DNA of 64,000 nt from Alentia gelatinosa (Eukaryota > Annelida > Polychaeta > Phyllodocida > Polynoidae): assembly GCA_950022655.1 (NCBI GenBank), contig OX465580.1:123921016-123985015 (forward strand), in the 5' to 3' direction. Each line of letters starts with the position of its first letter. Positions within the stretch are counted from its first letter, which is position 1. The position numbers and the translations under genes are program-made. This document shows positions 1-64,000 of this stretch, one piece after another. Below the pieces are notes generated by a model. That model was given only the letters and a program-made list of their open reading frames with translations. It did no database searches and was not told the origin of the DNA.

Positions 1-1
1 C

Positions 2-3000
2 TTGCCCACCACAACTGTGCAAGAGACAAGCACAGGTGCTGACACTTCCACCATGGCAGAGACAACTACAGAGGGCCAGTCAACAACTCTTGCATCCACA
101 TCAACAGTAGCTGGCACAACAAGTGGGGCACAAACTACAACTGAGACTCAGACCACCTCCACCTCAGCCACCACCACATCAGAGCCTCAAACAACTACCG
201 GGCTGGAAAGCACCAGTAGTCAGGCAGAGACCACCACCTCCGCTGCAGTGACAACCTCCGAGCCAGCCACAAGTACGTCTGAAGTAGCTACCACTGTAGC
301 AGAGACTACCACCACCAGGGAGACTACCACACAGCTGGACACAACTACTGGCATGGACACAAGCAGCACACAGGCTGCTGCCACAACAATGCAGTCTCAG
401 TCATCTACCGTGCAGGAAAGCACCACCTTGCCCACCACAACTGTGCAAGAGACAAGCACAGGTGCTGACACTTCCACCATGGCAGAGACAACTACAGAGG
501 GCCAGTCAACAACTCTTGCATCCACATCAACAGTAGCTGGCACAACAAGTGGGGCACAAACTACAACTGAGACTCAGACCACCTCCACCTCAGCCACCAC
601 CACATCAGAGCCTCAAACAACTACTGGGCTGGAAAGCACCAGTAGTCAGGCAGAGACCACCACCTCAGCTGCAGTGACAACCTCCGAGCCAGCCACAAGT
701 ACGCCTGAAGTAACTACCACTGTAGCAGACACTACCACCACCAGGGAGACTACCACACAGCTGGACACAACTACTGGCATGGACACAAGCAGCACACAGG
801 CTGCTGCCACAACAACGCAGTCTCAGTCATCTACCGTGCAGGAAAGCACCACCTTGCCCACCACAACTGTGCAAGAGACAAGCACAGGTGCTGACACTTC
901 CACCATGGCAGAGACAACTACAGAGGGCCAGTCAACAACTCTTGTATCCACATCAACAGTAGCTGGCACAACAAGTGGGGCACAAACTACAACTGAGACT
1001 CAGACCACCTCCACCTCAGCCACCACCACATCAGAGCCTCAAACAACTACTGGGCTGGAAAGCACCAGTAGTCAGGCAGAGACCACCACCTCAGCTGCAG
1101 TGACAACCTCCGAGCCAGCCACAAGTACGCCTGAAGTAACTACCACTGTAGCAGACACTACCACCACCAGGGAGACTACCACACAGCTGGACACAACTAC
1201 TGGCATGGACACAAGCAGCATACAGGCTGCTGCCACAACAACGCAGTCTCAGTCATCTACCGTGCAGGAAAGCACCACCTTGCCCACCACAACTGTGCAA
1301 GAGACAAGCACAGGTGCTGACACTTCCACCATGGCAGAGACAACTACAGAGGGCCAGTCAACAACTCTTGCATCCACATCAACAGTAGCTGGCACAACAA
1401 GTGGGGCACAAACTACAACTGAGACTCAGACCACCTCCACCTCAGCCACCACCACATCAGAGCCTCAAACAACTACTGGGCTGGAAAGCACCAGTAGTCA
1501 GGCAGAGACCACCACCTCAGCTGCAGTGACAACCTCCGAGCCAGCCACAAGTACGCCTGAAGTAACTACCACTGTAGCAGACACTACCACCACCAGGGAG
1601 ACTACCACACAGCTGGACACAACTACTGGCATGGACACAAGCAGCACACAGGCTGCTGCCACAACAATGCAGTCTCAGTCATCTACCGTGCAGGAAAGCA
1701 CCACCTTGCCCACCACAACTGTGCAAGAGACAAGCACAGGTGCTGACACTTCCACCATGGCAGAGACAACTACAGAGGGCCAGTCAACAACTCTTGCATC
1801 CACATCAACAGTAGCTGGCACAACAAGTGGGGCACAAACTACAACTGAGACTCAGACCACCTCCACCTCAGCCACCACCACATCAGAGCCTCAAACAACT
1901 ACCGGGCTGGAAAGCACCAGTAGTCAGGCAGAGACCACCACCTCCGCTGCAGTGACAACCTCCGAGCCAGCCACAAGTACGTCTGAAGTAGCTACCACTG
2001 TAGCAGACACTACCACCACCAGGGAGACTACCACACAGCTGGACACAACTACTGGCATGGACACAAGCAGCACACAGGCTGCTGCCACAACAACGCAGTC
2101 TCAGTCATCTACCGTGCAGGAAAGCACCACCTTGCCAACCACAACTGTGCAAGAGACAAGCACAGGTGCTGACACTTCCACCATGGCAGAGACAACTACA
2201 GAGGGCCAGTCAACAACTCTTGCATCCACATCAACAGTAGCTGGCACAACAAGTGGGGCACAAACTACAACTGAGACTCAGACCACCTCCACCTCAGCCA
2301 CCACCACATCAGAGCCTCAAACAACTACTGGGCTGGAAAGCACCAGTAGTCAGGCAGAGACCACCACCTCAGCTGCAGTGACAACCTCCGAGCCAGCCAC
2401 AAGTACGCCTGAAGTAACTACCACTGTAGCAGACACTACCACCACCAGGGAGACTACCACACAGCTGGACACAACTACTGGCATGGACACAAGCAGCACA
2501 CAGGCTGCTGCCACAACAATGCAGTCTCAGTCATCTACCGTGCAGGAAAGCACCACCTTGCCCACCACAACTGTGCAAGAGACAAGCACAGGTGCTGACA
2601 CTTCCACCATGGCAGAGACAACTACAGAGGGCCAGTCAACAACTCTTGCATCCACATCAACAGTAGCTGGCACAACAAGTGGGGCACAAACTACAACTGA
2701 GACTCAGACCACCTCCACCTCAGCCACCACCACATCAGAGCCTCAAACAACTACCGGGCTGGAAAGCACCAGTAGTCAGGCAGAGACCACCACCTCCGCT
2801 GCAGTGACAACCTCCGAGCCAGCCACAAGTACGTCTGAAGTAGCTACCACTGTAGCAGACACTACCACCACCAGGGAGACTACCACACAGCTGGACACAA
2901 CTACTGGCATGGACACAAGCAGCACACAGGCTGCTGCCACAACAACGCAGTCTCAGTCATCTACCGTGCAGGAAAGCACCACCTTGCCCACCACAACTGT

Positions 3001-6000
3001 GCAAGAGACAAGCACAGGTGCTGACACTTCCACCATGGCAGAGACAACTACAGAGGGCCAGTCAACAACTCTTGCATCCACATCAACAGTAGCTGGCACA
3101 ACAAGTGGGGCACAAACTACAACTGAGACTCAGACCACCTCCACCTCAGCCACCACCACATCAGAGCCTCAAACAACTACCGGGCTGGAAAGCACCAGTA
3201 GTCAGGCAGAGACCACCACCTCCGCTGCAGTGACAACCTCCGAGCCAGCCACAAGTACGCCTGAAGTAACTACCACTGTAGCAGACACTACCACCACCAG
3301 GGAGACTACCACACAGCTGGACACAACTACTGGCATGGACACAAGCAGCACACAGGCTGCTGCCACAACAACGCAGTCTCAGTCATCTACCGTGCAGGAA
3401 AGCACCACCTTGCCCACCACAACTGTGCAAGAGACAAGCACAGGTGCTGACACTTCCACCATGGCAGAGACAACTACAGAGGGCCAGTCAACAACTCTTG
3501 CATCCACATCAACAGTAGCTGGCACAACAAGTGGGGCACAAACTACAACTGAGACTCAGACCACCTCCACCTCAGCCACCACCACATCAGAGCCTCAAAC
3601 AACTACCGGGCTGGAAAGCACCAGTAGTCAGGCAGAGACCACCACCTCCGCTGCAGTGACAACCTCCGAGCCAGCCACAAGTACGTCTGAAGTAGCTACC
3701 ACTGTAGCAGACACTACCACCACCAGGGAGACTACCACACAGCTGGACACAACTACTGGCATGGACACAAGCAGCACACAGGCTGCTGCCACAACAACGC
3801 AGTCTCAGTCATCTACCGTGCAGGAAAGCACCACCTTGCCCACCACAACTGTGCAAGAGACAAGCACAGGTGCTGACACTTCCACCATGGCAGAGACAAC
3901 TACAGAGGGCCAGTCAACAACTCTTGCATCCACATCAACAGTAGCTGGCACAACAAGTGGGGCACAAACTACAACTGAGACTCAGACCACCTCCACCTCA
4001 GCCACCACCACATCAGAGCCTCAAACAACTACCGGGCTGGAAAGCACCAGTAGTCAGGCAGAGACCACCACCTCCGCTGCAGTGACAACCTCCGAGCCAG
4101 CCACAAGTACGCCTGAAGTAACTACCACTGTAGCAGACACTACCACCACCAGGGAGACTACCACACAGCTGGACACAACTACTGGCATGGACACAAGCAG
4201 CACACAGGCTGCTGCCACAACAACGCAGTCTCAGTCATCTACCGTGCAGGAAAGCACCACCTTGCCCACCACAACTGTGCAAGAGACAAGCACAGGTGCT
4301 GACACTTCCACCATGGCAGAGACAACTACAGAGGGCCAGTCAACAACTCTTGCATCCACATCAACAGTAGCTGGCACAACAAGTGGGGCACAAACTACAA
4401 CTGAGATTCAGACCACCTCCACCTCAGCCACCACCACATCAGAGCCTCAAACAACTACTGGGCTGGAAAGCACCAGTAGTCAGGCAGAGACCACCACCTC
4501 AGCTGCAGTGACAACCTCCGAGCCAGCCACAAGTACGCCTGAAGTAACTACCACTGTAGCAGACACTACCACCACCAGGGAGACTACCACACAGCTGGAC
4601 ACAACTACTGGCATGGACACAAGCAGCACACAGGCTGCTGCCACAACAACGCAGTCTCAGTCATCTACCGTGCAGGAAAGCACCACCTTGCCCACCACAA
4701 CTGTGCAAGAGACAAGCACAGGTGCTGACACTTCCACCATGGCAGAGACAACTACAGAAGGCCAGTCAACAACTCTTGCATCCACATCAACAGTAGCTGG
4801 CACAACAAGTGGGGCACAAACTACAACTGAGACTCAGACCACCTCCACCTCAGCCACCACCACATCAGAGCCTCAAACAACTACTGGGCTGGAAAGCACC
4901 AGTAGTCAGGCAGAGACCACCACCTCAGCTGCAGTGACAACCTCCGAGCCAGCCACAAGTACGCCTGAAGTAACTACCACTGTAGCAGACACTACCACCA
5001 CCAGGGAGACTACCACACAGTTGGACACAACTACTGGCATGGACACAAGCAGCACACAGGCTGCTGCCACAACAACGCAGTCTCAGTCATCTACCGTGCA
5101 GGAAAGCACCACCTTGCCCACCACAACTGTGCAAGAGACAAGCACAGGTGCTGACACTTCCACCATGGCAGAGACAACTACAGAGGGCCAGTCAACAACT
5201 CTTGTATCCACATCAACAGTAGCTGGCACAACAAGTGGGGCACAAACTACAACTGAGACTCAGACCACCTCCACCTCAGCCACCACCACATCAGAGCCTC
5301 AAACAACTACTGGGCTGGAAAGCACCAGTAGTCAGGCAGAGACCACCACCTCAGCTGCAGTGACAACCTCCGAGCCAGCCACAAGTACGCCTGAAGTAAC
5401 TACCACTGTAGCAGACACTACCACCACCAGGGAGACTACCACACAGCTGGACACAACTACTGGCATGGACACAAGCAGCACACAGGCTGCTGCCACAACA
5501 ACGCAGTCTCAGTCATCTACCGTGCAGGAAAGCACCACCTTGCCCACCACAACTGTGCAAGAGACAAGCACAGGTGCTGACACTTCCACCATGGCAGAGA
5601 CAACTACAGAGGGCCAGTCAACAACTCTTGCATCCACATCAACAGTAGCTGGCACAACAAGTGGGGCACAAACTACAACTGAGACTCAGACCACCTCCAC
5701 CTCAGCCACCACCACATCAGAGCCTCAAACAACTACTGGGCTGGAAAGCACCAGTAGTCAGGCAGAGACCACCACCTCAGCTGCAGTGACAACCTCCGAG
5801 CCAGCCACAAGTACGCCTGAAGTAACTACCACTGTAGCAGACACTACCACCACCAGGGAGACTACCACACAGCTGGACACAACTACTGGCATGGACACAA
5901 GCAGCACACAGGCTGCTGCCACAACAACGCAGTCTCAGTCATCTACCGTGCAGGAAAGCACCACCTTGCCCACCACAACTGTGCAAGAGACAAGCACAGG

Positions 6001-9000
6001 TGCTGACACTTCCACCATGGCAGAGACAACTACAGAGGGCCAGTCAACAACTCTTGCATCCACATCAACAGTAGCTGGCACAACAAGTGGGGCACAAACT
6101 ACAACTGAGACTCAGACCACCTCCACCTCAGCCACCACCACATCAGAGCCTCAAACAACTACTGGGCTGGAAAGCACCAGCAGTCAGGCAGAGACCACCA
6201 CCTCAGCTGCAGTGACAACCTCCGAGCCAGCCACAAGTACGCCTGAAGTAACTACCACTGTAGCAGACACTACCACCACCAGGGAGACTACCACACAGCT
6301 GGACACAACTACTGGCATGGACACAAGCAGCACACAGGCTGCTGCCACAACAACGCAGTCTCAGTCATCTACCGTGCAGGAAAGCACCACCTTGCCCACC
6401 ACAACTGTGCAAGAGACAAGCACAGGTGCTGACACTTCCACCATGGCAGAGACAACTACAGAGGGCCAGTCAACAACTCTTGCATCCACATCAACAGTAG
6501 CTGGCACAACAAGTGGGGCACAAACTACAACTGAGACTCAGACCACCTCCACCTCAGCCACCACCACATCAGAGCCTCAAACAACTACCGGGCTGGAAAG
6601 CACCAGTAGTCAGGCAGAGACCACCACCTCCGCTGCAGTGACAACCTCCGAGCCAGCCACAAGTACGTCTGAAGTAGCTACCACTGTAGCAGACACTACC
6701 ACCACCAGGGAGACTACCACACAGCTGGACACAACTACTGGCATGGACACAAGCAGCACACAGGCTGCTGCCACAACAATGCAGTCTCAGTCATCTACCG
6801 TGCAGGAAAGCACCACCTTGCCCACCACAACTGTGCAAGAGACAAGCACAGGTGCTGACACTTCCACCATGGCAGAGACAACTACAGAGGGCCAGTCAAC
6901 AACTCTTGCATCCACATCAACAGTAGCTGGCACAACAAGTGGGGCACAAACTACAACTGAGACTCAGACCACCTCCACCTCAGCCACCACCACATCAGAG
7001 CCTCAAACAACTACCGGGCTGGAAAGCACCAGTAGTCAGGCAGAGACCACCACCTCCGCTGCAGTGACAACCTCCGAGCCAGCCACAAGTACGTCTGAAG
7101 TAGCTACCACTGTAGCAGAGACTACCACCACCAGGGAGACTACCACACAGCTGGACACAACTACTGGCATGGACACAAGCAGCACACAGGCTGCTGCCAC
7201 AACAATGCAGTCTCAGTCATCTACCGTGCAGGAAAGCACCACCTTGCCCACCACAACTGTGCAAGAGACAAGCACAGGTGCTGACACTTCCACCATGGCA
7301 GAGACAACTACAGAGGGCCAGTCAACAACTCTTGCATCCACATCAACAGTAGCTGGCACAACAAGTGGGGCACAAACTACAACTGACACTCAGACCACCT
7401 CCACCTCAGCCACCACCACATCAGAGCCTCAAACAACTACCGGGCTGGAAAGCACCAGTAGTCAGGCAGAGACCACCACCTCCGCTGCAGTGACAACCTC
7501 CGAGCCAGCCACAAGTACGTCTGAAGTAGCTACCACTGTAGCAGACACTACCACCACCAGGGAGACTACCACACAGCTGGACACAACAACTGGCATGGAC
7601 ACAAGCAGCACACAGGCTGCTGCCACAACAATGCAGTCTCAGTCATCTACCGTGCAGGAAAGCACCACCTTGCCCACCACAACTGTGCAAGAGACAAGCA
7701 CAGGTGCTGACACTTCCACCATGGCAGAGACAACTACAGAGGGCCAGTCAACAACTCTTGCATCCACATCAACAGTAGCTGGCACAACAAGTGGGGCACA
7801 AACTACAACTGACACTCAGACCACCTCCACCTCAGCCACCACCACATCAGAGCCTCAAACAACTACTGGGCTGGAAAGCACCAGTAGTCAGACAGAGACC
7901 ACCACCTCAGCTGCAGTGACAACCTCCGAGCCAGCCACAAGTACGCCTGAAGTAACTACCACTGTAGCAGACACTACCACCACCAGGGAGACTACCACAC
8001 AGCTGGACACAACTACTGGCATGGACACAAGCAGCACACAGGCTGCTGCCACAACAACGCAGTCTCAGTCATCTACCGTGCAGGAAAGCACCACCTTGCC
8101 CACCACAACTGTGCAAGAGACAAGCACAGGTGCTGACACTTCCACCATGGCAGAGACAACTACAGAGGGCCAGTCAACAACTCTTGCATCCACATCAACA
8201 GTAGCTGGCACAACAAGTGGGGCACAAACTACAACTGAGACTCAGACCACCTCCACCTCAGCCACCACCACATCAGAGCCTCAAACAACTACTGGGCTGG
8301 AAAGCACCAGTAGTCAGGCAGAGACCACCACCTCAGCTGCAGTGACAACCTCCGAGCCAGCCACAAGTACGCCTGAAGTAACTACCACTGTAGCAGACAC
8401 TACCACCACCAGGGAGACTACCACACAGCTGGACACAACTACTGGCATGGACACAAGCAGCACACAGGCTGCTGCCACAACAACGCAGTCTCAGTCATCT
8501 ACCGTGCAGGAAAGCACCACCTTGCCCACCACAACTGTGCAAGAGACAAGCACAGGTGCTGACACTTCCACCATGGCAGAGACAACTACAGAGGGCCAGT
8601 CAACAACTCTTGCATCCACATCAACAGTAGCTGGCACAACAAGTGGGGCACAAACTACAACTGAGACTCAGACCACCTCCACCTCAGCCACCACCACATC
8701 AGAGCCTCAAACAACTACTGGGCTGGAAAGCACCAGAAGTCAGGCAGAGACCACCACCTCAGCTGCAGTGACAACCTCCGAGCCAGCCACAAGTACGCCT
8801 GAAGTAACTACCACTGTAGCAGACACTACCACCACCAGGGAGACTACCACACAGCTGGACACAACTACTGGCATGGACACAAGCAGCACACAGGCTGCTG
8901 CCACAACAATGCAGTCTCAGTCATCTACCGTGCAGGAAAGCACCACCTTGCCCACCACAACTGTGCAAGAGACAAGCACAGGTGCTGACACTTCCACCAT

Positions 9001-12000
9001 GGCAGAGACAACTACAGAGGGTCGGTCAACAACTCTTGCATCCACATCAACAGTAGCTGGCACAACAAGTGGGGCACAAACTACAACTGAGACTCAGACC
9101 ACCTCCACCTCAGCCACCACCACATCAGAGCCTCAAACAACTACTGGGCTGGAAAGCACCAGTAGTCAGGCAGAGACCACCACCTCAGCTGCAGTGACAA
9201 CCTCCGAGCCAGCCACAAGTACGCCTGAAGTAACTACCACTGTAGCAGACACTACCACCACCAGGGAGACTACCACACAGCTGGACACAACTACTGGCAT
9301 GGACACAAGCAGCACACAGGCTGCTGCCACAACAACGCAGTCTCAGTCATCTACCGTGCAGGAAAGCACCACCTTGCCCACCACAACTGTGCAAGAGACA
9401 AGCACAGGTGCTGACACTTCCACCATGGCAGAGACAACTACAGAAGGCCAGTCAACAACTCTTGCATCCACATCAACAGTAGCTGGCACAACAAGTGGGG
9501 CACAAACTACAACTGAGACTCAGACCACCTCCACCTCAGCCACCACCACATCAGAGCCTCAAACAACTACTGGGCTGGAAAGCACCAGTAGTCAGGCAGA
9601 GACCACCACCTCAGCTGCAGTGACAACCTCCGAGCCAGCCACAAGTACGCCTGAAGTAACTACCACTGTAGCAGACACTACCACCACCAGGGAGACTACC
9701 ACACAGCTGGACACAACTACTGGCATGGACACAAGCAGCACACAGGCTGCTGCCACAACAACGCAGTCTCAGTCATCTACCGTGCAGGAAAGCACCACCT
9801 TGCCCACCACAACTGTGCAAGAGACAAGCACAGGTGCTGACACTTCCACCATGGCAGAGACAACTACAGAGGGCCAGTCAACAACTCTTGCATCCACATC
9901 AACAGTAGCTGGCACAACAAGTGGGGCACAAACTACAACTGAGACTCAGACCACCTCCACCTCAGCCACCACCACATCAGAGCCTCAAACAACTACTGGG
10001 CTGGAAAGCACCAGTAGTCAGGCAGAGACCACCACCTCAGCTGCAGTGACAACCTCCGAGCCAGCCACAAGTACGCCTGAAGTAACTACCACTGTAGCAG
10101 ACACTACCACCACCAGGGAGACTACCACACAGCTGGACACAACTACTGGCATGGACACAAGCAGCACACAGGCTGCTGCCACAACAACGCAGTCTCAGTC
10201 ATCTACCGTGCAGGAAAGCACCACCTTGCCCACCACAACTGTGCAAGAGACAAGCACAGGTGCTGACACTTCCACCATGGCAGAGACAACTACAGAGGGC
10301 CAGTCAACAACTCTTGCATCCACATCAACAGTAGCTGGCACAACAAGTGGGGCACAAACTACAACTGAGACTCAGACCACCTCCACCTCAGCCACCACCA
10401 CATCAGAGCCTCAAACAACTACTGGGCTGGAAAGCACCAGAAGTCAGGCAGAGACCACCACCTCAGCTGCAGTGACAACCTCCGAGCCAGCCACAAGTAC
10501 GCCTGAAGTAACTACCACTGTAGCAGACACTACCACCACCAGGGAGACTACCACACAGCTGGACACAACTACTGGCATGGACACAAGCAGCACACAGGCT
10601 GCTGCCACAACAATGCAGTCTCAGTCATCTACCGTGCAGGAAAGCACCACCTTGCCCACCACAACTGTGCAAGAGACAAGCACAGGTGCTGACACTTCCA
10701 CCATGGCAGAGACAACTACAGAGGGTCGGTCAACAACTCTTGCATCCACATCAACAGTAGCTGGCACAACAAGTGGGGCACAAACTACAACTGAGACTCA
10801 GACCACCTCCACCTCAGCCACCACCACATCAGAGCCTCAAACAACTACTGGGCTGGAAAGCACCAGTAGTCAGGCAGAGACCACCACCTCAGCTGCAGTG
10901 ACAACCTCCGAGCCAGCCACAAGTACGCCTGAAGTAACTACCACTGTAGCAGACACTACCACCACCAGGGAGACTACCACACAGCTGGACACAACTACTG
11001 GCATGGACACAAGCAGCACACAGGCTGCTGCCACAACAACGCAGTCTCAGTCATCTACCGTGCAGGAAAGCACCACCTTGCCCACCACAACTGTGCAAGA
11101 GACAAGCACAGGTGCTGACACTTCCACCATGGCAGAGAATACTACAGAAGGCCAGTCAACAACTCTTGCATCCACATCAACAGTAGCTGGCACAACAAGT
11201 GGGGCACAAACTACAACTGAGACTCAGACCACCTCCACCTCAGCCACCACCACATCAGAGCCTCAAACAACTACTGGGCTGGAAAGCACCAGTAGTCAGG
11301 CAGAGACCACCACCTCAGCTGCAGTGACAACCTCCGAGCCAGCCACAAGTACGCCTGAAGTAACTACCACTGTAGCAGACACTACCACCACCAGGGAGAC
11401 TACCACACAGCTGGACACAACTACTGGCATGGACACAAGCAGCACACAGGCTGCTGCCACAACAACGCAGTCTCAGTCATCTACCGTGCAGGAAAGCACC
11501 ACCTTGCCCACCACAACTGTGCAAGAGACAAGCACAGGTGCTGACACTTCCACCATGGCAGAGACAACTACAGAAGGCCAGTCAACAACTCTTGCATCCA
11601 CATCAACAGTAGCTGGCACAACAAGTGGGGCACAAACTACAACTGAGACTCAGACCACCTCCACCTCAGCCACCACCACATCAGAGCCTCAAACAACTAC
11701 TGGGCTGGAAAGCACCAGTAGTCAGGCAGAGACCACCACCTCAGCTGCAGTGACAACCTCCGAGCCAGCCACAAGTACGCCTGAAGTAACTACCACTGTA
11801 GCAGACACTACCACCACCAGGGAGACTACCACACAGCTGGACACAACTACTGGCATGGACACAAGCAGCACACAGGCTGCTGCCACAACAACGCAGTCTC
11901 AGTCATCTACCGTGCAGGAAAGCACCACCTTGCCCACCACAACTGTGCAAGAGACAAGCACAGGTGCTGACACTTCCACCATGGCAGAGACAACTACAGA

Positions 12001-15000
12001 GGGCCAGTCAACAACTCTTGCATCCACATCAACAGTAGCTGGCACAACAAGTGGGGCACAAACTACAACTGACACTCAGACCACCTCCACCTCAGCCACC
12101 ACCACATCAGAGCCTCAAACAACTACTGGGCTGGAAAGCACCAGTAGTCAGGCAGAGACCACCACCTCAGCTGCAGTGACAACCTCCGAGCCAGCCACAA
12201 GTACGCCTGAAGTAACTACCACTGTAGCAGACACTACCACCACCAGGGAGACTACCACACAGCTGGACACAACTACTGGCATGGACACAAGCAGCACACA
12301 GGCTGCTGCCACAACAACGCAGTCTCAGTCATCTACCGTGCAGGAAAGCACCACCTTGCCCACCACAACTGTGCAAGAGACAAGCACAGGTGCTGACACT
12401 TCCACCATGGCAGAGACAACTACAGAGGGCCAGTCAACAACTCTTGCATCCACATCAACAGTAGCTGGCACAACAAGTGGGGCACAAACTACAACTGAGA
12501 CTCAGACCACCTCCACCTCAGCCACCACCACATCAGAGCCTCAAACAACTACTGGGCTGGAAAGCACCAGTAGTCAGGCAGAGACCACCACCTCAGCTGC
12601 AGTGACAACCTCCGAGCCAGCCACAAGTACGCCTGAAGTAACTACCACTGTAGCAGACACTACCACCACCAGGGAGACTACCACACAGCTGGACACAACT
12701 ACTGGCATGGACACAAGCAGCACACAGGCTGCTGCCACAACAACGCAGTCTCAGTCATCTACCGTGCAGGAAAGCACCACCTTGCCCACCACAACTGTGC
12801 AAGAGACAAGCACAGGTGCTGACACTTCCACCATGGCAGAGACAACTACAGAGGGCCAGTCAACAACTCTTGCATCCATATCAACAGTAGCTGGCACAAC
12901 AAGTGGGGCACAAACTACAACTGAGACTCAGACCACCTTCACCTCAGCCACAACCACATCAGAGCCTCAAACAACTACTGGGCTGGAAAGCACCAGTAGT
13001 CAGGCAGAGACCACCACCTCAGCTGCAGTGACAACCTCCGAGCCAGCCACAAGTACGCCTGAAGTAACTACCACTGTAGCAGACACTACCACCACCAGGG
13101 AGACTACCACACAGCTGGACACAACTACTGGCATGGACACAAGCAGCACACAGGCTGCTGCCACAACAACGCAGTCTCAGTCATCTACCGTGCAGGAAAG
13201 CACCACCTTGCCCACCACAACTGTGCAAGAGACAAGCACAGGTGCTGACACTTCCACCATGGCAGAGACAACTACAGAGGGCCAGTCAACAACTCTTGCA
13301 TCCACATCAACAGTAGCTGGCACAACAAGTGGGGCACAAACTACAACTGACACTCAGACCACCTCCACCTCAGCCACCACCACATCAGAGCCTCAAACAA
13401 CTACTGGGCTGGAAAGCACCAGTAGTCAGGCAGAGACCACCACCTCAGCTGCAGTGACAACCTCCGAGCCAGCCACAAGTACGCCTGAAGTAACTACCAC
13501 TGTAGCAGACACTACCACCACCAGGGAGACTACCACACAGCTGGACACAACTACTGGCATGGACACAAGCAGCACACAGGCTGCTGCCACAACAACGCAG
13601 TCTCAGTCATCTACCGTGCAGGAAAGCACCACCTTGCCCACCACAACTGTGCAAGAGACAAGCACAGGTGCTGACACTTCCACCATGGCAGAGACAACTA
13701 CAGAGGGCCAGTCAACAACTCTTGCATCCACATCAACAGTAGCTGGCACAACAAGTGGGGCACAAACTACAACTGAGACTCAGACCACCTCCACCTCAGC
13801 CACCACCACATCAGAGCCTCAAACAACTACTGGGCTGGAAAGCACCAGAAGTCAGGCAGAGACCACCACCTCAGCTGCAGTGACAACCTCCGAGCCAGCC
13901 ACAAGTACGCCTGAAGTAACTACCACTGTAGCAGACACTACCACCACCAGGGAGACTACCACACAGCTGGACACAACTACTGGCATGGACACAAGCAGCA
14001 CACAGGCTGCTGCCACAACAATGCAGTCTCAGTCATCTACCGTGCAGGAAAGCACCACCTTGCCCACCACAACTGTGCAAGAGACAAGCACAGGTGCTGA
14101 CACTTCCACCATGGCAGAGACAACTACAGAGGGTCGGTCAACAACTCTTGCATCCACATCAACAGTAGCTGGCACAACAAGTGGGGCACAAACTACAACT
14201 GAGACTCAGACCACCTCCACCTCAGCCACCACCACATCAGAGCCTCAAACAACTACTGGGCTGGAAAGCACCAGTAGTCAGGCAGAGACCACCACCTCAG
14301 CTGCAGTGACAACCTCCGAGCCAGCCACAAGTACGCCTGAAGTAACTACCACTGTAGCAGACACTACCACCACCAGGGAGACTACCACACAGCTGGACAC
14401 AACTACTGGCATGGACACAAGCAGCACACAGGCTGCTGCCACAACAACGCAGTCTCAGTCATCTACCGTGCAGGAAAGCACCACCTTGCCCACCACAACT
14501 GTGCAAGAGACAAGCACAGGTGCTGACACTTCCACCATGGCAGAGACAACTACAGAAGGCCAGTCAACAACTCTTGCATCCACATCAACAGTAGCTGGCA
14601 CAACAAGTGGGGCACAAACTACAACTGAGACTCAGACCACCTCCACCTCAGCCACCACCACATCAGAGCCTCAAACAACTACTGGGCTGGAAAGCACCAG
14701 TAGTCAGGCAGAGACCACCACCTCAGCTGCAGTGACAACCTCCGAGCCAGCCACAAGTACGCCTGAAGTAACTACCACTGTAGCAGACACTACCACCACC
14801 AGGGAGACTACCACACAGCTGGACACAACTACTGGCATGGACACAAGCAGCACACAGGCTGCTGCCACAACAACGCAGTCTCAGTCATCTACCGTGCAGG
14901 AAAGCACCACCTTGCCCACCACAACTGTGCAAGAGACAAGCACAGGTGCTGACACTTCCACCATGGCAGAGACAACTACAGAGGGCCAGTCAACAACTCT

Positions 15001-18000
15001 TGCATCCACATCAACAGTAGCTGGCACAACAAGTGGGGCACAAACTACAACTGACACTCAGACCACCTCCACCTCAGCCACCACCACATCAGAGCCTCAA
15101 ACAACTACTGGGCTGGAAAGCACCAGTAGTCAGGCAGAGACCACCACCTCAGCTGCAGTGACAACCTCCGAGCCAGCCACAAGTACGCCTGAAGTAACTA
15201 CCACTGTAGCAGACACTACCACCACCAGGGAGACTACCACACAGCTGGACACAACTACTGGCATGGACACAAGCAGCACACAGGCTGCTGCCACAACAAC
15301 GCAGTCTCAGTCATCTACCGTGCAGGAAAGCACCACCTTGCCCACCACAACTGTGCAAGAGACAAGCACAGGTGCTGACACTTCCACCATGGCAGAGACA
15401 ACTACAGAGGGCCAGTCAACAACTCTTGCATCCACATCAACAGTAGCTGGCACAACAAGTGGGGCACAAACTACAACTGAGACTCAGACCACCTCCACCT
15501 CAGCCACCACCACATCAGAGCCTCAAACAACTACTGGGCTGGAAAGCACCAGTAGTCAGGCAGAGACCACCACCTCAGCTGCAGTGACAACCTCCGAGCC
15601 AGCCACAAGTACGCCTGAAGTAACTACCACTGTAGCAGACACTACCACCACCAGGGAGACTACCACACAGCTGGACACAACTACTGGCATGGACACAAGC
15701 AGCACACAGGCTGCTGCCACAACAACGCAGTCTCAGTCATCTACCGTGCAGGAAAGCACCACCTTGCCCACCACAACTGTGCAAGAGACAAGCACAGGTG
15801 CTGACACTTCCACCATGGCAGAGACAACTACAGAGGGCCAGTCAACAACTCTTGCATCCACATCAACAGTAGCTGGCACAACAAGTGGGGCACAAACTAC
15901 AACTGACACTCAGACCACCTCCACCTCAGCCACCACCACATCAGAGCCTCAAACAACTACCGGGCTGGAAAGCACCAGTAGTCAGGCAGAGACCACCACC
16001 TCAGCTGCAGTGACAACCTCCGAGCCAGCCACAAGTACGCCTGAAGTAACTACCACTGTAGCAGACACTACCACCACCAGGGAGACTACCACACAGCTGG
16101 ACACAACTACTGGCATGGACACAAGCAGCACACAGGCTGCTGCCACAACAACGCAGTCTCAGTCATCTACCGTGCAGGAAAGCACCACCTTGCCCACCAC
16201 AACTGTGCAAGAGACAAGCACAGGTGCTGACACTTCCACCATGGCAGAGACAACTACAGAGGGCCAGTCAACAACTCTTGCATCCACATCAACAGTAGCT
16301 GGCACAACAAGTGGGGCACAAACTACAACTGAGACTCAGACCACCTCCACCTCAGCCACCACCACATCAGAGCCTCAAACAACTACTGGGCTGGAAAGCA
16401 CCAGAAGTCAGGCAGAGACCACCACCTCAGCTGCAGTGACAACCTCCGAGCCAGCCACAAGTACGCCTGAAGTAACTACCACTGTAGCAGACACTACCAC
16501 CACCAGGGAGACTACCACACAGCTGGACACAACTACTGGCATGGACACAAGCAGCACACAGGCTGCTGCCACAACAATGCAGTCTCAGTCATCTACCGTG
16601 CAGGAAAGCACCACCTTGCCCACCACAACTGTGCAAGAGACAAGCACAGGTGCTGACACTTCCACCATGGCAGAGACAACTACAGAGGGTCGGTCAACAA
16701 CTCTTGCATCCACATCAACAGTAGCTGGCACAACAAGTGGGGCACAAACTACAACTGAGACTCAGACCACCTCCACCTCAGCCACCACCACATCAGAGCC
16801 TCAAACAACTACTGGGCTGGAAAGCACCAGTAGTCAGGCAGAGACCACCACCTCAGCTGCAGTGACAACCTCCGAGCCAGCCACAAGTACGCCTGAAGTA
16901 ACTACCACTGTAGCAGACACTACCACCACCAGGGAGACTACCACACAGCTGGACACAACTACTGGCATGGACACAAGCAGCACACAGGCTGCTGCCACAA
17001 CAACGCAGTCTCAGTCATCTACCGTGCAGGAAAGCACCACCTTGCCCACCACAACTGTGCAAGAGACAAGCACAGGTGCTGACACTTCCACCATGGCAGA
17101 GACAACTACAGAAGGCCAGTCAACAACTCTTGCATCCACATCAACAGTAGCTGGCACAACAAGTGGGGCACAAACTACAACTGAGACTCAGACCACCTCC
17201 ACCTCAGCCACCACCACATCAGAGCCTCAAACAACTACTGGGCTGGAAAGCACCAGTAGTCAGGCAGAGACCACCACCTCAGCTGCAGTGACAACCTCCC
17301 AGCCAGCCACAAGTACGCCTGAAGTAACTACCACTGTAGCAGACACTACCACCACCAGGGAGACTACCACACAGCTGGACACAACTACTGGCATGGACAC
17401 AAGCAGCACACAGGCTGCTGCCACAACAACGCAGTCTCAGTCATCTACCGTGCAGGAAAGCACCACCTTGCCCACCACAACTGTGCAAGAGACAAGCACA
17501 GGTGCTGACACTTCCACCATGGCAGAGACAACTACAGAGGGCCAGTCAACAACTCTTGCATCCACATCAACAGTAGCTGGCACAACAAGTGGGGCACAAA
17601 CTACAACTGAGACTCAGACCACCTCCACCTCAGCCACCACCACATCAGAGCCTCAAACAACTACTGGGCTGGAAAGCACCAGTAGTCAGGCAGAGACCAC
17701 CACCTCAGCTGCAGTGACAACCTCCCAGCCAGCCACAAGTACGCCTGAAGTAACTACCACTGTAGCAGACACTACCACCACCAGGGAGACTACCACACAG
17801 CTGGACACAACTACTGGCATGGACACAAGCAGCACACAGGCTGCTGCCACAACAACGCAGTCTCAGTCATCTACCGTGCAGGAAAGCACCACCTTGCCCA
17901 CCACAACTGTGCAAGAGACAAGCACAGGTGCTGACACTTCCACCATGGCAGAGACAACTACAGAGGGCCAGTCAACAACTCTTGCATCCACATCAACAGT

Positions 18001-21000
18001 AGCTGGCACAACAAGTGGGGCACAAACTACAACTGAGACTCAGACCACCTCCACCTCAGCCACCACCACATCAGAGCCTCAAACAACTACTGGGCTGGAA
18101 AGCACCAGTAGTCAGGCAGAGACCACCACCTCAGCTGCAGTGACAACCTCCGAGCCAGCCACAAGTACGCCTGAAGTAACTACCACTGTAGCAGACACTA
18201 CCACCACCAGGGAGACTACCACACAGCTGGACACAACTACTGGCATGGACACAAGCAGCACACAGGCTGCTGCCACAACAACGCAGTCTCAGTCATCTAC
18301 CGTGCAGGAAAGCACCACCTTGCCCACCACAACTGTGCAAGAGACAAGCACAGGTGCTGACACTTCCACCATGGCAGAGACAACTACAGAGGGCCAGTCA
18401 ACAACTCTTGCATCCACATCAACAGTAGCTGGCACAACAAGTGGGGCACAAACTACAACTGAGACTCAGACCACCTCCACCTCAGCCACCACCACATCAG
18501 AGCCTCAAACAACTACTGGGCTGGAAAGCACCAGCAGTCAGGCAGAGACCACCACCTCAGCTGCAGTGACAACCTCCGAGCCAGCCACAAGTACGCCTGA
18601 AGTAACTACCACTGTAGCAGACACTACCACCACCAGGGAGACTACCACACAGCTGGACACAACTACTGGCATGGACACAAGCAGCACACAGGCTGCTGCC
18701 ACAACAACGCAGTCTCAGTCATCTACCGTGCAGGAAAGCACCACCTTGCCCACCACAACTGTGCAAGAGACAAGCACAGGTGCTGACACTTCCACCATGG
18801 CAGAGACAACTACAGAGGGCCAGTCAACAACTCTTGCATCCACATCAACAGTAGCTGGCACAACAAGTGGGGCACAAACTACAACTGAGACTCAGACCAC
18901 CTCCACCTCAGCCACCACCACATCAGAGCCTCAAACAACTACCGGGCTGGAAAGCACCAGTAGTCAGGCAGAGACCACCACCTCCGCTGCAGTGACAACC
19001 TCCGAGCCAGCCACAAGTACGTCTGAAGTAGCTACCACTGTAGCAGACACTACCACCACCAGGGAGACTACCACACAGCTGGACACAACTACTGGCATGG
19101 ACACAAGCAGCACACAGGCTGCTGCCACAACAACGCAGTCTCAGTCATCTACCGTGCAGGAAAGCACCACCTTGCCCACCACAACTGTGCAAGAGACAAG
19201 CACAGGTGCTGACACTTCCACCATGGCAGAGACAACTACAGAGGGCCAGTCAACAACTCTTGCATCCACATCAACAGTAGCTGGCACAACAAGTGGGGCA
19301 CAAACTACAACTGAGACTCAGACCACCTCCACCTCAGCCACCACCACATCAGAGCCTCAAACAACTACCGGGCTGGAAAGCACCAGTAGTCAGGCAGAGA
19401 CCACCACCTCCGCTGCAGTGACAACCTCCGAGCCAGCCACAAGTACGTCTGAAGTAGCTACCACTGTAGCAGAGACTACCACCACCAGGGAGACTACCAC
19501 ACAGCTGGACACAACTACTGGCATGGACACAAGCAGCACACAGGCTGCTGCCACAACAATGCAGTCTCAGTCATCTACCGTGCAGGAAAGCACCACCTTG
19601 CCCACCACAACTGTGCAAGAGACAAGCACAGGTGCTGACACTTCCACCATGGCAGAGACAACTACAGAGGGCCAGTCAACAACTCTTGCATCCACATCAA
19701 CAGTAGCTGGCACAACAAGTGGGGCACAAACTACAACTGACACTCAGACCACCTCCACCTCAGCCACCACCACATCAGAGCCTCAAACAACTACCGGGCT
19801 GGAAAGCACCAGTAGTCAGGCAGAGACCACCACCTCCGCTGCAGTGACAACCTCCGAGCCAGCCACAAGTACGTCTGAAGTAGCTACCACTGTAGCAGAC
19901 ACTACCACCACCAGGGAGACTACCACACAGCTGGACACAACTACTGGCATGGACACAAGCAGCACACAGGCTGCTGCCACAACAATGCAGTCTCAGTCAT
20001 CTACCGTGCAGGAAAGCACCACCTTGCCCACCACAACTGTGCAAGAGACAAGCACAGGTGCTGACACTTCCACCATGGCAGAGACAACTACAGAGGGCCA
20101 GTCAACAACTCTTGCATCCACATCAACAGTAGCTGGCACAACAAGTGGGGCACAAACTACAACTGAGACTCAGACCACCTCCACCTCAGCCACCACCACA
20201 TCAGAGCCTCAAACAACTACTGGGCTGGAAAGCACCAGTAGTCAGGCAGAGACCACCACCTCAGCTGCAGTGACAACCTCCGAGCCAGCCACAAGTACGC
20301 CTGAAGTAACTACCACTGTAGCAGACACTACCACCACCAGGGAGACTACCACACAGCTGGACACAACTACTGGCATGGACACAAGCAGCACACAGGCTGC
20401 TGCCACAACAACGCAGTCTCAGTCATCTACCGTGCAGGAAAGCACCACCTTGCCCACCACAACTGTGCAAGAGACAAGCACAGGTGCTGACACTTCCACC
20501 ATGGCAGAGACAACTACAGAGGGCCAGTCAACAACTCTTGCATCCACATCAACAGTAGCTGGCACAACAAGTGGGGCCCAAACTACAACTGAGACTCAGA
20601 CCACCTCCACCTCAGCCACCACCACATCAGAGCCTCAAACAACTACTGGGCTGGAAAGCACCAGTAGTCAGGCAGAGACCACCACCTCAGCTGCAGTGAC
20701 AACCTCCGAGCCAGCCACAAGTACGCCTGAAGTAACTACCACTGTAGCAGACACTACCACCACCAGGGAGACTACCACACAGCTGGACACAACTACTGGC
20801 ATGGACACAAGCAGCACACAGGCTGCTGCCACAACAACGCAGTCTCAGTCATCTACCGTGCAGGAAAGCACCACCTTGCCCACCACAACTGTGCAAGAGA
20901 CAAGCACAGGTGCTGACACTTCCACCATGGCAGAGACAACTACAGAGGGCCAGTCAACAACTCTTGCATCCACATCAACAGTAGCTGGCACAACAAGTGG

Positions 21001-22651
21001 GGCCCAAACTACAACTGAGACTCAGACCACCTCCACCTCAGCCACCACCACATCAGAGCCTCAAACAACTACTGGGCTGGAAAGCACCAGTAGTCAGGCA
21101 GAGACCACCACCTCAGCTGCAGTGACAACCTCCGAGCCAGCCACAAGTACGCCTGAAGTAACTACCACTGTAGCAGACACTACCACCACCAGGGAGACTA
21201 CCACACAGCTGGACACAACTACTGGCATGGACACAAGCAGCACACAGGCTGCTGCCACAACAACGATGTCTCAGTCATCTACCGTGCAGGAAAGCACCAC
21301 CTTGCCCACCACAACTGTGCAAGAGACAAGCACAGGTGCTGACACTTCCACCATGGCAGAGACAACTACAGAGGGCCAGTCAACAACTCTTGCATCCACA
21401 TCAACAGTAGCTGGCACAACAAGTGGGGCACAAACTACAACTGAGACTCAGACCACCTCCACCTCAGCCACCACCACATCAGAGCCTCAAACAACTACTG
21501 GGCTGGAAAGCACCAGTAGTCAGGCAGAGACCACCACCTCAGCTGCAGTGACAACCTCCGAGCCAGCCACAAGTACGCCTGAAGTAACTACCACTGTAGC
21601 AGACACTACCACCACCAGGGAGACTACCACACAGCTGGACACAACTACTGGCATGGACACAAGCAGCACACAGGCTGCTGCCACAACAACGCAGTCTCAG
21701 TCATCTACCGTGCAGGAAAGCACCACCTTGCCCACCACAACTGTGCAAGAGACAAGCACAGGTGCTGACACTTCCACCATGGCAGAGACAACTACAGAGG
21801 GCCAGTCAACAACTCTTGCATCCACATCAACAGTAGCTGGCACAACAAGTGGGGCACAAACTACAACTGAGACTCAGACCACCTCCACCTCAGCCACCAC
21901 CACATCAGAGCCTCAAACAACTACTGGGCTGGAAAGCACCAGTAGTCAGGCAGAGACCACCACCTCAGCTGCAGTGACAACCTCCGAGCCAGCCACAAGT
22001 ACGCCTGAAGTAACTACCACTGTAGCAGACACTACCACCACCAGGGAGACTACCACACAGCTGGACACAACTACTGGCATGGACACAAGCAGCACACAGG
22101 CTGCTGCCACAACAACGCAGTCTCAGTCATCTACCGTGCAGGAAAGCACCACCTTGCCCACCACAACTGTGCAAGAGACAAGCACAGGTGCTGACACTTC
22201 CACCATGGCAGAGACAACTACAGAGGGCCAGTCAACAACTCTTGCATCCACATCAACAGTAGCTGGCACAACAAGTGGGGCACAAACTACAACTGAGACT
22301 CAGACCACCTCCACCTCAGCCACCACCACATCAGAGCCTCAAACAACTACTGGGCTGGAAAGCACCAGTAGTCAGGCAGAGACCACCACCTCAGCTGCAG
22401 TGACAACCTCCGAGCCAGCCACAAGTACGCCTGAAGTAACTACCACTGTAGCAGACACTACCACCACCAGGGAGACTACCACACAGCTGGACACAACTAC
22501 TGGCATGGACACAAGCAGCACACAGGCTGCTGCAACAACAACGCAGTCTCAGTCATCTACCGTGCAGGAAAGCACCACCTTGCCCACCACAACTGTGCAA
22601 GAGACAAGCACAGGTGCTGACACTTTCACCATACTTTCTTTTTCATTCTAA
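2..22651 (+). CDS. Giant Thr/Ser-rich mucin-like repeat protein, exon 1 of window (5' partial)
   Basis: This is an open frame of 7549 codons made of about 53 copies of a 142-residue unit. Each unit is about 41% Thr and 15% Ser, with only 4 Pro, 11 Glu, 4 Asp and 1 Arg, and no Cys, Lys, Asn, His or aromatic residue in the consensus. That is the composition of a mucin PTS domain: an extended, densely O-glycosylated, acidic polymer, normally secreted or on the cell surface. The gene's 5' end lies outside the window, so the TTG at position 2 is not a start. The frame reads seven non-repeat residues (LSFSF-like tail after Ile) into the spacer before TAA at 22649-22651. I think this tail is intron read-through and that the coding exon ends at 22613 (CACAG|GTGCTG, phase 1). 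I cannot identify the orthologue. The alternative is a separate gene that ends here. Confidence 0.85.
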   Translation: MPTTTVQETSTGADTSTMAETTTEGQSTTLASTSTVAGTTSGAQTTTETQTTSTSATTTSEPQTTTGLESTSSQAETTTSAAVTTSEPATSTSEVATTVAETTTTRETTTQLDTTTGMDTSSTQAAATTMQSQSSTVQESTTLPTTTVQETSTGADTSTMAETTTEGQSTTLASTSTVAGTTSGAQTTTETQTTSTSATTTSEPQTTTGLESTSSQAETTTSAAVTTSEPATSTPEVTTTVADTTTTRETTTQLDTTTGMDTSSTQAAATTTQSQSSTVQESTTLPTTTVQETSTGADTSTMAETTTEGQSTTLVSTSTVAGTTSGAQTTTETQTTSTSATTTSEPQTTTGLESTSSQAETTTSAAVTTSEPATSTPEVTTTVADTTTTRETTTQLDTTTGMDTSSIQAAATTTQSQSSTVQESTTLPTTTVQETSTGADTSTMAETTTEGQSTTLASTSTVAGTTSGAQTTTETQTTSTSATTTSEPQTTTGLESTSSQAETTTSAAVTTSEPATSTPEVTTTVADTTTTRETTTQLDTTTGMDTSSTQAAATTMQSQSSTVQESTTLPTTTVQETSTGADTSTMAETTTEGQSTTLASTSTVAGTTSGAQTTTETQTTSTSATTTSEPQTTTGLESTSSQAETTTSAAVTTSEPATSTSEVATTVADTTTTRETTTQLDTTTGMDTSSTQAAATTTQSQSSTVQESTTLPTTTVQETSTGADTSTMAETTTEGQSTTLASTSTVAGTTSGAQTTTETQTTSTSATTTSEPQTTTGLESTSSQAETTTSAAVTTSEPATSTPEVTTTVADTTTTRETTTQLDTTTGMDTSSTQAAATTMQSQSSTVQESTTLPTTTVQETSTGADTSTMAETTTEGQSTTLASTSTVAGTTSGAQTTTETQTTSTSATTTSEPQTTTGLESTSSQAETTTSAAVTTSEPATSTSEVATTVADTTTTRETTTQLDTTTGMDTSSTQAAATTTQSQSSTVQESTTLPTTTVQETSTGADTSTMAETTTEGQSTTLASTSTVAGTTSGAQTTTETQTTSTSATTTSEPQTTTGLESTSSQAETTTSAAVTTSEPATSTPEVTTTVADTTTTRETTTQLDTTTGMDTSSTQAAATTTQSQSSTVQESTTLPTTTVQETSTGADTSTMAETTTEGQSTTLASTSTVAGTTSGAQTTTETQTTSTSATTTSEPQTTTGLESTSSQAETTTSAAVTTSEPATSTSEVATTVADTTTTRETTTQLDTTTGMDTSSTQAAATTTQSQSSTVQESTTLPTTTVQETSTGADTSTMAETTTEGQSTTLASTSTVAGTTSGAQTTTETQTTSTSATTTSEPQTTTGLESTSSQAETTTSAAVTTSEPATSTPEVTTTVADTTTTRETTTQLDTTTGMDTSSTQAAATTTQSQSSTVQESTTLPTTTVQETSTGADTSTMAETTTEGQSTTLASTSTVAGTTSGAQTTTEIQTTSTSATTTSEPQTTTGLESTSSQAETTTSAAVTTSEPATSTPEVTTTVADTTTTRETTTQLDTTTGMDTSSTQAAATTTQSQSSTVQESTTLPTTTVQETSTGADTSTMAETTTEGQSTTLASTSTVAGTTSGAQTTTETQTTSTSATTTSEPQTTTGLESTSSQAETTTSAAVTTSEPATSTPEVTTTVADTTTTRETTTQLDTTTGMDTSSTQAAATTTQSQSSTVQESTTLPTTTVQETSTGADTSTMAETTTEGQSTTLVSTSTVAGTTSGAQTTTETQTTSTSATTTSEPQTTTGLESTSSQAETTTSAAVTTSEPATSTPEVTTTVADTTTTRETTTQLDTTTGMDTSSTQAAATTTQSQSSTVQESTTLPTTTVQETSTGADTSTMAETTTEGQSTTLASTSTVAGTTSGAQTTTETQTTSTSATTTSEPQTTTGLESTSSQAETTTSAAVTTSEPATSTPEVTTTVADTTTTRETTTQLDTTTGMDTSSTQAAATTTQSQSSTVQESTTLPTTTVQETSTGADTSTMAETTTEGQSTTLASTSTVAGTTSGAQTTTETQTTSTSATTTSEPQTTTGLESTSSQAETTTSAAVTTSEPATSTPEVTTTVADTTTTRETTTQLDTTTGMDTSSTQAAATTTQSQSSTVQESTTLPTTTVQETSTGADTSTMAETTTEGQSTTLASTSTVAGTTSGAQTTTETQTTSTSATTTSEPQTTTGLESTSSQAETTTSAAVTTSEPATSTSEVATTVADTTTTRETTTQLDTTTGMDTSSTQAAATTMQSQSSTVQESTTLPTTTVQETSTGADTSTMAETTTEGQSTTLASTSTVAGTTSGAQTTTETQTTSTSATTTSEPQTTTGLESTSSQAETTTSAAVTTSEPATSTSEVATTVAETTTTRETTTQLDTTTGMDTSSTQAAATTMQSQSSTVQESTTLPTTTVQETSTGADTSTMAETTTEGQSTTLASTSTVAGTTSGAQTTTDTQTTSTSATTTSEPQTTTGLESTSSQAETTTSAAVTTSEPATSTSEVATTVADTTTTRETTTQLDTTTGMDTSSTQAAATTMQSQSSTVQESTTLPTTTVQETSTGADTSTMAETTTEGQSTTLASTSTVAGTTSGAQTTTDTQTTSTSATTTSEPQTTTGLESTSSQTETTTSAAVTTSEPATSTPEVTTTVADTTTTRETTTQLDTTTGMDTSSTQAAATTTQSQSSTVQESTTLPTTTVQETSTGADTSTMAETTTEGQSTTLASTSTVAGTTSGAQTTTETQTTSTSATTTSEPQTTTGLESTSSQAETTTSAAVTTSEPATSTPEVTTTVADTTTTRETTTQLDTTTGMDTSSTQAAATTTQSQSSTVQESTTLPTTTVQETSTGADTSTMAETTTEGQSTTLASTSTVAGTTSGAQTTTETQTTSTSATTTSEPQTTTGLESTRSQAETTTSAAVTTSEPATSTPEVTTTVADTTTTRETTTQLDTTTGMDTSSTQAAATTMQSQSSTVQESTTLPTTTVQETSTGADTSTMAETTTEGRSTTLASTSTVAGTTSGAQTTTETQTTSTSATTTSEPQTTTGLESTSSQAETTTSAAVTTSEPATSTPEVTTTVADTTTTRETTTQLDTTTGMDTSSTQAAATTTQSQSSTVQESTTLPTTTVQETSTGADTSTMAETTTEGQSTTLASTSTVAGTTSGAQTTTETQTTSTSATTTSEPQTTTGLESTSSQAETTTSAAVTTSEPATSTPEVTTTVADTTTTRETTTQLDTTTGMDTSSTQAAATTTQSQSSTVQESTTLPTTTVQETSTGADTSTMAETTTEGQSTTLASTSTVAGTTSGAQTTTETQTTSTSATTTSEPQTTTGLESTSSQAETTTSAAVTTSEPATSTPEVTTTVADTTTTRETTTQLDTTTGMDTSSTQAAATTTQSQSSTVQESTTLPTTTVQETSTGADTSTMAETTTEGQSTTLASTSTVAGTTSGAQTTTETQTTSTSATTTSEPQTTTGLESTRSQAETTTSAAVTTSEPATSTPEVTTTVADTTTTRETTTQLDTTTGMDTSSTQAAATTMQSQSSTVQESTTLPTTTVQETSTGADTSTMAETTTEGRSTTLASTSTVAGTTSGAQTTTETQTTSTSATTTSEPQTTTGLESTSSQAETTTSAAVTTSEPATSTPEVTTTVADTTTTRETTTQLDTTTGMDTSSTQAAATTTQSQSSTVQESTTLPTTTVQETSTGADTSTMAENTTEGQSTTLASTSTVAGTTSGAQTTTETQTTSTSATTTSEPQTTTGLESTSSQAETTTSAAVTTSEPATSTPEVTTTVADTTTTRETTTQLDTTTGMDTSSTQAAATTTQSQSSTVQESTTLPTTTVQETSTGADTSTMAETTTEGQSTTLASTSTVAGTTSGAQTTTETQTTSTSATTTSEPQTTTGLESTSSQAETTTSAAVTTSEPATSTPEVTTTVADTTTTRETTTQLDTTTGMDTSSTQAAATTTQSQSSTVQESTTLPTTTVQETSTGADTSTMAETTTEGQSTTLASTSTVAGTTSGAQTTTDTQTTSTSATTTSEPQTTTGLESTSSQAETTTSAAVTTSEPATSTPEVTTTVADTTTTRETTTQLDTTTGMDTSSTQAAATTTQSQSSTVQESTTLPTTTVQETSTGADTSTMAETTTEGQSTTLASTSTVAGTTSGAQTTTETQTTSTSATTTSEPQTTTGLESTSSQAETTTSAAVTTSEPATSTPEVTTTVADTTTTRETTTQLDTTTGMDTSSTQAAATTTQSQSSTVQESTTLPTTTVQETSTGADTSTMAETTTEGQSTTLASISTVAGTTSGAQTTTETQTTFTSATTTSEPQTTTGLESTSSQAETTTSAAVTTSEPATSTPEVTTTVADTTTTRETTTQLDTTTGMDTSSTQAAATTTQSQSSTVQESTTLPTTTVQETSTGADTSTMAETTTEGQSTTLASTSTVAGTTSGAQTTTDTQTTSTSATTTSEPQTTTGLESTSSQAETTTSAAVTTSEPATSTPEVTTTVADTTTTRETTTQLDTTTGMDTSSTQAAATTTQSQSSTVQESTTLPTTTVQETSTGADTSTMAETTTEGQSTTLASTSTVAGTTSGAQTTTETQTTSTSATTTSEPQTTTGLESTRSQAETTTSAAVTTSEPATSTPEVTTTVADTTTTRETTTQLDTTTGMDTSSTQAAATTMQSQSSTVQESTTLPTTTVQETSTGADTSTMAETTTEGRSTTLASTSTVAGTTSGAQTTTETQTTSTSATTTSEPQTTTGLESTSSQAETTTSAAVTTSEPATSTPEVTTTVADTTTTRETTTQLDTTTGMDTSSTQAAATTTQSQSSTVQESTTLPTTTVQETSTGADTSTMAETTTEGQSTTLASTSTVAGTTSGAQTTTETQTTSTSATTTSEPQTTTGLESTSSQAETTTSAAVTTSEPATSTPEVTTTVADTTTTRETTTQLDTTTGMDTSSTQAAATTTQSQSSTVQESTTLPTTTVQETSTGADTSTMAETTTEGQSTTLASTSTVAGTTSGAQTTTDTQTTSTSATTTSEPQTTTGLESTSSQAETTTSAAVTTSEPATSTPEVTTTVADTTTTRETTTQLDTTTGMDTSSTQAAATTTQSQSSTVQESTTLPTTTVQETSTGADTSTMAETTTEGQSTTLASTSTVAGTTSGAQTTTETQTTSTSATTTSEPQTTTGLESTSSQAETTTSAAVTTSEPATSTPEVTTTVADTTTTRETTTQLDTTTGMDTSSTQAAATTTQSQSSTVQESTTLPTTTVQETSTGADTSTMAETTTEGQSTTLASTSTVAGTTSGAQTTTDTQTTSTSATTTSEPQTTTGLESTSSQAETTTSAAVTTSEPATSTPEVTTTVADTTTTRETTTQLDTTTGMDTSSTQAAATTTQSQSSTVQESTTLPTTTVQETSTGADTSTMAETTTEGQSTTLASTSTVAGTTSGAQTTTETQTTSTSATTTSEPQTTTGLESTRSQAETTTSAAVTTSEPATSTPEVTTTVADTTTTRETTTQLDTTTGMDTSSTQAAATTMQSQSSTVQESTTLPTTTVQETSTGADTSTMAETTTEGRSTTLASTSTVAGTTSGAQTTTETQTTSTSATTTSEPQTTTGLESTSSQAETTTSAAVTTSEPATSTPEVTTTVADTTTTRETTTQLDTTTGMDTSSTQAAATTTQSQSSTVQESTTLPTTTVQETSTGADTSTMAETTTEGQSTTLASTSTVAGTTSGAQTTTETQTTSTSATTTSEPQTTTGLESTSSQAETTTSAAVTTSQPATSTPEVTTTVADTTTTRETTTQLDTTTGMDTSSTQAAATTTQSQSSTVQESTTLPTTTVQETSTGADTSTMAETTTEGQSTTLASTSTVAGTTSGAQTTTETQTTSTSATTTSEPQTTTGLESTSSQAETTTSAAVTTSQPATSTPEVTTTVADTTTTRETTTQLDTTTGMDTSSTQAAATTTQSQSSTVQESTTLPTTTVQETSTGADTSTMAETTTEGQSTTLASTSTVAGTTSGAQTTTETQTTSTSATTTSEPQTTTGLESTSSQAETTTSAAVTTSEPATSTPEVTTTVADTTTTRETTTQLDTTTGMDTSSTQAAATTTQSQSSTVQESTTLPTTTVQETSTGADTSTMAETTTEGQSTTLASTSTVAGTTSGAQTTTETQTTSTSATTTSEPQTTTGLESTSSQAETTTSAAVTTSEPATSTPEVTTTVADTTTTRETTTQLDTTTGMDTSSTQAAATTTQSQSSTVQESTTLPTTTVQETSTGADTSTMAETTTEGQSTTLASTSTVAGTTSGAQTTTETQTTSTSATTTSEPQTTTGLESTSSQAETTTSAAVTTSEPATSTSEVATTVADTTTTRETTTQLDTTTGMDTSSTQAAATTTQSQSSTVQESTTLPTTTVQETSTGADTSTMAETTTEGQSTTLASTSTVAGTTSGAQTTTETQTTSTSATTTSEPQTTTGLESTSSQAETTTSAAVTTSEPATSTSEVATTVAETTTTRETTTQLDTTTGMDTSSTQAAATTMQSQSSTVQESTTLPTTTVQETSTGADTSTMAETTTEGQSTTLASTSTVAGTTSGAQTTTDTQTTSTSATTTSEPQTTTGLESTSSQAETTTSAAVTTSEPATSTSEVATTVADTTTTRETTTQLDTTTGMDTSSTQAAATTMQSQSSTVQESTTLPTTTVQETSTGADTSTMAETTTEGQSTTLASTSTVAGTTSGAQTTTETQTTSTSATTTSEPQTTTGLESTSSQAETTTSAAVTTSEPATSTPEVTTTVADTTTTRETTTQLDTTTGMDTSSTQAAATTTQSQSSTVQESTTLPTTTVQETSTGADTSTMAETTTEGQSTTLASTSTVAGTTSGAQTTTETQTTSTSATTTSEPQTTTGLESTSSQAETTTSAAVTTSEPATSTPEVTTTVADTTTTRETTTQLDTTTGMDTSSTQAAATTTQSQSSTVQESTTLPTTTVQETSTGADTSTMAETTTEGQSTTLASTSTVAGTTSGAQTTTETQTTSTSATTTSEPQTTTGLESTSSQAETTTSAAVTTSEPATSTPEVTTTVADTTTTRETTTQLDTTTGMDTSSTQAAATTTMSQSSTVQESTTLPTTTVQETSTGADTSTMAETTTEGQSTTLASTSTVAGTTSGAQTTTETQTTSTSATTTSEPQTTTGLESTSSQAETTTSAAVTTSEPATSTPEVTTTVADTTTTRETTTQLDTTTGMDTSSTQAAATTTQSQSSTVQESTTLPTTTVQETSTGADTSTMAETTTEGQSTTLASTSTVAGTTSGAQTTTETQTTSTSATTTSEPQTTTGLESTSSQAETTTSAAVTTSEPATSTPEVTTTVADTTTTRETTTQLDTTTGMDTSSTQAAATTTQSQSSTVQESTTLPTTTVQETSTGADTSTMAETTTEGQSTTLASTSTVAGTTSGAQTTTETQTTSTSATTTSEPQTTTGLESTSSQAETTTSAAVTTSEPATSTPEVTTTVADTTTTRETTTQLDTTTGMDTSSTQAAATTTQSQSSTVQESTTLPTTTVQETSTGADTFTILSFSF
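6391..7668 (+). repeat. B-type three-unit module, array 1 copy 1
   Basis: Three consecutive B-type units (ACC-GGG, TCC-GCT, TCT-GAA-GTA-GCT) occur in order, the second with VAE instead of VAD (7120) and the third with ACTGACACT. All three end with Met (AATGCAG). The same order recurs 29 units later. Confidence 0.85.
8521..9798 (+). repeat. Higher-order module 'Arg-Met / GlyArg / GAA', array 1 copy 1
   Basis: Three consecutive units are marked in order by AGAAGTCAG (Ser to Arg, 8737) with AATGCAG (Met), then GGTCGG (Gln to Arg), then silent ACAGAAGGC. The same ordered set recurs at 10225-11502, 13633-14910 and 16189-17466, at spacings of 4, 8 and 6 units. A fifth copy at 25587-26864 in array 2 has lost the GGTCGG marker. 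Confidence 0.85.
10225..11502 (+). repeat. Higher-order module 'Arg-Met / GlyArg / GAA', array 1 copy 2
   Basis: The Arg marker is at 10441, GGTCGG near 10726 and ACAGAAGGC near 11143. The third unit also carries Thr to Asn (AAT, 11138-11140), the only NxT sequon noticed in the protein. The following unit repeats the ACAGAAGGC marker, so this unit was itself duplicated. Confidence 0.85.
13633..14910 (+). repeat. Higher-order module 'Arg-Met / GlyArg / GAA', array 1 copy 3
   Basis: The Arg marker is at 13849, followed by the GGTCGG unit and then the ACAGAAGGC unit, in the same order as the other copies. It lies 8 units after copy 2. Confidence 0.85.
16189..17466 (+). repeat. Higher-order module 'Arg-Met / GlyArg / GAA', array 1 copy 4
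   Basis: The Arg marker is at 16405, GGTCGG near 16690 and ACAGAAGGC near 17112. The third unit and the one after it also carry Glu to Gln (TCCCAGCCA, 17299 and 17725). This copy lies 3069 bp before the VAE marker at 19474, the same distance as in array 2. Confidence 0.85.
18745..20022 (+). repeat. B-type three-unit module, array 1 copy 2
   Basis: These B-type units carry VAE (19474) in the second and ACTGACACT in the third. The first unit has ACG instead of ATG in the Met position. The module lies 3069 bp (Arg marker to VAE marker) after the last Arg module. Confidence 0.85.
22609..22619 (+). other. Predicted 5' splice site, array 1/spacer 1
   Basis: The sequence CACAG|GTGCTG has the exon boundary after 22613. 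CAG|GTG matches the donor consensus at the core, but positions +4 to +6 are poor. The same string occurs once in every unit, so the site is not unique. It is chosen because it is the last in-frame GT before the TAA at 22649 that joins in phase with the acceptor. A GTATTT after 22667 looks comparable but lies beyond the stop. Confidence 0.45.
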
Positions 22652-22840
22652 TTTTCAATTATTCGCATAGGTATTTCATAATATGATATTATATGGCAGT
22701 GGATATTACATGAAACATGTATAGCATACAGTTTGATGAATGTAAAGATATATTTTTAATCTTATACTCTCCATGTCTTTACGCATACCTTTTTGGGCAT
22801 TTTTGATACATTGAATAATTTAGCTGTTTTACCCTTATCT

Positions 22841-22856
22841 ATATAGATATCTATAT
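22841..22856. repeat. Perfect 16-bp AT palindrome, spacer 1
   Basis: ATATAGATATCTATAT reads the same on both strands. An overlapping 14-bp palindrome (TATCTATATAGATA) starts just upstream. No function is assigned. Confidence 0.6.
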
Positions 22857-23675
22857 TTTTTTAGGATGTTTTCCCTTAAGCTTTATTATGGTCACAATTA
22901 TACAGATATCTTCAGAATATCCTATTGTCTTTCTGCTGCCTGGTCCCTTTTACGATACAATGAAGTTACAAGGTGGTAATTGTGGTGAGGGTGGAGTAGC
23001 CATGGGTTAATGCTTTTGGATAACAATTTCTTGTGCTGTCAGGAATGTCTGTTACATCAACAGCGAATACTTGATGAGAAGAGTTTAGATGATTACAGTG
23101 CCTAACCTTATGTGAAACATTCAGGAAGGTATATTAGACAGTATATTCCCTGGTTGATTCTTGACTAGAGCTTAGTTTTATCGAGAACCTGATCTGTCAA
23201 CTCAGCTTTTGAGTGCTTCTTTTTCTTTTTTGCCTTTTCAAGTCCATTGCATTCTGGGTACAGCCAGCCCTGTGTTCATGGTTTAGTGTCAGTTTTCTCT
23301 TTTATACCTTCGTTTACTTACATACTGTCTGCCCTATCCTTTTTATACACCTTTTGTGTAGCATGTTGGGTAAGTCTTCCTAACCATTAGCTTAAATCGT
23401 GACACTGTTTAAATTGTTGTATATAGTTCCTTCAGGTTGTTCCAGTTTTTTATTTCTTTAACAAAGACTGATTTATTGTAATTCTCTAGTTGTCAACTTC
23501 TTTGTGATAAGCATTATCTATTCAAACCAAGAATTGGAGGCACTGCACTACTCAGTCCATTCTCACACACAACCTCCTGCAGTGCTCGACCCTATACTAT
23601 CACTTCCATGTCTTACAAATGAGAGCTACAGTGTCAGGCACCATACCTCAGTCAGAAATGCACTTAGGGACATCA

Positions 23676-23681
23676 AATAAA
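23676..23681 (+). promoter_or_regulatory. AATAAA polyadenylation-like hexamer, spacer 1 (also 34352-34357 in spacer 2)
   Basis: A canonical AATAAA lies about 1 kb after the TAA at 22651. If the spacer were retained, it could end a truncated mucin transcript with the short hydrophobic tail. In AT-rich DNA the hexamer is common by chance, so intronic polyadenylation is only a possibility. Confidence 0.2.
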
Positions 23682-23779
23682 AACTCAAAGATGGGAAAAG
23701 ACAAAGGGAAAACTTTGGAATTATTAAATTATTCATTAGATATTGATTTATTAACTAATCTGTTTGTTATACTGGTATA

Positions 23780-23913
23780 GTGAATTGAACAGGGACCAAT
23801 TTCACTAGTTTTGCATTCATAGCAAATGGAAGACCGAAATAGCAGAAACAATAGTGGAGAAAGTAGTTTTGTTTCAGAAGTTTCGTCCCTGTTGAGATCC
23901 CGGTTCAGTTCAC
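23780..23913. repeat. Imperfect inverted repeat, 134 bp, spacer 1
   Basis: GTGAATTGAACAGGGAC at 23780-23796 pairs with the reverse complement of 23897-23913 at 14 of 17 positions. An ACAGGGAC/GTCCCTGT pair lies slightly offset inside. It could be a degraded short MITE or a hairpin. No clear target duplication was seen. Confidence 0.35.
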
Positions 23914-23941
23914 TTTTTTTTTGTTGAAAATGCAAACACTA

Positions 23942-24433
23942 TGCCAACATAGGTAACAGAATACTTAATGAATAGTTCTATGATTTCAAATTATCCCTTG
24001 TGTTCTTCCCCACATTTCTGACTTTATTTGGAGTCTCCACGTGCATTTTTGGCTGGGTTACAGAACCAAGACTGTATGTCTCGCTTGTTAGAGCTGGAAT
24101 TGATACCATATGGTCGAGTGATGTAGTGTGATGGATGTGCGAATGGGCCGAGTGGTGCAGTGACTGCAGATCTGCAGCTGTGCAATTTAGCTTGCTGTAA
24201 TAATAGACATGTCCAATAGATGGACTAGGTCAAGAGGCTTGTTTCCGTCTTCTATTCTACTGCCTTCATGGGTTGGATTGCTGGTTTCTTAACAGCAGAG
24301 ACCGTGTCCTCTAGAGAGTCAAGCATTGATAACCCTGCGCACTACACATGTCGGGCATTTTGTGACTACTACTTTATTCGATCCTAGAGACATCGCAGTG
24401 GAGAGTAATGATTTTCTGTTCACTATGTTGGCA
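23942..24433. mobile_element. Candidate MITE (TIR-bounded, TA-flanked), spacer 1
   Basis: CTATGCCAACATAG at 23939-23952 is the exact reverse complement of CTATGTTGGCATAG at 24423-24436. After a 2-bp mismatch a further 7 bp (AACAGAA / TTCTGTT) also pair, giving 21 of 23. Taking the TA pairs at 23940-23941 and 24434-24435 as target duplications leaves a 492-bp element ending in TGCCAACATAG...CTATGTTGGCA. It has no transposase ORF, so it would be non-autonomous. TA target sites are typical of Tc1/mariner-type elements, but the TIR was not recognised as a known family. Confidence 0.45.
24164..24177. repeat. Perfect 14-bp palindrome near the centre of the candidate MITE, spacer 1
   Basis: CTGCAGATCTGCAG is self-complementary and lies within about 20 bp of the midpoint of the TIR-bounded element. 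The spacer 2 copy at 34840-34853 is identical. Confidence 0.6.
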
Positions 24434-24763
24434 TAGCGAACATAAATGGGGACCAACAGTAAAACGATATTGAAATGAGACTTTGGAACATCCACTCTTT
24501 TGTCCAGAGCTAATGGTGTAATATTAGTCCTTCGTTTGCTATTGTGGCAAAATTGGTGAATTCATATTGTACAAGACCTTAAAAGAAATTTCCATTCTTG
24601 GCTAGTTCAAAAATGATAAACACTTTTAAGTAAAAATTTATTGTTCTCCATCCCTCTCATTTCTGAAGCTAAGGGTAGTTATTTTCTTCAATATTACCAT
24701 TTTATTACTCAGAGCAATAGAATCACCCTTCTTTTTCTAAGCATATTCAACTGAATCATTTCC

Positions 24764-24793
24764 AATAACCCTTTTTTCATTATACCATGGCAG
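24764..24793 (+). other. Predicted branch point, pyrimidine tract and 3' splice site, spacer 1
   Basis: A branch-like AATAAC (candidate A at 24768) is followed by CCCTTTTTTCATT and then ATGGCAG|AG, with the exon starting at 24794. No AG occurs between the branch A and the acceptor, and the spacing is 25 nt, which is normal for a spliceosomal intron. The repeat-borne acceptor is the same in all units, but only here does a strong pyrimidine run precede it. Confidence 0.5.
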
Positions 24794-27700
24794 AGACAAC
24801 TACAGAGGGCCAGTCAACAACTCTTGCATCCACATCAACAGTAGCTGGCACAACAAGTGGGGCACAAACTACAACTGAGACTCAGACCACCTCCACCTCA
24901 GCCACCACCACATCAGAGCCTCAAACAACTACTGGGCTGGAAAGCACCAGTAGTCAGGCAGAGATCACCACCTCAGCTGCAGTGACAACCTCCGAGCCAG
25001 CCACAAGTACGCCTGAAGTAACTACCACTGTAGCAGACACTACCACCACCAGGGAGACTACCACACAGCTGGACACAACTACTGGCATGGACACAAGCAG
25101 CACACAGGCTGCTGCCACAACAACGCAGTCTCAGTCATCTACCGTGCAGGAAAGCACCACCTTGCCCACCACAACTGTGCAAGAGACAAGCACAGGTGCT
25201 GACACTTCCACCATGGCAGAGACAACTACAGAGGGCCAGTCAACAACTCTTGCATCCACATCAACAGTAGCTGGCACAACAAGTGGGGCACAAACTACAA
25301 CTGACACTCAGACCACCTCCACCTCAGCCACCACCACATCAGAGCCTCAAACAACTACTGGGCTGGAAAGCACCAGTAGTCAGGCAGAGACCACCACCTC
25401 AGCTGCAGTGACAACCTCCGAGCCAGCCACAAGTACGCCTGAAGTAACTACCACTGTAGCAGACACTACCACCACCAGGGAGACTACCACACAGCTGGAC
25501 ACAACTACTGGCATGGACACAAGCAGCACACAGGCTGCTGCCACAACAACGCAGTCTCAGTCATCTACCGTGCAGGAAAGCACCACCTTGCCCACCACAA
25601 CTGTGCAAGAGACAAGCACAGGTGCTGACACTTCCACCATGGCAGAGACAACTACAGAGGGCCAGTCAACAACTCTTGCATCCACATCAACAGTAGCTGG
25701 CACAACAAGTGGGGCACAAACTACAACTGAGACTCAGACCACCTCCACCTCAGCCACCACCACATCAGAGCCTCAAACAACTACTGGGCTGGAAAGCACC
25801 AGAAGTCAGGCAGAGACCACCACCTCAGCTGCAGTGACAACCTCCGAGCCAGCCACAAGTACGCCTGAAGTAACTACCACTGTAGCAGACACTACCACCA
25901 CCAGGGAGACTACCACACAGCTGGACACAACTACTGGCATGGACACAAGCAGCACACAGGCTGCTGCCACAACAATGCAGTCTCAGTCATCTACCGTGCA
26001 GGAAAGCACCACCTTGCCCACCACAACTGTGCAAGAGACAAGCACAGGTGCTGACACTTCCACCATGGCAGAGACAACTACAGAGGGCCAGTCAACAACT
26101 CTTGCATCCACATCAACAGTAGCTGGCACAACAAGTGGGGCACAAACTACAACTGAGACTCAGACCACCTCCACCTCAGCCACCACCACATCAGAGCCTC
26201 AAACAACTACTGGGCTGGAAAGCACCAGTAGTCAGGCAGAGACCACCACCTCAGCTGCAGTGACAACCTCCGAGCCAGCCACAAGTACGCCTGAAGTAAC
26301 TACCACTGTAGCAGACACTACCACCACCAGGGAGACTACCACACAGCTGGACACAACTACTGGCATGGACACAAGCAGCACACAGGCTGCTGCCACAACA
26401 ACGCAGTCTCAGTCATCTACCGTGCAGGAAAGCACCACCTTGCCCACCACAACTGTGCAAGAGACAAGCACAGGTGCTGACACTTCCACCATGGCAGAGA
26501 CAACTACAGAAGGCCAGTCAACAACTCTTGCATCCACATCAACAGTAGCTGGCACAACAAGTGGGGCACAAACTACAACTGAGACTCAGACCACCTCCAC
26601 CTCAGCCACCACCACATCAGAGCCTCAAACAACTACTGGGCTGGAAAGCACCAGTAGTCAGGCAGAGACCACCACCTCAGCTGCAGTGACAACCTCCGAG
26701 CCAGCCACAAGTACGCCTGAAGTAACTACCACTGTAGCAGACACTACCACCACCAGGGAGACTACCACACAGCTGGACACAACTACTGGCATGGACACAA
26801 GCAGCACACAGGCTGCTGCCACAACAACGCAGTCTCAGTCATCTACCGTGCAGGAAAGCACCACCTTGCCCACCACAACTGTGCAAGAGACAAGCACAGG
26901 TGCTGACACTTCCACCATGGCAGAGACAACTACAGAGGGCCAGTCAACAACTCTTGCATCCACATCAACAGTAGCTGGCACAACAAGTGGGGCACAAACT
27001 ACAACTGACACTCAGACCACCTCCACCTCAGCCACCACCACATCAGAGCCTCAAACAACTACTGGGCTGGAAAGCACCAGTAGTCAGGCAGAGACCACCA
27101 CCTCAGCTGCAGTGACAACCTCCGAGCCAGCCACAAGTACGCCTGAAGTAACTACCACTGTAGCAGACACTACCACCACCAGGGAGACTACCACACAGCT
27201 GGACACAACTACTGGCATGGACACAAGCAGCACACAGGCTGCTGCCACAACAACGCAGTCTCAGTCATCTACCGTGCAGGAAAGCACCACCTTGCCCACC
27301 ACAACTGTGCAAGAGACAAGCACAGGTGCTGACACTTCCACCATGGCAGAGACAACTACAGAGGGCCAGTCAACAACTCTTGCATCCACATCAACAGTAG
27401 CTGGCACAACAAGTGGGGCACAAACTACAACTGAGACTCAGACCACCTCCACCTCAGCCACCACCACATCAGAGCCTCAAACAACTACTGGGCTGGAAAG
27501 CACCAGCAGTCAGGCAGAGACCACCACCTCAGCTGCAGTGACAACCTCCGAGCCAGCCACAAGTACGCCTGAAGTAACTACCACTGTAGCAGACACTACC
27601 ACCACCAGGGAGACTACCACACAGCTGGACACAACTACTGGCATGGACACAAGCAGCACACAGGCTGCTGCCACAACAACGCAGTCTCAGTCATCTACCG

Positions 27701-30700
27701 TGCAGGAAAGCACCACCTTGCCCACCACAACTGTGCAAGAGACAAGCACAGGTGCTGACACTTCCACCATGGCAGAGACAACTACAGAGGGCCAGTCAAC
27801 AACTCTTGCATCCACATCAACAGTAGCTGGCACAACAAGTGGGGCACAAACTACAACTGAGACTCAGACCACCTCCACCTCAGCCACCACCACATCAGAG
27901 CCTCAAACAACTACTGGGCTGGAAAGCACCAGCAGTCAGGCAGAGACCACCACCTCAGCTGCAGTGACAACCTCCGAGCCAGCCACAAGTACGCCTGAAG
28001 TAACTACCACTGTAGCAGACACTACCACCACCAGGGAGACTACCACACAGCTGGACACAACTACTGGCATGGACACAAGCAGCACACAGGCTGCTGCCAC
28101 AACAACGCAGTCTCAGTCATCTACCGTGCAGGAAAGCACCACCTTGCCCACCACAACTGTGCAAGAGACAAGCACAGGTGCTGACACTTCCACCATGGCA
28201 GAGACAACTACAGAGGGCCAGTCAACAACTCTTGCATCCACATCAACAGTAGCTGGCACAACAAGTGGGGCACAAACTACAACTGAGACTCAGACCACCT
28301 CCACCTCAGCCACCACCACATCAGAGCCTCAAACAACTACCGGGCTGGAAAGCACCAGTAGTCAGGCAGAGACCACCACCTCCGCTGCAGTGACAACCTC
28401 CGAGCCAGCCACAAGTACGTCTGAAGTAGCTACCACTGTAGCAGACACTACCACCACCAGGGAGACTACCACACAGCTGGACACAACTACTGGCATGGAC
28501 ACAAGCAGCACACAGGCTGCTGCCACAACAACGCAGTCTCAGTCATCTACCGTGCAGGAAAGCACCACCTTGCCCACCACAACTGTGCAAGAGACAAGCA
28601 CAGGTGCTGACACTTCCACCATGGCAGAGACAACTACAGAGGGCCAGTCAACAACTCTTGCATCCACATCAACAGTAGCTGGCACAACAAGTGGGGCACA
28701 AACTACAACTGAGACTCAAACCACCTCCACCTCAGCCACCACCACTTCAGAGCCTCAAACAACTACCGGGCTGGAAAGCACCAGTAGTCAGGCAGAGACC
28801 ACCACCTCCGCTGCAGTGACAACCTCCGAGCCAGCCACAAGTACGTCTGAAGTAGCTACCACTGTAGCAGAGACTACCACCACCAGGGAGACTACCACAC
28901 AGCTGGACACAACTACTGGCATGGACACAAGCAGCACACAGGCTGCTGCCACAACAATGCAGTCTCAGTCATCTACCGTGCAGGAAAGCACCACCTTGCC
29001 CACCACAACTGTGCAAGAGACAAGCACAGGTGCTGACACTTCCACCATGGCAGAGACAACTACAGAGGGCCAGTCAACAACTCTTGCATCCACATCAACA
29101 GTAGCTGGCACAACAAGTGGGGCACAAACTACAACTGACACTCAGACCACCTCCACCTCAGCCACCACCACATCAGAGCCTCAAACAACTACTGGGCTGG
29201 AAAGCACCAGTAGTCAGGCAGAGACCACCACCTCAGCTGCAGTGACAACCTCCGAGCCAGCCACAAGTACGCCTGAAGTAACTACCACTGTAGCAGACAC
29301 TACCACCACCAGGGAGACTACCACACAGCTGGACACAACTACTGGCATGGACACAAGCAGCACACAGGCTGCTGCCACAACAACGCAGTCTCAGTCATCT
29401 ACCGTGCAGGAAAGCACCACCTTGCCCACCACAACTGTGCAAGAGACAAGCACAGGTGCTGACACTTCCACCATGGCAGAGACAACTACAGAGGGCCAGT
29501 CAACAACTCTTGCATCCACATCAACAGTAGCTGGCACAACAAGTGGGGCACAAACTACAACTGAGACTCAGACCACCTCCACCTCAGCCACCACCACATC
29601 AGAGCCTCAAACAACTACTGGGCTGGAAAGCACCAGTAGTCAGGCAGAGACCACCACCTCAGCTGCAGTGACAACCTCCGAGCCAGCCACAAGTACGCCT
29701 GAAGTAACTACCACTGTAGCAGACACTACCACCACCAGGGAGACTACCACACAGCTGGACACAACTACTGGCATGGACACAAGCAGCACACAGGCTGCTG
29801 CCACAACAACGCAGTCTCAGTCATCTACCGTGCAGGAAAGCACCACCTTGCCCACCACAACTGTGCAAGAGACAAGCACAGGTGCTGACACTTCCACCAT
29901 GGCAGAGACAACTACAGAGGGCCAGTCAACAACTCTTGCATCCACATCAACAGTAGCTGGCACAACAAGTGGGGCACAAACTACAACTGAGACTCAGACC
30001 ACCTCCACCTCAGCCACCACCACATCAGAGCCTCAAACAACTACTGGGCTGGAAAGCACCAGTAGTCAGGCAGAGACCACCACCTCAGCTGCAGTGACAA
30101 CCTCCGAGCCAGCCACAAGTACGCCTGAAGTAACTACCACTGTAGCAGACACTACCACCACCAGGGAGACTACCACACAGCTGGACACAACTACTGGCAT
30201 GGACACAAGCAGCACACAGGCTGCTGCCACAACAACGCAGTCTCAGTCATCTACCGTGCAGGAAAGCACCACCTTGCCCACCACAACTGTGCAAGAGACA
30301 AGCACAGGTGCTGACACTTCCACCATGGCAGAGACAACTACAGAGGGCCAGTCAACAACTCTTGCATCCACATCAACAGTAGCTGGCACAACAAGTGGGG
30401 CACAAACTACAACTGAGACTCAGACCACCTCCACCTCAGCCACCACCACATCAGAGCCTCAAACAACTACTGGGCTGGAAAGCACCAGTAGTCAGGCAGA
30501 GACCACCACCTCAGCTGCAGTGACAACCTCCGAGCCAGCCACAAGTACGCCTGAAGTAACTACCACTGTAGCAGACACTACCACCACCAGGGAGACTACC
30601 ACACAGCTGGACACAACTACTGGCATGGACACAAGCAGCACACAGGCTGCTGCCACAACAACGCAGTCTCAGTCATCTACCGTGCAGGAAAGCACCACCT

Positions 30701-33327
30701 TGCCCACCACAACTGTGCAAGAGACAAGCACAGGTGCTGACACTTCCACCATGGCAGAGACAACTACAGAGGGCCAGTCAACAACTCTTGCATCCACATC
30801 AACAGTAGCTGGCACAACAAGTGGGGCACAAACTACAACTGAGACTCAGACCACCTCCACCTCAGCCACCACCACATCAGAGCCTCAAACAACTACTGGG
30901 CTGGAAAGCACCAGTAGTCAGGCAGAGACCACCACCTCAGCTGCAGTGACAACCTCCGAGCAAGCCACAAGTACGCCTGAAGTAACTACCACTGTAGCAG
31001 ACACTACCACCACCAGGGAGACTACCACACAGCTGGACACAACTACTGGCATGGACACAAGCAGCACACAGGCTGCTGCCACAACAACGCAGTCTCAGTC
31101 ATCTACCGTGCGGGAAAGCACCACCTTGCCCACCACAACTGTGCAAGAGACAAGCACAGGTGCTGACACTTCCACCATGGCAGAGACAACTACAGAGGGC
31201 CAGTCAACAACTCTTGCATCCACATCAACAGTAGCTGGCACAACAAGTGGGGCACAAACTACAACTGAGACTCAGACCACCTCCACCTCAGCCACCACCA
31301 CATCAGAGCCTCAAACAACTACTGGGCTGGAAAGCACCAGTAGTCAGGCAGAGACCACCACCTCAGCTGCAGTGACAACCTCCGAGCCAGCCAAAAGTAC
31401 GCCTGAAGTAACTACCACTGTAGCAGACACTACCACCACCAGGGAGACTACCACACAGCTGGACACAACTACTGGCATGGACACAAGCAGCACACAGGCT
31501 GCTGCCACAACAACGCAGTCTCAGTCATCTACCGTGCAGGAAAGCACCACCTTGCCCACCACAACTGTGCAAGAGACAAGCACAGGTGCTGACACTTCCA
31601 CCATGGCAGAGACAACTACAGAGGGCCAGTCAACAACTCTTGCATCCACATCAACAGTAGCTGGCACAACAAGTGGGGCACAAACTACAACTGAGACTCA
31701 GACCACCTCCACCTCAGCCACCACCACATCAGAGCCTCAAACAACTACTGGGCTGGAAAGCACCAGTAGTCAGGCAGAGACCACCACCTCAGCTGCAGTG
31801 ACAACCTCCGAGCCAGCCACAAGTACGCCTGAAGTAACTACCACTGTAGCAGACACTACCACCACCAGGGAGACTACCACACAGCTGGACACAACTACTG
31901 GCATGGACACAAGCAGCACACAGGCTGCTGCCACAACAACGCAGTCTCAGTCATCTACCGTGCAGGAAAGCACCACCTTGCCCACCACAACTGTGCAAGA
32001 GACAAGCACAGGTGCTGACACTTCCACCATGGCAGAGACAACTACAGAGGGCCAGTCAACAACTCTTGCATCCACATCAACAGTAGCTGGCACAACAAGT
32101 GGGGCACAAACTACAACTGAGACTCAGACCACCTCCACCTCAGCCACCACCACATCAGAGCCTCAAACAACTACCGGGCTGGAAAGCACCAGTAGTCAGG
32201 CAGAGACCACCACCTCAGCTGCAGTGACAACCTCCGAGCCAGCCACAAGTACGCCTGAAGTAACTACCACTGTAGCAGACACTACCACCACCAGGGAGAC
32301 TACCACACAGCTGGACACAACTACTGGCATGGACACAAGCAGCACACAGGCTGCTGCCACAACAACGCAGTCTCAGTCATCTACCGTGCGGGAAAGCACC
32401 ACCTTGCCCACCACAACTGTGCAAGAGACAAGCACAGGTGCTGACACTTCCACCATGGCAGAGACAACTACAGAGGGCCAGTCAACAACTCTTGCATCCA
32501 CATCAACAGTAGCTGGCACAACAAGTGGGGCACAAACTACAACTGAGACTCAGACCACCTCCACCTCAGCCACCACCACATCAGAGCCTCAAACAACTAC
32601 TGGGCTGGAAAGCACCAGTAGTCAGGCAGAGACCACCACCTCAGCTGCAGTGACAACCTCCGAGCCAGCCACAAGTACGCCTGAAGTAACTACCACTGTA
32701 GCAGACACTACCACCACCAGGGAGACTACCACACAGCTGGACACAACTACTGGCATGGACACAAGCAGCACACAGGCTGCTGCCACAACAACGCAGTCTC
32801 AGTCATCTACCGTGCAGGAAAGCACCACCTTGCCCACCACAACTGTGCAGGAGACAAGCACAGGTGCTGACACTTCCACCATGGCAGAGACAACTACAGA
32901 GGGCCAGTCAACAACTCTTGCATCCACATCAACAGTAGCTGGCACAACAAGTGGGGCACAAACTACAACTGAGACTCAGACCACCTCCACCTCAGCCACC
33001 ACCACATCAGAGCCTCAAACAACTACTGGGCTGGAAAGCACCAGTAGTCAGGCAGAGACCACCACCTCAGCTGCAGTGACAACCTCCGAGCCAGCCACAA
33101 GTACGCCTGAAGTAACTACCACTGTAGCAGACACTACCACCACCAGGGAGACTACCACACAGCTGGACACAACTACTGGCATGGACACAAGCAGCACACA
33201 GGCTGCTGCCACAACAACGCAGTCTCAGTCATCTACCGTGCAGGAAAGCACCACCTTGCCCACCACAACTGTGCAAGAGACAAGCACAGGTGCTGACACT
33301 TCCACCATACTTTCTTTTTCATTCTAA
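24787..33327 (+). CDS. Giant Thr/Ser-rich mucin-like repeat protein, second exon of window
   Basis: This open frame of 2846 codons holds exactly 20 units of the same 142-residue mucin repeat (20 x 426 = 8520 bp), then the same short hydrophobic tail and TAA as array 1. The ATG at 24787 sits in a good ACCATGG context, but the same ATG occurs at this point of every unit. What follows is ordinary repeat (MAETTTEG), not a signal peptide, so a true translation start is unlikely. The predicted coding exon is 24794-33289 (8496 bp, divisible by 3), flanked by phase 1 introns on both sides. Such a symmetrical exon can be duplicated or skipped without breaking the frame. Two units carry an extra Arg (CGG at 31111 and 32389). 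The alternative is a free-standing intracellular repeat protein, which I consider unlikely. Confidence 0.8.
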   Translation: MAETTTEGQSTTLASTSTVAGTTSGAQTTTETQTTSTSATTTSEPQTTTGLESTSSQAEITTSAAVTTSEPATSTPEVTTTVADTTTTRETTTQLDTTTGMDTSSTQAAATTTQSQSSTVQESTTLPTTTVQETSTGADTSTMAETTTEGQSTTLASTSTVAGTTSGAQTTTDTQTTSTSATTTSEPQTTTGLESTSSQAETTTSAAVTTSEPATSTPEVTTTVADTTTTRETTTQLDTTTGMDTSSTQAAATTTQSQSSTVQESTTLPTTTVQETSTGADTSTMAETTTEGQSTTLASTSTVAGTTSGAQTTTETQTTSTSATTTSEPQTTTGLESTRSQAETTTSAAVTTSEPATSTPEVTTTVADTTTTRETTTQLDTTTGMDTSSTQAAATTMQSQSSTVQESTTLPTTTVQETSTGADTSTMAETTTEGQSTTLASTSTVAGTTSGAQTTTETQTTSTSATTTSEPQTTTGLESTSSQAETTTSAAVTTSEPATSTPEVTTTVADTTTTRETTTQLDTTTGMDTSSTQAAATTTQSQSSTVQESTTLPTTTVQETSTGADTSTMAETTTEGQSTTLASTSTVAGTTSGAQTTTETQTTSTSATTTSEPQTTTGLESTSSQAETTTSAAVTTSEPATSTPEVTTTVADTTTTRETTTQLDTTTGMDTSSTQAAATTTQSQSSTVQESTTLPTTTVQETSTGADTSTMAETTTEGQSTTLASTSTVAGTTSGAQTTTDTQTTSTSATTTSEPQTTTGLESTSSQAETTTSAAVTTSEPATSTPEVTTTVADTTTTRETTTQLDTTTGMDTSSTQAAATTTQSQSSTVQESTTLPTTTVQETSTGADTSTMAETTTEGQSTTLASTSTVAGTTSGAQTTTETQTTSTSATTTSEPQTTTGLESTSSQAETTTSAAVTTSEPATSTPEVTTTVADTTTTRETTTQLDTTTGMDTSSTQAAATTTQSQSSTVQESTTLPTTTVQETSTGADTSTMAETTTEGQSTTLASTSTVAGTTSGAQTTTETQTTSTSATTTSEPQTTTGLESTSSQAETTTSAAVTTSEPATSTPEVTTTVADTTTTRETTTQLDTTTGMDTSSTQAAATTTQSQSSTVQESTTLPTTTVQETSTGADTSTMAETTTEGQSTTLASTSTVAGTTSGAQTTTETQTTSTSATTTSEPQTTTGLESTSSQAETTTSAAVTTSEPATSTSEVATTVADTTTTRETTTQLDTTTGMDTSSTQAAATTTQSQSSTVQESTTLPTTTVQETSTGADTSTMAETTTEGQSTTLASTSTVAGTTSGAQTTTETQTTSTSATTTSEPQTTTGLESTSSQAETTTSAAVTTSEPATSTSEVATTVAETTTTRETTTQLDTTTGMDTSSTQAAATTMQSQSSTVQESTTLPTTTVQETSTGADTSTMAETTTEGQSTTLASTSTVAGTTSGAQTTTDTQTTSTSATTTSEPQTTTGLESTSSQAETTTSAAVTTSEPATSTPEVTTTVADTTTTRETTTQLDTTTGMDTSSTQAAATTTQSQSSTVQESTTLPTTTVQETSTGADTSTMAETTTEGQSTTLASTSTVAGTTSGAQTTTETQTTSTSATTTSEPQTTTGLESTSSQAETTTSAAVTTSEPATSTPEVTTTVADTTTTRETTTQLDTTTGMDTSSTQAAATTTQSQSSTVQESTTLPTTTVQETSTGADTSTMAETTTEGQSTTLASTSTVAGTTSGAQTTTETQTTSTSATTTSEPQTTTGLESTSSQAETTTSAAVTTSEPATSTPEVTTTVADTTTTRETTTQLDTTTGMDTSSTQAAATTTQSQSSTVQESTTLPTTTVQETSTGADTSTMAETTTEGQSTTLASTSTVAGTTSGAQTTTETQTTSTSATTTSEPQTTTGLESTSSQAETTTSAAVTTSEPATSTPEVTTTVADTTTTRETTTQLDTTTGMDTSSTQAAATTTQSQSSTVQESTTLPTTTVQETSTGADTSTMAETTTEGQSTTLASTSTVAGTTSGAQTTTETQTTSTSATTTSEPQTTTGLESTSSQAETTTSAAVTTSEQATSTPEVTTTVADTTTTRETTTQLDTTTGMDTSSTQAAATTTQSQSSTVRESTTLPTTTVQETSTGADTSTMAETTTEGQSTTLASTSTVAGTTSGAQTTTETQTTSTSATTTSEPQTTTGLESTSSQAETTTSAAVTTSEPAKSTPEVTTTVADTTTTRETTTQLDTTTGMDTSSTQAAATTTQSQSSTVQESTTLPTTTVQETSTGADTSTMAETTTEGQSTTLASTSTVAGTTSGAQTTTETQTTSTSATTTSEPQTTTGLESTSSQAETTTSAAVTTSEPATSTPEVTTTVADTTTTRETTTQLDTTTGMDTSSTQAAATTTQSQSSTVQESTTLPTTTVQETSTGADTSTMAETTTEGQSTTLASTSTVAGTTSGAQTTTETQTTSTSATTTSEPQTTTGLESTSSQAETTTSAAVTTSEPATSTPEVTTTVADTTTTRETTTQLDTTTGMDTSSTQAAATTTQSQSSTVRESTTLPTTTVQETSTGADTSTMAETTTEGQSTTLASTSTVAGTTSGAQTTTETQTTSTSATTTSEPQTTTGLESTSSQAETTTSAAVTTSEPATSTPEVTTTVADTTTTRETTTQLDTTTGMDTSSTQAAATTTQSQSSTVQESTTLPTTTVQETSTGADTSTMAETTTEGQSTTLASTSTVAGTTSGAQTTTETQTTSTSATTTSEPQTTTGLESTSSQAETTTSAAVTTSEPATSTPEVTTTVADTTTTRETTTQLDTTTGMDTSSTQAAATTTQSQSSTVQESTTLPTTTVQETSTGADTSTILSFSF
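25587..26864 (+). repeat. Higher-order module, array 2 copy (GlyArg marker lost)
   Basis: The Arg marker is at 25803 with Met, then a normal GGCCAG unit, then an ACAGAAGGC unit near 26505. The order and spacing match the array 1 modules except that the middle marker has reverted to the common codon, as expected from gene conversion. Confidence 0.8.
28143..29420 (+). repeat. B-type module, array 2 copy (third unit converted to A type)
   Basis: There are two B-type units, the second with VAE (28872) and Met. The third unit keeps ACTGACACT but is A type afterwards. This matches array 1 copy 2 with the last half-unit replaced. Confidence 0.8.
33285..33295 (+). other. Predicted 5' splice site, array 2/spacer 2
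   Basis: This CACAG|GTGCTG has the boundary after 33289. It is in the same position relative to the spacer as the site at 22613 and also in phase 1. Confidence 0.45.
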
Positions 33328-33516
33328 TTTTCAATTATTCGCATAGGTATTTCATAATATGATATTATATGGCAGTGGATATTACATGAAACATGTATAG
33401 CATACAGTTTGATGAATGTAAAGATATATTTTTAATCTAATACTCTCCATGTCTTTACGCATACCTTTTTGGGCATTTTTGATACATTGAATAATTTAGC
33501 TGTTTTACCCTTATCT

Positions 33517-33532
33517 ATATAGATATCTATAT
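33517..33532. repeat. Perfect 16-bp AT palindrome, spacer 2
   Basis: This is the unchanged copy of the palindrome found near the start of spacer 1. Confidence 0.6.
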
Positions 33533-34455
33533 TTTTTTAGGATGTTTTCCCTTAAGCTTTATTATGGTCACAATTATACAGATATCTTCAGAATATCCTA
33601 TTGTCTTTCTGCTGCCTGGTCCCTTTTACGATACAATGAAGTTACAAGGTGGTAATTGTGGTGAGGGTGGAGTAGCAATGGGTTAATGCTTTTGGATAAC
33701 AATTTCTTGTGCTGTCAGGAATGTCTGTTACATCAACAGCGAATACTTGGTGAGAAGAGTTTAGATGATTACAGTGCCTAACCTTATGTGAAACATTCAG
33801 GAAGGTATATTAGACAGTATATTCCCTGGTTGATTCTTGACTAGAGCTTAGTTTTATCGAGAACCTGATCTGTCAACTCAGCTTTTGAGTGCTTCTTTTT
33901 CTTTTTTGCCTTTTCAAGTCCATTGCATTCTGGGTACAGCCAGCCCTGTGTTCATGGTTTAGTGTCAGTTTTCTCTTTTATACCTTCGTTTACTTACATA
34001 CTGTCTGCCCTATCCTTTTTATACACCTTTTGTGTAGCATGTTGGGTATGTCTTCCTAACCATTAGCTTAAATCGTGACACTGTTTAAATTGTTGTATAT
34101 AGTTCCTTCAGGTTGTTCCAGTTTTTTATTTCTTTAACAAAGACTGATTTATTGTAATTCTCTAGTTGTCAACTTCTTTGTGATAAGCATTATCTATTCA
34201 AACCAAGAATTGGAGGCACTGCACTACTCAGTCCATTCTCACACACAACCTCCTGCAGTGCTCGACCCTATACTATCACTTCCATGTCTTACAAATGAGA
34301 GCTACAGTGTCAGGCACCATACCTCAGTCAGAAATGCACTTAGGGACATCAAATAAAAACTCAAAGATGGGAAAAGACAAAGGGAAAACTTTGGAATTAT
34401 TAAATTATTCATTAGATATTGATTTATTAACTAATCTGTTTGTTATACTGGTATA

Positions 34456-34589
34456 GTGAATTGAACAGGGACCAATTTCACTAGTTTTGCATTCATAGCA
34501 AATGGAAGACCGAAATAGCAGAAACAATAGTGGAGAAAGTAGTTTTGTTTCAGAAGTTTCGTCCCTGTTGAGATCCCGGTTCAGTTCAC
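34456..34589. repeat. Imperfect inverted repeat, 134 bp, spacer 2
   Basis: This is the identical copy of the structure in spacer 1, with the same arms and interior. Confidence 0.35.
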
Positions 34590-34617
34590 TTTTTTTTTGT
34601 TGAAAATGCAAACACTA

Positions 34618-35109
34618 TGCCAACATAGGTAACAGAATACTTAATGAATAGTTCTATGATTTCAAATTATCCCTTGTGTTCTTCCCCACATTTCTGACTT
34701 TATTTGGAGTCTCCACGTGCATTTTTGGCTGGGTTACAGAACCAAGACTGTATGTCTCACTTGTTAGAGCTGGAATTGATACCATATGGTCGAGTGATGT
34801 AGTGTGATGGATGTGCGAATGGGCCGAGTGGTGCAGTGACTGCAGATCTGCAGCTGTGCAATTTAGCTTGCTGTAATAATAGACATGTCCAATAGATGGA
34901 CTAGGTCAAGAGGCTGGTTTCCGTCTTCTATTCTACTGCCTTCATGGGTTGGATTGCTGGTTTCTTAACAGCAGAGACCGTGTCCTCTAGAGAGGCAAGC
35001 ATTGATAACCCTGCGCACTACACATGTCGGGCATTTTGTGACTACTACTTTATTCGATCCTAGAGACATCGCAGTGGAGAGTAATGATTTTCTGTTCACT
35101 ATGTTGGCA
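34618..35109. mobile_element. Candidate MITE (TIR-bounded, TA-flanked), spacer 2
   Basis: This is the copy of the 492-bp element carried along with the spacer duplication. Both TIRs are unchanged. Three single-base differences from the spacer 1 copy (34759, 34916, 34995) lie in the interior. Confidence 0.45.
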
Positions 35110-35439
35110 TAGCGAACATAAATGGGGACCAACAGTAAAACGATATTGAAATGAGACTTTGGAACATCCACTCTTTTGTCCAGAGCTAATGGTGTAATAT
35201 TAGTCCTTCGTTTGCTATTGTGGCAAAATTGGTGAATTCATATTGTACAAGACCTTAAAAAAAATTTCCATTCTTGGCTAGTTCAAAAATGATAAACACT
35301 TTTAAGTAAAAATTTATTGTTCTCCATCCCTCTCATTTCTGAAGCTAAGGGTAGTTATTTTCTTCAATATTACCATTTTATTACTCAGAGCAATAGAATC
35401 ACCCTTCTTTTTCTAAGCATATTCAACTGAATCATTTCC

Positions 35440-35469
35440 AATAACTCTTTTTTCATTATACCATGGCAG
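35440..35469 (+). other. Predicted branch point, pyrimidine tract and 3' splice site, spacer 2
   Basis: This is the same arrangement as at the end of spacer 1: AATAAC, CTCTTTTTTCATT, ATGGCAG|AG, with the exon starting at 35470. The only change is C to T at 35446, inside the pyrimidine run. Confidence 0.5.
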
Positions 35470-38400
35470 AGACAACTACAGAGGGCCAGTCAACAACTCT
35501 TGCATCCACATCAACAGTAGCTGGCACAACAAGTGGGGCACAAACTACAACTGAGACTCAGACCACCTCCACCTCAGCCACCACCACATCAGAGCCTCAA
35601 ACAACTACTGGGCTGGAAAGCACCAGTAGTCAGGCAGAGACCACCACCTCAGCTGCAGTGACAACCTCCGAGCCAGCCACAAGTATGCCTGAAGTAACTA
35701 CCACTGTAGCAGACACTACCACCACCAGGGAGACTACCACACAGCTGGACACAACTACTGGCATGGACACAAGCAGCACACAGGCTGCTGCCACAACAAC
35801 GCAGTCTCAGTCATCTACCGTGCAGGAAAGCACCACCTTGCCCACCACAACTGTGCAAGAGACAAGCACAGGTGCTGACACTTCCAACATGGCAGAGACA
35901 ACTACAGAGGGCCAGTCAACAACTCTTGCATCCACATCAACAGTAGCTGGCACAACAAGTGGGGCACAAACTACAACTGACACTCAGACCACCTCCACCT
36001 CGGCCACCACCACATCAGAGCCTCAAACAACTACTGGGCTGGAAAGCACCAGTAGTCAGGCAGAGACCACCACCTCAGCTGCAGTGACAACCTCCGAGCC
36101 AGCCACAAGTACGCCTGAAGTAACTACCACTGTAGCAGACACTACCACCACCAGGGAGACTACCACACAGCTGGACACAACTACTGGCATGGACACAAGC
36201 AGCACACAGGCTGCTGCCACAACAACCATGTCTCAGTCATCTACCGTGCAGGAAAGCACCACCTTGCCCACCACAACTGTGCAAGAGACAAGCACAGGTG
36301 CTGATACTTCCACCATGGCAGAGACAACTACAGAGGGCCAGTCAACAACTCTTGCATCCACATCAACAGTAGCTGGCACAACAAGTGGGGCACAAACTAC
36401 AACTGACACTCAGACCACCTCCACCTCGGCCACCACCACATCAGAGCCTCAAACAACTACTGGGCTGGAAAGCACCAGTAGTCAGGCAGAGACCACCACC
36501 TCAGCTGCAGTGACAACCTCCGAGCCAGCCACAAGTACGCCTGAAGTAACTACCACTGTAGCAGACACTACCACCACCAGGGAGACTACCACACAGCTGG
36601 ACACAACTACTGGCATGGACACAAGCAGCACACAGGCTGCTGCCACAACAACCATGTCTCAGTCATCTACCGTGCAGGAAAGCACCACCTTGCCCACCAC
36701 AACTGTGCAAGAGACAAGCACAGGTGCTGACACTTCCACCATGGCAGAGACAACTACAGAGGGCCAGTCAACAACTCTTGCATCCACATCAACAGTAGCT
36801 GGCACAACAAGTGGGGCACAAACTACAACTGAGACTCAGACCACCTCCACCTCAGCCACCACCACATCAGAGCCTCAAACAACTACTGGGCTGGAAAGCA
36901 CCAGTAGGCAGGCAGAGACCACCACCTCAGCTGCAGTGACAACCTCCGAGCCAGCCACAAGTACGCCTGAAGTAACTACCACTGTAGCAGACACTACCAC
37001 CACCAGGGAGACTACCACACAGCTGGACACAACTACTGGCATGGACACAAGCAGCACACAGGCTGCTGCCACAACAACGCAGTCTCAGTCATCTACCGTG
37101 CAGGAAAGCACCACCTTGCCCACCACAACTGTGCAAGAGACAAGCACAGGTGCTGACACTTCCACCATGGCAGAGACAACTACAGAGGGCCAGTCAACAA
37201 CTCTTGCATCCACATCAACAGTAGCTGGCACAACAAGTGGGGCACAAACTACAACTGAGACTCAGACCATCTCCACCTCAGCCACCACCACATCAGAGCC
37301 TCAAACAACTACTGGGCTGGAAAGCACCAGTAGTCAGGCAGAGACCACCACCTCAGCTGCAGTGACAACCTCCGAGCCAGCCACAAGTACGCCTGAAGTA
37401 ACTACCACTGTAGCAGACACTACCACCACCAGGGAGACTACCACACAGCTGGACACAACTACTGGCATGGACACAAGCAGCACACAGGCTGCTGCCACAA
37501 CAACGCAGTCTCAGTCATCTACCGTGCAGGAAAGCACCACCTTGCCCACCACAACTGTGCAAGAGACAAGCACAGGTGCTGACACTTCCACCATGGCAGA
37601 GACAACTACAGAGGGCCAGTCAACAACTCTTGCATCCACATCAACAGTAGCTGGCACAACAAGTGGGGCACAAACTACAACTGAGACTCAGACCACCTCC
37701 ACCTCAGCCACCACCACATCAGAGCCTCAAACAACTACTGGGCTGGAAAGCACCAGTAGTCAGGCAGAGACCACCACCTCAGCTGCAGTGACAACCTCCG
37801 AGCCAGCCACAAGTACGCCTGAAGTAACTACCACTGTAGCAGACACTACCACCACCAGGGAGACTACCACACAGCTGGACACAACTACTGGCATGGACAC
37901 AAGCAGCACACAGGCTGCTGCCACAACAACGCAGTCTCAGTCATCTACCGTGCAGGAAAGCACCACCTTGCCCACCACAACTGTGCAAGAGACAAGCACA
38001 GGTGCTGACACTTCCACCATGGCAGAGACAACTACAGAGGGCCAGTCAACAACTCTTGCATCCACATCAACAGTAGCTGGCACAACAAGTGGGGCACAAA
38101 CTACAACTGAGACTCAGACCACCTCCACCTCAGCCACCACCACATCAGAGCCTCAAACAACTACTGGGCTGGAAAGCACCAGTAGTCAGGCAGAGACCAC
38201 CACCTCAGCTGCAGTGACAACCTCCGAGCCAGCCACAAGTACGCCTGAAGTAACTACCACTGTAGCAGACACTACCACCACCAGGGAGACTACCACACAG
38301 CTGGACACAACTACTGGCATGGACACAAGCAGCACACAGGCTGCTGCAACAACAACGCAGTCTCAGTCATCTACCGTGCAGGAAAGCACCACCTTGCCCA

Positions 38401-41400
38401 CCACAACTGTGCAAGAGACAAGCACAGGTGCTGACACTTCCACCATGGCAGAGACAACTACAGAGGGCCAGTCAACAACTCTTGCATCCACATCAACAGT
38501 AGCTGGCACAACAAGTGGGGCACAAACTACAACTGAGACTCAGACCACCTCCACCTCAGCCACCACCACATCAGAGCCTCAAACAACTACTGGGCTGGAA
38601 AGCACCAGTAGTCAGGCAGAGACCACCACCTCAGCTGCAGTGACAACCTCCGAGCCAGCCACAAGTACGCCTGAAGTAACTACCACTGTAGCAGACACTA
38701 CCACCACCAGGGAGACTACCACACAGCTGGACACAACTACTGGCATGGACACAAGCAGCACACAGGCTGCTGCCACAACAACGCAGTCTCAGTCATCTAC
38801 CGTGCAGGAAAGCACCACCTTGCCCACCACAACTGTGCAAGAGACAAGCACAGGTGCTGACACTTCCACCATGGCAGAGACAACTACAGAGGGCCAGTCA
38901 ACAACTCTTGCATCCACATCAACAGTAGCTGGCACAACAAGTGGGGCACAAACTACAACTGAGACTCAGACCACCTCCACCTCAGCCACCACCACATCAG
39001 AGCCTCAAACAACTACTGGGCTGGAAAGCACCAGTAGTCAGGCAGAGACCACCACCTCAGCTGCAGTGACAACCTCCGAGCCAGCCACAAGTACGCCTAA
39101 AGTAACTACCACTGTAGCAGACACTACCACCAACAGGGAGACTACCACACAGCTGGACACAACTACTGGCATGGACACAAGCAGCACACAGGCTGCTGCC
39201 ACAACAACGCAGTCTCAGTCATCTACCGTGCAGGAAAGCACCACCTTGCCCACCACAACTGTGCAAGAGACAAGCACAGGTGCTGACACTTCCACCATGG
39301 CAGAGACAACTACAGAGGGCCAGTCAACAACTCTTGCATCCACATCAACAGTAGCTGGCACAACAAGTGGGGCACAAACTACAACTGAGACTCAGACCAC
39401 CTCCACCTCAGCCACCACCACATCAGAGCCTCAAACATCTACTGGGCTGGAAAGCACCAGTAGTCAGGCAGAGACCACCACCTCAGCTGCAGTGACAACC
39501 TCCGAGCCAGCCACAAGTACGCCTGAAGTAACTACCACTGTAGCAGACACTACCACCACCAGGGAGACTACCACACAGCTGGACACAACTACTGGCATGG
39601 ACACAAGCAGCACACAGGCTGCTGCCACAACAACGCAGTCTCAGTCATCTACCGTGCAGGAAAGCACCACCTTGCCCACCACAACTGTGCAAGAGACAAG
39701 CACAGGTGCTGACACTTCCACCATGGCAGAGACAACTACAGAGGGCCAGTCAACAACTCTTGCATCCACATCAACAGTAGCTGGCACAACAAGTGGGGCA
39801 CAAACTACAACTGAGACTCAGACCACCTCCACCTCAGCCACCACCACATCAGAGCCTCAAACAACTACTGGGCTGGAAAGCACCAGTAGTCAGGCAGAGA
39901 CCACCACCTCAGCTGCAGTGACAACCTCCGAGCCAGCCACAAGTACGCCTGAAGTAACTACCACTGTAGCAGACACTACCACCACCAGGGAGACTACCAC
40001 ACAGCTGGACACAACTACTGGCATGGACACAAGCAGCACACAGGCTGCTGCCACAACAACGCAGTCTCAGTCATCTACCGTGCAGGAAAGCACCACCTTG
40101 CCCACCACAACTGTGCAAGAGACAAGCACAGGTGCTGACACTTCCACCATGGCAGAGACAACTACAGAGGGCCAGTCAACAACTCTTGCATCCACATCAA
40201 CAGTAGCTGGCACAACAAGTGGGGCACAAACTACAACTGAGACTCAGACCACCTCCACCTCAGCCACCACCACATCAGAGCCTCAAACAACTACTGGGCT
40301 GGAAAGCACCAGTAGTCAGGCAGAGACCACCACCTCAGCTGCAGTGACAACCTCCGAGCCAGCCACAAGTACGCCTGAAGTAACTACCACTGTAGCAGAC
40401 ACTACCACCACCAGGGAGACTACCACACAGCTGGACACAACTACTGGCATGGACACAAGCAGCACACAGGCTGCTGCCACAACAACGCAGTCTCAGTCAT
40501 CTACCGTGCAGGAAAGCACCACCTTGCCCACCACAACTGTGCAAGAGACAAGCACAGGTGCTGACACTTCCACCATGGCAGAGACAACTACAGAGGGCCA
40601 GTCAACAACTCTTGCATCCACATCAACAGTAGCTGGCACAACAAGTGGGGCACAAACTACAACTGACACTCAGACCACCTCCACCTCAGCCACCACCACA
40701 TCAGAGCCTCAAACAACTACTGGGCTGGAAAGCACCAGCAGCCAGGCAGAGACCACCACCTCAGCTGCAGTGACAACCTCCGAGCCAGCCACAAGTACGC
40801 CTGAAGTAACTACCACTGTAGCAGACACTACCACCACCAGGGAGACTACCACACAGCTGGACACAACTACTGGCATGGACACAAGCAGCACACAGGCTGC
40901 TGCCACAACAACGCAGTCTCAGTCATCTACCGTGCAGGAAAGCACCACCTTGCCCACCACAACTGTGCAAGAGACAAGCACAGCTGCTGACACTTCCACC
41001 ATGGCAGAGACAACTACAGAGGGCCAGTCAACAACTCTTGCATCCACATCAACAGTAGCTGGCACAACAAGTGGGGCACAAACTACAACTGAGACTCAGA
41101 CCACCTCCACCTCAGCCACCACCACATCAGAGCCTCAAACAACTACTGGGCTGGAAAGCACCAGTAGTCAGGCAGAGACCACCACCTCAGCTGCAGTGAC
41201 AACCTCCGAGCCAGCCACAAGTACGCCTGAAGTAACTACCACTGTAGCAGACACTACCACCACCAGGGAGACTACCACACAGCTGGACACAACTACTGGC
41301 ATGGACACAAGCAGCACACAGGCTGCTGCCACAACAACGCAGTCTCAGTCATCTACCGTGCAGGAAAGCACCACCTTGCCCACCACAACTGTGCAAGAGA

Positions 41401-44400
41401 CAAGCACAGGTGCTGACACTTCCACCATGGCAGAGACAACTACAGAAGGCCAGTCAACAACTCTTGCATCCACATCAACAGTAGCTGGCACAACAAGTGG
41501 GGCACAAACTACAACTGAGACTCAGACCACCTCCACCTCAGCCACCACCACATCAGAGCCTCAAACAACTACTGGGCTGGAAAGCACCAGTAGTCAGGCA
41601 GAGACCACCACCTCAGCTGCAGTGACAACCTCCGAGCCAGCCACAAGTACGCCTGAAGTAACTACCACTGTAGCAGACACTACCACCACCAGGGAGACTA
41701 CCACACAGCTGGACACAACTACTGGCATGGACACAAGCAGCACACAGGCTGCTGCCACAACAACGCAGTCTCAGTCATCTACCGTGCAGGAAAGCACCAC
41801 CTTGCCCACCACAACTGTGCAAGAGACAAGCACAGGTGCTGACACTTCCACCATGGCAGAGACAACTACAGAGGGCCAGTCAACAACTCTTGCATCCACA
41901 TCAACAGTAGCTGGCACAACAAGTGGGGCACAAACTACAACTGACACTCAGACCACCTCCACCTCAGCCACCACCACATCAGAGCCTCAAACAACTACTG
42001 GGCTGGAAAGCACCAGTAGTCAGGCAGAGACCACCACCTCAGCTGCAGTGACAACCTCCGAGCCAGCCACAAGTACGCCTGAAGTAACTACCACTGTAGC
42101 AGACACTACCACCACCAGGGAGACTACCACACAGCTGGACACAACTACTGGCATGGACACAAGCAGCACACAGGCTGCTGCCACAACAACGCAGTCTCAG
42201 TCATCTACCGTGCAGGAAAGCACCACCTTGCCCACCACAACTGTGCAAGAGACAAGCACAGGTGCTGACACTTCCACCATGGCAGAGACAACTACAGAGG
42301 GCCAGTCAACAACTCTTGCATCCACATCAACAGTAGCTGGCACAACAAGTGGGGCACAAACTACAACTGACACTCAGACCACCTCCACCTCAGCCACCAC
42401 CACATCAGAGCCTCAAACAACTACTGGGCTGGAAAGCACCAGTAGTCAGGCAGAGACCACCACCTCAGCTGCAGTGACAACCTCCGAGCCAGCCACAAGT
42501 ACGCCTGAAGTAACTACCACTGTAGCAGACACTACCACCACCAGGGAGACTACCACACAGCTGGACACAACTACTGGCATGGACACAAGCAGCACACAGG
42601 CTGCTGCCACAACAACGCAGTCTCAGTCATCTACCGTGCAGGAAAGCACCACCTTGCCCACCACAACTGTGCAAGAGACAAGCACAGGTGCTGACACTTC
42701 CACCATGGCAGAGACAACTACAGAGGGCCAGTCAACAACTCTTGCATCCACATCAACAGTAGCTGGCACAACAAGTGGGGCACAAACTACAACTGACACT
42801 CAGACCACCTCCACCTCAGCCACCACCACATCAGAGCCTCAAACAACTACTGGGCTGGAAAGCACCAGTAGTCAGGCAGAGACCACCACCTCAGCTGCAG
42901 TGACAACCTCCGAGCCAGCCACAAGTACGCCTGAAGTAACTACCACTGTAGCAGACACTACCACCACCAGGGAGACTACCACACAGCTGGACACAACTAC
43001 TGGCATGGACACAAGCAGCACACAGGCTGCTGCCACAACAACGCAGTCTCAGTCATCTACCGTGCAGGAAAGCACCACCTTGCCCACCACAACTGTGCAA
43101 GAGACAAGCACAGGTGCTGACACTTCCACCATGGCAGAGACAACTACAGAGGGCCAGTCAACAACTCTTGCATCCACATCAACAGTAGCTGGCACAACAA
43201 GTGGGGCACAAACTACAACTGACACTCAGACCACCTCCACCTCAGCCACCACCACATCAGAGCCTCAAACAACTACTGGGCTGGAAAGCACCAGTAGTCA
43301 GGCAGAGACCACCACCTCAGCTGCAGTGACAACCTCCGAGCCAGCCACAAGTACGCCTGAAGTAACTACCACTGTAGCAGACACTACCACCACCAGGGAG
43401 ACTACCACACAGCTGGACACAACTACTGGCATGGACACAAGCAGCACACAGGCTGCTGCCACAACAACGCAGTCTCAGTCATCTACCGTGCAGGAAAGCA
43501 CCACCTTGCCCACCACAACTGTGCAAGAGACAAGCACAGGTGCTGACACTTCCACCATGGCAGAGACAACTACAGAGGGCCAGTCAACAACTCTTGCATC
43601 CACATCAACAGTAGCTGGCACAACAAGTGGGGCACAAACTACAACTGACACTCAGACCACCTCCACCTCAGCCACCACCACATCAGAGCCTCAAACAACT
43701 ACTGGGCTGGAAAGCACCAGTAGTCAGGCAGAGACCACCACCTCAGCTGCAGTGACAACCTCCGAGCCAGCCACAAGTACGCCTGAAGTAACTACCACTG
43801 TAGCAGACACTACCACCACCAGGGAGACTACCACACAGCTGGACACAACTACTGGCATGGACACAAGCAGCACACAGGCTGCTGCCACAACAACGCAGTC
43901 TCAGTCATCTACCGTGCAGGAAAGCACCACCTTGCCCACCACAACTGTGCAAGAGACAAGCACAGGTGCTGACACTTCCACCATGGCAGAGACAACTACA
44001 GAGGGCCAGTCAACAACTCTTGCATCCACATCAACAGTAGCTGGCACAACAAGTGGGGCACAAACTACAACTGACACTCAGACCACCTCCACCTCAGCCA
44101 CCACCACATCAGAGCCTCAAACAACTACTGGGCTGGAAAGCACCAGTAGTCAGGCAGAGACCACCACCTCAGCTGCAGTGACAACCTCCGAGCCAGCCAC
44201 AAGTACGCCTGAAGTAACTACCACTGTAGCAGACACTACCACCACCAGGGAGACTACCACACAGCTGGACACAACTACTGGCATGGACACAAGCAGCACA
44301 CAGGCTGCTGCCACAACAACGCAGTCTCAGTCATCTACCGTGCAGGAAAGCACCACCTTGCCCACCACAACTGTGCAAGAGACAAGCACAGGTGCTGACA

Positions 44401-47400
44401 CTTCCACCATGGCAGAGACAACTACAGAGGGCCAGTCAACAACTCTTGCATCCACATCAACAGTAGCTGGCACAACAAGTGGGGCACAAACTACAACTGA
44501 GACTCAGACCACCTCCACCTCAGCCACCACCACATCAGAGCCTCAAACAACTACTGGGCTGGAAAGCACCAGTAGTCAGGCAGAGACCACCACCTCAGCT
44601 GCAGTGACAACCTCCGAGCCAGCCACAAGTACGCCTGAAGTAACTACCACTGTAGCAGACACTACCACCACCAGGGAGACTACCACACAGCTGGACACAA
44701 CTACTGGCATGGACACAAGCAGCACACAGGCTGCTGCCACAACAACGCAGTCTCAGTCATCTACCGTGCAGGAAAGCACCACCTTGCCCACCACAACTGT
44801 GCAAGAGACAAGCACAGGTGCTGACACTTCCACCATGGCAGAGACAACTACAGAGGGCCAGTCAACAACTCTTGCATCCACATCAACAGTAGCTGGCACA
44901 ACAAGTGGGGCACAAACTACAACTGAGACTCAGACCACCTCCACCTCAGCCACCACCACATCAGAGCCTCAAACAACTACTGGGCTGGAAAGCACCAGCA
45001 GCCAGGCAGAGACCACCACCTCAGCTGCAGTGACAACCTCCGAGCCAGCCACAAGTACGCCTGAAGTAACTACCACTGTAGCAGACACTACCACCACCAG
45101 GGAGACTACCACACAGCTGGACACAACTACTGGCATGGACACAAGCAGCACACAGGCTGCTGCCACAACAACGCAGTCTCAGTCATCTACCGTGCAGGAA
45201 AGCACCACCTTGCCCACCACAACTGTGCAAGAGACAAGCACAGGTGCTGACACTTCCACCATGGCAGAGACAACTACAGAGGGCCAGTCAACAACTCTTG
45301 CATCCACATCAACAGTAGCTGGCACAACAAGTGGGGCACAAACTACAACTGACACTCAGACCACCTCCACCTCAGCCACCACCACATCAGAGCCTCAAAC
45401 AACTACTGGGCTGGAAAGCACCAGTAGTCAGGCAGAGACCACCACCTCAGCTGCAGTGACAACCTCCGAGCCAGCCACAAGTACGCCTGAAGTAACTACC
45501 ACTGTAGCAGACACTACCACCACCAGGGAGACTACCACACAGCTGGACACAACTACTGGCATGGACACAAGCAGCACACAGGCTGCTGCCACAACAACGC
45601 AGTCTCAGTCATCTACCGTGCAGGAAAGCACCACCTTGCCCACCACAACTGTGCAAGAGACAAGCACAGGTGCTGACACTTCCACCATGGCAGAGACAAC
45701 TACAGAGGGCCAGTCAACAACTCTTGCATCCACATCAACAGTAGCTGGCACAACAAGTGGGGCACAAACTACAACTGAGACTCAGACCACCTCCACCTCA
45801 GCCACCACCACATCAGAGCCTCAAACAACTACTGGGCTGGAAAGCACCAGTAGTCAGGCAGAGACCACCACCTCAGCTGCAGTGACAACCTCCGAGCCAG
45901 CCACAAGTACGCCTGAAGTAACTACCACTGTAGCAGACACTACCACCACCAGGGAGACTACCACACAGCTGGACACAACTACTGGCATGGACACAAGCAG
46001 CACACAGGCTGCTGCCACAACAACGCAGTCTCAGTCATCTACCGTGCAGGAAAGCACCACCTTGCCCACCACAACTGTGCAAGAGACAAGCACAGGTGCT
46101 GACACTTCCACCATGGCAGAGACAACTACAGAGGGCCAGTCAACAACTCTTGCATCCACATCAACAGTAGCTGGCACAACAAGTGGGGCACAAACTACAA
46201 CTGAGACTCAGACCACCTCCACCTCAGCCACCACCACATCAGAGCCTCAAACAACTACTGGGCTGGAAAGCACCAGTAGTCAGGCAGAGACCACCACCTC
46301 AGCTGCAGTGACAACCTCCGAGCCAGCCACAAGTACGCCTGAAGTAACTACCACTGTAGCAGACACTACCACCACCAGGGAGACTACCACACAGCTGGAC
46401 ACAACTACTGGCATGGACACAAGTAGCACACAGGCTGCCGCCACAACAACGCAGTCTCAGTCATCTACCGTGCAGGAAAGCACCACCTTGCCCACCACAA
46501 CTGTGCAAGAGACAAGCACAGGTGCTGACACTTCCACCATGGCAGAGACAACTACAGAGGGCCAGTCAACAACTCTTGCATCCACATCAACAGTAGCTGG
46601 CACAACAAGTGGGGCACAAACTACAACTGACACTCAGACCACCTCCACCTCAGCCACCACCACATCAGAGCCTCAAACAACTACTGGGCTGGAAAGCACC
46701 AGTAGTCAGGCAGAGACCACCACCTCAGCTGCAGTGACAACCTCCGAGCCAGCCACAAGTACGCCTGAAGTAACTACCACTGTAGCAGACACTACCACCA
46801 CCAGGGAGACTACCACACAGCTGGACACAACTACTGGCATGGACACAAGCAGCACACAGGCTGCTGCCACAACAACGCAGTCTCAGTCATCTACCGTGCA
46901 GGAAAGCACCACCTTGCCCACCACAACTGTGCAAGAGACAAGCACAGGTGCTGACACTTCCACCATGGCAGAGACAACTACAGAGGGCCAGTCAACAACT
47001 CTTGCATCCACATCAACAGTAGCTGGCACAACAAGTGGGGCACAAACTACAACTGACACTCAGACCACCTCCACCTCAGCCACCACCACATCAGAGCCTC
47101 AAACAACTACTGGGCTGGAAAGCACCAGTAGTCAGGCAGAGACCACCACCTCAGCTGCAGTGACAACCTCCGAGCCAGCCACAAGTACGCCTGAAGTAAC
47201 TACCACTGTAGCAGACACTACCACCACCAGGGAGACTACCACACAGCTGGACACAACTACTGGCATGGACACAAGCAGCACACAGGCTGCTGCCACAACA
47301 ACGCAGTCTCAGTCATCTACCGTGCAGGAAAGCACCACCTTGCCCACCACAACTGTGCAAGAGACAAGCACAGGTGCTGACACTTCCACCATGGCAGAGA

Positions 47401-50400
47401 CAACTACAGAGGGCCAGTCAACAACTCTTGCATCCACATCAACAGTAGCTGGCACAACAAGTGGGGCACAAACTACAACTGAGACTCAGACCACCTCCAC
47501 CTCAGCCACCACCACATCAGAGCCTCAAACAACTACTGGGCTGGAAAGCACCAGTAGTCAGGCAGAGACCACCACCTCAGCTGCAGTGACAACCTCCGAG
47601 CCAGCCACAAGTACGCCTGAAGTAACTACCACTGTAGCAGACACTACCACCACCAGGGAGACTACCACACAGCTGGACACAACTACTGGCATGGACACAA
47701 GCAGCACACAGGCTGCTGCCACAACAACGCAGTCTCAGTCATCTACCGTGCAGGAAAGCACCACCTTGCCCACCACAACTGTGCAAGAGACAAGCACAGG
47801 TGCTGACACTTCCACCATGGCAGAGACAACTACAGAGGGCCAGTCAACAACTCTTGCATCCACATCAACAGTAGCTGGCACAACAAGTGGGGCACAAACT
47901 ACAACTGAGACTCAGACCACCTCCACCTCAGCCACCACCACATCAGAGCCTCAAACAACTACTGGGCTGGAAAGCACCAGCAGCCAGGCAGAGACCACCA
48001 CCTCAGCTGCAGTGACAACCTCCGAGCCAGCCACAAGTACGCCTGAAGTAACTACCACTGTAGCAGACACTACCACCACCAGGGAGACTACCACACAGCT
48101 GGACACAACTACTGGCATGGACACAAGCAGCACACAGGCTGCTGCCACAACAACGCAGTCTCAGTCATCTACCGTGCAGGAAAGCACCACCTTGCCCACC
48201 ACAACTGTGCAAGAGACAAGCACAGGTGCTGACACTTCCACCATGGCAGAGACAACTACAGAGGGCCAGTCAACAACTCTTGCATCCACATCAACAGTAG
48301 CTGGCACAACAAGTGGGGCACAAACTACAACTGACACTCAGACCACCTCCACCTCAGCCACCACCACATCAGAGCCTCAAACAACTACTGGGCTGGAAAG
48401 CACCAGCAGCCAGGCAGAGACCACCACCTCAGCTGCAGTGACAACCTCCGAGCCAGCCACAAGTACGCCTGAAGTAACTACCACTGTAGCAGACACTACC
48501 ACCACCAGGGAGACTACCACACAGCTGGACACAACTACTGGCATGGACACAAGCAGCACACAGGCTGCTGCCACAACAACGCAGTCTCAGTCATCTACCG
48601 TGCAGGAAAGCACCACCTTGCCCACCACAACTGTGCAAGAGACAAGCACAGGTGCTGACACTTCCACCATGGCAGAGACAACTACAGAGGGCCAGTCAAC
48701 AACTCTTGCATCCACATCAACAGTAGCTGGCACAACAAGTGGGGCACAAACTACAACTGAGACTCAGACCACCTCCACCTCAGCCACCACCACATCAGAG
48801 CCTCAAACAACTACTGGGCTGGAAAGCACCAGTAGTCAGGCAGAGACCACCACCTCAGCTGCAGTGACAACCTCCGAGCCAGCCACAAGTACGCCTGAAG
48901 TAACTACCACTGTAGCAGACACTACCACCACCAGGGAGACTACCACACAGCTGGACACAACTACTGGCATGGACACAAGCAGCACACAGGCTGCTGCCAC
49001 AACAACGCAGTCTCAGTCATCTACCGTGCAGGAAAGCACCACCTTGCCCACCACAACTGTGCAAGAGACAAGCACAGGTGCTGACACTTCCACCATGGCA
49101 GAGACAACTACAGAGGGCCAGTCAACAACTCTTGCATCCACATCAACAGTAGCTGGCACAACAAGTGGGGCACAAACTACAACTGAGACTCAGACCACCT
49201 CCACCTCAGCCACCACCACATCAGAGCCTCAAACAACTACTGGGCTGGAAAGCACCAGCAGCCAGGCAGAGACCACCACCTCAGCTGCAGTGACAACCTC
49301 CGAGCCAGCCACAAGTACGCCTGAAGTAACTACCACTGTAGCAGACACTACCACCACCAGGGAGACTACCACACAGCTGGACACAACTACTGGCATGGAC
49401 ACAAGCAGCACACAGGCTGCTGCCACAACAACGCAGTCTCAGTCATCTACCGTGCAGGAAAGCACCACCTTGCCCACCACAACTGTGCAAGAGACAAGCA
49501 CAGGTGCTGACACTTCCACCATGGCAGAGACAACTACAGAGGGCCAGTCAACAACTCTTGCATCCACATCAACAGTAGCTGGCACAACAAGTGGGGCACA
49601 AACTACAACTGACACTCAGACCACCTCCACCTCAGCCACCACCACATCAGAGCCTCAAACAACTACTGGGCTGGAAAGCACCAGCAGCCAGGCAGAGACC
49701 ACCACCTCAGCTGCAGTGACAACCTCCGAGCCAGCCACAAGTACGCCTGAAGTAACTACCACTGTAGCAGACACTACCACCACCAGGGAGACTACCACAC
49801 AGCTGGACACAACTACTGGCATGGACACAAGCAGCACACAGGCTGCTGCCACAACAACGCAGTCTCAGTCATCTACCGTGCAGGAAAGCACCACCTTGCC
49901 CACCACAACTGTGCAAGAGACAAGCACAGGTGCTGACACTTCCACCATGGCAGAGACAACTACAGAGGGCCAGTCAACAACTCTTGCATCCACATCAACA
50001 GTAGCTGGCACAACAAGTGGGGCACAAACTACAACTGACACTCAGACCACCTCCACCTCAGCCACCACCACATCAGAGCCTCAAACAACTACTGGGCTGG
50101 AAAGCACCAGTAGTCAGGCAGAGACCACCACCTCAGCTGCAGTGACAACCTCCGAGCCAGCCACAAGTACGCCTGAAGTAACTACCACTGTAGCAGACAC
50201 TACCACCACCAGGGAGACTACCACACAGCTGGACACAACTACTGGCATGGACACAAGCAGCACACAGGCTGCTGCCACAACAACGCAGTCTCAGTCATCT
50301 ACCGTGCAGGAAAGCACCACCTTGCCCACCACAACTGTGCAAGAGACAAGCACAGGTGCTGACACTTCCACCATGGCAGAGACAACTACAGAGGGCCAGT

Positions 50401-53400
50401 CAACAACTCTTGCATCCACATCAACAGTAGCTGGCACAACAAGTGGGGCACAAACTACAACTGAGACTCAGACCACCTCCACCTCAGCCACCACCACATC
50501 AGAGCCTCAAACAACTACTGGGCTGGAAAGCACCAGTAGTCAGGCAGAGACCACCACCTCAGCTGCAGTGACAACCTCCGAGCCAGCCACAATTACGCCT
50601 GAAGTAACTACCACTGTACCAGACACTACCACCACCAGGGAGACTACCACACAGCTGGACACAACTACTGGCATGGACACAAGCAGCACACAGGCTGCTG
50701 CCACAACAACGCAGTCTCAGTCATCTACCGTGCAGGAAAGCACCACCTTGCCCACCACAACTGTGCAAGAGACAAGCACAGGTGCTGACACTTCCACCAT
50801 GGCAGAGACAACTACAGAGGGCCAGTCAACAACTCTTGCATCCACATCAACAGTAGCTGGCACAACAAGTGGGGCACAAACTACAACTGAGACTCAGACC
50901 ACCTCCACCTCAGCCACCACCACATCAGAGCCTCAAACAACTACTGGGCTGGAAAGCACCAGTAGTCAGGCAGAGACCACCACCTCAGCTGCAGTGACAA
51001 CCTCCGAGCCAGCCACAAGTACGCCTGAAGTAACTACCACTGTAGCAGACACTACCACCACCAGGGAGACTACCACACAGCTGGACACAACTACTGGCAT
51101 GGACACAAGCAGCACACAGGCTGCTGCCACAACAACGCAGTCTCAGTCATCTACCGTGCAGGAAAGCACCACCTTGCCCGCCACAACTGTGCAAGAGACA
51201 AGCACAGGTGCTGACACTTCCACCATGGCAGAGACAACTACAGAGGGCCAGTCAACAACTCTTGCATCCACATCAACAGTAGCTGGCACAACAAGTGGGG
51301 CACAAACTACAACTGACACTCAGACCACCTCCACCTCAGCCACCACCACATCAGAGCCTCAAACATCTACTGGGCTGGAAAGCACCAGTAGTCAGGCAGA
51401 GACCACCACCTCAGCTGCAGTGACAACCTCCGAGCCAGCCACAAGTACGCCTGAAGTAACTACCACTGTAGCAGACACTACCACCACCAGGGAGACTACC
51501 ACACAGCTGGACACAACTACTGGCATGGACACAAGCAGCACACAGGCTGCTGCCACAACAACGCAGTCTCAGTCATCTACCGTGCAGGAAAGCACCACCT
51601 TGCCCACCACAACTGTGCAAGAGACAAGCACAGGTGCTGACACTTCCACCATGGCAGAGACAACTACAGAGGGCCAGTCAACAACTCTTGCATCCACATC
51701 AACAGTAGCTGGCACAACAAGTGGGGCACAAACTACAACTGAGACTCAGACCACCTCCACCTCAGCCACCACCACATCAGAGCCTCAAACAACTACTGGG
51801 CTGGAAAGCACCAGTAGTCAGGCAGAGACCACCACCTCAGCTGCAGTGACAACCTCCGAGCCAGCCACAAGTACGCCTGAAGTAACTACCACTGTAGCAG
51901 ACACTACCACCACCAGGGAGACTACCACACAGCTGGACACAACTACTGGCATGGACACAAGCAGCACACAGGCTGCTGCCACAACAACGCAGTCTCAGTC
52001 ATCTACCGTGCAGGAAAGCACCACCTTGCCCACCACAACTGTGCAAGAGACAAGCACAGGTGCTGACACTTCCACCATGGCAGAGACAACTACAGAGGGC
52101 CAGTCAACAACTCTTGCATCCACATCAACAGTAGCTGGCACAACAAGTGGGGCACAAACTACAACTGAGACTCAGACCACCTCCACCTCAGCCACCACCA
52201 CATCAGAGCCTCAAACAACTACTGGGCTGGAAAGCACCAGTAGTCAGGCAGAGACCACCACCTCAGCTGCAGTGACAACCTCCGAGCCAGCCACAAGTAC
52301 GCCTGAAGTAACTACCACTGTAGCAGACACTACCACCACCAGGGAGACTACCACACAGCTGGACACAACTACTGGCATGGACACAAGCAGCACACAGGCT
52401 GCTGCCACAACAACGCAGTCTCAGTCATCTACCGTGCAGGAAAGCACCACCTTGCCCACCACAACTGTGCAAGAGACAAGCACAGGTGCTGACACTTCCA
52501 CCATGGCAGAGACAACTACAGAGGGCCAGTCAACAACTCTTGCATCCACATCAACAGTAGCTGGCACAACAAGTGGGGCACAAACTACAACTGACACTCA
52601 GACCACCTCCACCTCAGCCACCACCACATCAGAGCCTCAAACAACTACTGGGCTGGAAAGCACCAGTAGTCAGGCACACACCACCACCTCAGCTGCAGTG
52701 ACAACCTCCGAGCCAGCCACAAGTACGCCTGAAGTAACTACCACTGTAGCAGACACTACCACCACCAGGGAGACTACCACACAGCTGGACACAACTACTG
52801 GCATGGACACAAGCAGCACACAGGCTGCTGCCACAACAACGCAGTCTCAGTCATCTACCGTGCAGGAAAGCACCACCTTGCCCACCACAACTGTGCAAGA
52901 GACAAGCACAGGTGCTGACACTTCCACCATGGCAGAGACAACTACAGAAGGCCAGTCAACAACTCTTGCATCCACATCAACAGTAGCTGGCACAACAAGT
53001 GGGGCACAAACTACAACTGAGACTCAGACCACCTCCACCTCAGCCACCACCACATCAGAGCCTCAAACAACTACTGGGCTGGAAAGCACCAGTAGTCAGG
53101 CAGAGACCACCACCTCAGCTGCAGTGACAACCTCCGAGCCAGCCACAAGTACGCCTGAAGTAACTACCACTGTAGCAGACACTACCACCACCAGGGAGAC
53201 TACCACACAGCTGGACACAACTACTGGCATGGACACAAGCAGCACACAGGCTGCTGCCACAACAACGCAGTCTCAGTCATCTACCGTGCAGGAAAGCACC
53301 ACCTTGCCCACCACAACTGTGCAAGAGACAAGCACAGGTGCTGACACTTCCACCATGGCAGAGACAACTACAGAGGGCCAGTCAACAACTCTTGCATCCA

Positions 53401-56400
53401 CATCAACAGTAGCTGGCACAACAAGTGGGGCACAAACTACAACTGAGACTCAGACCACCTCCACCTCAGCCACCACCACATCAGAGCCTCAAACAACTAC
53501 TGGGCTGGAAAGCACCAGTAGTCAGGCAGAGACCACCACCTCAGCTGCAGTGACAACCTCCGAGCCAGCCACAAGTACGCCTGAAGTAACTACCACTGTA
53601 GCAGACACTACCACCACCAGGGAGACTACCACACAGCTGGACACAACTACTGGCATGGACACAAGCAGCACACAGGCTGCTGCCACAACAACGCAGTCTC
53701 AGTCATCTACCGTGCAGGAAAGCACCACCTTGCCCACCACAACTGTGCAAGAGACAAGCACAGGTGCTGACACTTCCACCATGGCAGAGACAACTACAGA
53801 GGGCCAGTCAACAACTCTTGCATCCACATCAACAGTAGCTGGCACAACAAGTGGGGCACAAACTACAACTGACACTCAGACCACCCCCACCTCAGCCACC
53901 ACCACATCAGAGCCTCAAACAACTACTGGGCTGGAAAGCACCAGTAGTCAGGCAGAGACCACCACCTCAGCTGCAGTGACAACCTCCGAGCCAGCCACAA
54001 GTACGCCTGAAGTAACTACCACTGTAGCAGACACTACCACCACCAGGGAGACTACCACACAGCTGGACACAACTACTGGCATGGACACAAGCAGCACACA
54101 GGCTGCTGCCACAACAACGCAGTCTCAGTCATCTACCATGCAGGAAAGCACCACCTTGCCCACCACAACTGTGCAAGAGACAAGCACAGGTGCTGACACT
54201 TCCACCATGGCAGAGACAACTACAGAGGGCCAGTCAACAACTCTTGCATCCACATCAACAGTAGCTGGCACAACAAGTGGGGCACAAACTACAACTGACA
54301 CTCAGACCACCTCCACCTCAGCCACCACCACATCAGAGCCTCAAACAACTACTGGGCTGGAAAGCACCAGCAGCCAGGCAGAGACCACCACCTCAGCTGC
54401 AGTGACAACCTCCGAGCCAGCCACAAGTACGCCTGAAGTAACTACCACTGTAGCAGACACTACCACCACCAGGGAGACTACCACACAGCTGGACACAACT
54501 ACTGGCATGGACACAAGCAGCACACAGGCTGCTGCCACAACAACGCAGTCTCAGTCATCTACCGTGCAGGAAAGCACCACCTTGCCCACCACAACTGTGC
54601 AAGAGACAAGCACAGGTGCTGACACTTCCACCATGGCAGAGACAACTACAGAGGGCCAGTCAACAACTCTTGCATCCACATCAACAGTAGCTGGCACAAC
54701 AAGTGGGGCACAAACTACAACTGAGACTCAGACCACCTCCACCTCAGCCACCACCACATCAGAGCCTCAAACAACTACTGGGCTGGAAAGCACCAGTAGT
54801 CAGGCAGAGACCACCACCTCAGCTGCAGTGACAACCTCCGAGCCAGCCACAAGTACGCCTGAAGTAACTACCACTGTAGCAGACACTACCACCACCAGGG
54901 AGACTACCACACAGCTGGACACAACTACTGGCATGGACACAAGCAGCACACAGGCTGCTGCCACAACAACGCAGTCTCAGTCATCTACCGTGCAGGAAAG
55001 CACCACCTTGCCCACCACAACTGTGCAAGAGACAAGCACAGGTGCTGACACTTCCACCATGGCAGAGACAACTACAGAGGGCCAGTCAACAACTCTTGCA
55101 TCCACATCAACAGTAGCTGGCACAACAAGTGGGGCACAAACTACAACTGACACTCAGACCACCTCCACCTCAGCCACCACCACATCAGAGCCTCAAACAA
55201 CTACTGGGCTGGAAAGCACCAGTAGTCAGGCAGAGACCACCACCTCAGCTGCAGTGACAACCTCCGAGCCAGCCACAAGTACGCCTGAAGTAACTACCAC
55301 TGTAGCAGACACTACCACCACCAGGGAGACTACCACACAGCTGGACACAACTACTGGCATGGACACAAGCAGCACACAGGCTGCTGCCACAACAACGCAG
55401 TCTCAGTCATCTACCGTGCAGGAAAGCACCACCTTGCCCACCACAACTGTGCAAGAGACAAGCACAGGTGCTGACACTTCCACCATGGCAGAGACAACTA
55501 CAGAGGGCCAGTCAACAACTTTTGCATCCACATCAACAGTAGCTGGCACAACAAGTGGGGCACAAACTACAACTGACACTCAGACCACCTCCACCTCAGC
55601 CACCACCACATCAGAGCCTCAAACAACTACTGGGCTGGAAAGCACCAGTAGTCAGGCAGAGACCACCACCTCAGCTGCAGTGACAACCTCCGAGCCAGCC
55701 ACAAGTACGCCTGAAGTAACTACCACTGTAGCAGACACTACCACCACCAGGGAGACTACCACACAGCTGGACACAACTACTGGCATGGACACAAGCAGCA
55801 CACAGGCTGCTGCCACAACAACGCAGTCTCAGTCATCTACCGTGCAGGAAAGCACCACCTTGCCCACCACAACTGTGCAAGAGACAAGCATAGGTGCTGA
55901 CACTTCCACCATGGCAGAGACAACTACAGAGGGCCAGTCAACAACTCTTGCATCCACATCAACAGTAGCTGGCACAACAAGTGGGGCACAAACTACAACT
56001 GACACTCAGACCACCTCCACCTCAGCCACCACCACATCAGAGCCTCAAACAACTACTGGGCTGGAAAGCACCAGTAGTCAGGCAGAGACCACCACCTCAG
56101 CTGCAGTGACAACCTCCGAGCCAGCCACAAGTACGCCTGAAGTAACTACCACTGTAGCAGACACTACCACCACCAGGGAGACTACCACACAGCTGGACAC
56201 AACTACTGGCATGGACACAAGCAGCACACAGGCTGCTGCCACAACAACGCAGTCTCAGTCATCTACCGTGCAGGAAAGCACCACCTTGCCCACCACAACT
56301 GTGCAAGAGACAAGCACAGGTGCTGACACTTCCACCATGGCAGAGACAACTACAGAGGGCCAGTCAACAACTCTTGCATCCACATCAACAGTAGCTGGCA

Positions 56401-59400
56401 CAACAAGTGGGGCACAAACTACAACTGAGACTCAGACCACCTCCACCTCAGCCACCACCACATCAGAGCCTCAAACAACTACTGGGCTGGAAAGCACCAG
56501 TAGTCAGGCAGAGACCACCACCTCAGCTGCAGTGACAACCTCCGAGCCAGCCACAAGTACGCCTGAAGTAACTACCACTGTAGCAGACACTACCACCACC
56601 AAGGAGACTACCACACAGCTGGACACAACTACTGGCATGGACACAAGCAGCACACAGGCTGCTGCCACAACAACGCAGTCTCAGTCATCTACCGTGCAGG
56701 AAAGCACCACCTTGCCCACCACAACTGTGCAAGAGACAAGCACAGGTGCTGACACTTCCACCATGGCAGAGACAACTATAGAGGGCCAGTCAACAACTCT
56801 TGCATCCACATCAACAGTAGCTGGCACAACAAGTGGGGCACAAACTACAACTGACACTCAGACCACCTCCACCTCAGCCACCACCACATCAGAGCCTCAA
56901 ACAACTACTGGGCTGGAAAGCACCAGTAGTCAGGCAGAGACCACCACCTCAGCTGCAGTGACAACCTCCGAGCCAGCCACAAGTACGCCTGAAGTAACTA
57001 CCACTGTAGCAGACACTACCACCACCAGGGAGACTACCACACAGCTGGACACAACTACTGGCATGGACACAAGCAGCACACAGGCTGCTGCCACAACAAC
57101 GCAGTCTCAGTCATCTACCATGCAGGAAAGCACCACCTTGCCCACCACAACTGTGCAAGAGACAAGCACAGGTGCTGACACTTCCACCATGGCAGAGACA
57201 ACTACAGAGGGCCAGTCAACAACTCTTGCATCCACATCAACAGTAGCTGGCACAACAAGTGGGGCACAAACTACAACTGACACTCAGACCACCTCCACCT
57301 CAGCCACCACCACATCAGAGCCTCAAACAACTACTGGGCTGGAAAGCACCAGTAGTCAGGCAGAGACCACCACCTCAGCTGCAGTGACAACCTCCGAGCC
57401 AGCCACAAGTACGCCTGAAGTAACTACCACTGTAGCAGACACTACCACCACCAGGGAGACTACCACACAGCTGGACACAACTACTGGCATGGACACAAGC
57501 AGCACACAGGCTGCTGCCACAACAACGCAGTCTCAGTCATCTACCGTGCAGGAAAGCACCACCTTGCCCACCACAACTGTGCAAGAGACAAGCACAGGTG
57601 CTGACACTTCCACCATGGCAGAGACAACTACAGAGGGCCAGTCAACAACTCTTGCATCCACATCAACAGTAGCTGGCACAACAAGTGGGGCACAAACTAC
57701 AACTGAGACTCAGACCACCTCCACCTCAGCCACCACCACATCAGAGCCTCAAACAACTACTGGGCTGGAAAGCACCAGTAGTCAGGCAGAGACCACCACC
57801 TCAGCTGCAGTGACAACCTCCGAGCCAGCCACAAGTACGCCTGAAGTAACTACCACTGTAGCAGACACTACCACCACCAGGGAGACTACCACACAGCTGG
57901 ACACAACTACTGGCATGGACACAAGCAGCACACAGGCTGCTGCCACAACAACGCAGTCTCAGTCATCTACCGTGCAGGAAAGCACCACCTTGCCCACCAC
58001 AACTGTGCAAGAGACAAGCACAGGTGCTGACACTTCCACCATGGCAGAGACAACTACAGAGGGCCAGTCAACAACTCTTGCATCCACATCAACAGTAGCT
58101 GGCACAACAAGTGGGGCACAAACTACAACTGACACTCAGACCACCTCCACCTCAGCCACCACCACATCAGAGCCTCAAACAACTACTGGGCTGGAAAGCA
58201 CCAGTAGTCAGGCAGAGACCACCACCTCAGCTGCAGTGACAACCTCCGAGCCAGCCACAAGTACGCCTGAAGTAACTACCACTGTAGCAGACACTACCAC
58301 CACCAGGGAGACTACCACACAGCTGGACACAACTACTGGCATGGACACAAGCAGCACACAGGCTGCTGCCACAACAACGCAGTCTCAGTCATCTACCGTG
58401 CAGGAAAGCACCACCTTGCCCACCACAACTGTGCAAGAGACAAGCACAGGTGCTGACACTTCCACCATGGCAGAGACAACTACAGAGGGCCAGTCAACAA
58501 CTCTTGCATCCACATCAACAGTAGCTGGCACAACAAGTGGGGCACAAACTACAACTGAGACTCAGACCACCTCCACCTCAGCCACCACCACATCAGAGCC
58601 TCAAACAACTACTGGGCTGGAAAGCACCAGTAGTCAGGCAGAGACCACCACCTCAGCTGCAGTGACAACCTCCGAGCCAGCCACAAGTACGCCTGAAGTA
58701 ACTACCACTGTAGCAGACACTACCACCACCAGGGAGACTACCACACAGCTGGACACAACTACTGGCATGGACACAAGCAGCACACAGGCTGCTGCCACAA
58801 CAACGCAGTCTCAGTCATCTACCGTGCAGGAAAGCACCACCTTGCCCACCACAACTGTGCAAGAGACAAGCACAGGTGCTGACACTTCCACCATGGCAGA
58901 GACAACTACAGAGGGCCAGTCAACAACTCTTGCATCCACATCAACAGTAGCTGGCACAACAAGTGGGGCACAAACTACAACTGACACTCAGACCACCTCC
59001 ACCTCAGCCACCACCACATCAGAGCCTCAAACAACTACTGGGCTGGAAAGCACCAGTAGTCAGGCAGAGACCACCACCTCAGCTGCAGTGACAACCTCCG
59101 AGCCAGCCACAAGTACGCCTGAAGTAACTACCACTGTAGCAGACACTACCACCACCAGGGAGACTACCACACAGCTGGACACAACTACTGGCATGGACAC
59201 AAGCAGCACACAGGCTGCTGCCACAACAACGCAGTCTCAGTCATCTACCGTGCAGGAAAGCACCACCTTGCCCACCACAACTGTGCAAGAGACAAGCACA
59301 GGTGCTGACACTTCCACCATGGCAGAGACAACTACAGAGGGCCAGTCAACAACTCTTGCATCCACATCAACAGTAGCTGGCACAACAAGTGGGGCACAAA

Positions 59401-62400
59401 CTACAACTGACACTCAGACCACCTCCACCTCAGCCACCACCACATCAGAGCCTCAAACAACTACTGGGCTGGAAAGCACCAGCAGCCAGGCAGAGACCAC
59501 CACCTCAGCTGCAGTGACAACCTCCGAGCCAGCCACAAGTACGCCTGAAGTAACTACCACTGTAGCAGACACTACCACCACCAGGGAGACTACCACACAG
59601 CTGGACACAACTACTGGCATGGACACAAGCAGCACACAGGCTGCTGCCACAACAACGCAGTCTCAGTCATCTACCGTGCAGGAAAGCACCACCTTGCCCA
59701 CCACAACTGTGCAAGAGACAAGCACAGGTGCTGACACTTCCACCATGGCAGAGACAACTACAGAGGGTCAGTCAACAACTCTTGCATCCACATCAACAGT
59801 AGCTGGCACAACAAGTGGGGCACAAACTACAACTGAGACTCAGACCACCTCCACCTCAGCCACCACCACATCAGAGCCTCAAACAACTACTGGGCTGGAA
59901 AGCACCAGCAGCCAGGCAGAGACCACCACCTCAGCTGCAGTGACAACCTCCGAGCCAGCCACAAGTACGCCTGAAGTAACTACCACTGTAGCAGACACTA
60001 CCACCACCAGGGAGACTACCACACAGCTGGACACAACTACTGGCATGGACACAAGCAGCACACAGGCTGCTGCCACAACAACGCAGTCTCAGTCATCTAC
60101 CGTGCAGGAAAGCACCACCTTGCCCACCACAACTGTGCAAGAGACAAGCACAGGTGCTGACACTTCCACCATGGCAGAGACAACTACAGAGGGCCAGTCA
60201 ACAACTCTTGCATCCACATCAACAGTAGCTGGCACAACAAGTGGGGCACAAACTACAACTGACACTCAGACCACCTCCACCTCAGCCACCACCACATCAG
60301 AGCCTCAAACAACTACTGGGCTGGAAAGCACCAGTAGTCAGGCAAAGACCACCACCTCAGCTGCAGTGACAACCTCCGAGCCAGCCACAAGTACGCCTGA
60401 AGTAACTACCACTGTAGCAGACACTACCACCACCAGGGAGACTACCACACAGCTGGACACAACTACTGGCATGGACACAAGCAGCACACAGGCTGCTGCC
60501 ACAACAACGCAGTCTCAGTCATCTACCGTGCAGGAAAGCACCACCTTGCCCACCACAACTGTGCAAGAGACAAGCACAGGTGCTGACACTTCCACAATGG
60601 CAGAGACAACTACAGAGGGCCAGTCAACAACTCTTGCATCCACATCAACAGTAGCTGGCACAACAAGTGGGGCACAAACTACAACTGAGACTCAGACCAC
60701 CTCCACCTCAGCCACCACCACATCAGAGCCTCAAACAACTACTGGGCTGGAAAGCACCAGTAGTCAGGCAGAGACCACCACCTCAGCTGCAGTGACAACC
60801 TCCGAGCCAGCCACAAGTACGCCTGAAGTAACTACCACTGTAGCAGACACTACCACCACCAGGGAGACTACCACACAGCTGGACACAACTACTGGCATGG
60901 ACACAAGCAGCACACAGGCTGCTGCCACAACAACGCAGTCTCAGTCATCTACCGTGCAGGAAAGCACCACCTTGCCCACCACAACTGTGCAAGAGACAAG
61001 CACAGGTGCTGACACTTCCACCATGGCAGAGACAACTACAGAGGGCCAGTCAACAACTCTTGCATCCACATCAACAGTAGCTGGCACAACAAGTGGGGCA
61101 CAAACTACAACTGAGACTCAGACCACCTCCACCTCAGCCACCACCACATCAGAGCCTCAAACAACTACTGGGCTGGAAAGCACCAGCAGCCAGGCAGAGA
61201 CCACCACCTCAGCTGCAGTGACAACCTCCGAGCCAGCCACAAGTACGCCTGAAGTAACTACCACTGTAGCAGACACTACCACCACCAGGGAGACTACCAC
61301 ACAGCTGGACACAACTACTGGCATGGACACAAGCAGCACACAGGCTGCTGCCACAACAACGCAGTCTCAGTCATCTACCGTGCAGGAAAGCACCACCTTG
61401 CCCACCACAACTGTGCAAGAGACAAGCACAGGTGCTGACACTTCCACCATGGCAGAGACAACTACAGAGGGCCAGTCAACAACTCTTGCATCCACATCAA
61501 CAGTAGCTGGCACAACAAGTGGGGCACAAACTACAACTGACACTCAGACCACCTCCACCTCAGCCACCACCACATCAGAGCCTCAAACAACTACTGGGCT
61601 GGAAAGCACCAGTAGTCAGGCAGAGACCACCACCTCAGCTGCAGTGACAACCTCCGAGCCAGCCACAAGTACGCCTGAAGTAACTACCACTGTAGTAGAC
61701 ACTACCACCACCAGGGAGACTACCACACAGCTGGACACAACTACTGGCATGGACACAAGCAGCACACAGGCTGCTGCCACAACAACGCAGTCTCAGTCAT
61801 CTACCGTGCAGGAAAGCACCACCTTGCCCACCACAACTGTGCAAGAGACAAGCACAGGTGCTGACACTTCCACCATGGCAGAGACAACTACAGAGGGCCA
61901 GTCAACAACTCTTGCATCCACATCAACAGTAGCTGGCACAACAAGTGGGGCACAAACTACAACTGAGACTCAGACCACCTCCACCTCAGCCACCACCACA
62001 TCAGAGCCTCAAACAACTACTGGGCTGGAAAGCACCAGTAGTCAGGCAGAGACCACCACCTCAGCTGCAGTGACAACCTCCGAGCCAGCCACAAGTACGC
62101 CTGAAGTAACTACCACTGTAGCAGACACTACCACCACCAGGGAGACTACCACACAGCTGGACACAACTACTGGCATGGACACAAGCAGCACACAGGCTGC
62201 TGCCACAACAACGCAGTCTCAGTCATCTACCGTGCAGGAAAGCACCACCTTGCCCACCACAACTGTGCAAGAGACAAGCACAGGTGCTGACACTTCCACC
62301 ATGGCAGAGACAACTACAGAGGGCCAGTCAACAACTCTTGCATCCACATCAACAGTAGCTGGCACAACAAGTGGGGCACAAACTACAACTGAGACTCAGA

Positions 62401-64000
62401 CCACCTCCACCTCAGCCACCACCACATCAGAGCCTCAAACAACTACTGGGCTGGAAAGCACCAGTAGTCAGGCAGAGACCACCACCTCAGCTGCAGTGAC
62501 AACCTCCGAGCCAGCCACAAGTACGCCTGAAGTAACTACCACTGTAGCAGACACTACCACCACCAAGGAGACTACCACACAGCTGGACACAACTACTGGC
62601 ATGGACACAAGCAGCACACAGGCTGCTGCCACAACAACGCAGTCTCAGTCATCTACCGTGCAGGAAAGCACCACCTTGCCCACCACAACTGTGCAAGAGA
62701 CAAGCACAGGTGCTGACACTTCCACCATGGCAGAGACAACTACAGAGGGCCAGTCAACAACTCTTGCATCCACATCAACAGTAGCTGGCACAACAAGTGG
62801 GGCACAAACTACAACTGACACTCAGACCACCTCCACCTCAGCCACCACCACATCAGAGCCTCAAACAACTACTGGGCTGGAAAGCACCAGTAGTCAGGCA
62901 GAGACCACCACCTCAGCTGCAGTGACAACCTCCGAGCCAGCCACAAGTACGCCTGAAGTAACTACCACTGTAGCAGACACTACCACCACCAGGGAGACTA
63001 CCACACAGCTGGACACAACTACTGGCATGGACACAAGCAGCACACAGGCTGCTGCCACAACAACGCAGTCTCAGTCATCTACCGTGCAGGAAAGCACCAC
63101 CTTGCCCACCACAACTGTGCAAGAGACAAGCACAGGTGCTGACACTTCCACCATGGCAGAGACAACTACAGAGGGCCAGTCAACAACTCTTGCATCCACA
63201 TCAACAGTAGCTGGCACAACAAGTGGGGCACAAACTACAACTGAGACTCAGACCACCTCCACCTCAGCCACCACCACATCAGAGCCTCAAACAACTACTG
63301 GGCTGGAAAGCACCAGTAGTCAGGCAGAGACCACCACCTCAGCTGCAGTGACAACCTCCGAGCCAGCCACAAGTACGCCTGAAGTAACTACCACTGTAGC
63401 AGACACTATCACCACCAGGGAGACTACCACACAGCTGGACACAACTACTGGCATGGACACAAGCAGCACACAGGCTGCTGCCACAACAACGCAGTCTCAG
63501 TCATCTACCGTGCAGGAAAGCACCACCTTGCCCACCACAACTGTGCAAGAGACAAGCACAGGTGCTGACACTTCCACCATGGCAGAGACAACTACAGAAG
63601 GCCAGTCAACAACTCTTGCATCCACATCAACAGTAGCTGGCACAACAAGTGGGGCACAAACTACAACTGACACTCAGACCACCTCCACCTCAGCCACCAC
63701 CACATCAGAGCCTCAAACAACTACTGGGCTGGAAAGCACCAGTAGTCAGGCAGAGACCACCACCTCAGCTGCAGTGACAACCTCCGAGCCAGCCACAAGT
63801 ACGCCTGAAGTAACTACCACTGTAGCAGACACTACCACCACCAGGGAGACTACCACACAGCTGGACACAACTACTGGCATGGACACAAGCAGCACACAGG
63901 CTGCTGCCACAACAACGCAGTCTCAGTCATCTACCGTGCAGGAAAGCACCACCTTGCCCACCACAACTGTGCAAGAGACAAGCACAGGTGCTGACACTTC
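35463..64000 (+). CDS. Giant Thr/Ser-rich mucin-like repeat protein, third exon of window (3' partial)
   Basis: This open frame of about 9512 codons runs off the right edge of the window. The unit-start ATG at 35463 and the last one at 63579 are exactly 66 x 426 bp apart, so there is no net indel, and no stop was seen on reading. The protein is the same acidic Thr/Ser-rich PTS repeat as in arrays 1 and 2. The predicted exon starts at 35470, after the acceptor ATGGCAG|AG in phase 1. At 28.5 kb and still open, this would be an exceptionally long coding exon. Scattered replacements do not break the frame: Gly to Ala at 40983, Ala to Pro at 50619, Thr to Ile at 56779, Ala to Val at 61696 and Glu to Lys at 60345. 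The 3' end, including any C-terminal domain or membrane anchor, is outside the window. Confidence 0.83.
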   Translation, partial: MAETTTEGQSTTLASTSTVAGTTSGAQTTTETQTTSTSATTTSEPQTTTGLESTSSQAETTTSAAVTTSEPATSMPEVTTTVADTTTTRETTTQLDTTTGMDTSSTQAAATTTQSQSSTVQESTTLPTTTVQETSTGADTSNMAETTTEGQSTTLASTSTVAGTTSGAQTTTDTQTTSTSATTTSEPQTTTGLESTSSQAETTTSAAVTTSEPATSTPEVTTTVADTTTTRETTTQLDTTTGMDTSSTQAAATTTMSQSSTVQESTTLPTTTVQETSTGADTSTMAETTTEGQSTTLASTSTVAGTTSGAQTTTDTQTTSTSATTTSEPQTTTGLESTSSQAETTTSAAVTTSEPATSTPEVTTTVADTTTTRETTTQLDTTTGMDTSSTQAAATTTMSQSSTVQESTTLPTTTVQETSTGADTSTMAETTTEGQSTTLASTSTVAGTTSGAQTTTETQTTSTSATTTSEPQTTTGLESTSRQAETTTSAAVTTSEPATSTPEVTTTVADTTTTRETTTQLDTTTGMDTSSTQAAATTTQSQSSTVQESTTLPTTTVQETSTGADTSTMAETTTEGQSTTLASTSTVAGTTSGAQTTTETQTISTSATTTSEPQTTTGLESTSSQAETTTSAAVTTSEPATSTPEVTTTVADTTTTRETTTQLDTTTGMDTSSTQAAATTTQSQSSTVQESTTLPTTTVQETSTGADTSTMAETTTEGQSTTLASTSTVAGTTSGAQTTTETQTTSTSATTTSEPQTTTGLESTSSQAETTTSAAVTTSEPATSTPEVTTTVADTTTTRETTTQLDTTTGMDTSSTQAAATTTQSQSSTVQESTTLPTTTVQETSTGADTSTMAETTTEGQSTTLASTSTVAGTTSGAQTTTETQTTSTSATTTSEPQTTTGLESTSSQAETTTSAAVTTSEPATSTPEVTTTVADTTTTRETTTQLDTTTGMDTSSTQAAATTTQSQSSTVQESTTLPTTTVQETSTGADTSTMAETTTEGQSTTLASTSTVAGTTSGAQTTTETQTTSTSATTTSEPQTTTGLESTSSQAETTTSAAVTTSEPATSTPEVTTTVADTTTTRETTTQLDTTTGMDTSSTQAAATTTQSQSSTVQESTTLPTTTVQETSTGADTSTMAETTTEGQSTTLASTSTVAGTTSGAQTTTETQTTSTSATTTSEPQTTTGLESTSSQAETTTSAAVTTSEPATSTPKVTTTVADTTTNRETTTQLDTTTGMDTSSTQAAATTTQSQSSTVQESTTLPTTTVQETSTGADTSTMAETTTEGQSTTLASTSTVAGTTSGAQTTTETQTTSTSATTTSEPQTSTGLESTSSQAETTTSAAVTTSEPATSTPEVTTTVADTTTTRETTTQLDTTTGMDTSSTQAAATTTQSQSSTVQESTTLPTTTVQETSTGADTSTMAETTTEGQSTTLASTSTVAGTTSGAQTTTETQTTSTSATTTSEPQTTTGLESTSSQAETTTSAAVTTSEPATSTPEVTTTVADTTTTRETTTQLDTTTGMDTSSTQAAATTTQSQSSTVQESTTLPTTTVQETSTGADTSTMAETTTEGQSTTLASTSTVAGTTSGAQTTTETQTTSTSATTTSEPQTTTGLESTSSQAETTTSAAVTTSEPATSTPEVTTTVADTTTTRETTTQLDTTTGMDTSSTQAAATTTQSQSSTVQESTTLPTTTVQETSTGADTSTMAETTTEGQSTTLASTSTVAGTTSGAQTTTDTQTTSTSATTTSEPQTTTGLESTSSQAETTTSAAVTTSEPATSTPEVTTTVADTTTTRETTTQLDTTTGMDTSSTQAAATTTQSQSSTVQESTTLPTTTVQETSTAADTSTMAETTTEGQSTTLASTSTVAGTTSGAQTTTETQTTSTSATTTSEPQTTTGLESTSSQAETTTSAAVTTSEPATSTPEVTTTVADTTTTRETTTQLDTTTGMDTSSTQAAATTTQSQSSTVQESTTLPTTTVQETSTGADTSTMAETTTEGQSTTLASTSTVAGTTSGAQTTTETQTTSTSATTTSEPQTTTGLESTSSQAETTTSAAVTTSEPATSTPEVTTTVADTTTTRETTTQLDTTTGMDTSSTQAAATTTQSQSSTVQESTTLPTTTVQETSTGADTSTMAETTTEGQSTTLASTSTVAGTTSGAQTTTDTQTTSTSATTTSEPQTTTGLESTSSQAETTTSAAVTTSEPATSTPEVTTTVADTTTTRETTTQLDTTTGMDTSSTQAAATTTQSQSSTVQESTTLPTTTVQETSTGADTSTMAETTTEGQSTTLASTSTVAGTTSGAQTTTDTQTTSTSATTTSEPQTTTGLESTSSQAETTTSAAVTTSEPATSTPEVTTTVADTTTTRETTTQLDTTTGMDTSSTQAAATTTQSQSSTVQESTTLPTTTVQETSTGADTSTMAETTTEGQSTTLASTSTVAGTTSGAQTTTDTQTTSTSATTTSEPQTTTGLESTSSQAETTTSAAVTTSEPATSTPEVTTTVADTTTTRETTTQLDTTTGMDTSSTQAAATTTQSQSSTVQESTTLPTTTVQETSTGADTSTMAETTTEGQSTTLASTSTVAGTTSGAQTTTDTQTTSTSATTTSEPQTTTGLESTSSQAETTTSAAVTTSEPATSTPEVTTTVADTTTTRETTTQLDTTTGMDTSSTQAAATTTQSQSSTVQESTTLPTTTVQETSTGADTSTMAETTTEGQSTTLASTSTVAGTTSGAQTTTDTQTTSTSATTTSEPQTTTGLESTSSQAETTTSAAVTTSEPATSTPEVTTTVADTTTTRETTTQLDTTTGMDTSSTQAAATTTQSQSSTVQESTTLPTTTVQETSTGADTSTMAETTTEGQSTTLASTSTVAGTTSGAQTTTDTQTTSTSATTTSEPQTTTGLESTSSQAETTTSAAVTTSEPATSTPEVTTTVADTTTTRETTTQLDTTTGMDTSSTQAAATTTQSQSSTVQESTTLPTTTVQETSTGADTSTMAETTTEGQSTTLASTSTVAGTTSGAQTTTETQTTSTSATTTSEPQTTTGLESTSSQAETTTSAAVTTSEPATSTPEVTTTVADTTTTRETTTQLDTTTGMDTSSTQAAATTTQSQSSTVQESTTLPTTTVQETSTGADTSTMAETTTEGQSTTLASTSTVAGTTSGAQTTTETQTTSTSATTTSEPQTTTGLESTSSQAETTTSAAVTTSEPATSTPEVTTTVADTTTTRETTTQLDTTTGMDTSSTQAAATTTQSQSSTVQESTTLPTTTVQETSTGADTSTMAETTTEGQSTTLASTSTVAGTTSGAQTTTDTQTTSTSATTTSEPQTTTGLESTSSQAETTTSAAVTTSEPATSTPEVTTTVADTTTTRETTTQLDTTTGMDTSSTQAAATTTQSQSSTVQESTTLPTTTVQETSTGADTSTMAETTTEGQSTTLASTSTVAGTTSGAQTTTETQTTSTSATTTSEPQTTTGLESTSSQAETTTSAAVTTSEPATSTPEVTTTVADTTTTRETTTQLDTTTGMDTSSTQAAATTTQSQSSTVQESTTLPTTTVQETSTGADTSTMAETTTEGQSTTLASTSTVAGTTSGAQTTTETQTTSTSATTTSEPQTTTGLESTSSQAETTTSAAVTTSEPATSTPEVTTTVADTTTTRETTTQLDTTTGMDTSSTQAAATTTQSQSSTVQESTTLPTTTVQETSTGADTSTMAETTTEGQSTTLASTSTVAGTTSGAQTTTDTQTTSTSATTTSEPQTTTGLESTSSQAETTTSAAVTTSEPATSTPEVTTTVADTTTTRETTTQLDTTTGMDTSSTQAAATTTQSQSSTVQESTTLPTTTVQETSTGADTSTMAETTTEGQSTTLASTSTVAGTTSGAQTTTDTQTTSTSATTTSEPQTTTGLESTSSQAETTTSAAVTTSEPATSTPEVTTTVADTTTTRETTTQLDTTTGMDTSSTQAAATTTQSQSSTVQESTTLPTTTVQETSTGADTSTMAETTTEGQSTTLASTSTVAGTTSGAQTTTETQTTSTSATTTSEPQTTTGLESTSSQAETTTSAAVTTSEPATSTPEVTTTVADTTTTRETTTQLDTTTGMDTSSTQAAATTTQSQSSTVQESTTLPTTTVQETSTGADTSTMAETTTEGQSTTLASTSTVAGTTSGAQTTTETQTTSTSATTTSEPQTTTGLESTSSQAETTTSAAVTTSEPATSTPEVTTTVADTTTTRETTTQLDTTTGMDTSSTQAAATTTQSQSSTVQESTTLPTTTVQETSTGADTSTMAETTTEGQSTTLASTSTVAGTTSGAQTTTDTQTTSTSATTTSEPQTTTGLESTSSQAETTTSAAVTTSEPATSTPEVTTTVADTTTTRETTTQLDTTTGMDTSSTQAAATTTQSQSSTVQESTTLPTTTVQETSTGADTSTMAETTTEGQSTTLASTSTVAGTTSGAQTTTETQTTSTSATTTSEPQTTTGLESTSSQAETTTSAAVTTSEPATSTPEVTTTVADTTTTRETTTQLDTTTGMDTSSTQAAATTTQSQSSTVQESTTLPTTTVQETSTGADTSTMAETTTEGQSTTLASTSTVAGTTSGAQTTTETQTTSTSATTTSEPQTTTGLESTSSQAETTTSAAVTTSEPATSTPEVTTTVADTTTTRETTTQLDTTTGMDTSSTQAAATTTQSQSSTVQESTTLPTTTVQETSTGADTSTMAETTTEGQSTTLASTSTVAGTTSGAQTTTDTQTTSTSATTTSEPQTTTGLESTSSQAETTTSAAVTTSEPATSTPEVTTTVADTTTTRETTTQLDTTTGMDTSSTQAAATTTQSQSSTVQESTTLPTTTVQETSTGADTSTMAETTTEGQSTTLASTSTVAGTTSGAQTTTDTQTTSTSATTTSEPQTTTGLESTSSQAETTTSAAVTTSEPATSTPEVTTTVADTTTTRETTTQLDTTTGMDTSSTQAAATTTQSQSSTVQESTTLPTTTVQETSTGADTSTMAETTTEGQSTTLASTSTVAGTTSGAQTTTETQTTSTSATTTSEPQTTTGLESTSSQAETTTSAAVTTSEPATITPEVTTTVPDTTTTRETTTQLDTTTGMDTSSTQAAATTTQSQSSTVQESTTLPTTTVQETSTGADTSTMAETTTEGQSTTLASTSTVAGTTSGAQTTTETQTTSTSATTTSEPQTTTGLESTSSQAETTTSAAVTTSEPATSTPEVTTTVADTTTTRETTTQLDTTTGMDTSSTQAAATTTQSQSSTVQESTTLPATTVQETSTGADTSTMAETTTEGQSTTLASTSTVAGTTSGAQTTTDTQTTSTSATTTSEPQTSTGLESTSSQAETTTSAAVTTSEPATSTPEVTTTVADTTTTRETTTQLDTTTGMDTSSTQAAATTTQSQSSTVQESTTLPTTTVQETSTGADTSTMAETTTEGQSTTLASTSTVAGTTSGAQTTTETQTTSTSATTTSEPQTTTGLESTSSQAETTTSAAVTTSEPATSTPEVTTTVADTTTTRETTTQLDTTTGMDTSSTQAAATTTQSQSSTVQESTTLPTTTVQETSTGADTSTMAETTTEGQSTTLASTSTVAGTTSGAQTTTETQTTSTSATTTSEPQTTTGLESTSSQAETTTSAAVTTSEPATSTPEVTTTVADTTTTRETTTQLDTTTGMDTSSTQAAATTTQSQSSTVQESTTLPTTTVQETSTGADTSTMAETTTEGQSTTLASTSTVAGTTSGAQTTTDTQTTSTSATTTSEPQTTTGLESTSSQAHTTTSAAVTTSEPATSTPEVTTTVADTTTTRETTTQLDTTTGMDTSSTQAAATTTQSQSSTVQESTTLPTTTVQETSTGADTSTMAETTTEGQSTTLASTSTVAGTTSGAQTTTETQTTSTSATTTSEPQTTTGLESTSSQAETTTSAAVTTSEPATSTPEVTTTVADTTTTRETTTQLDTTTGMDTSSTQAAATTTQSQSSTVQESTTLPTTTVQETSTGADTSTMAETTTEGQSTTLASTSTVAGTTSGAQTTTETQTTSTSATTTSEPQTTTGLESTSSQAETTTSAAVTTSEPATSTPEVTTTVADTTTTRETTTQLDTTTGMDTSSTQAAATTTQSQSSTVQESTTLPTTTVQETSTGADTSTMAETTTEGQSTTLASTSTVAGTTSGAQTTTDTQTTPTSATTTSEPQTTTGLESTSSQAETTTSAAVTTSEPATSTPEVTTTVADTTTTRETTTQLDTTTGMDTSSTQAAATTTQSQSSTMQESTTLPTTTVQETSTGADTSTMAETTTEGQSTTLASTSTVAGTTSGAQTTTDTQTTSTSATTTSEPQTTTGLESTSSQAETTTSAAVTTSEPATSTPEVTTTVADTTTTRETTTQLDTTTGMDTSSTQAAATTTQSQSSTVQESTTLPTTTVQETSTGADTSTMAETTTEGQSTTLASTSTVAGTTSGAQTTTETQTTSTSATTTSEPQTTTGLESTSSQAETTTSAAVTTSEPATSTPEVTTTVADTTTTRETTTQLDTTTGMDTSSTQAAATTTQSQSSTVQESTTLPTTTVQETSTGADTSTMAETTTEGQSTTLASTSTVAGTTSGAQTTTDTQTTSTSATTTSEPQTTTGLESTSSQAETTTSAAVTTSEPATSTPEVTTTVADTTTTRETTTQLDTTTGMDTSSTQAAATTTQSQSSTVQESTTLPTTTVQETSTGADTSTMAETTTEGQSTTFASTSTVAGTTSGAQTTTDTQTTSTSATTTSEPQTTTGLESTSSQAETTTSAAVTTSEPATSTPEVTTTVADTTTTRETTTQLDTTTGMDTSSTQAAATTTQSQSSTVQESTTLPTTTVQETSIGADTSTMAETTTEGQSTTLASTSTVAGTTSGAQTTTDTQTTSTSATTTSEPQTTTGLESTSSQAETTTSAAVTTSEPATSTPEVTTTVADTTTTRETTTQLDTTTGMDTSSTQAAATTTQSQSSTVQESTTLPTTTVQETSTGADTSTMAETTTEGQSTTLASTSTVAGTTSGAQTTTETQTTSTSATTTSEPQTTTGLESTSSQAETTTSAAVTTSEPATSTPEVTTTVADTTTTKETTTQLDTTTGMDTSSTQAAATTTQSQSSTVQESTTLPTTTVQETSTGADTSTMAETTIEGQSTTLASTSTVAGTTSGAQTTTDTQTTSTSATTTSEPQTTTGLESTSSQAETTTSAAVTTSEPATSTPEVTTTVADTTTTRETTTQLDTTTGMDTSSTQAAATTTQSQSSTMQESTTLPTTTVQETSTGADTSTMAETTTEGQSTTLASTSTVAGTTSGAQTTTDTQTTSTSATTTSEPQTTTGLESTSSQAETTTSAAVTTSEPATSTPEVTTTVADTTTTRETTTQLDTTTGMDTSSTQAAATTTQSQSSTVQESTTLPTTTVQETSTGADTSTMAETTTEGQSTTLASTSTVAGTTSGAQTTTETQTTSTSATTTSEPQTTTGLESTSSQAETTTSAAVTTSEPATSTPEVTTTVADTTTTRETTTQLDTTTGMDTSSTQAAATTTQSQSSTVQESTTLPTTTVQETSTGADTSTMAETTTEGQSTTLASTSTVAGTTSGAQTTTDTQTTSTSATTTSEPQTTTGLESTSSQAETTTSAAVTTSEPATSTPEVTTTVADTTTTRETTTQLDTTTGMDTSSTQAAATTTQSQSSTVQESTTLPTTTVQETSTGADTSTMAETTTEGQSTTLASTSTVAGTTSGAQTTTETQTTSTSATTTSEPQTTTGLESTSSQAETTTSAAVTTSEPATSTPEVTTTVADTTTTRETTTQLDTTTGMDTSSTQAAATTTQSQSSTVQESTTLPTTTVQETSTGADTSTMAETTTEGQSTTLASTSTVAGTTSGAQTTTDTQTTSTSATTTSEPQTTTGLESTSSQAETTTSAAVTTSEPATSTPEVTTTVADTTTTRETTTQLDTTTGMDTSSTQAAATTTQSQSSTVQESTTLPTTTVQETSTGADTSTMAETTTEGQSTTLASTSTVAGTTSGAQTTTDTQTTSTSATTTSEPQTTTGLESTSSQAETTTSAAVTTSEPATSTPEVTTTVADTTTTRETTTQLDTTTGMDTSSTQAAATTTQSQSSTVQESTTLPTTTVQETSTGADTSTMAETTTEGQSTTLASTSTVAGTTSGAQTTTETQTTSTSATTTSEPQTTTGLESTSSQAETTTSAAVTTSEPATSTPEVTTTVADTTTTRETTTQLDTTTGMDTSSTQAAATTTQSQSSTVQESTTLPTTTVQETSTGADTSTMAETTTEGQSTTLASTSTVAGTTSGAQTTTDTQTTSTSATTTSEPQTTTGLESTSSQAKTTTSAAVTTSEPATSTPEVTTTVADTTTTRETTTQLDTTTGMDTSSTQAAATTTQSQSSTVQESTTLPTTTVQETSTGADTSTMAETTTEGQSTTLASTSTVAGTTSGAQTTTETQTTSTSATTTSEPQTTTGLESTSSQAETTTSAAVTTSEPATSTPEVTTTVADTTTTRETTTQLDTTTGMDTSSTQAAATTTQSQSSTVQESTTLPTTTVQETSTGADTSTMAETTTEGQSTTLASTSTVAGTTSGAQTTTETQTTSTSATTTSEPQTTTGLESTSSQAETTTSAAVTTSEPATSTPEVTTTVADTTTTRETTTQLDTTTGMDTSSTQAAATTTQSQSSTVQESTTLPTTTVQETSTGADTSTMAETTTEGQSTTLASTSTVAGTTSGAQTTTDTQTTSTSATTTSEPQTTTGLESTSSQAETTTSAAVTTSEPATSTPEVTTTVVDTTTTRETTTQLDTTTGMDTSSTQAAATTTQSQSSTVQESTTLPTTTVQETSTGADTSTMAETTTEGQSTTLASTSTVAGTTSGAQTTTETQTTSTSATTTSEPQTTTGLESTSSQAETTTSAAVTTSEPATSTPEVTTTVADTTTTRETTTQLDTTTGMDTSSTQAAATTTQSQSSTVQESTTLPTTTVQETSTGADTSTMAETTTEGQSTTLASTSTVAGTTSGAQTTTETQTTSTSATTTSEPQTTTGLESTSSQAETTTSAAVTTSEPATSTPEVTTTVADTTTTKETTTQLDTTTGMDTSSTQAAATTTQSQSSTVQESTTLPTTTVQETSTGADTSTMAETTTEGQSTTLASTSTVAGTTSGAQTTTDTQTTSTSATTTSEPQTTTGLESTSSQAETTTSAAVTTSEPATSTPEVTTTVADTTTTRETTTQLDTTTGMDTSSTQAAATTTQSQSSTVQESTTLPTTTVQETSTGADTSTMAETTTEGQSTTLASTSTVAGTTSGAQTTTETQTTSTSATTTSEPQTTTGLESTSSQAETTTSAAVTTSEPATSTPEVTTTVADTITTRETTTQLDTTTGMDTSSTQAAATTTQSQSSTVQESTTLPTTTVQETSTGADTSTMAETTTEGQSTTLASTSTVAGTTSGAQTTTDTQTTSTSATTTSEPQTTTGLESTSSQAETTTSAAVTTSEPATSTPEVTTTVADTTTTRETTTQLDTTTGMDTSSTQAAATTTQSQSSTVQESTTLPTTTVQETSTGADT
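35880..36731 (+). repeat. Two-unit local duplication at the start of array 3
   Basis: Two adjacent units share ACTGACACT, CTCGGCC and ACCATGTCT (ATG at 36228 and 36654). No other unit in the window shows this combination. One-unit duplication close to the spacer is the simplest explanation. Confidence 0.75.

Follow-up and report, generated by a model that had tools for sequence, protein, structure and literature searches.

The 426-bp tandem repeat that fills most of the window, by which we mean the whole 64,000-nucleotide stretch of Alentia gelatinosa DNA analyzed here (C2:123921016-123985015, where C2 is the contig carrying the array in a 1.23-Gb genome of 101 contigs), probably encodes the extracellular, N-terminal, mucin-like stalk of an adhesion GPCR (class B2). 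The sequence makes us fairly confident that the array is coding and joined to the receptor. That it yields one continuous chain of ~58,000 residues we rate at slightly under an even chance, and we hold more tentatively still the fuller proposal of a single receptor chain of ~58,000-59,000 residues whose ~10-micrometre stalk would act as a tethered glycocalyx or force lever on a GPS-cleaved receptor. If it is a single chain, no predicted protein would exceed its 58,000-59,000 residues, and no predicted GPCR would come near it in size. Because exons for EGF, HRM, GPS and seven-helix domains lie directly downstream, we read the repeat as an adhesion GPCR stalk and not as a secreted mucin polymer. 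The region examined comprised the window, 100 kb on each side and 30 kb further upstream.

Within the window, the 142-codon unit forms three head-to-tail arrays of 53.1, 20.0 and 67.0 copies (A, B and C, Table 1), together 59.7 kb. The 139 whole units keep one register with 0 indels, represent 57 distinct haplotypes and differ from the consensus by a mean of 1.63 substitutions (average identity 99.6%). The + strand frame is open through arrays A, B and C for 7,549, 2,852 and 9,518 codons in the window, and the remaining five frames of the consensus unit contain 4, 4, 6, 4 and 8 stops. These counts bear out the first-pass annotation, which had described about 140 copies over more than 59 kb in three in-frame arrays, and its figure of about 19,880 residues encoded in the window if spliced is right. 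It had also considered both window ends open, and we found that the array extends upstream and downstream to occupy C2:123849517-124027157 (177.6 kb, ~407 units), about three times longer than claimed, with the window holding one third.

Serine and threonine make up 55.6% of the repeat and proline 2.8%, and cysteine is absent from the unit. The unit uses 21 ACA, 20 ACC, 15 ACT and 2 ACG threonine codons, a mix that single-triplet slippage would not yield. Sub-repeats inside the 142 residues were not significant (19/300 shuffles as high). The peptide MAETTTEGQSTTLAST was named as an antibody target for the mucin-like product. A protein search with the unit, which the first-pass annotation had proposed, returned no homologue in the protein collection (where sensitivity is lowered by biased composition and by length limits), Pfam or PDB, and none was found in viral or prokaryote contigs. 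We found no tRNA in the window, and no Rfam hit over 22200-25200 reached its gathering score; the best, inside the array, had 15.3 bits where 40 were required.

Across the whole locus, 408 anchor copies define 407 intervals, of which 400 measure 426 bp, two hold spacers (2,582 bp each, not divisible by 3) and five are of odd length (423, 423, 417, 420 and 333 bp), all differing from the unit by multiples of 3. Inspection of the translations traces the odd lengths to three distinct changes of 3, 6 and 93 bp, and on their own three such events would all be multiples of 3 with a chance of 1 in 27. The 333-bp unit (C2:123919374-123919706), with its in-frame loss of 93 bp, is possibly a trace of within-unit unequal exchange. 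Stop-to-stop frames over the whole array run for 31,470, 2,852 and 23,594 codons, and the assembly crosses the locus for 264 kb without N.

The base composition of the unit is three-periodic (chi2 96 versus 6.4 ± 3.9, maximum 34, in 2000 dinucleotide shuffles), and the unit is therefore coding by origin. An open cyclic frame also occurs in ~4% of shuffled units, so the openness of a single unit is weak evidence. The first-pass annotation had taken the kept frame as a sign of selection on the protein. Inside the window this argument is weak because the units are so nearly identical to the consensus; distinct variants there comprise 44 non-synonymous, 22 synonymous and 0 stop changes, against 45.0, 18.8 and 2.1 expected from the substitution spectrum. 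Over the whole locus the argument is reasonable: among 170 distinct variants, counted in the 400 full-length units with the seven other intervals left out, we found 0 stops versus 6.0 expected (Poisson P 0.003), and the same 170 variants read in either other forward frame give 9 stops each. Non-synonymous and synonymous variants stood at 117:53 versus 117.8:46.2 expected (p=0.39), which is neutral. Such variation is what one expects of a stalk that has to keep its frame open while its precise residues are free to change. Apart from the two spacers, we found neither the free stops nor the frame-breaking indels of a non-coding satellite, which the first-pass annotation had argued against and which is disfavoured here by the missing stops and the length changes in threes.

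Table 1. Features of the repeat locus and of the receptor exons downstream. Positions without a prefix are those of the window; C2 positions are those of the contig.
Feature	Position	Strand	Details
Array A, window part	1..22632	+	53.1 units; extends upstream to ~C2:123849517, ~221 unit lengths overall
Spacer 1	22633..24783	+	2,151 bp; counting the repeated ACCAT, net 2,156, not divisible by 3
Dispersed repeat copy in spacer 1	23479..23784	+	~306 bp, spacer nucleotides ~847-1152
Inverted relative of dispersed repeat	~23960-24173	inverted	same spacer
Array B	24784..33308	+	20 units; first 17 collinear with last 17 of array A
Spacer 2	33309..35459	+	second copy of spacer 1
Array C, window part	35460..64000	+	67.0 units; extends downstream to C2:124027157
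Array exon donor	C2:124027212	+	phase 1, 4.2 bits
EGF exon	C2:124027454-124027561	+	phase 1-1, 242 bp past array donor; Pfam 1.1e-8, above cut-off
Ig-like pieces	C2:124029433-	+	by eye; first 2.8e-4, under Pfam cut-off; second no Pfam match
Cys-bearing exon	between Ig-like and HRM	+	order along gene
HRM	C2:124031742-	+	Pfam 1.8e-9, above cut-off, two exon pieces joined by analyst
GAIN-region exons	between HRM and GPS	+	two pieces, no Pfam match
CAYWDFN-ending piece	before GPS exon	+	joins GPS exon in phase
GPS	C2:124038291- and 124038629-124038746	+	PF01825 4.8e-14, above cut-off
Seven TM exon pieces	C2:124039536-124050521	+	class B2 7TM

A membrane domain, which the first-pass annotation had suggested seeking in the flanks, is indeed encoded downstream on the same strand (Table 1). 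The joined GPS-TM1-TM6 pieces, as assembled by the analyst, match 7tm_2 (1.5e-17, profile positions 5-174 of 250), and the best PDB match for joined GPS-TM6 pieces is ADGRL3 (9.6e-25). TM7 was placed only by similarity to the Mya relative P0003 (SIQG..IF.V), with a local E of 1.3. The HL|T cleavage motif is present (...CECDHLTNFAVLL...). The array exon donor agrees in phase with the EGF acceptor (phase 1), and the GPS donor joins the TM1 exon in phase 0. Between the array exon and TM6, 13 of 15 successive scorable joins agree in phase, a figure that is somewhat generous because each domain's sites had been chosen for their scores; the two mismatches (GAIN2 to the CAYWDFN-ending piece, and TM5 to TM6) indicate that exons are missing there and that the receptor model is incomplete. 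We could place neither the boundaries of the first Ig exon nor the TM6-TM7 join. The receptor exon pieces as modelled have open frames. When the joined receptor protein was searched against the genome, the 13 pieces at this locus match by construction and are no independent evidence, and the 33 other matches are short stretches of the EGF or GPS/TM1 region. No VWD or cystine-knot domain was found in the pieces given to Pfam, which cover parts of the flanks. The first-pass description of a mucin-type polymer holds for a Thr/Ser-rich coding tandem repeat, whereas a secreted, gel-forming character is not evident given the receptor exons downstream.

At the other end of the array, the first array exon has a candidate start at C2:123849300 with a weak acceptor (1.3 bits), and the peptide following it is Lys/Arg-rich, unlike the stalk. 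The flanks had also been named as the place to look for a signal peptide: a first scan of 28 kb contained none with a phase-1 donor, and a relaxed scan of 58 kb yielded one putative exon, a single heuristic candidate (MLYSDDLFTYRLSITLIIYINFCSTFSYT...) at C2:123836738. Joined with the EGF exon, the array exons would read as 57,886 residues with 0 stops, 7 Cys and 32,051 Ser/Thr (5.78 MDa backbone), which is to our knowledge longer than any known protein. An extended mucin stalk spans ~0.2-0.25 nm per residue, and at this value the stalk would measure 11-14 micrometres.

Removal of the two spacers is the weakest link of the one-chain model. The first-pass annotation had proposed splicing across them, and in-phase excision is possible, from 22613 (CAG|GTGCTG, weak) to 24794 (GGCAG|AG) and from 33289 to 35470, with a fair acceptor in the right phase (4.0 bits); no donor in the last unit before the spacers, however, scores above 1.4 bits, versus 2.4-8.5 for the gene's inferred donors, a contrast biased by the choice of those inferred donors among better-scoring sites. 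All splice scores rest on a human-type matrix. Read unspliced, the frame meets a TAA at 22649-22651, six codons into spacer 1, and an AATAAA lies at 23676 in the same spacer. Each spacer starts 5 bp past the unit's point of continuation and ends with the same ACCAT, so that ACCAT flanks it on both sides and the unit register is kept across it. The two copies, 10,676 bp apart, show 9 differences in 2,166 bp compared (0.42%). Only part of the spacer is dispersed: the ~306-bp repeat (Table 1) has relatives in 38 other genome regions among the 40 best-scored of 1,361 candidates, 75-83% identical, and the full 2,151-bp spacer has no copy outside the array among the same best 40. Seen only twice among those 40, both times in the array, the full spacer does not resemble a mobile-element family, which makes a transposon, with ACCAT as its target duplication, less likely than at first sight. 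The ACCAT junction is explained equally well by an insertion and by a microhomology deletion within an intron, and by its sequence the spacer resembles otherwise unique non-coding DNA carrying old repeats, as an intron would. It had no plasmid match, its five ORFs had no Pfam match, and its CpG ratio is depleted (0.35; flanks observed/expected 0.62-0.82).

The only donor-like sites of at least 2.8 bits in the array exons lie in array A at C2:123886460 and C2:123887738 (4.4 bits each); these unit variants could be used to splice out part of array A. We saw no significant purging of cryptic donors in the unit (359/1000 dinucleotide and 78/500 synonymous shuffles as low).

Full-length units differ pairwise by a mean of 3.13 positions (0.73%; 99.3% alike). 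Compared in order, the last 17 units of array A and the first 17 of array B differ by 1.41 positions per unit, a value reached by 0/2000 permutations. Higher-order blocks of ~3-6 units recur in array A (window 8573-17944), marked in order by 164A+337T, 23T+25G and 20A. The 5' edge of the array is its most diverged part, with 17 differences in one early full unit and more odd units. Recurring blocks and a diverged edge are expected from unequal exchange, and copy number would thus change through exchange of multi-unit blocks. A block of 4.6 kb immediately before the array is directly duplicated in tandem (C2:123840021-123844615 and 123844617-123849211, 99.96% identity), ending ~90 bp before the proposed array exon, which may reflect either a very recent duplication or an assembly effect.

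Such near-identity raises the question of whether the assembly has created the copy number or the pair of spacers, the array being shorter in reality or two haplotypes having been placed in tandem, with the array-A tail and spacer 1 joined to array B and spacer 2. The collinearity of the A tail with B and the spacer divergence, about what two alleles could show, fit this reading, as does the duplicated 4.6-kb block; however, a real tandem duplication predicts an identical pattern, the locus is assembled without N, and in the 400 full-length units no more than 5 identical informative units follow one another at whichever offset they are compared, which speaks against letter-for-letter block copying by the assembler. 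We consider an assembly product unlikely. Homogeneity and the neutral proportion of non-synonymous to synonymous variants would also suit a minisatellite derived from a former stalk exon and largely untranslated, its open frame a relic of homogenization. This we judge quite improbable, as it leaves unexplained the 0 versus 6.0 stops, the lack of any frame-breaking length change in 178 kb besides the spacers, the open receptor pieces and the match in phase between the array donor and the EGF exon.

Two further readings accept that the array is coding and differ on its product. With the spacers retained, a mucin-like protein of ~31,000 residues would end ...ILSFSF-stop in spacer 1, and arrays B and C would reach the receptor only via another start, as shorter isoforms, or be dead. 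The in-frame TAA, the AATAAA, the weak in-phase donors and the resemblance of ACCAT...ACCAT to the 5-bp target duplication of an insertion are consistent with this, but the confinement of the full spacer to the array (best 40 of 1,361 candidates) is unlike a mobile family, the acceptor is fair and in the right phase, and arrays B and C contain 0 stops, a weak point since only 2.3 were expected; we regard spacer retention as unlikely. The other reading, a true secreted gel-forming mucin with no relation to the receptor exons, would account for the Thr/Ser-rich tandem repeat and comes near the first-pass reading of a mucin-type polymer. It is highly improbable given the donor of the array C exon, in phase with an EGF exon 242 bp on that is followed by HRM, GPS and 7TM, and given the scarcity of Cys in the joined product.

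The adhesion GPCR that we favour would read, in order, a possible signal-peptide exon, a 407-unit Thr/Ser-rich stalk, EGF, Ig-like domains, a Cys-bearing exon, HRM, a GAIN region, GPS with HL|T and seven transmembrane helices. It would begin with a coding block of 94 kb in a single exon, and the length of the chain would vary among individuals via unequal exchange. With the two spacers spliced as introns, the chain would reach ~58,000 residues with a 5.8-MDa backbone and ~32,000 Ser/Thr; about half of all residues would be potential O-glycan sites, and the stalk would presumably be a densely O-glycosylated, extended brush on the order of 10 micrometres. Adhesion GPCRs self-cleave at HL|T/S with the N-terminal fragment staying non-covalently bound, shear can shed that fragment, and the stretch behind the cut is a tethered agonist (PMC8878244, PMC5808184). 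Self-cleavage at the GPS here would leave the stalk held non-covalently, so that drag or adhesion might pull it off and free the tethered agonist, suggesting a role in mechanosensing or as a tethered glycocalyx.

EGF-TM7 adhesion GPCRs (ADGRE1/EMR1, ADGRE2, ADGRE5/CD97), which likewise carry a mucin-like O-glycosylated stalk, share with this locus an EGF upstream of the GPS and of a GAIN region (putative here), a class B2 7TM and HL|T. In contrast to them, the stalk here would have tens of thousands of residues in a near-perfect 142-residue repeat placed N-terminal to a single EGF, Ig-like and HRM domains come between the EGF and the GPS, and the nearest solved relative by sequence is ADGRL3. 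In a search that returned only proteins up to 1.75 times the query length, the top relative of the receptor among 25 proteins listed was a Saccostrea echinata ADGRE2-like protein (P0001, E 1.1e-42); a Mya arenaria AGRL3-like protein (P0003) scored E 4.5e-19, and Littorina, Ostrea, fish, sea urchin, sponge and rodent receptors were also present. P0001 and P0003 (792 and 816 residues) share a related GPS and 7TM with this locus, and P0001 also an EGF, but unlike the stalk they contain no 80-residue window above 25% S+T. Across the 25, not all of which are receptors, only P0009 (a non-receptor) and P0025 have an 80-residue window above 45% S+T.

ADGRV1/VLGR1, the largest GPCR at ~6,300 residues, is likewise an adhesion GPCR with a giant ectodomain built of repeats; these are Calx-beta and not mucin, and it is about nine times shorter. 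PKZILLA-1, an enzyme of ~45,200 residues, and titin, a muscle protein, mark the upper end of known protein length. The PKZILLA transcript and protein have reportedly been studied directly; compared with PKZILLA-1 and titin, the present locus is a prediction only. Giant mucins such as human MUC16 and those of Drosophila have Thr/Ser-rich tandem repeats in common with this locus, which differs in its low proline, Cys-free unit and receptor C-terminus. Drosophila mucin-like proteins range from 300 to 23,000 residues, and proline of 5% served as a search threshold (PMC2515642); by these figures the joined product would be 2.5-fold longer than the range, and its repeat, at 2.8% proline, falls below the threshold. 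No giant mucin-stalk adhesion GPCR was found among the matches listed from the open-access PMC literature. Mucin-like stalks of adhesion GPCRs are known, and as far as those listed matches go, a stalk of this scale is not.

If real, such a protein would move the upper limit of protein length, show that a 94-kb exon can be spliced and translated and its product secreted, and offer a natural test of how force sensing in adhesion GPCRs depends on ectodomain length. Should just a part be translated, the locus would be a clear case of a receptor stalk enlarged by unequal exchange, and it warns that such genes may be mistaken for satellite DNA.

Other features lie near the locus. About 130 kb upstream, C2:123719344-123719463 (+) holds a second GPS-like exon, 43% identical and the best foreign match of the joined-receptor search, with a possible HRM-like fragment, seen by eye, 9 kb before it; this exon likely belongs to another adhesion GPCR gene next to this one. 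Beyond the TM7 piece, C2:124051543-124052384 (+) contains open frames with a ~40-residue internal repeat (KLTMYKMPHQH.../ESEAHHVQDAPP...), and C2:124066983-124068494 (-) contains an open frame of 504 codons whose end is like a CCHC zinc knuckle, by eye resembling a gag-like retroelement protein.
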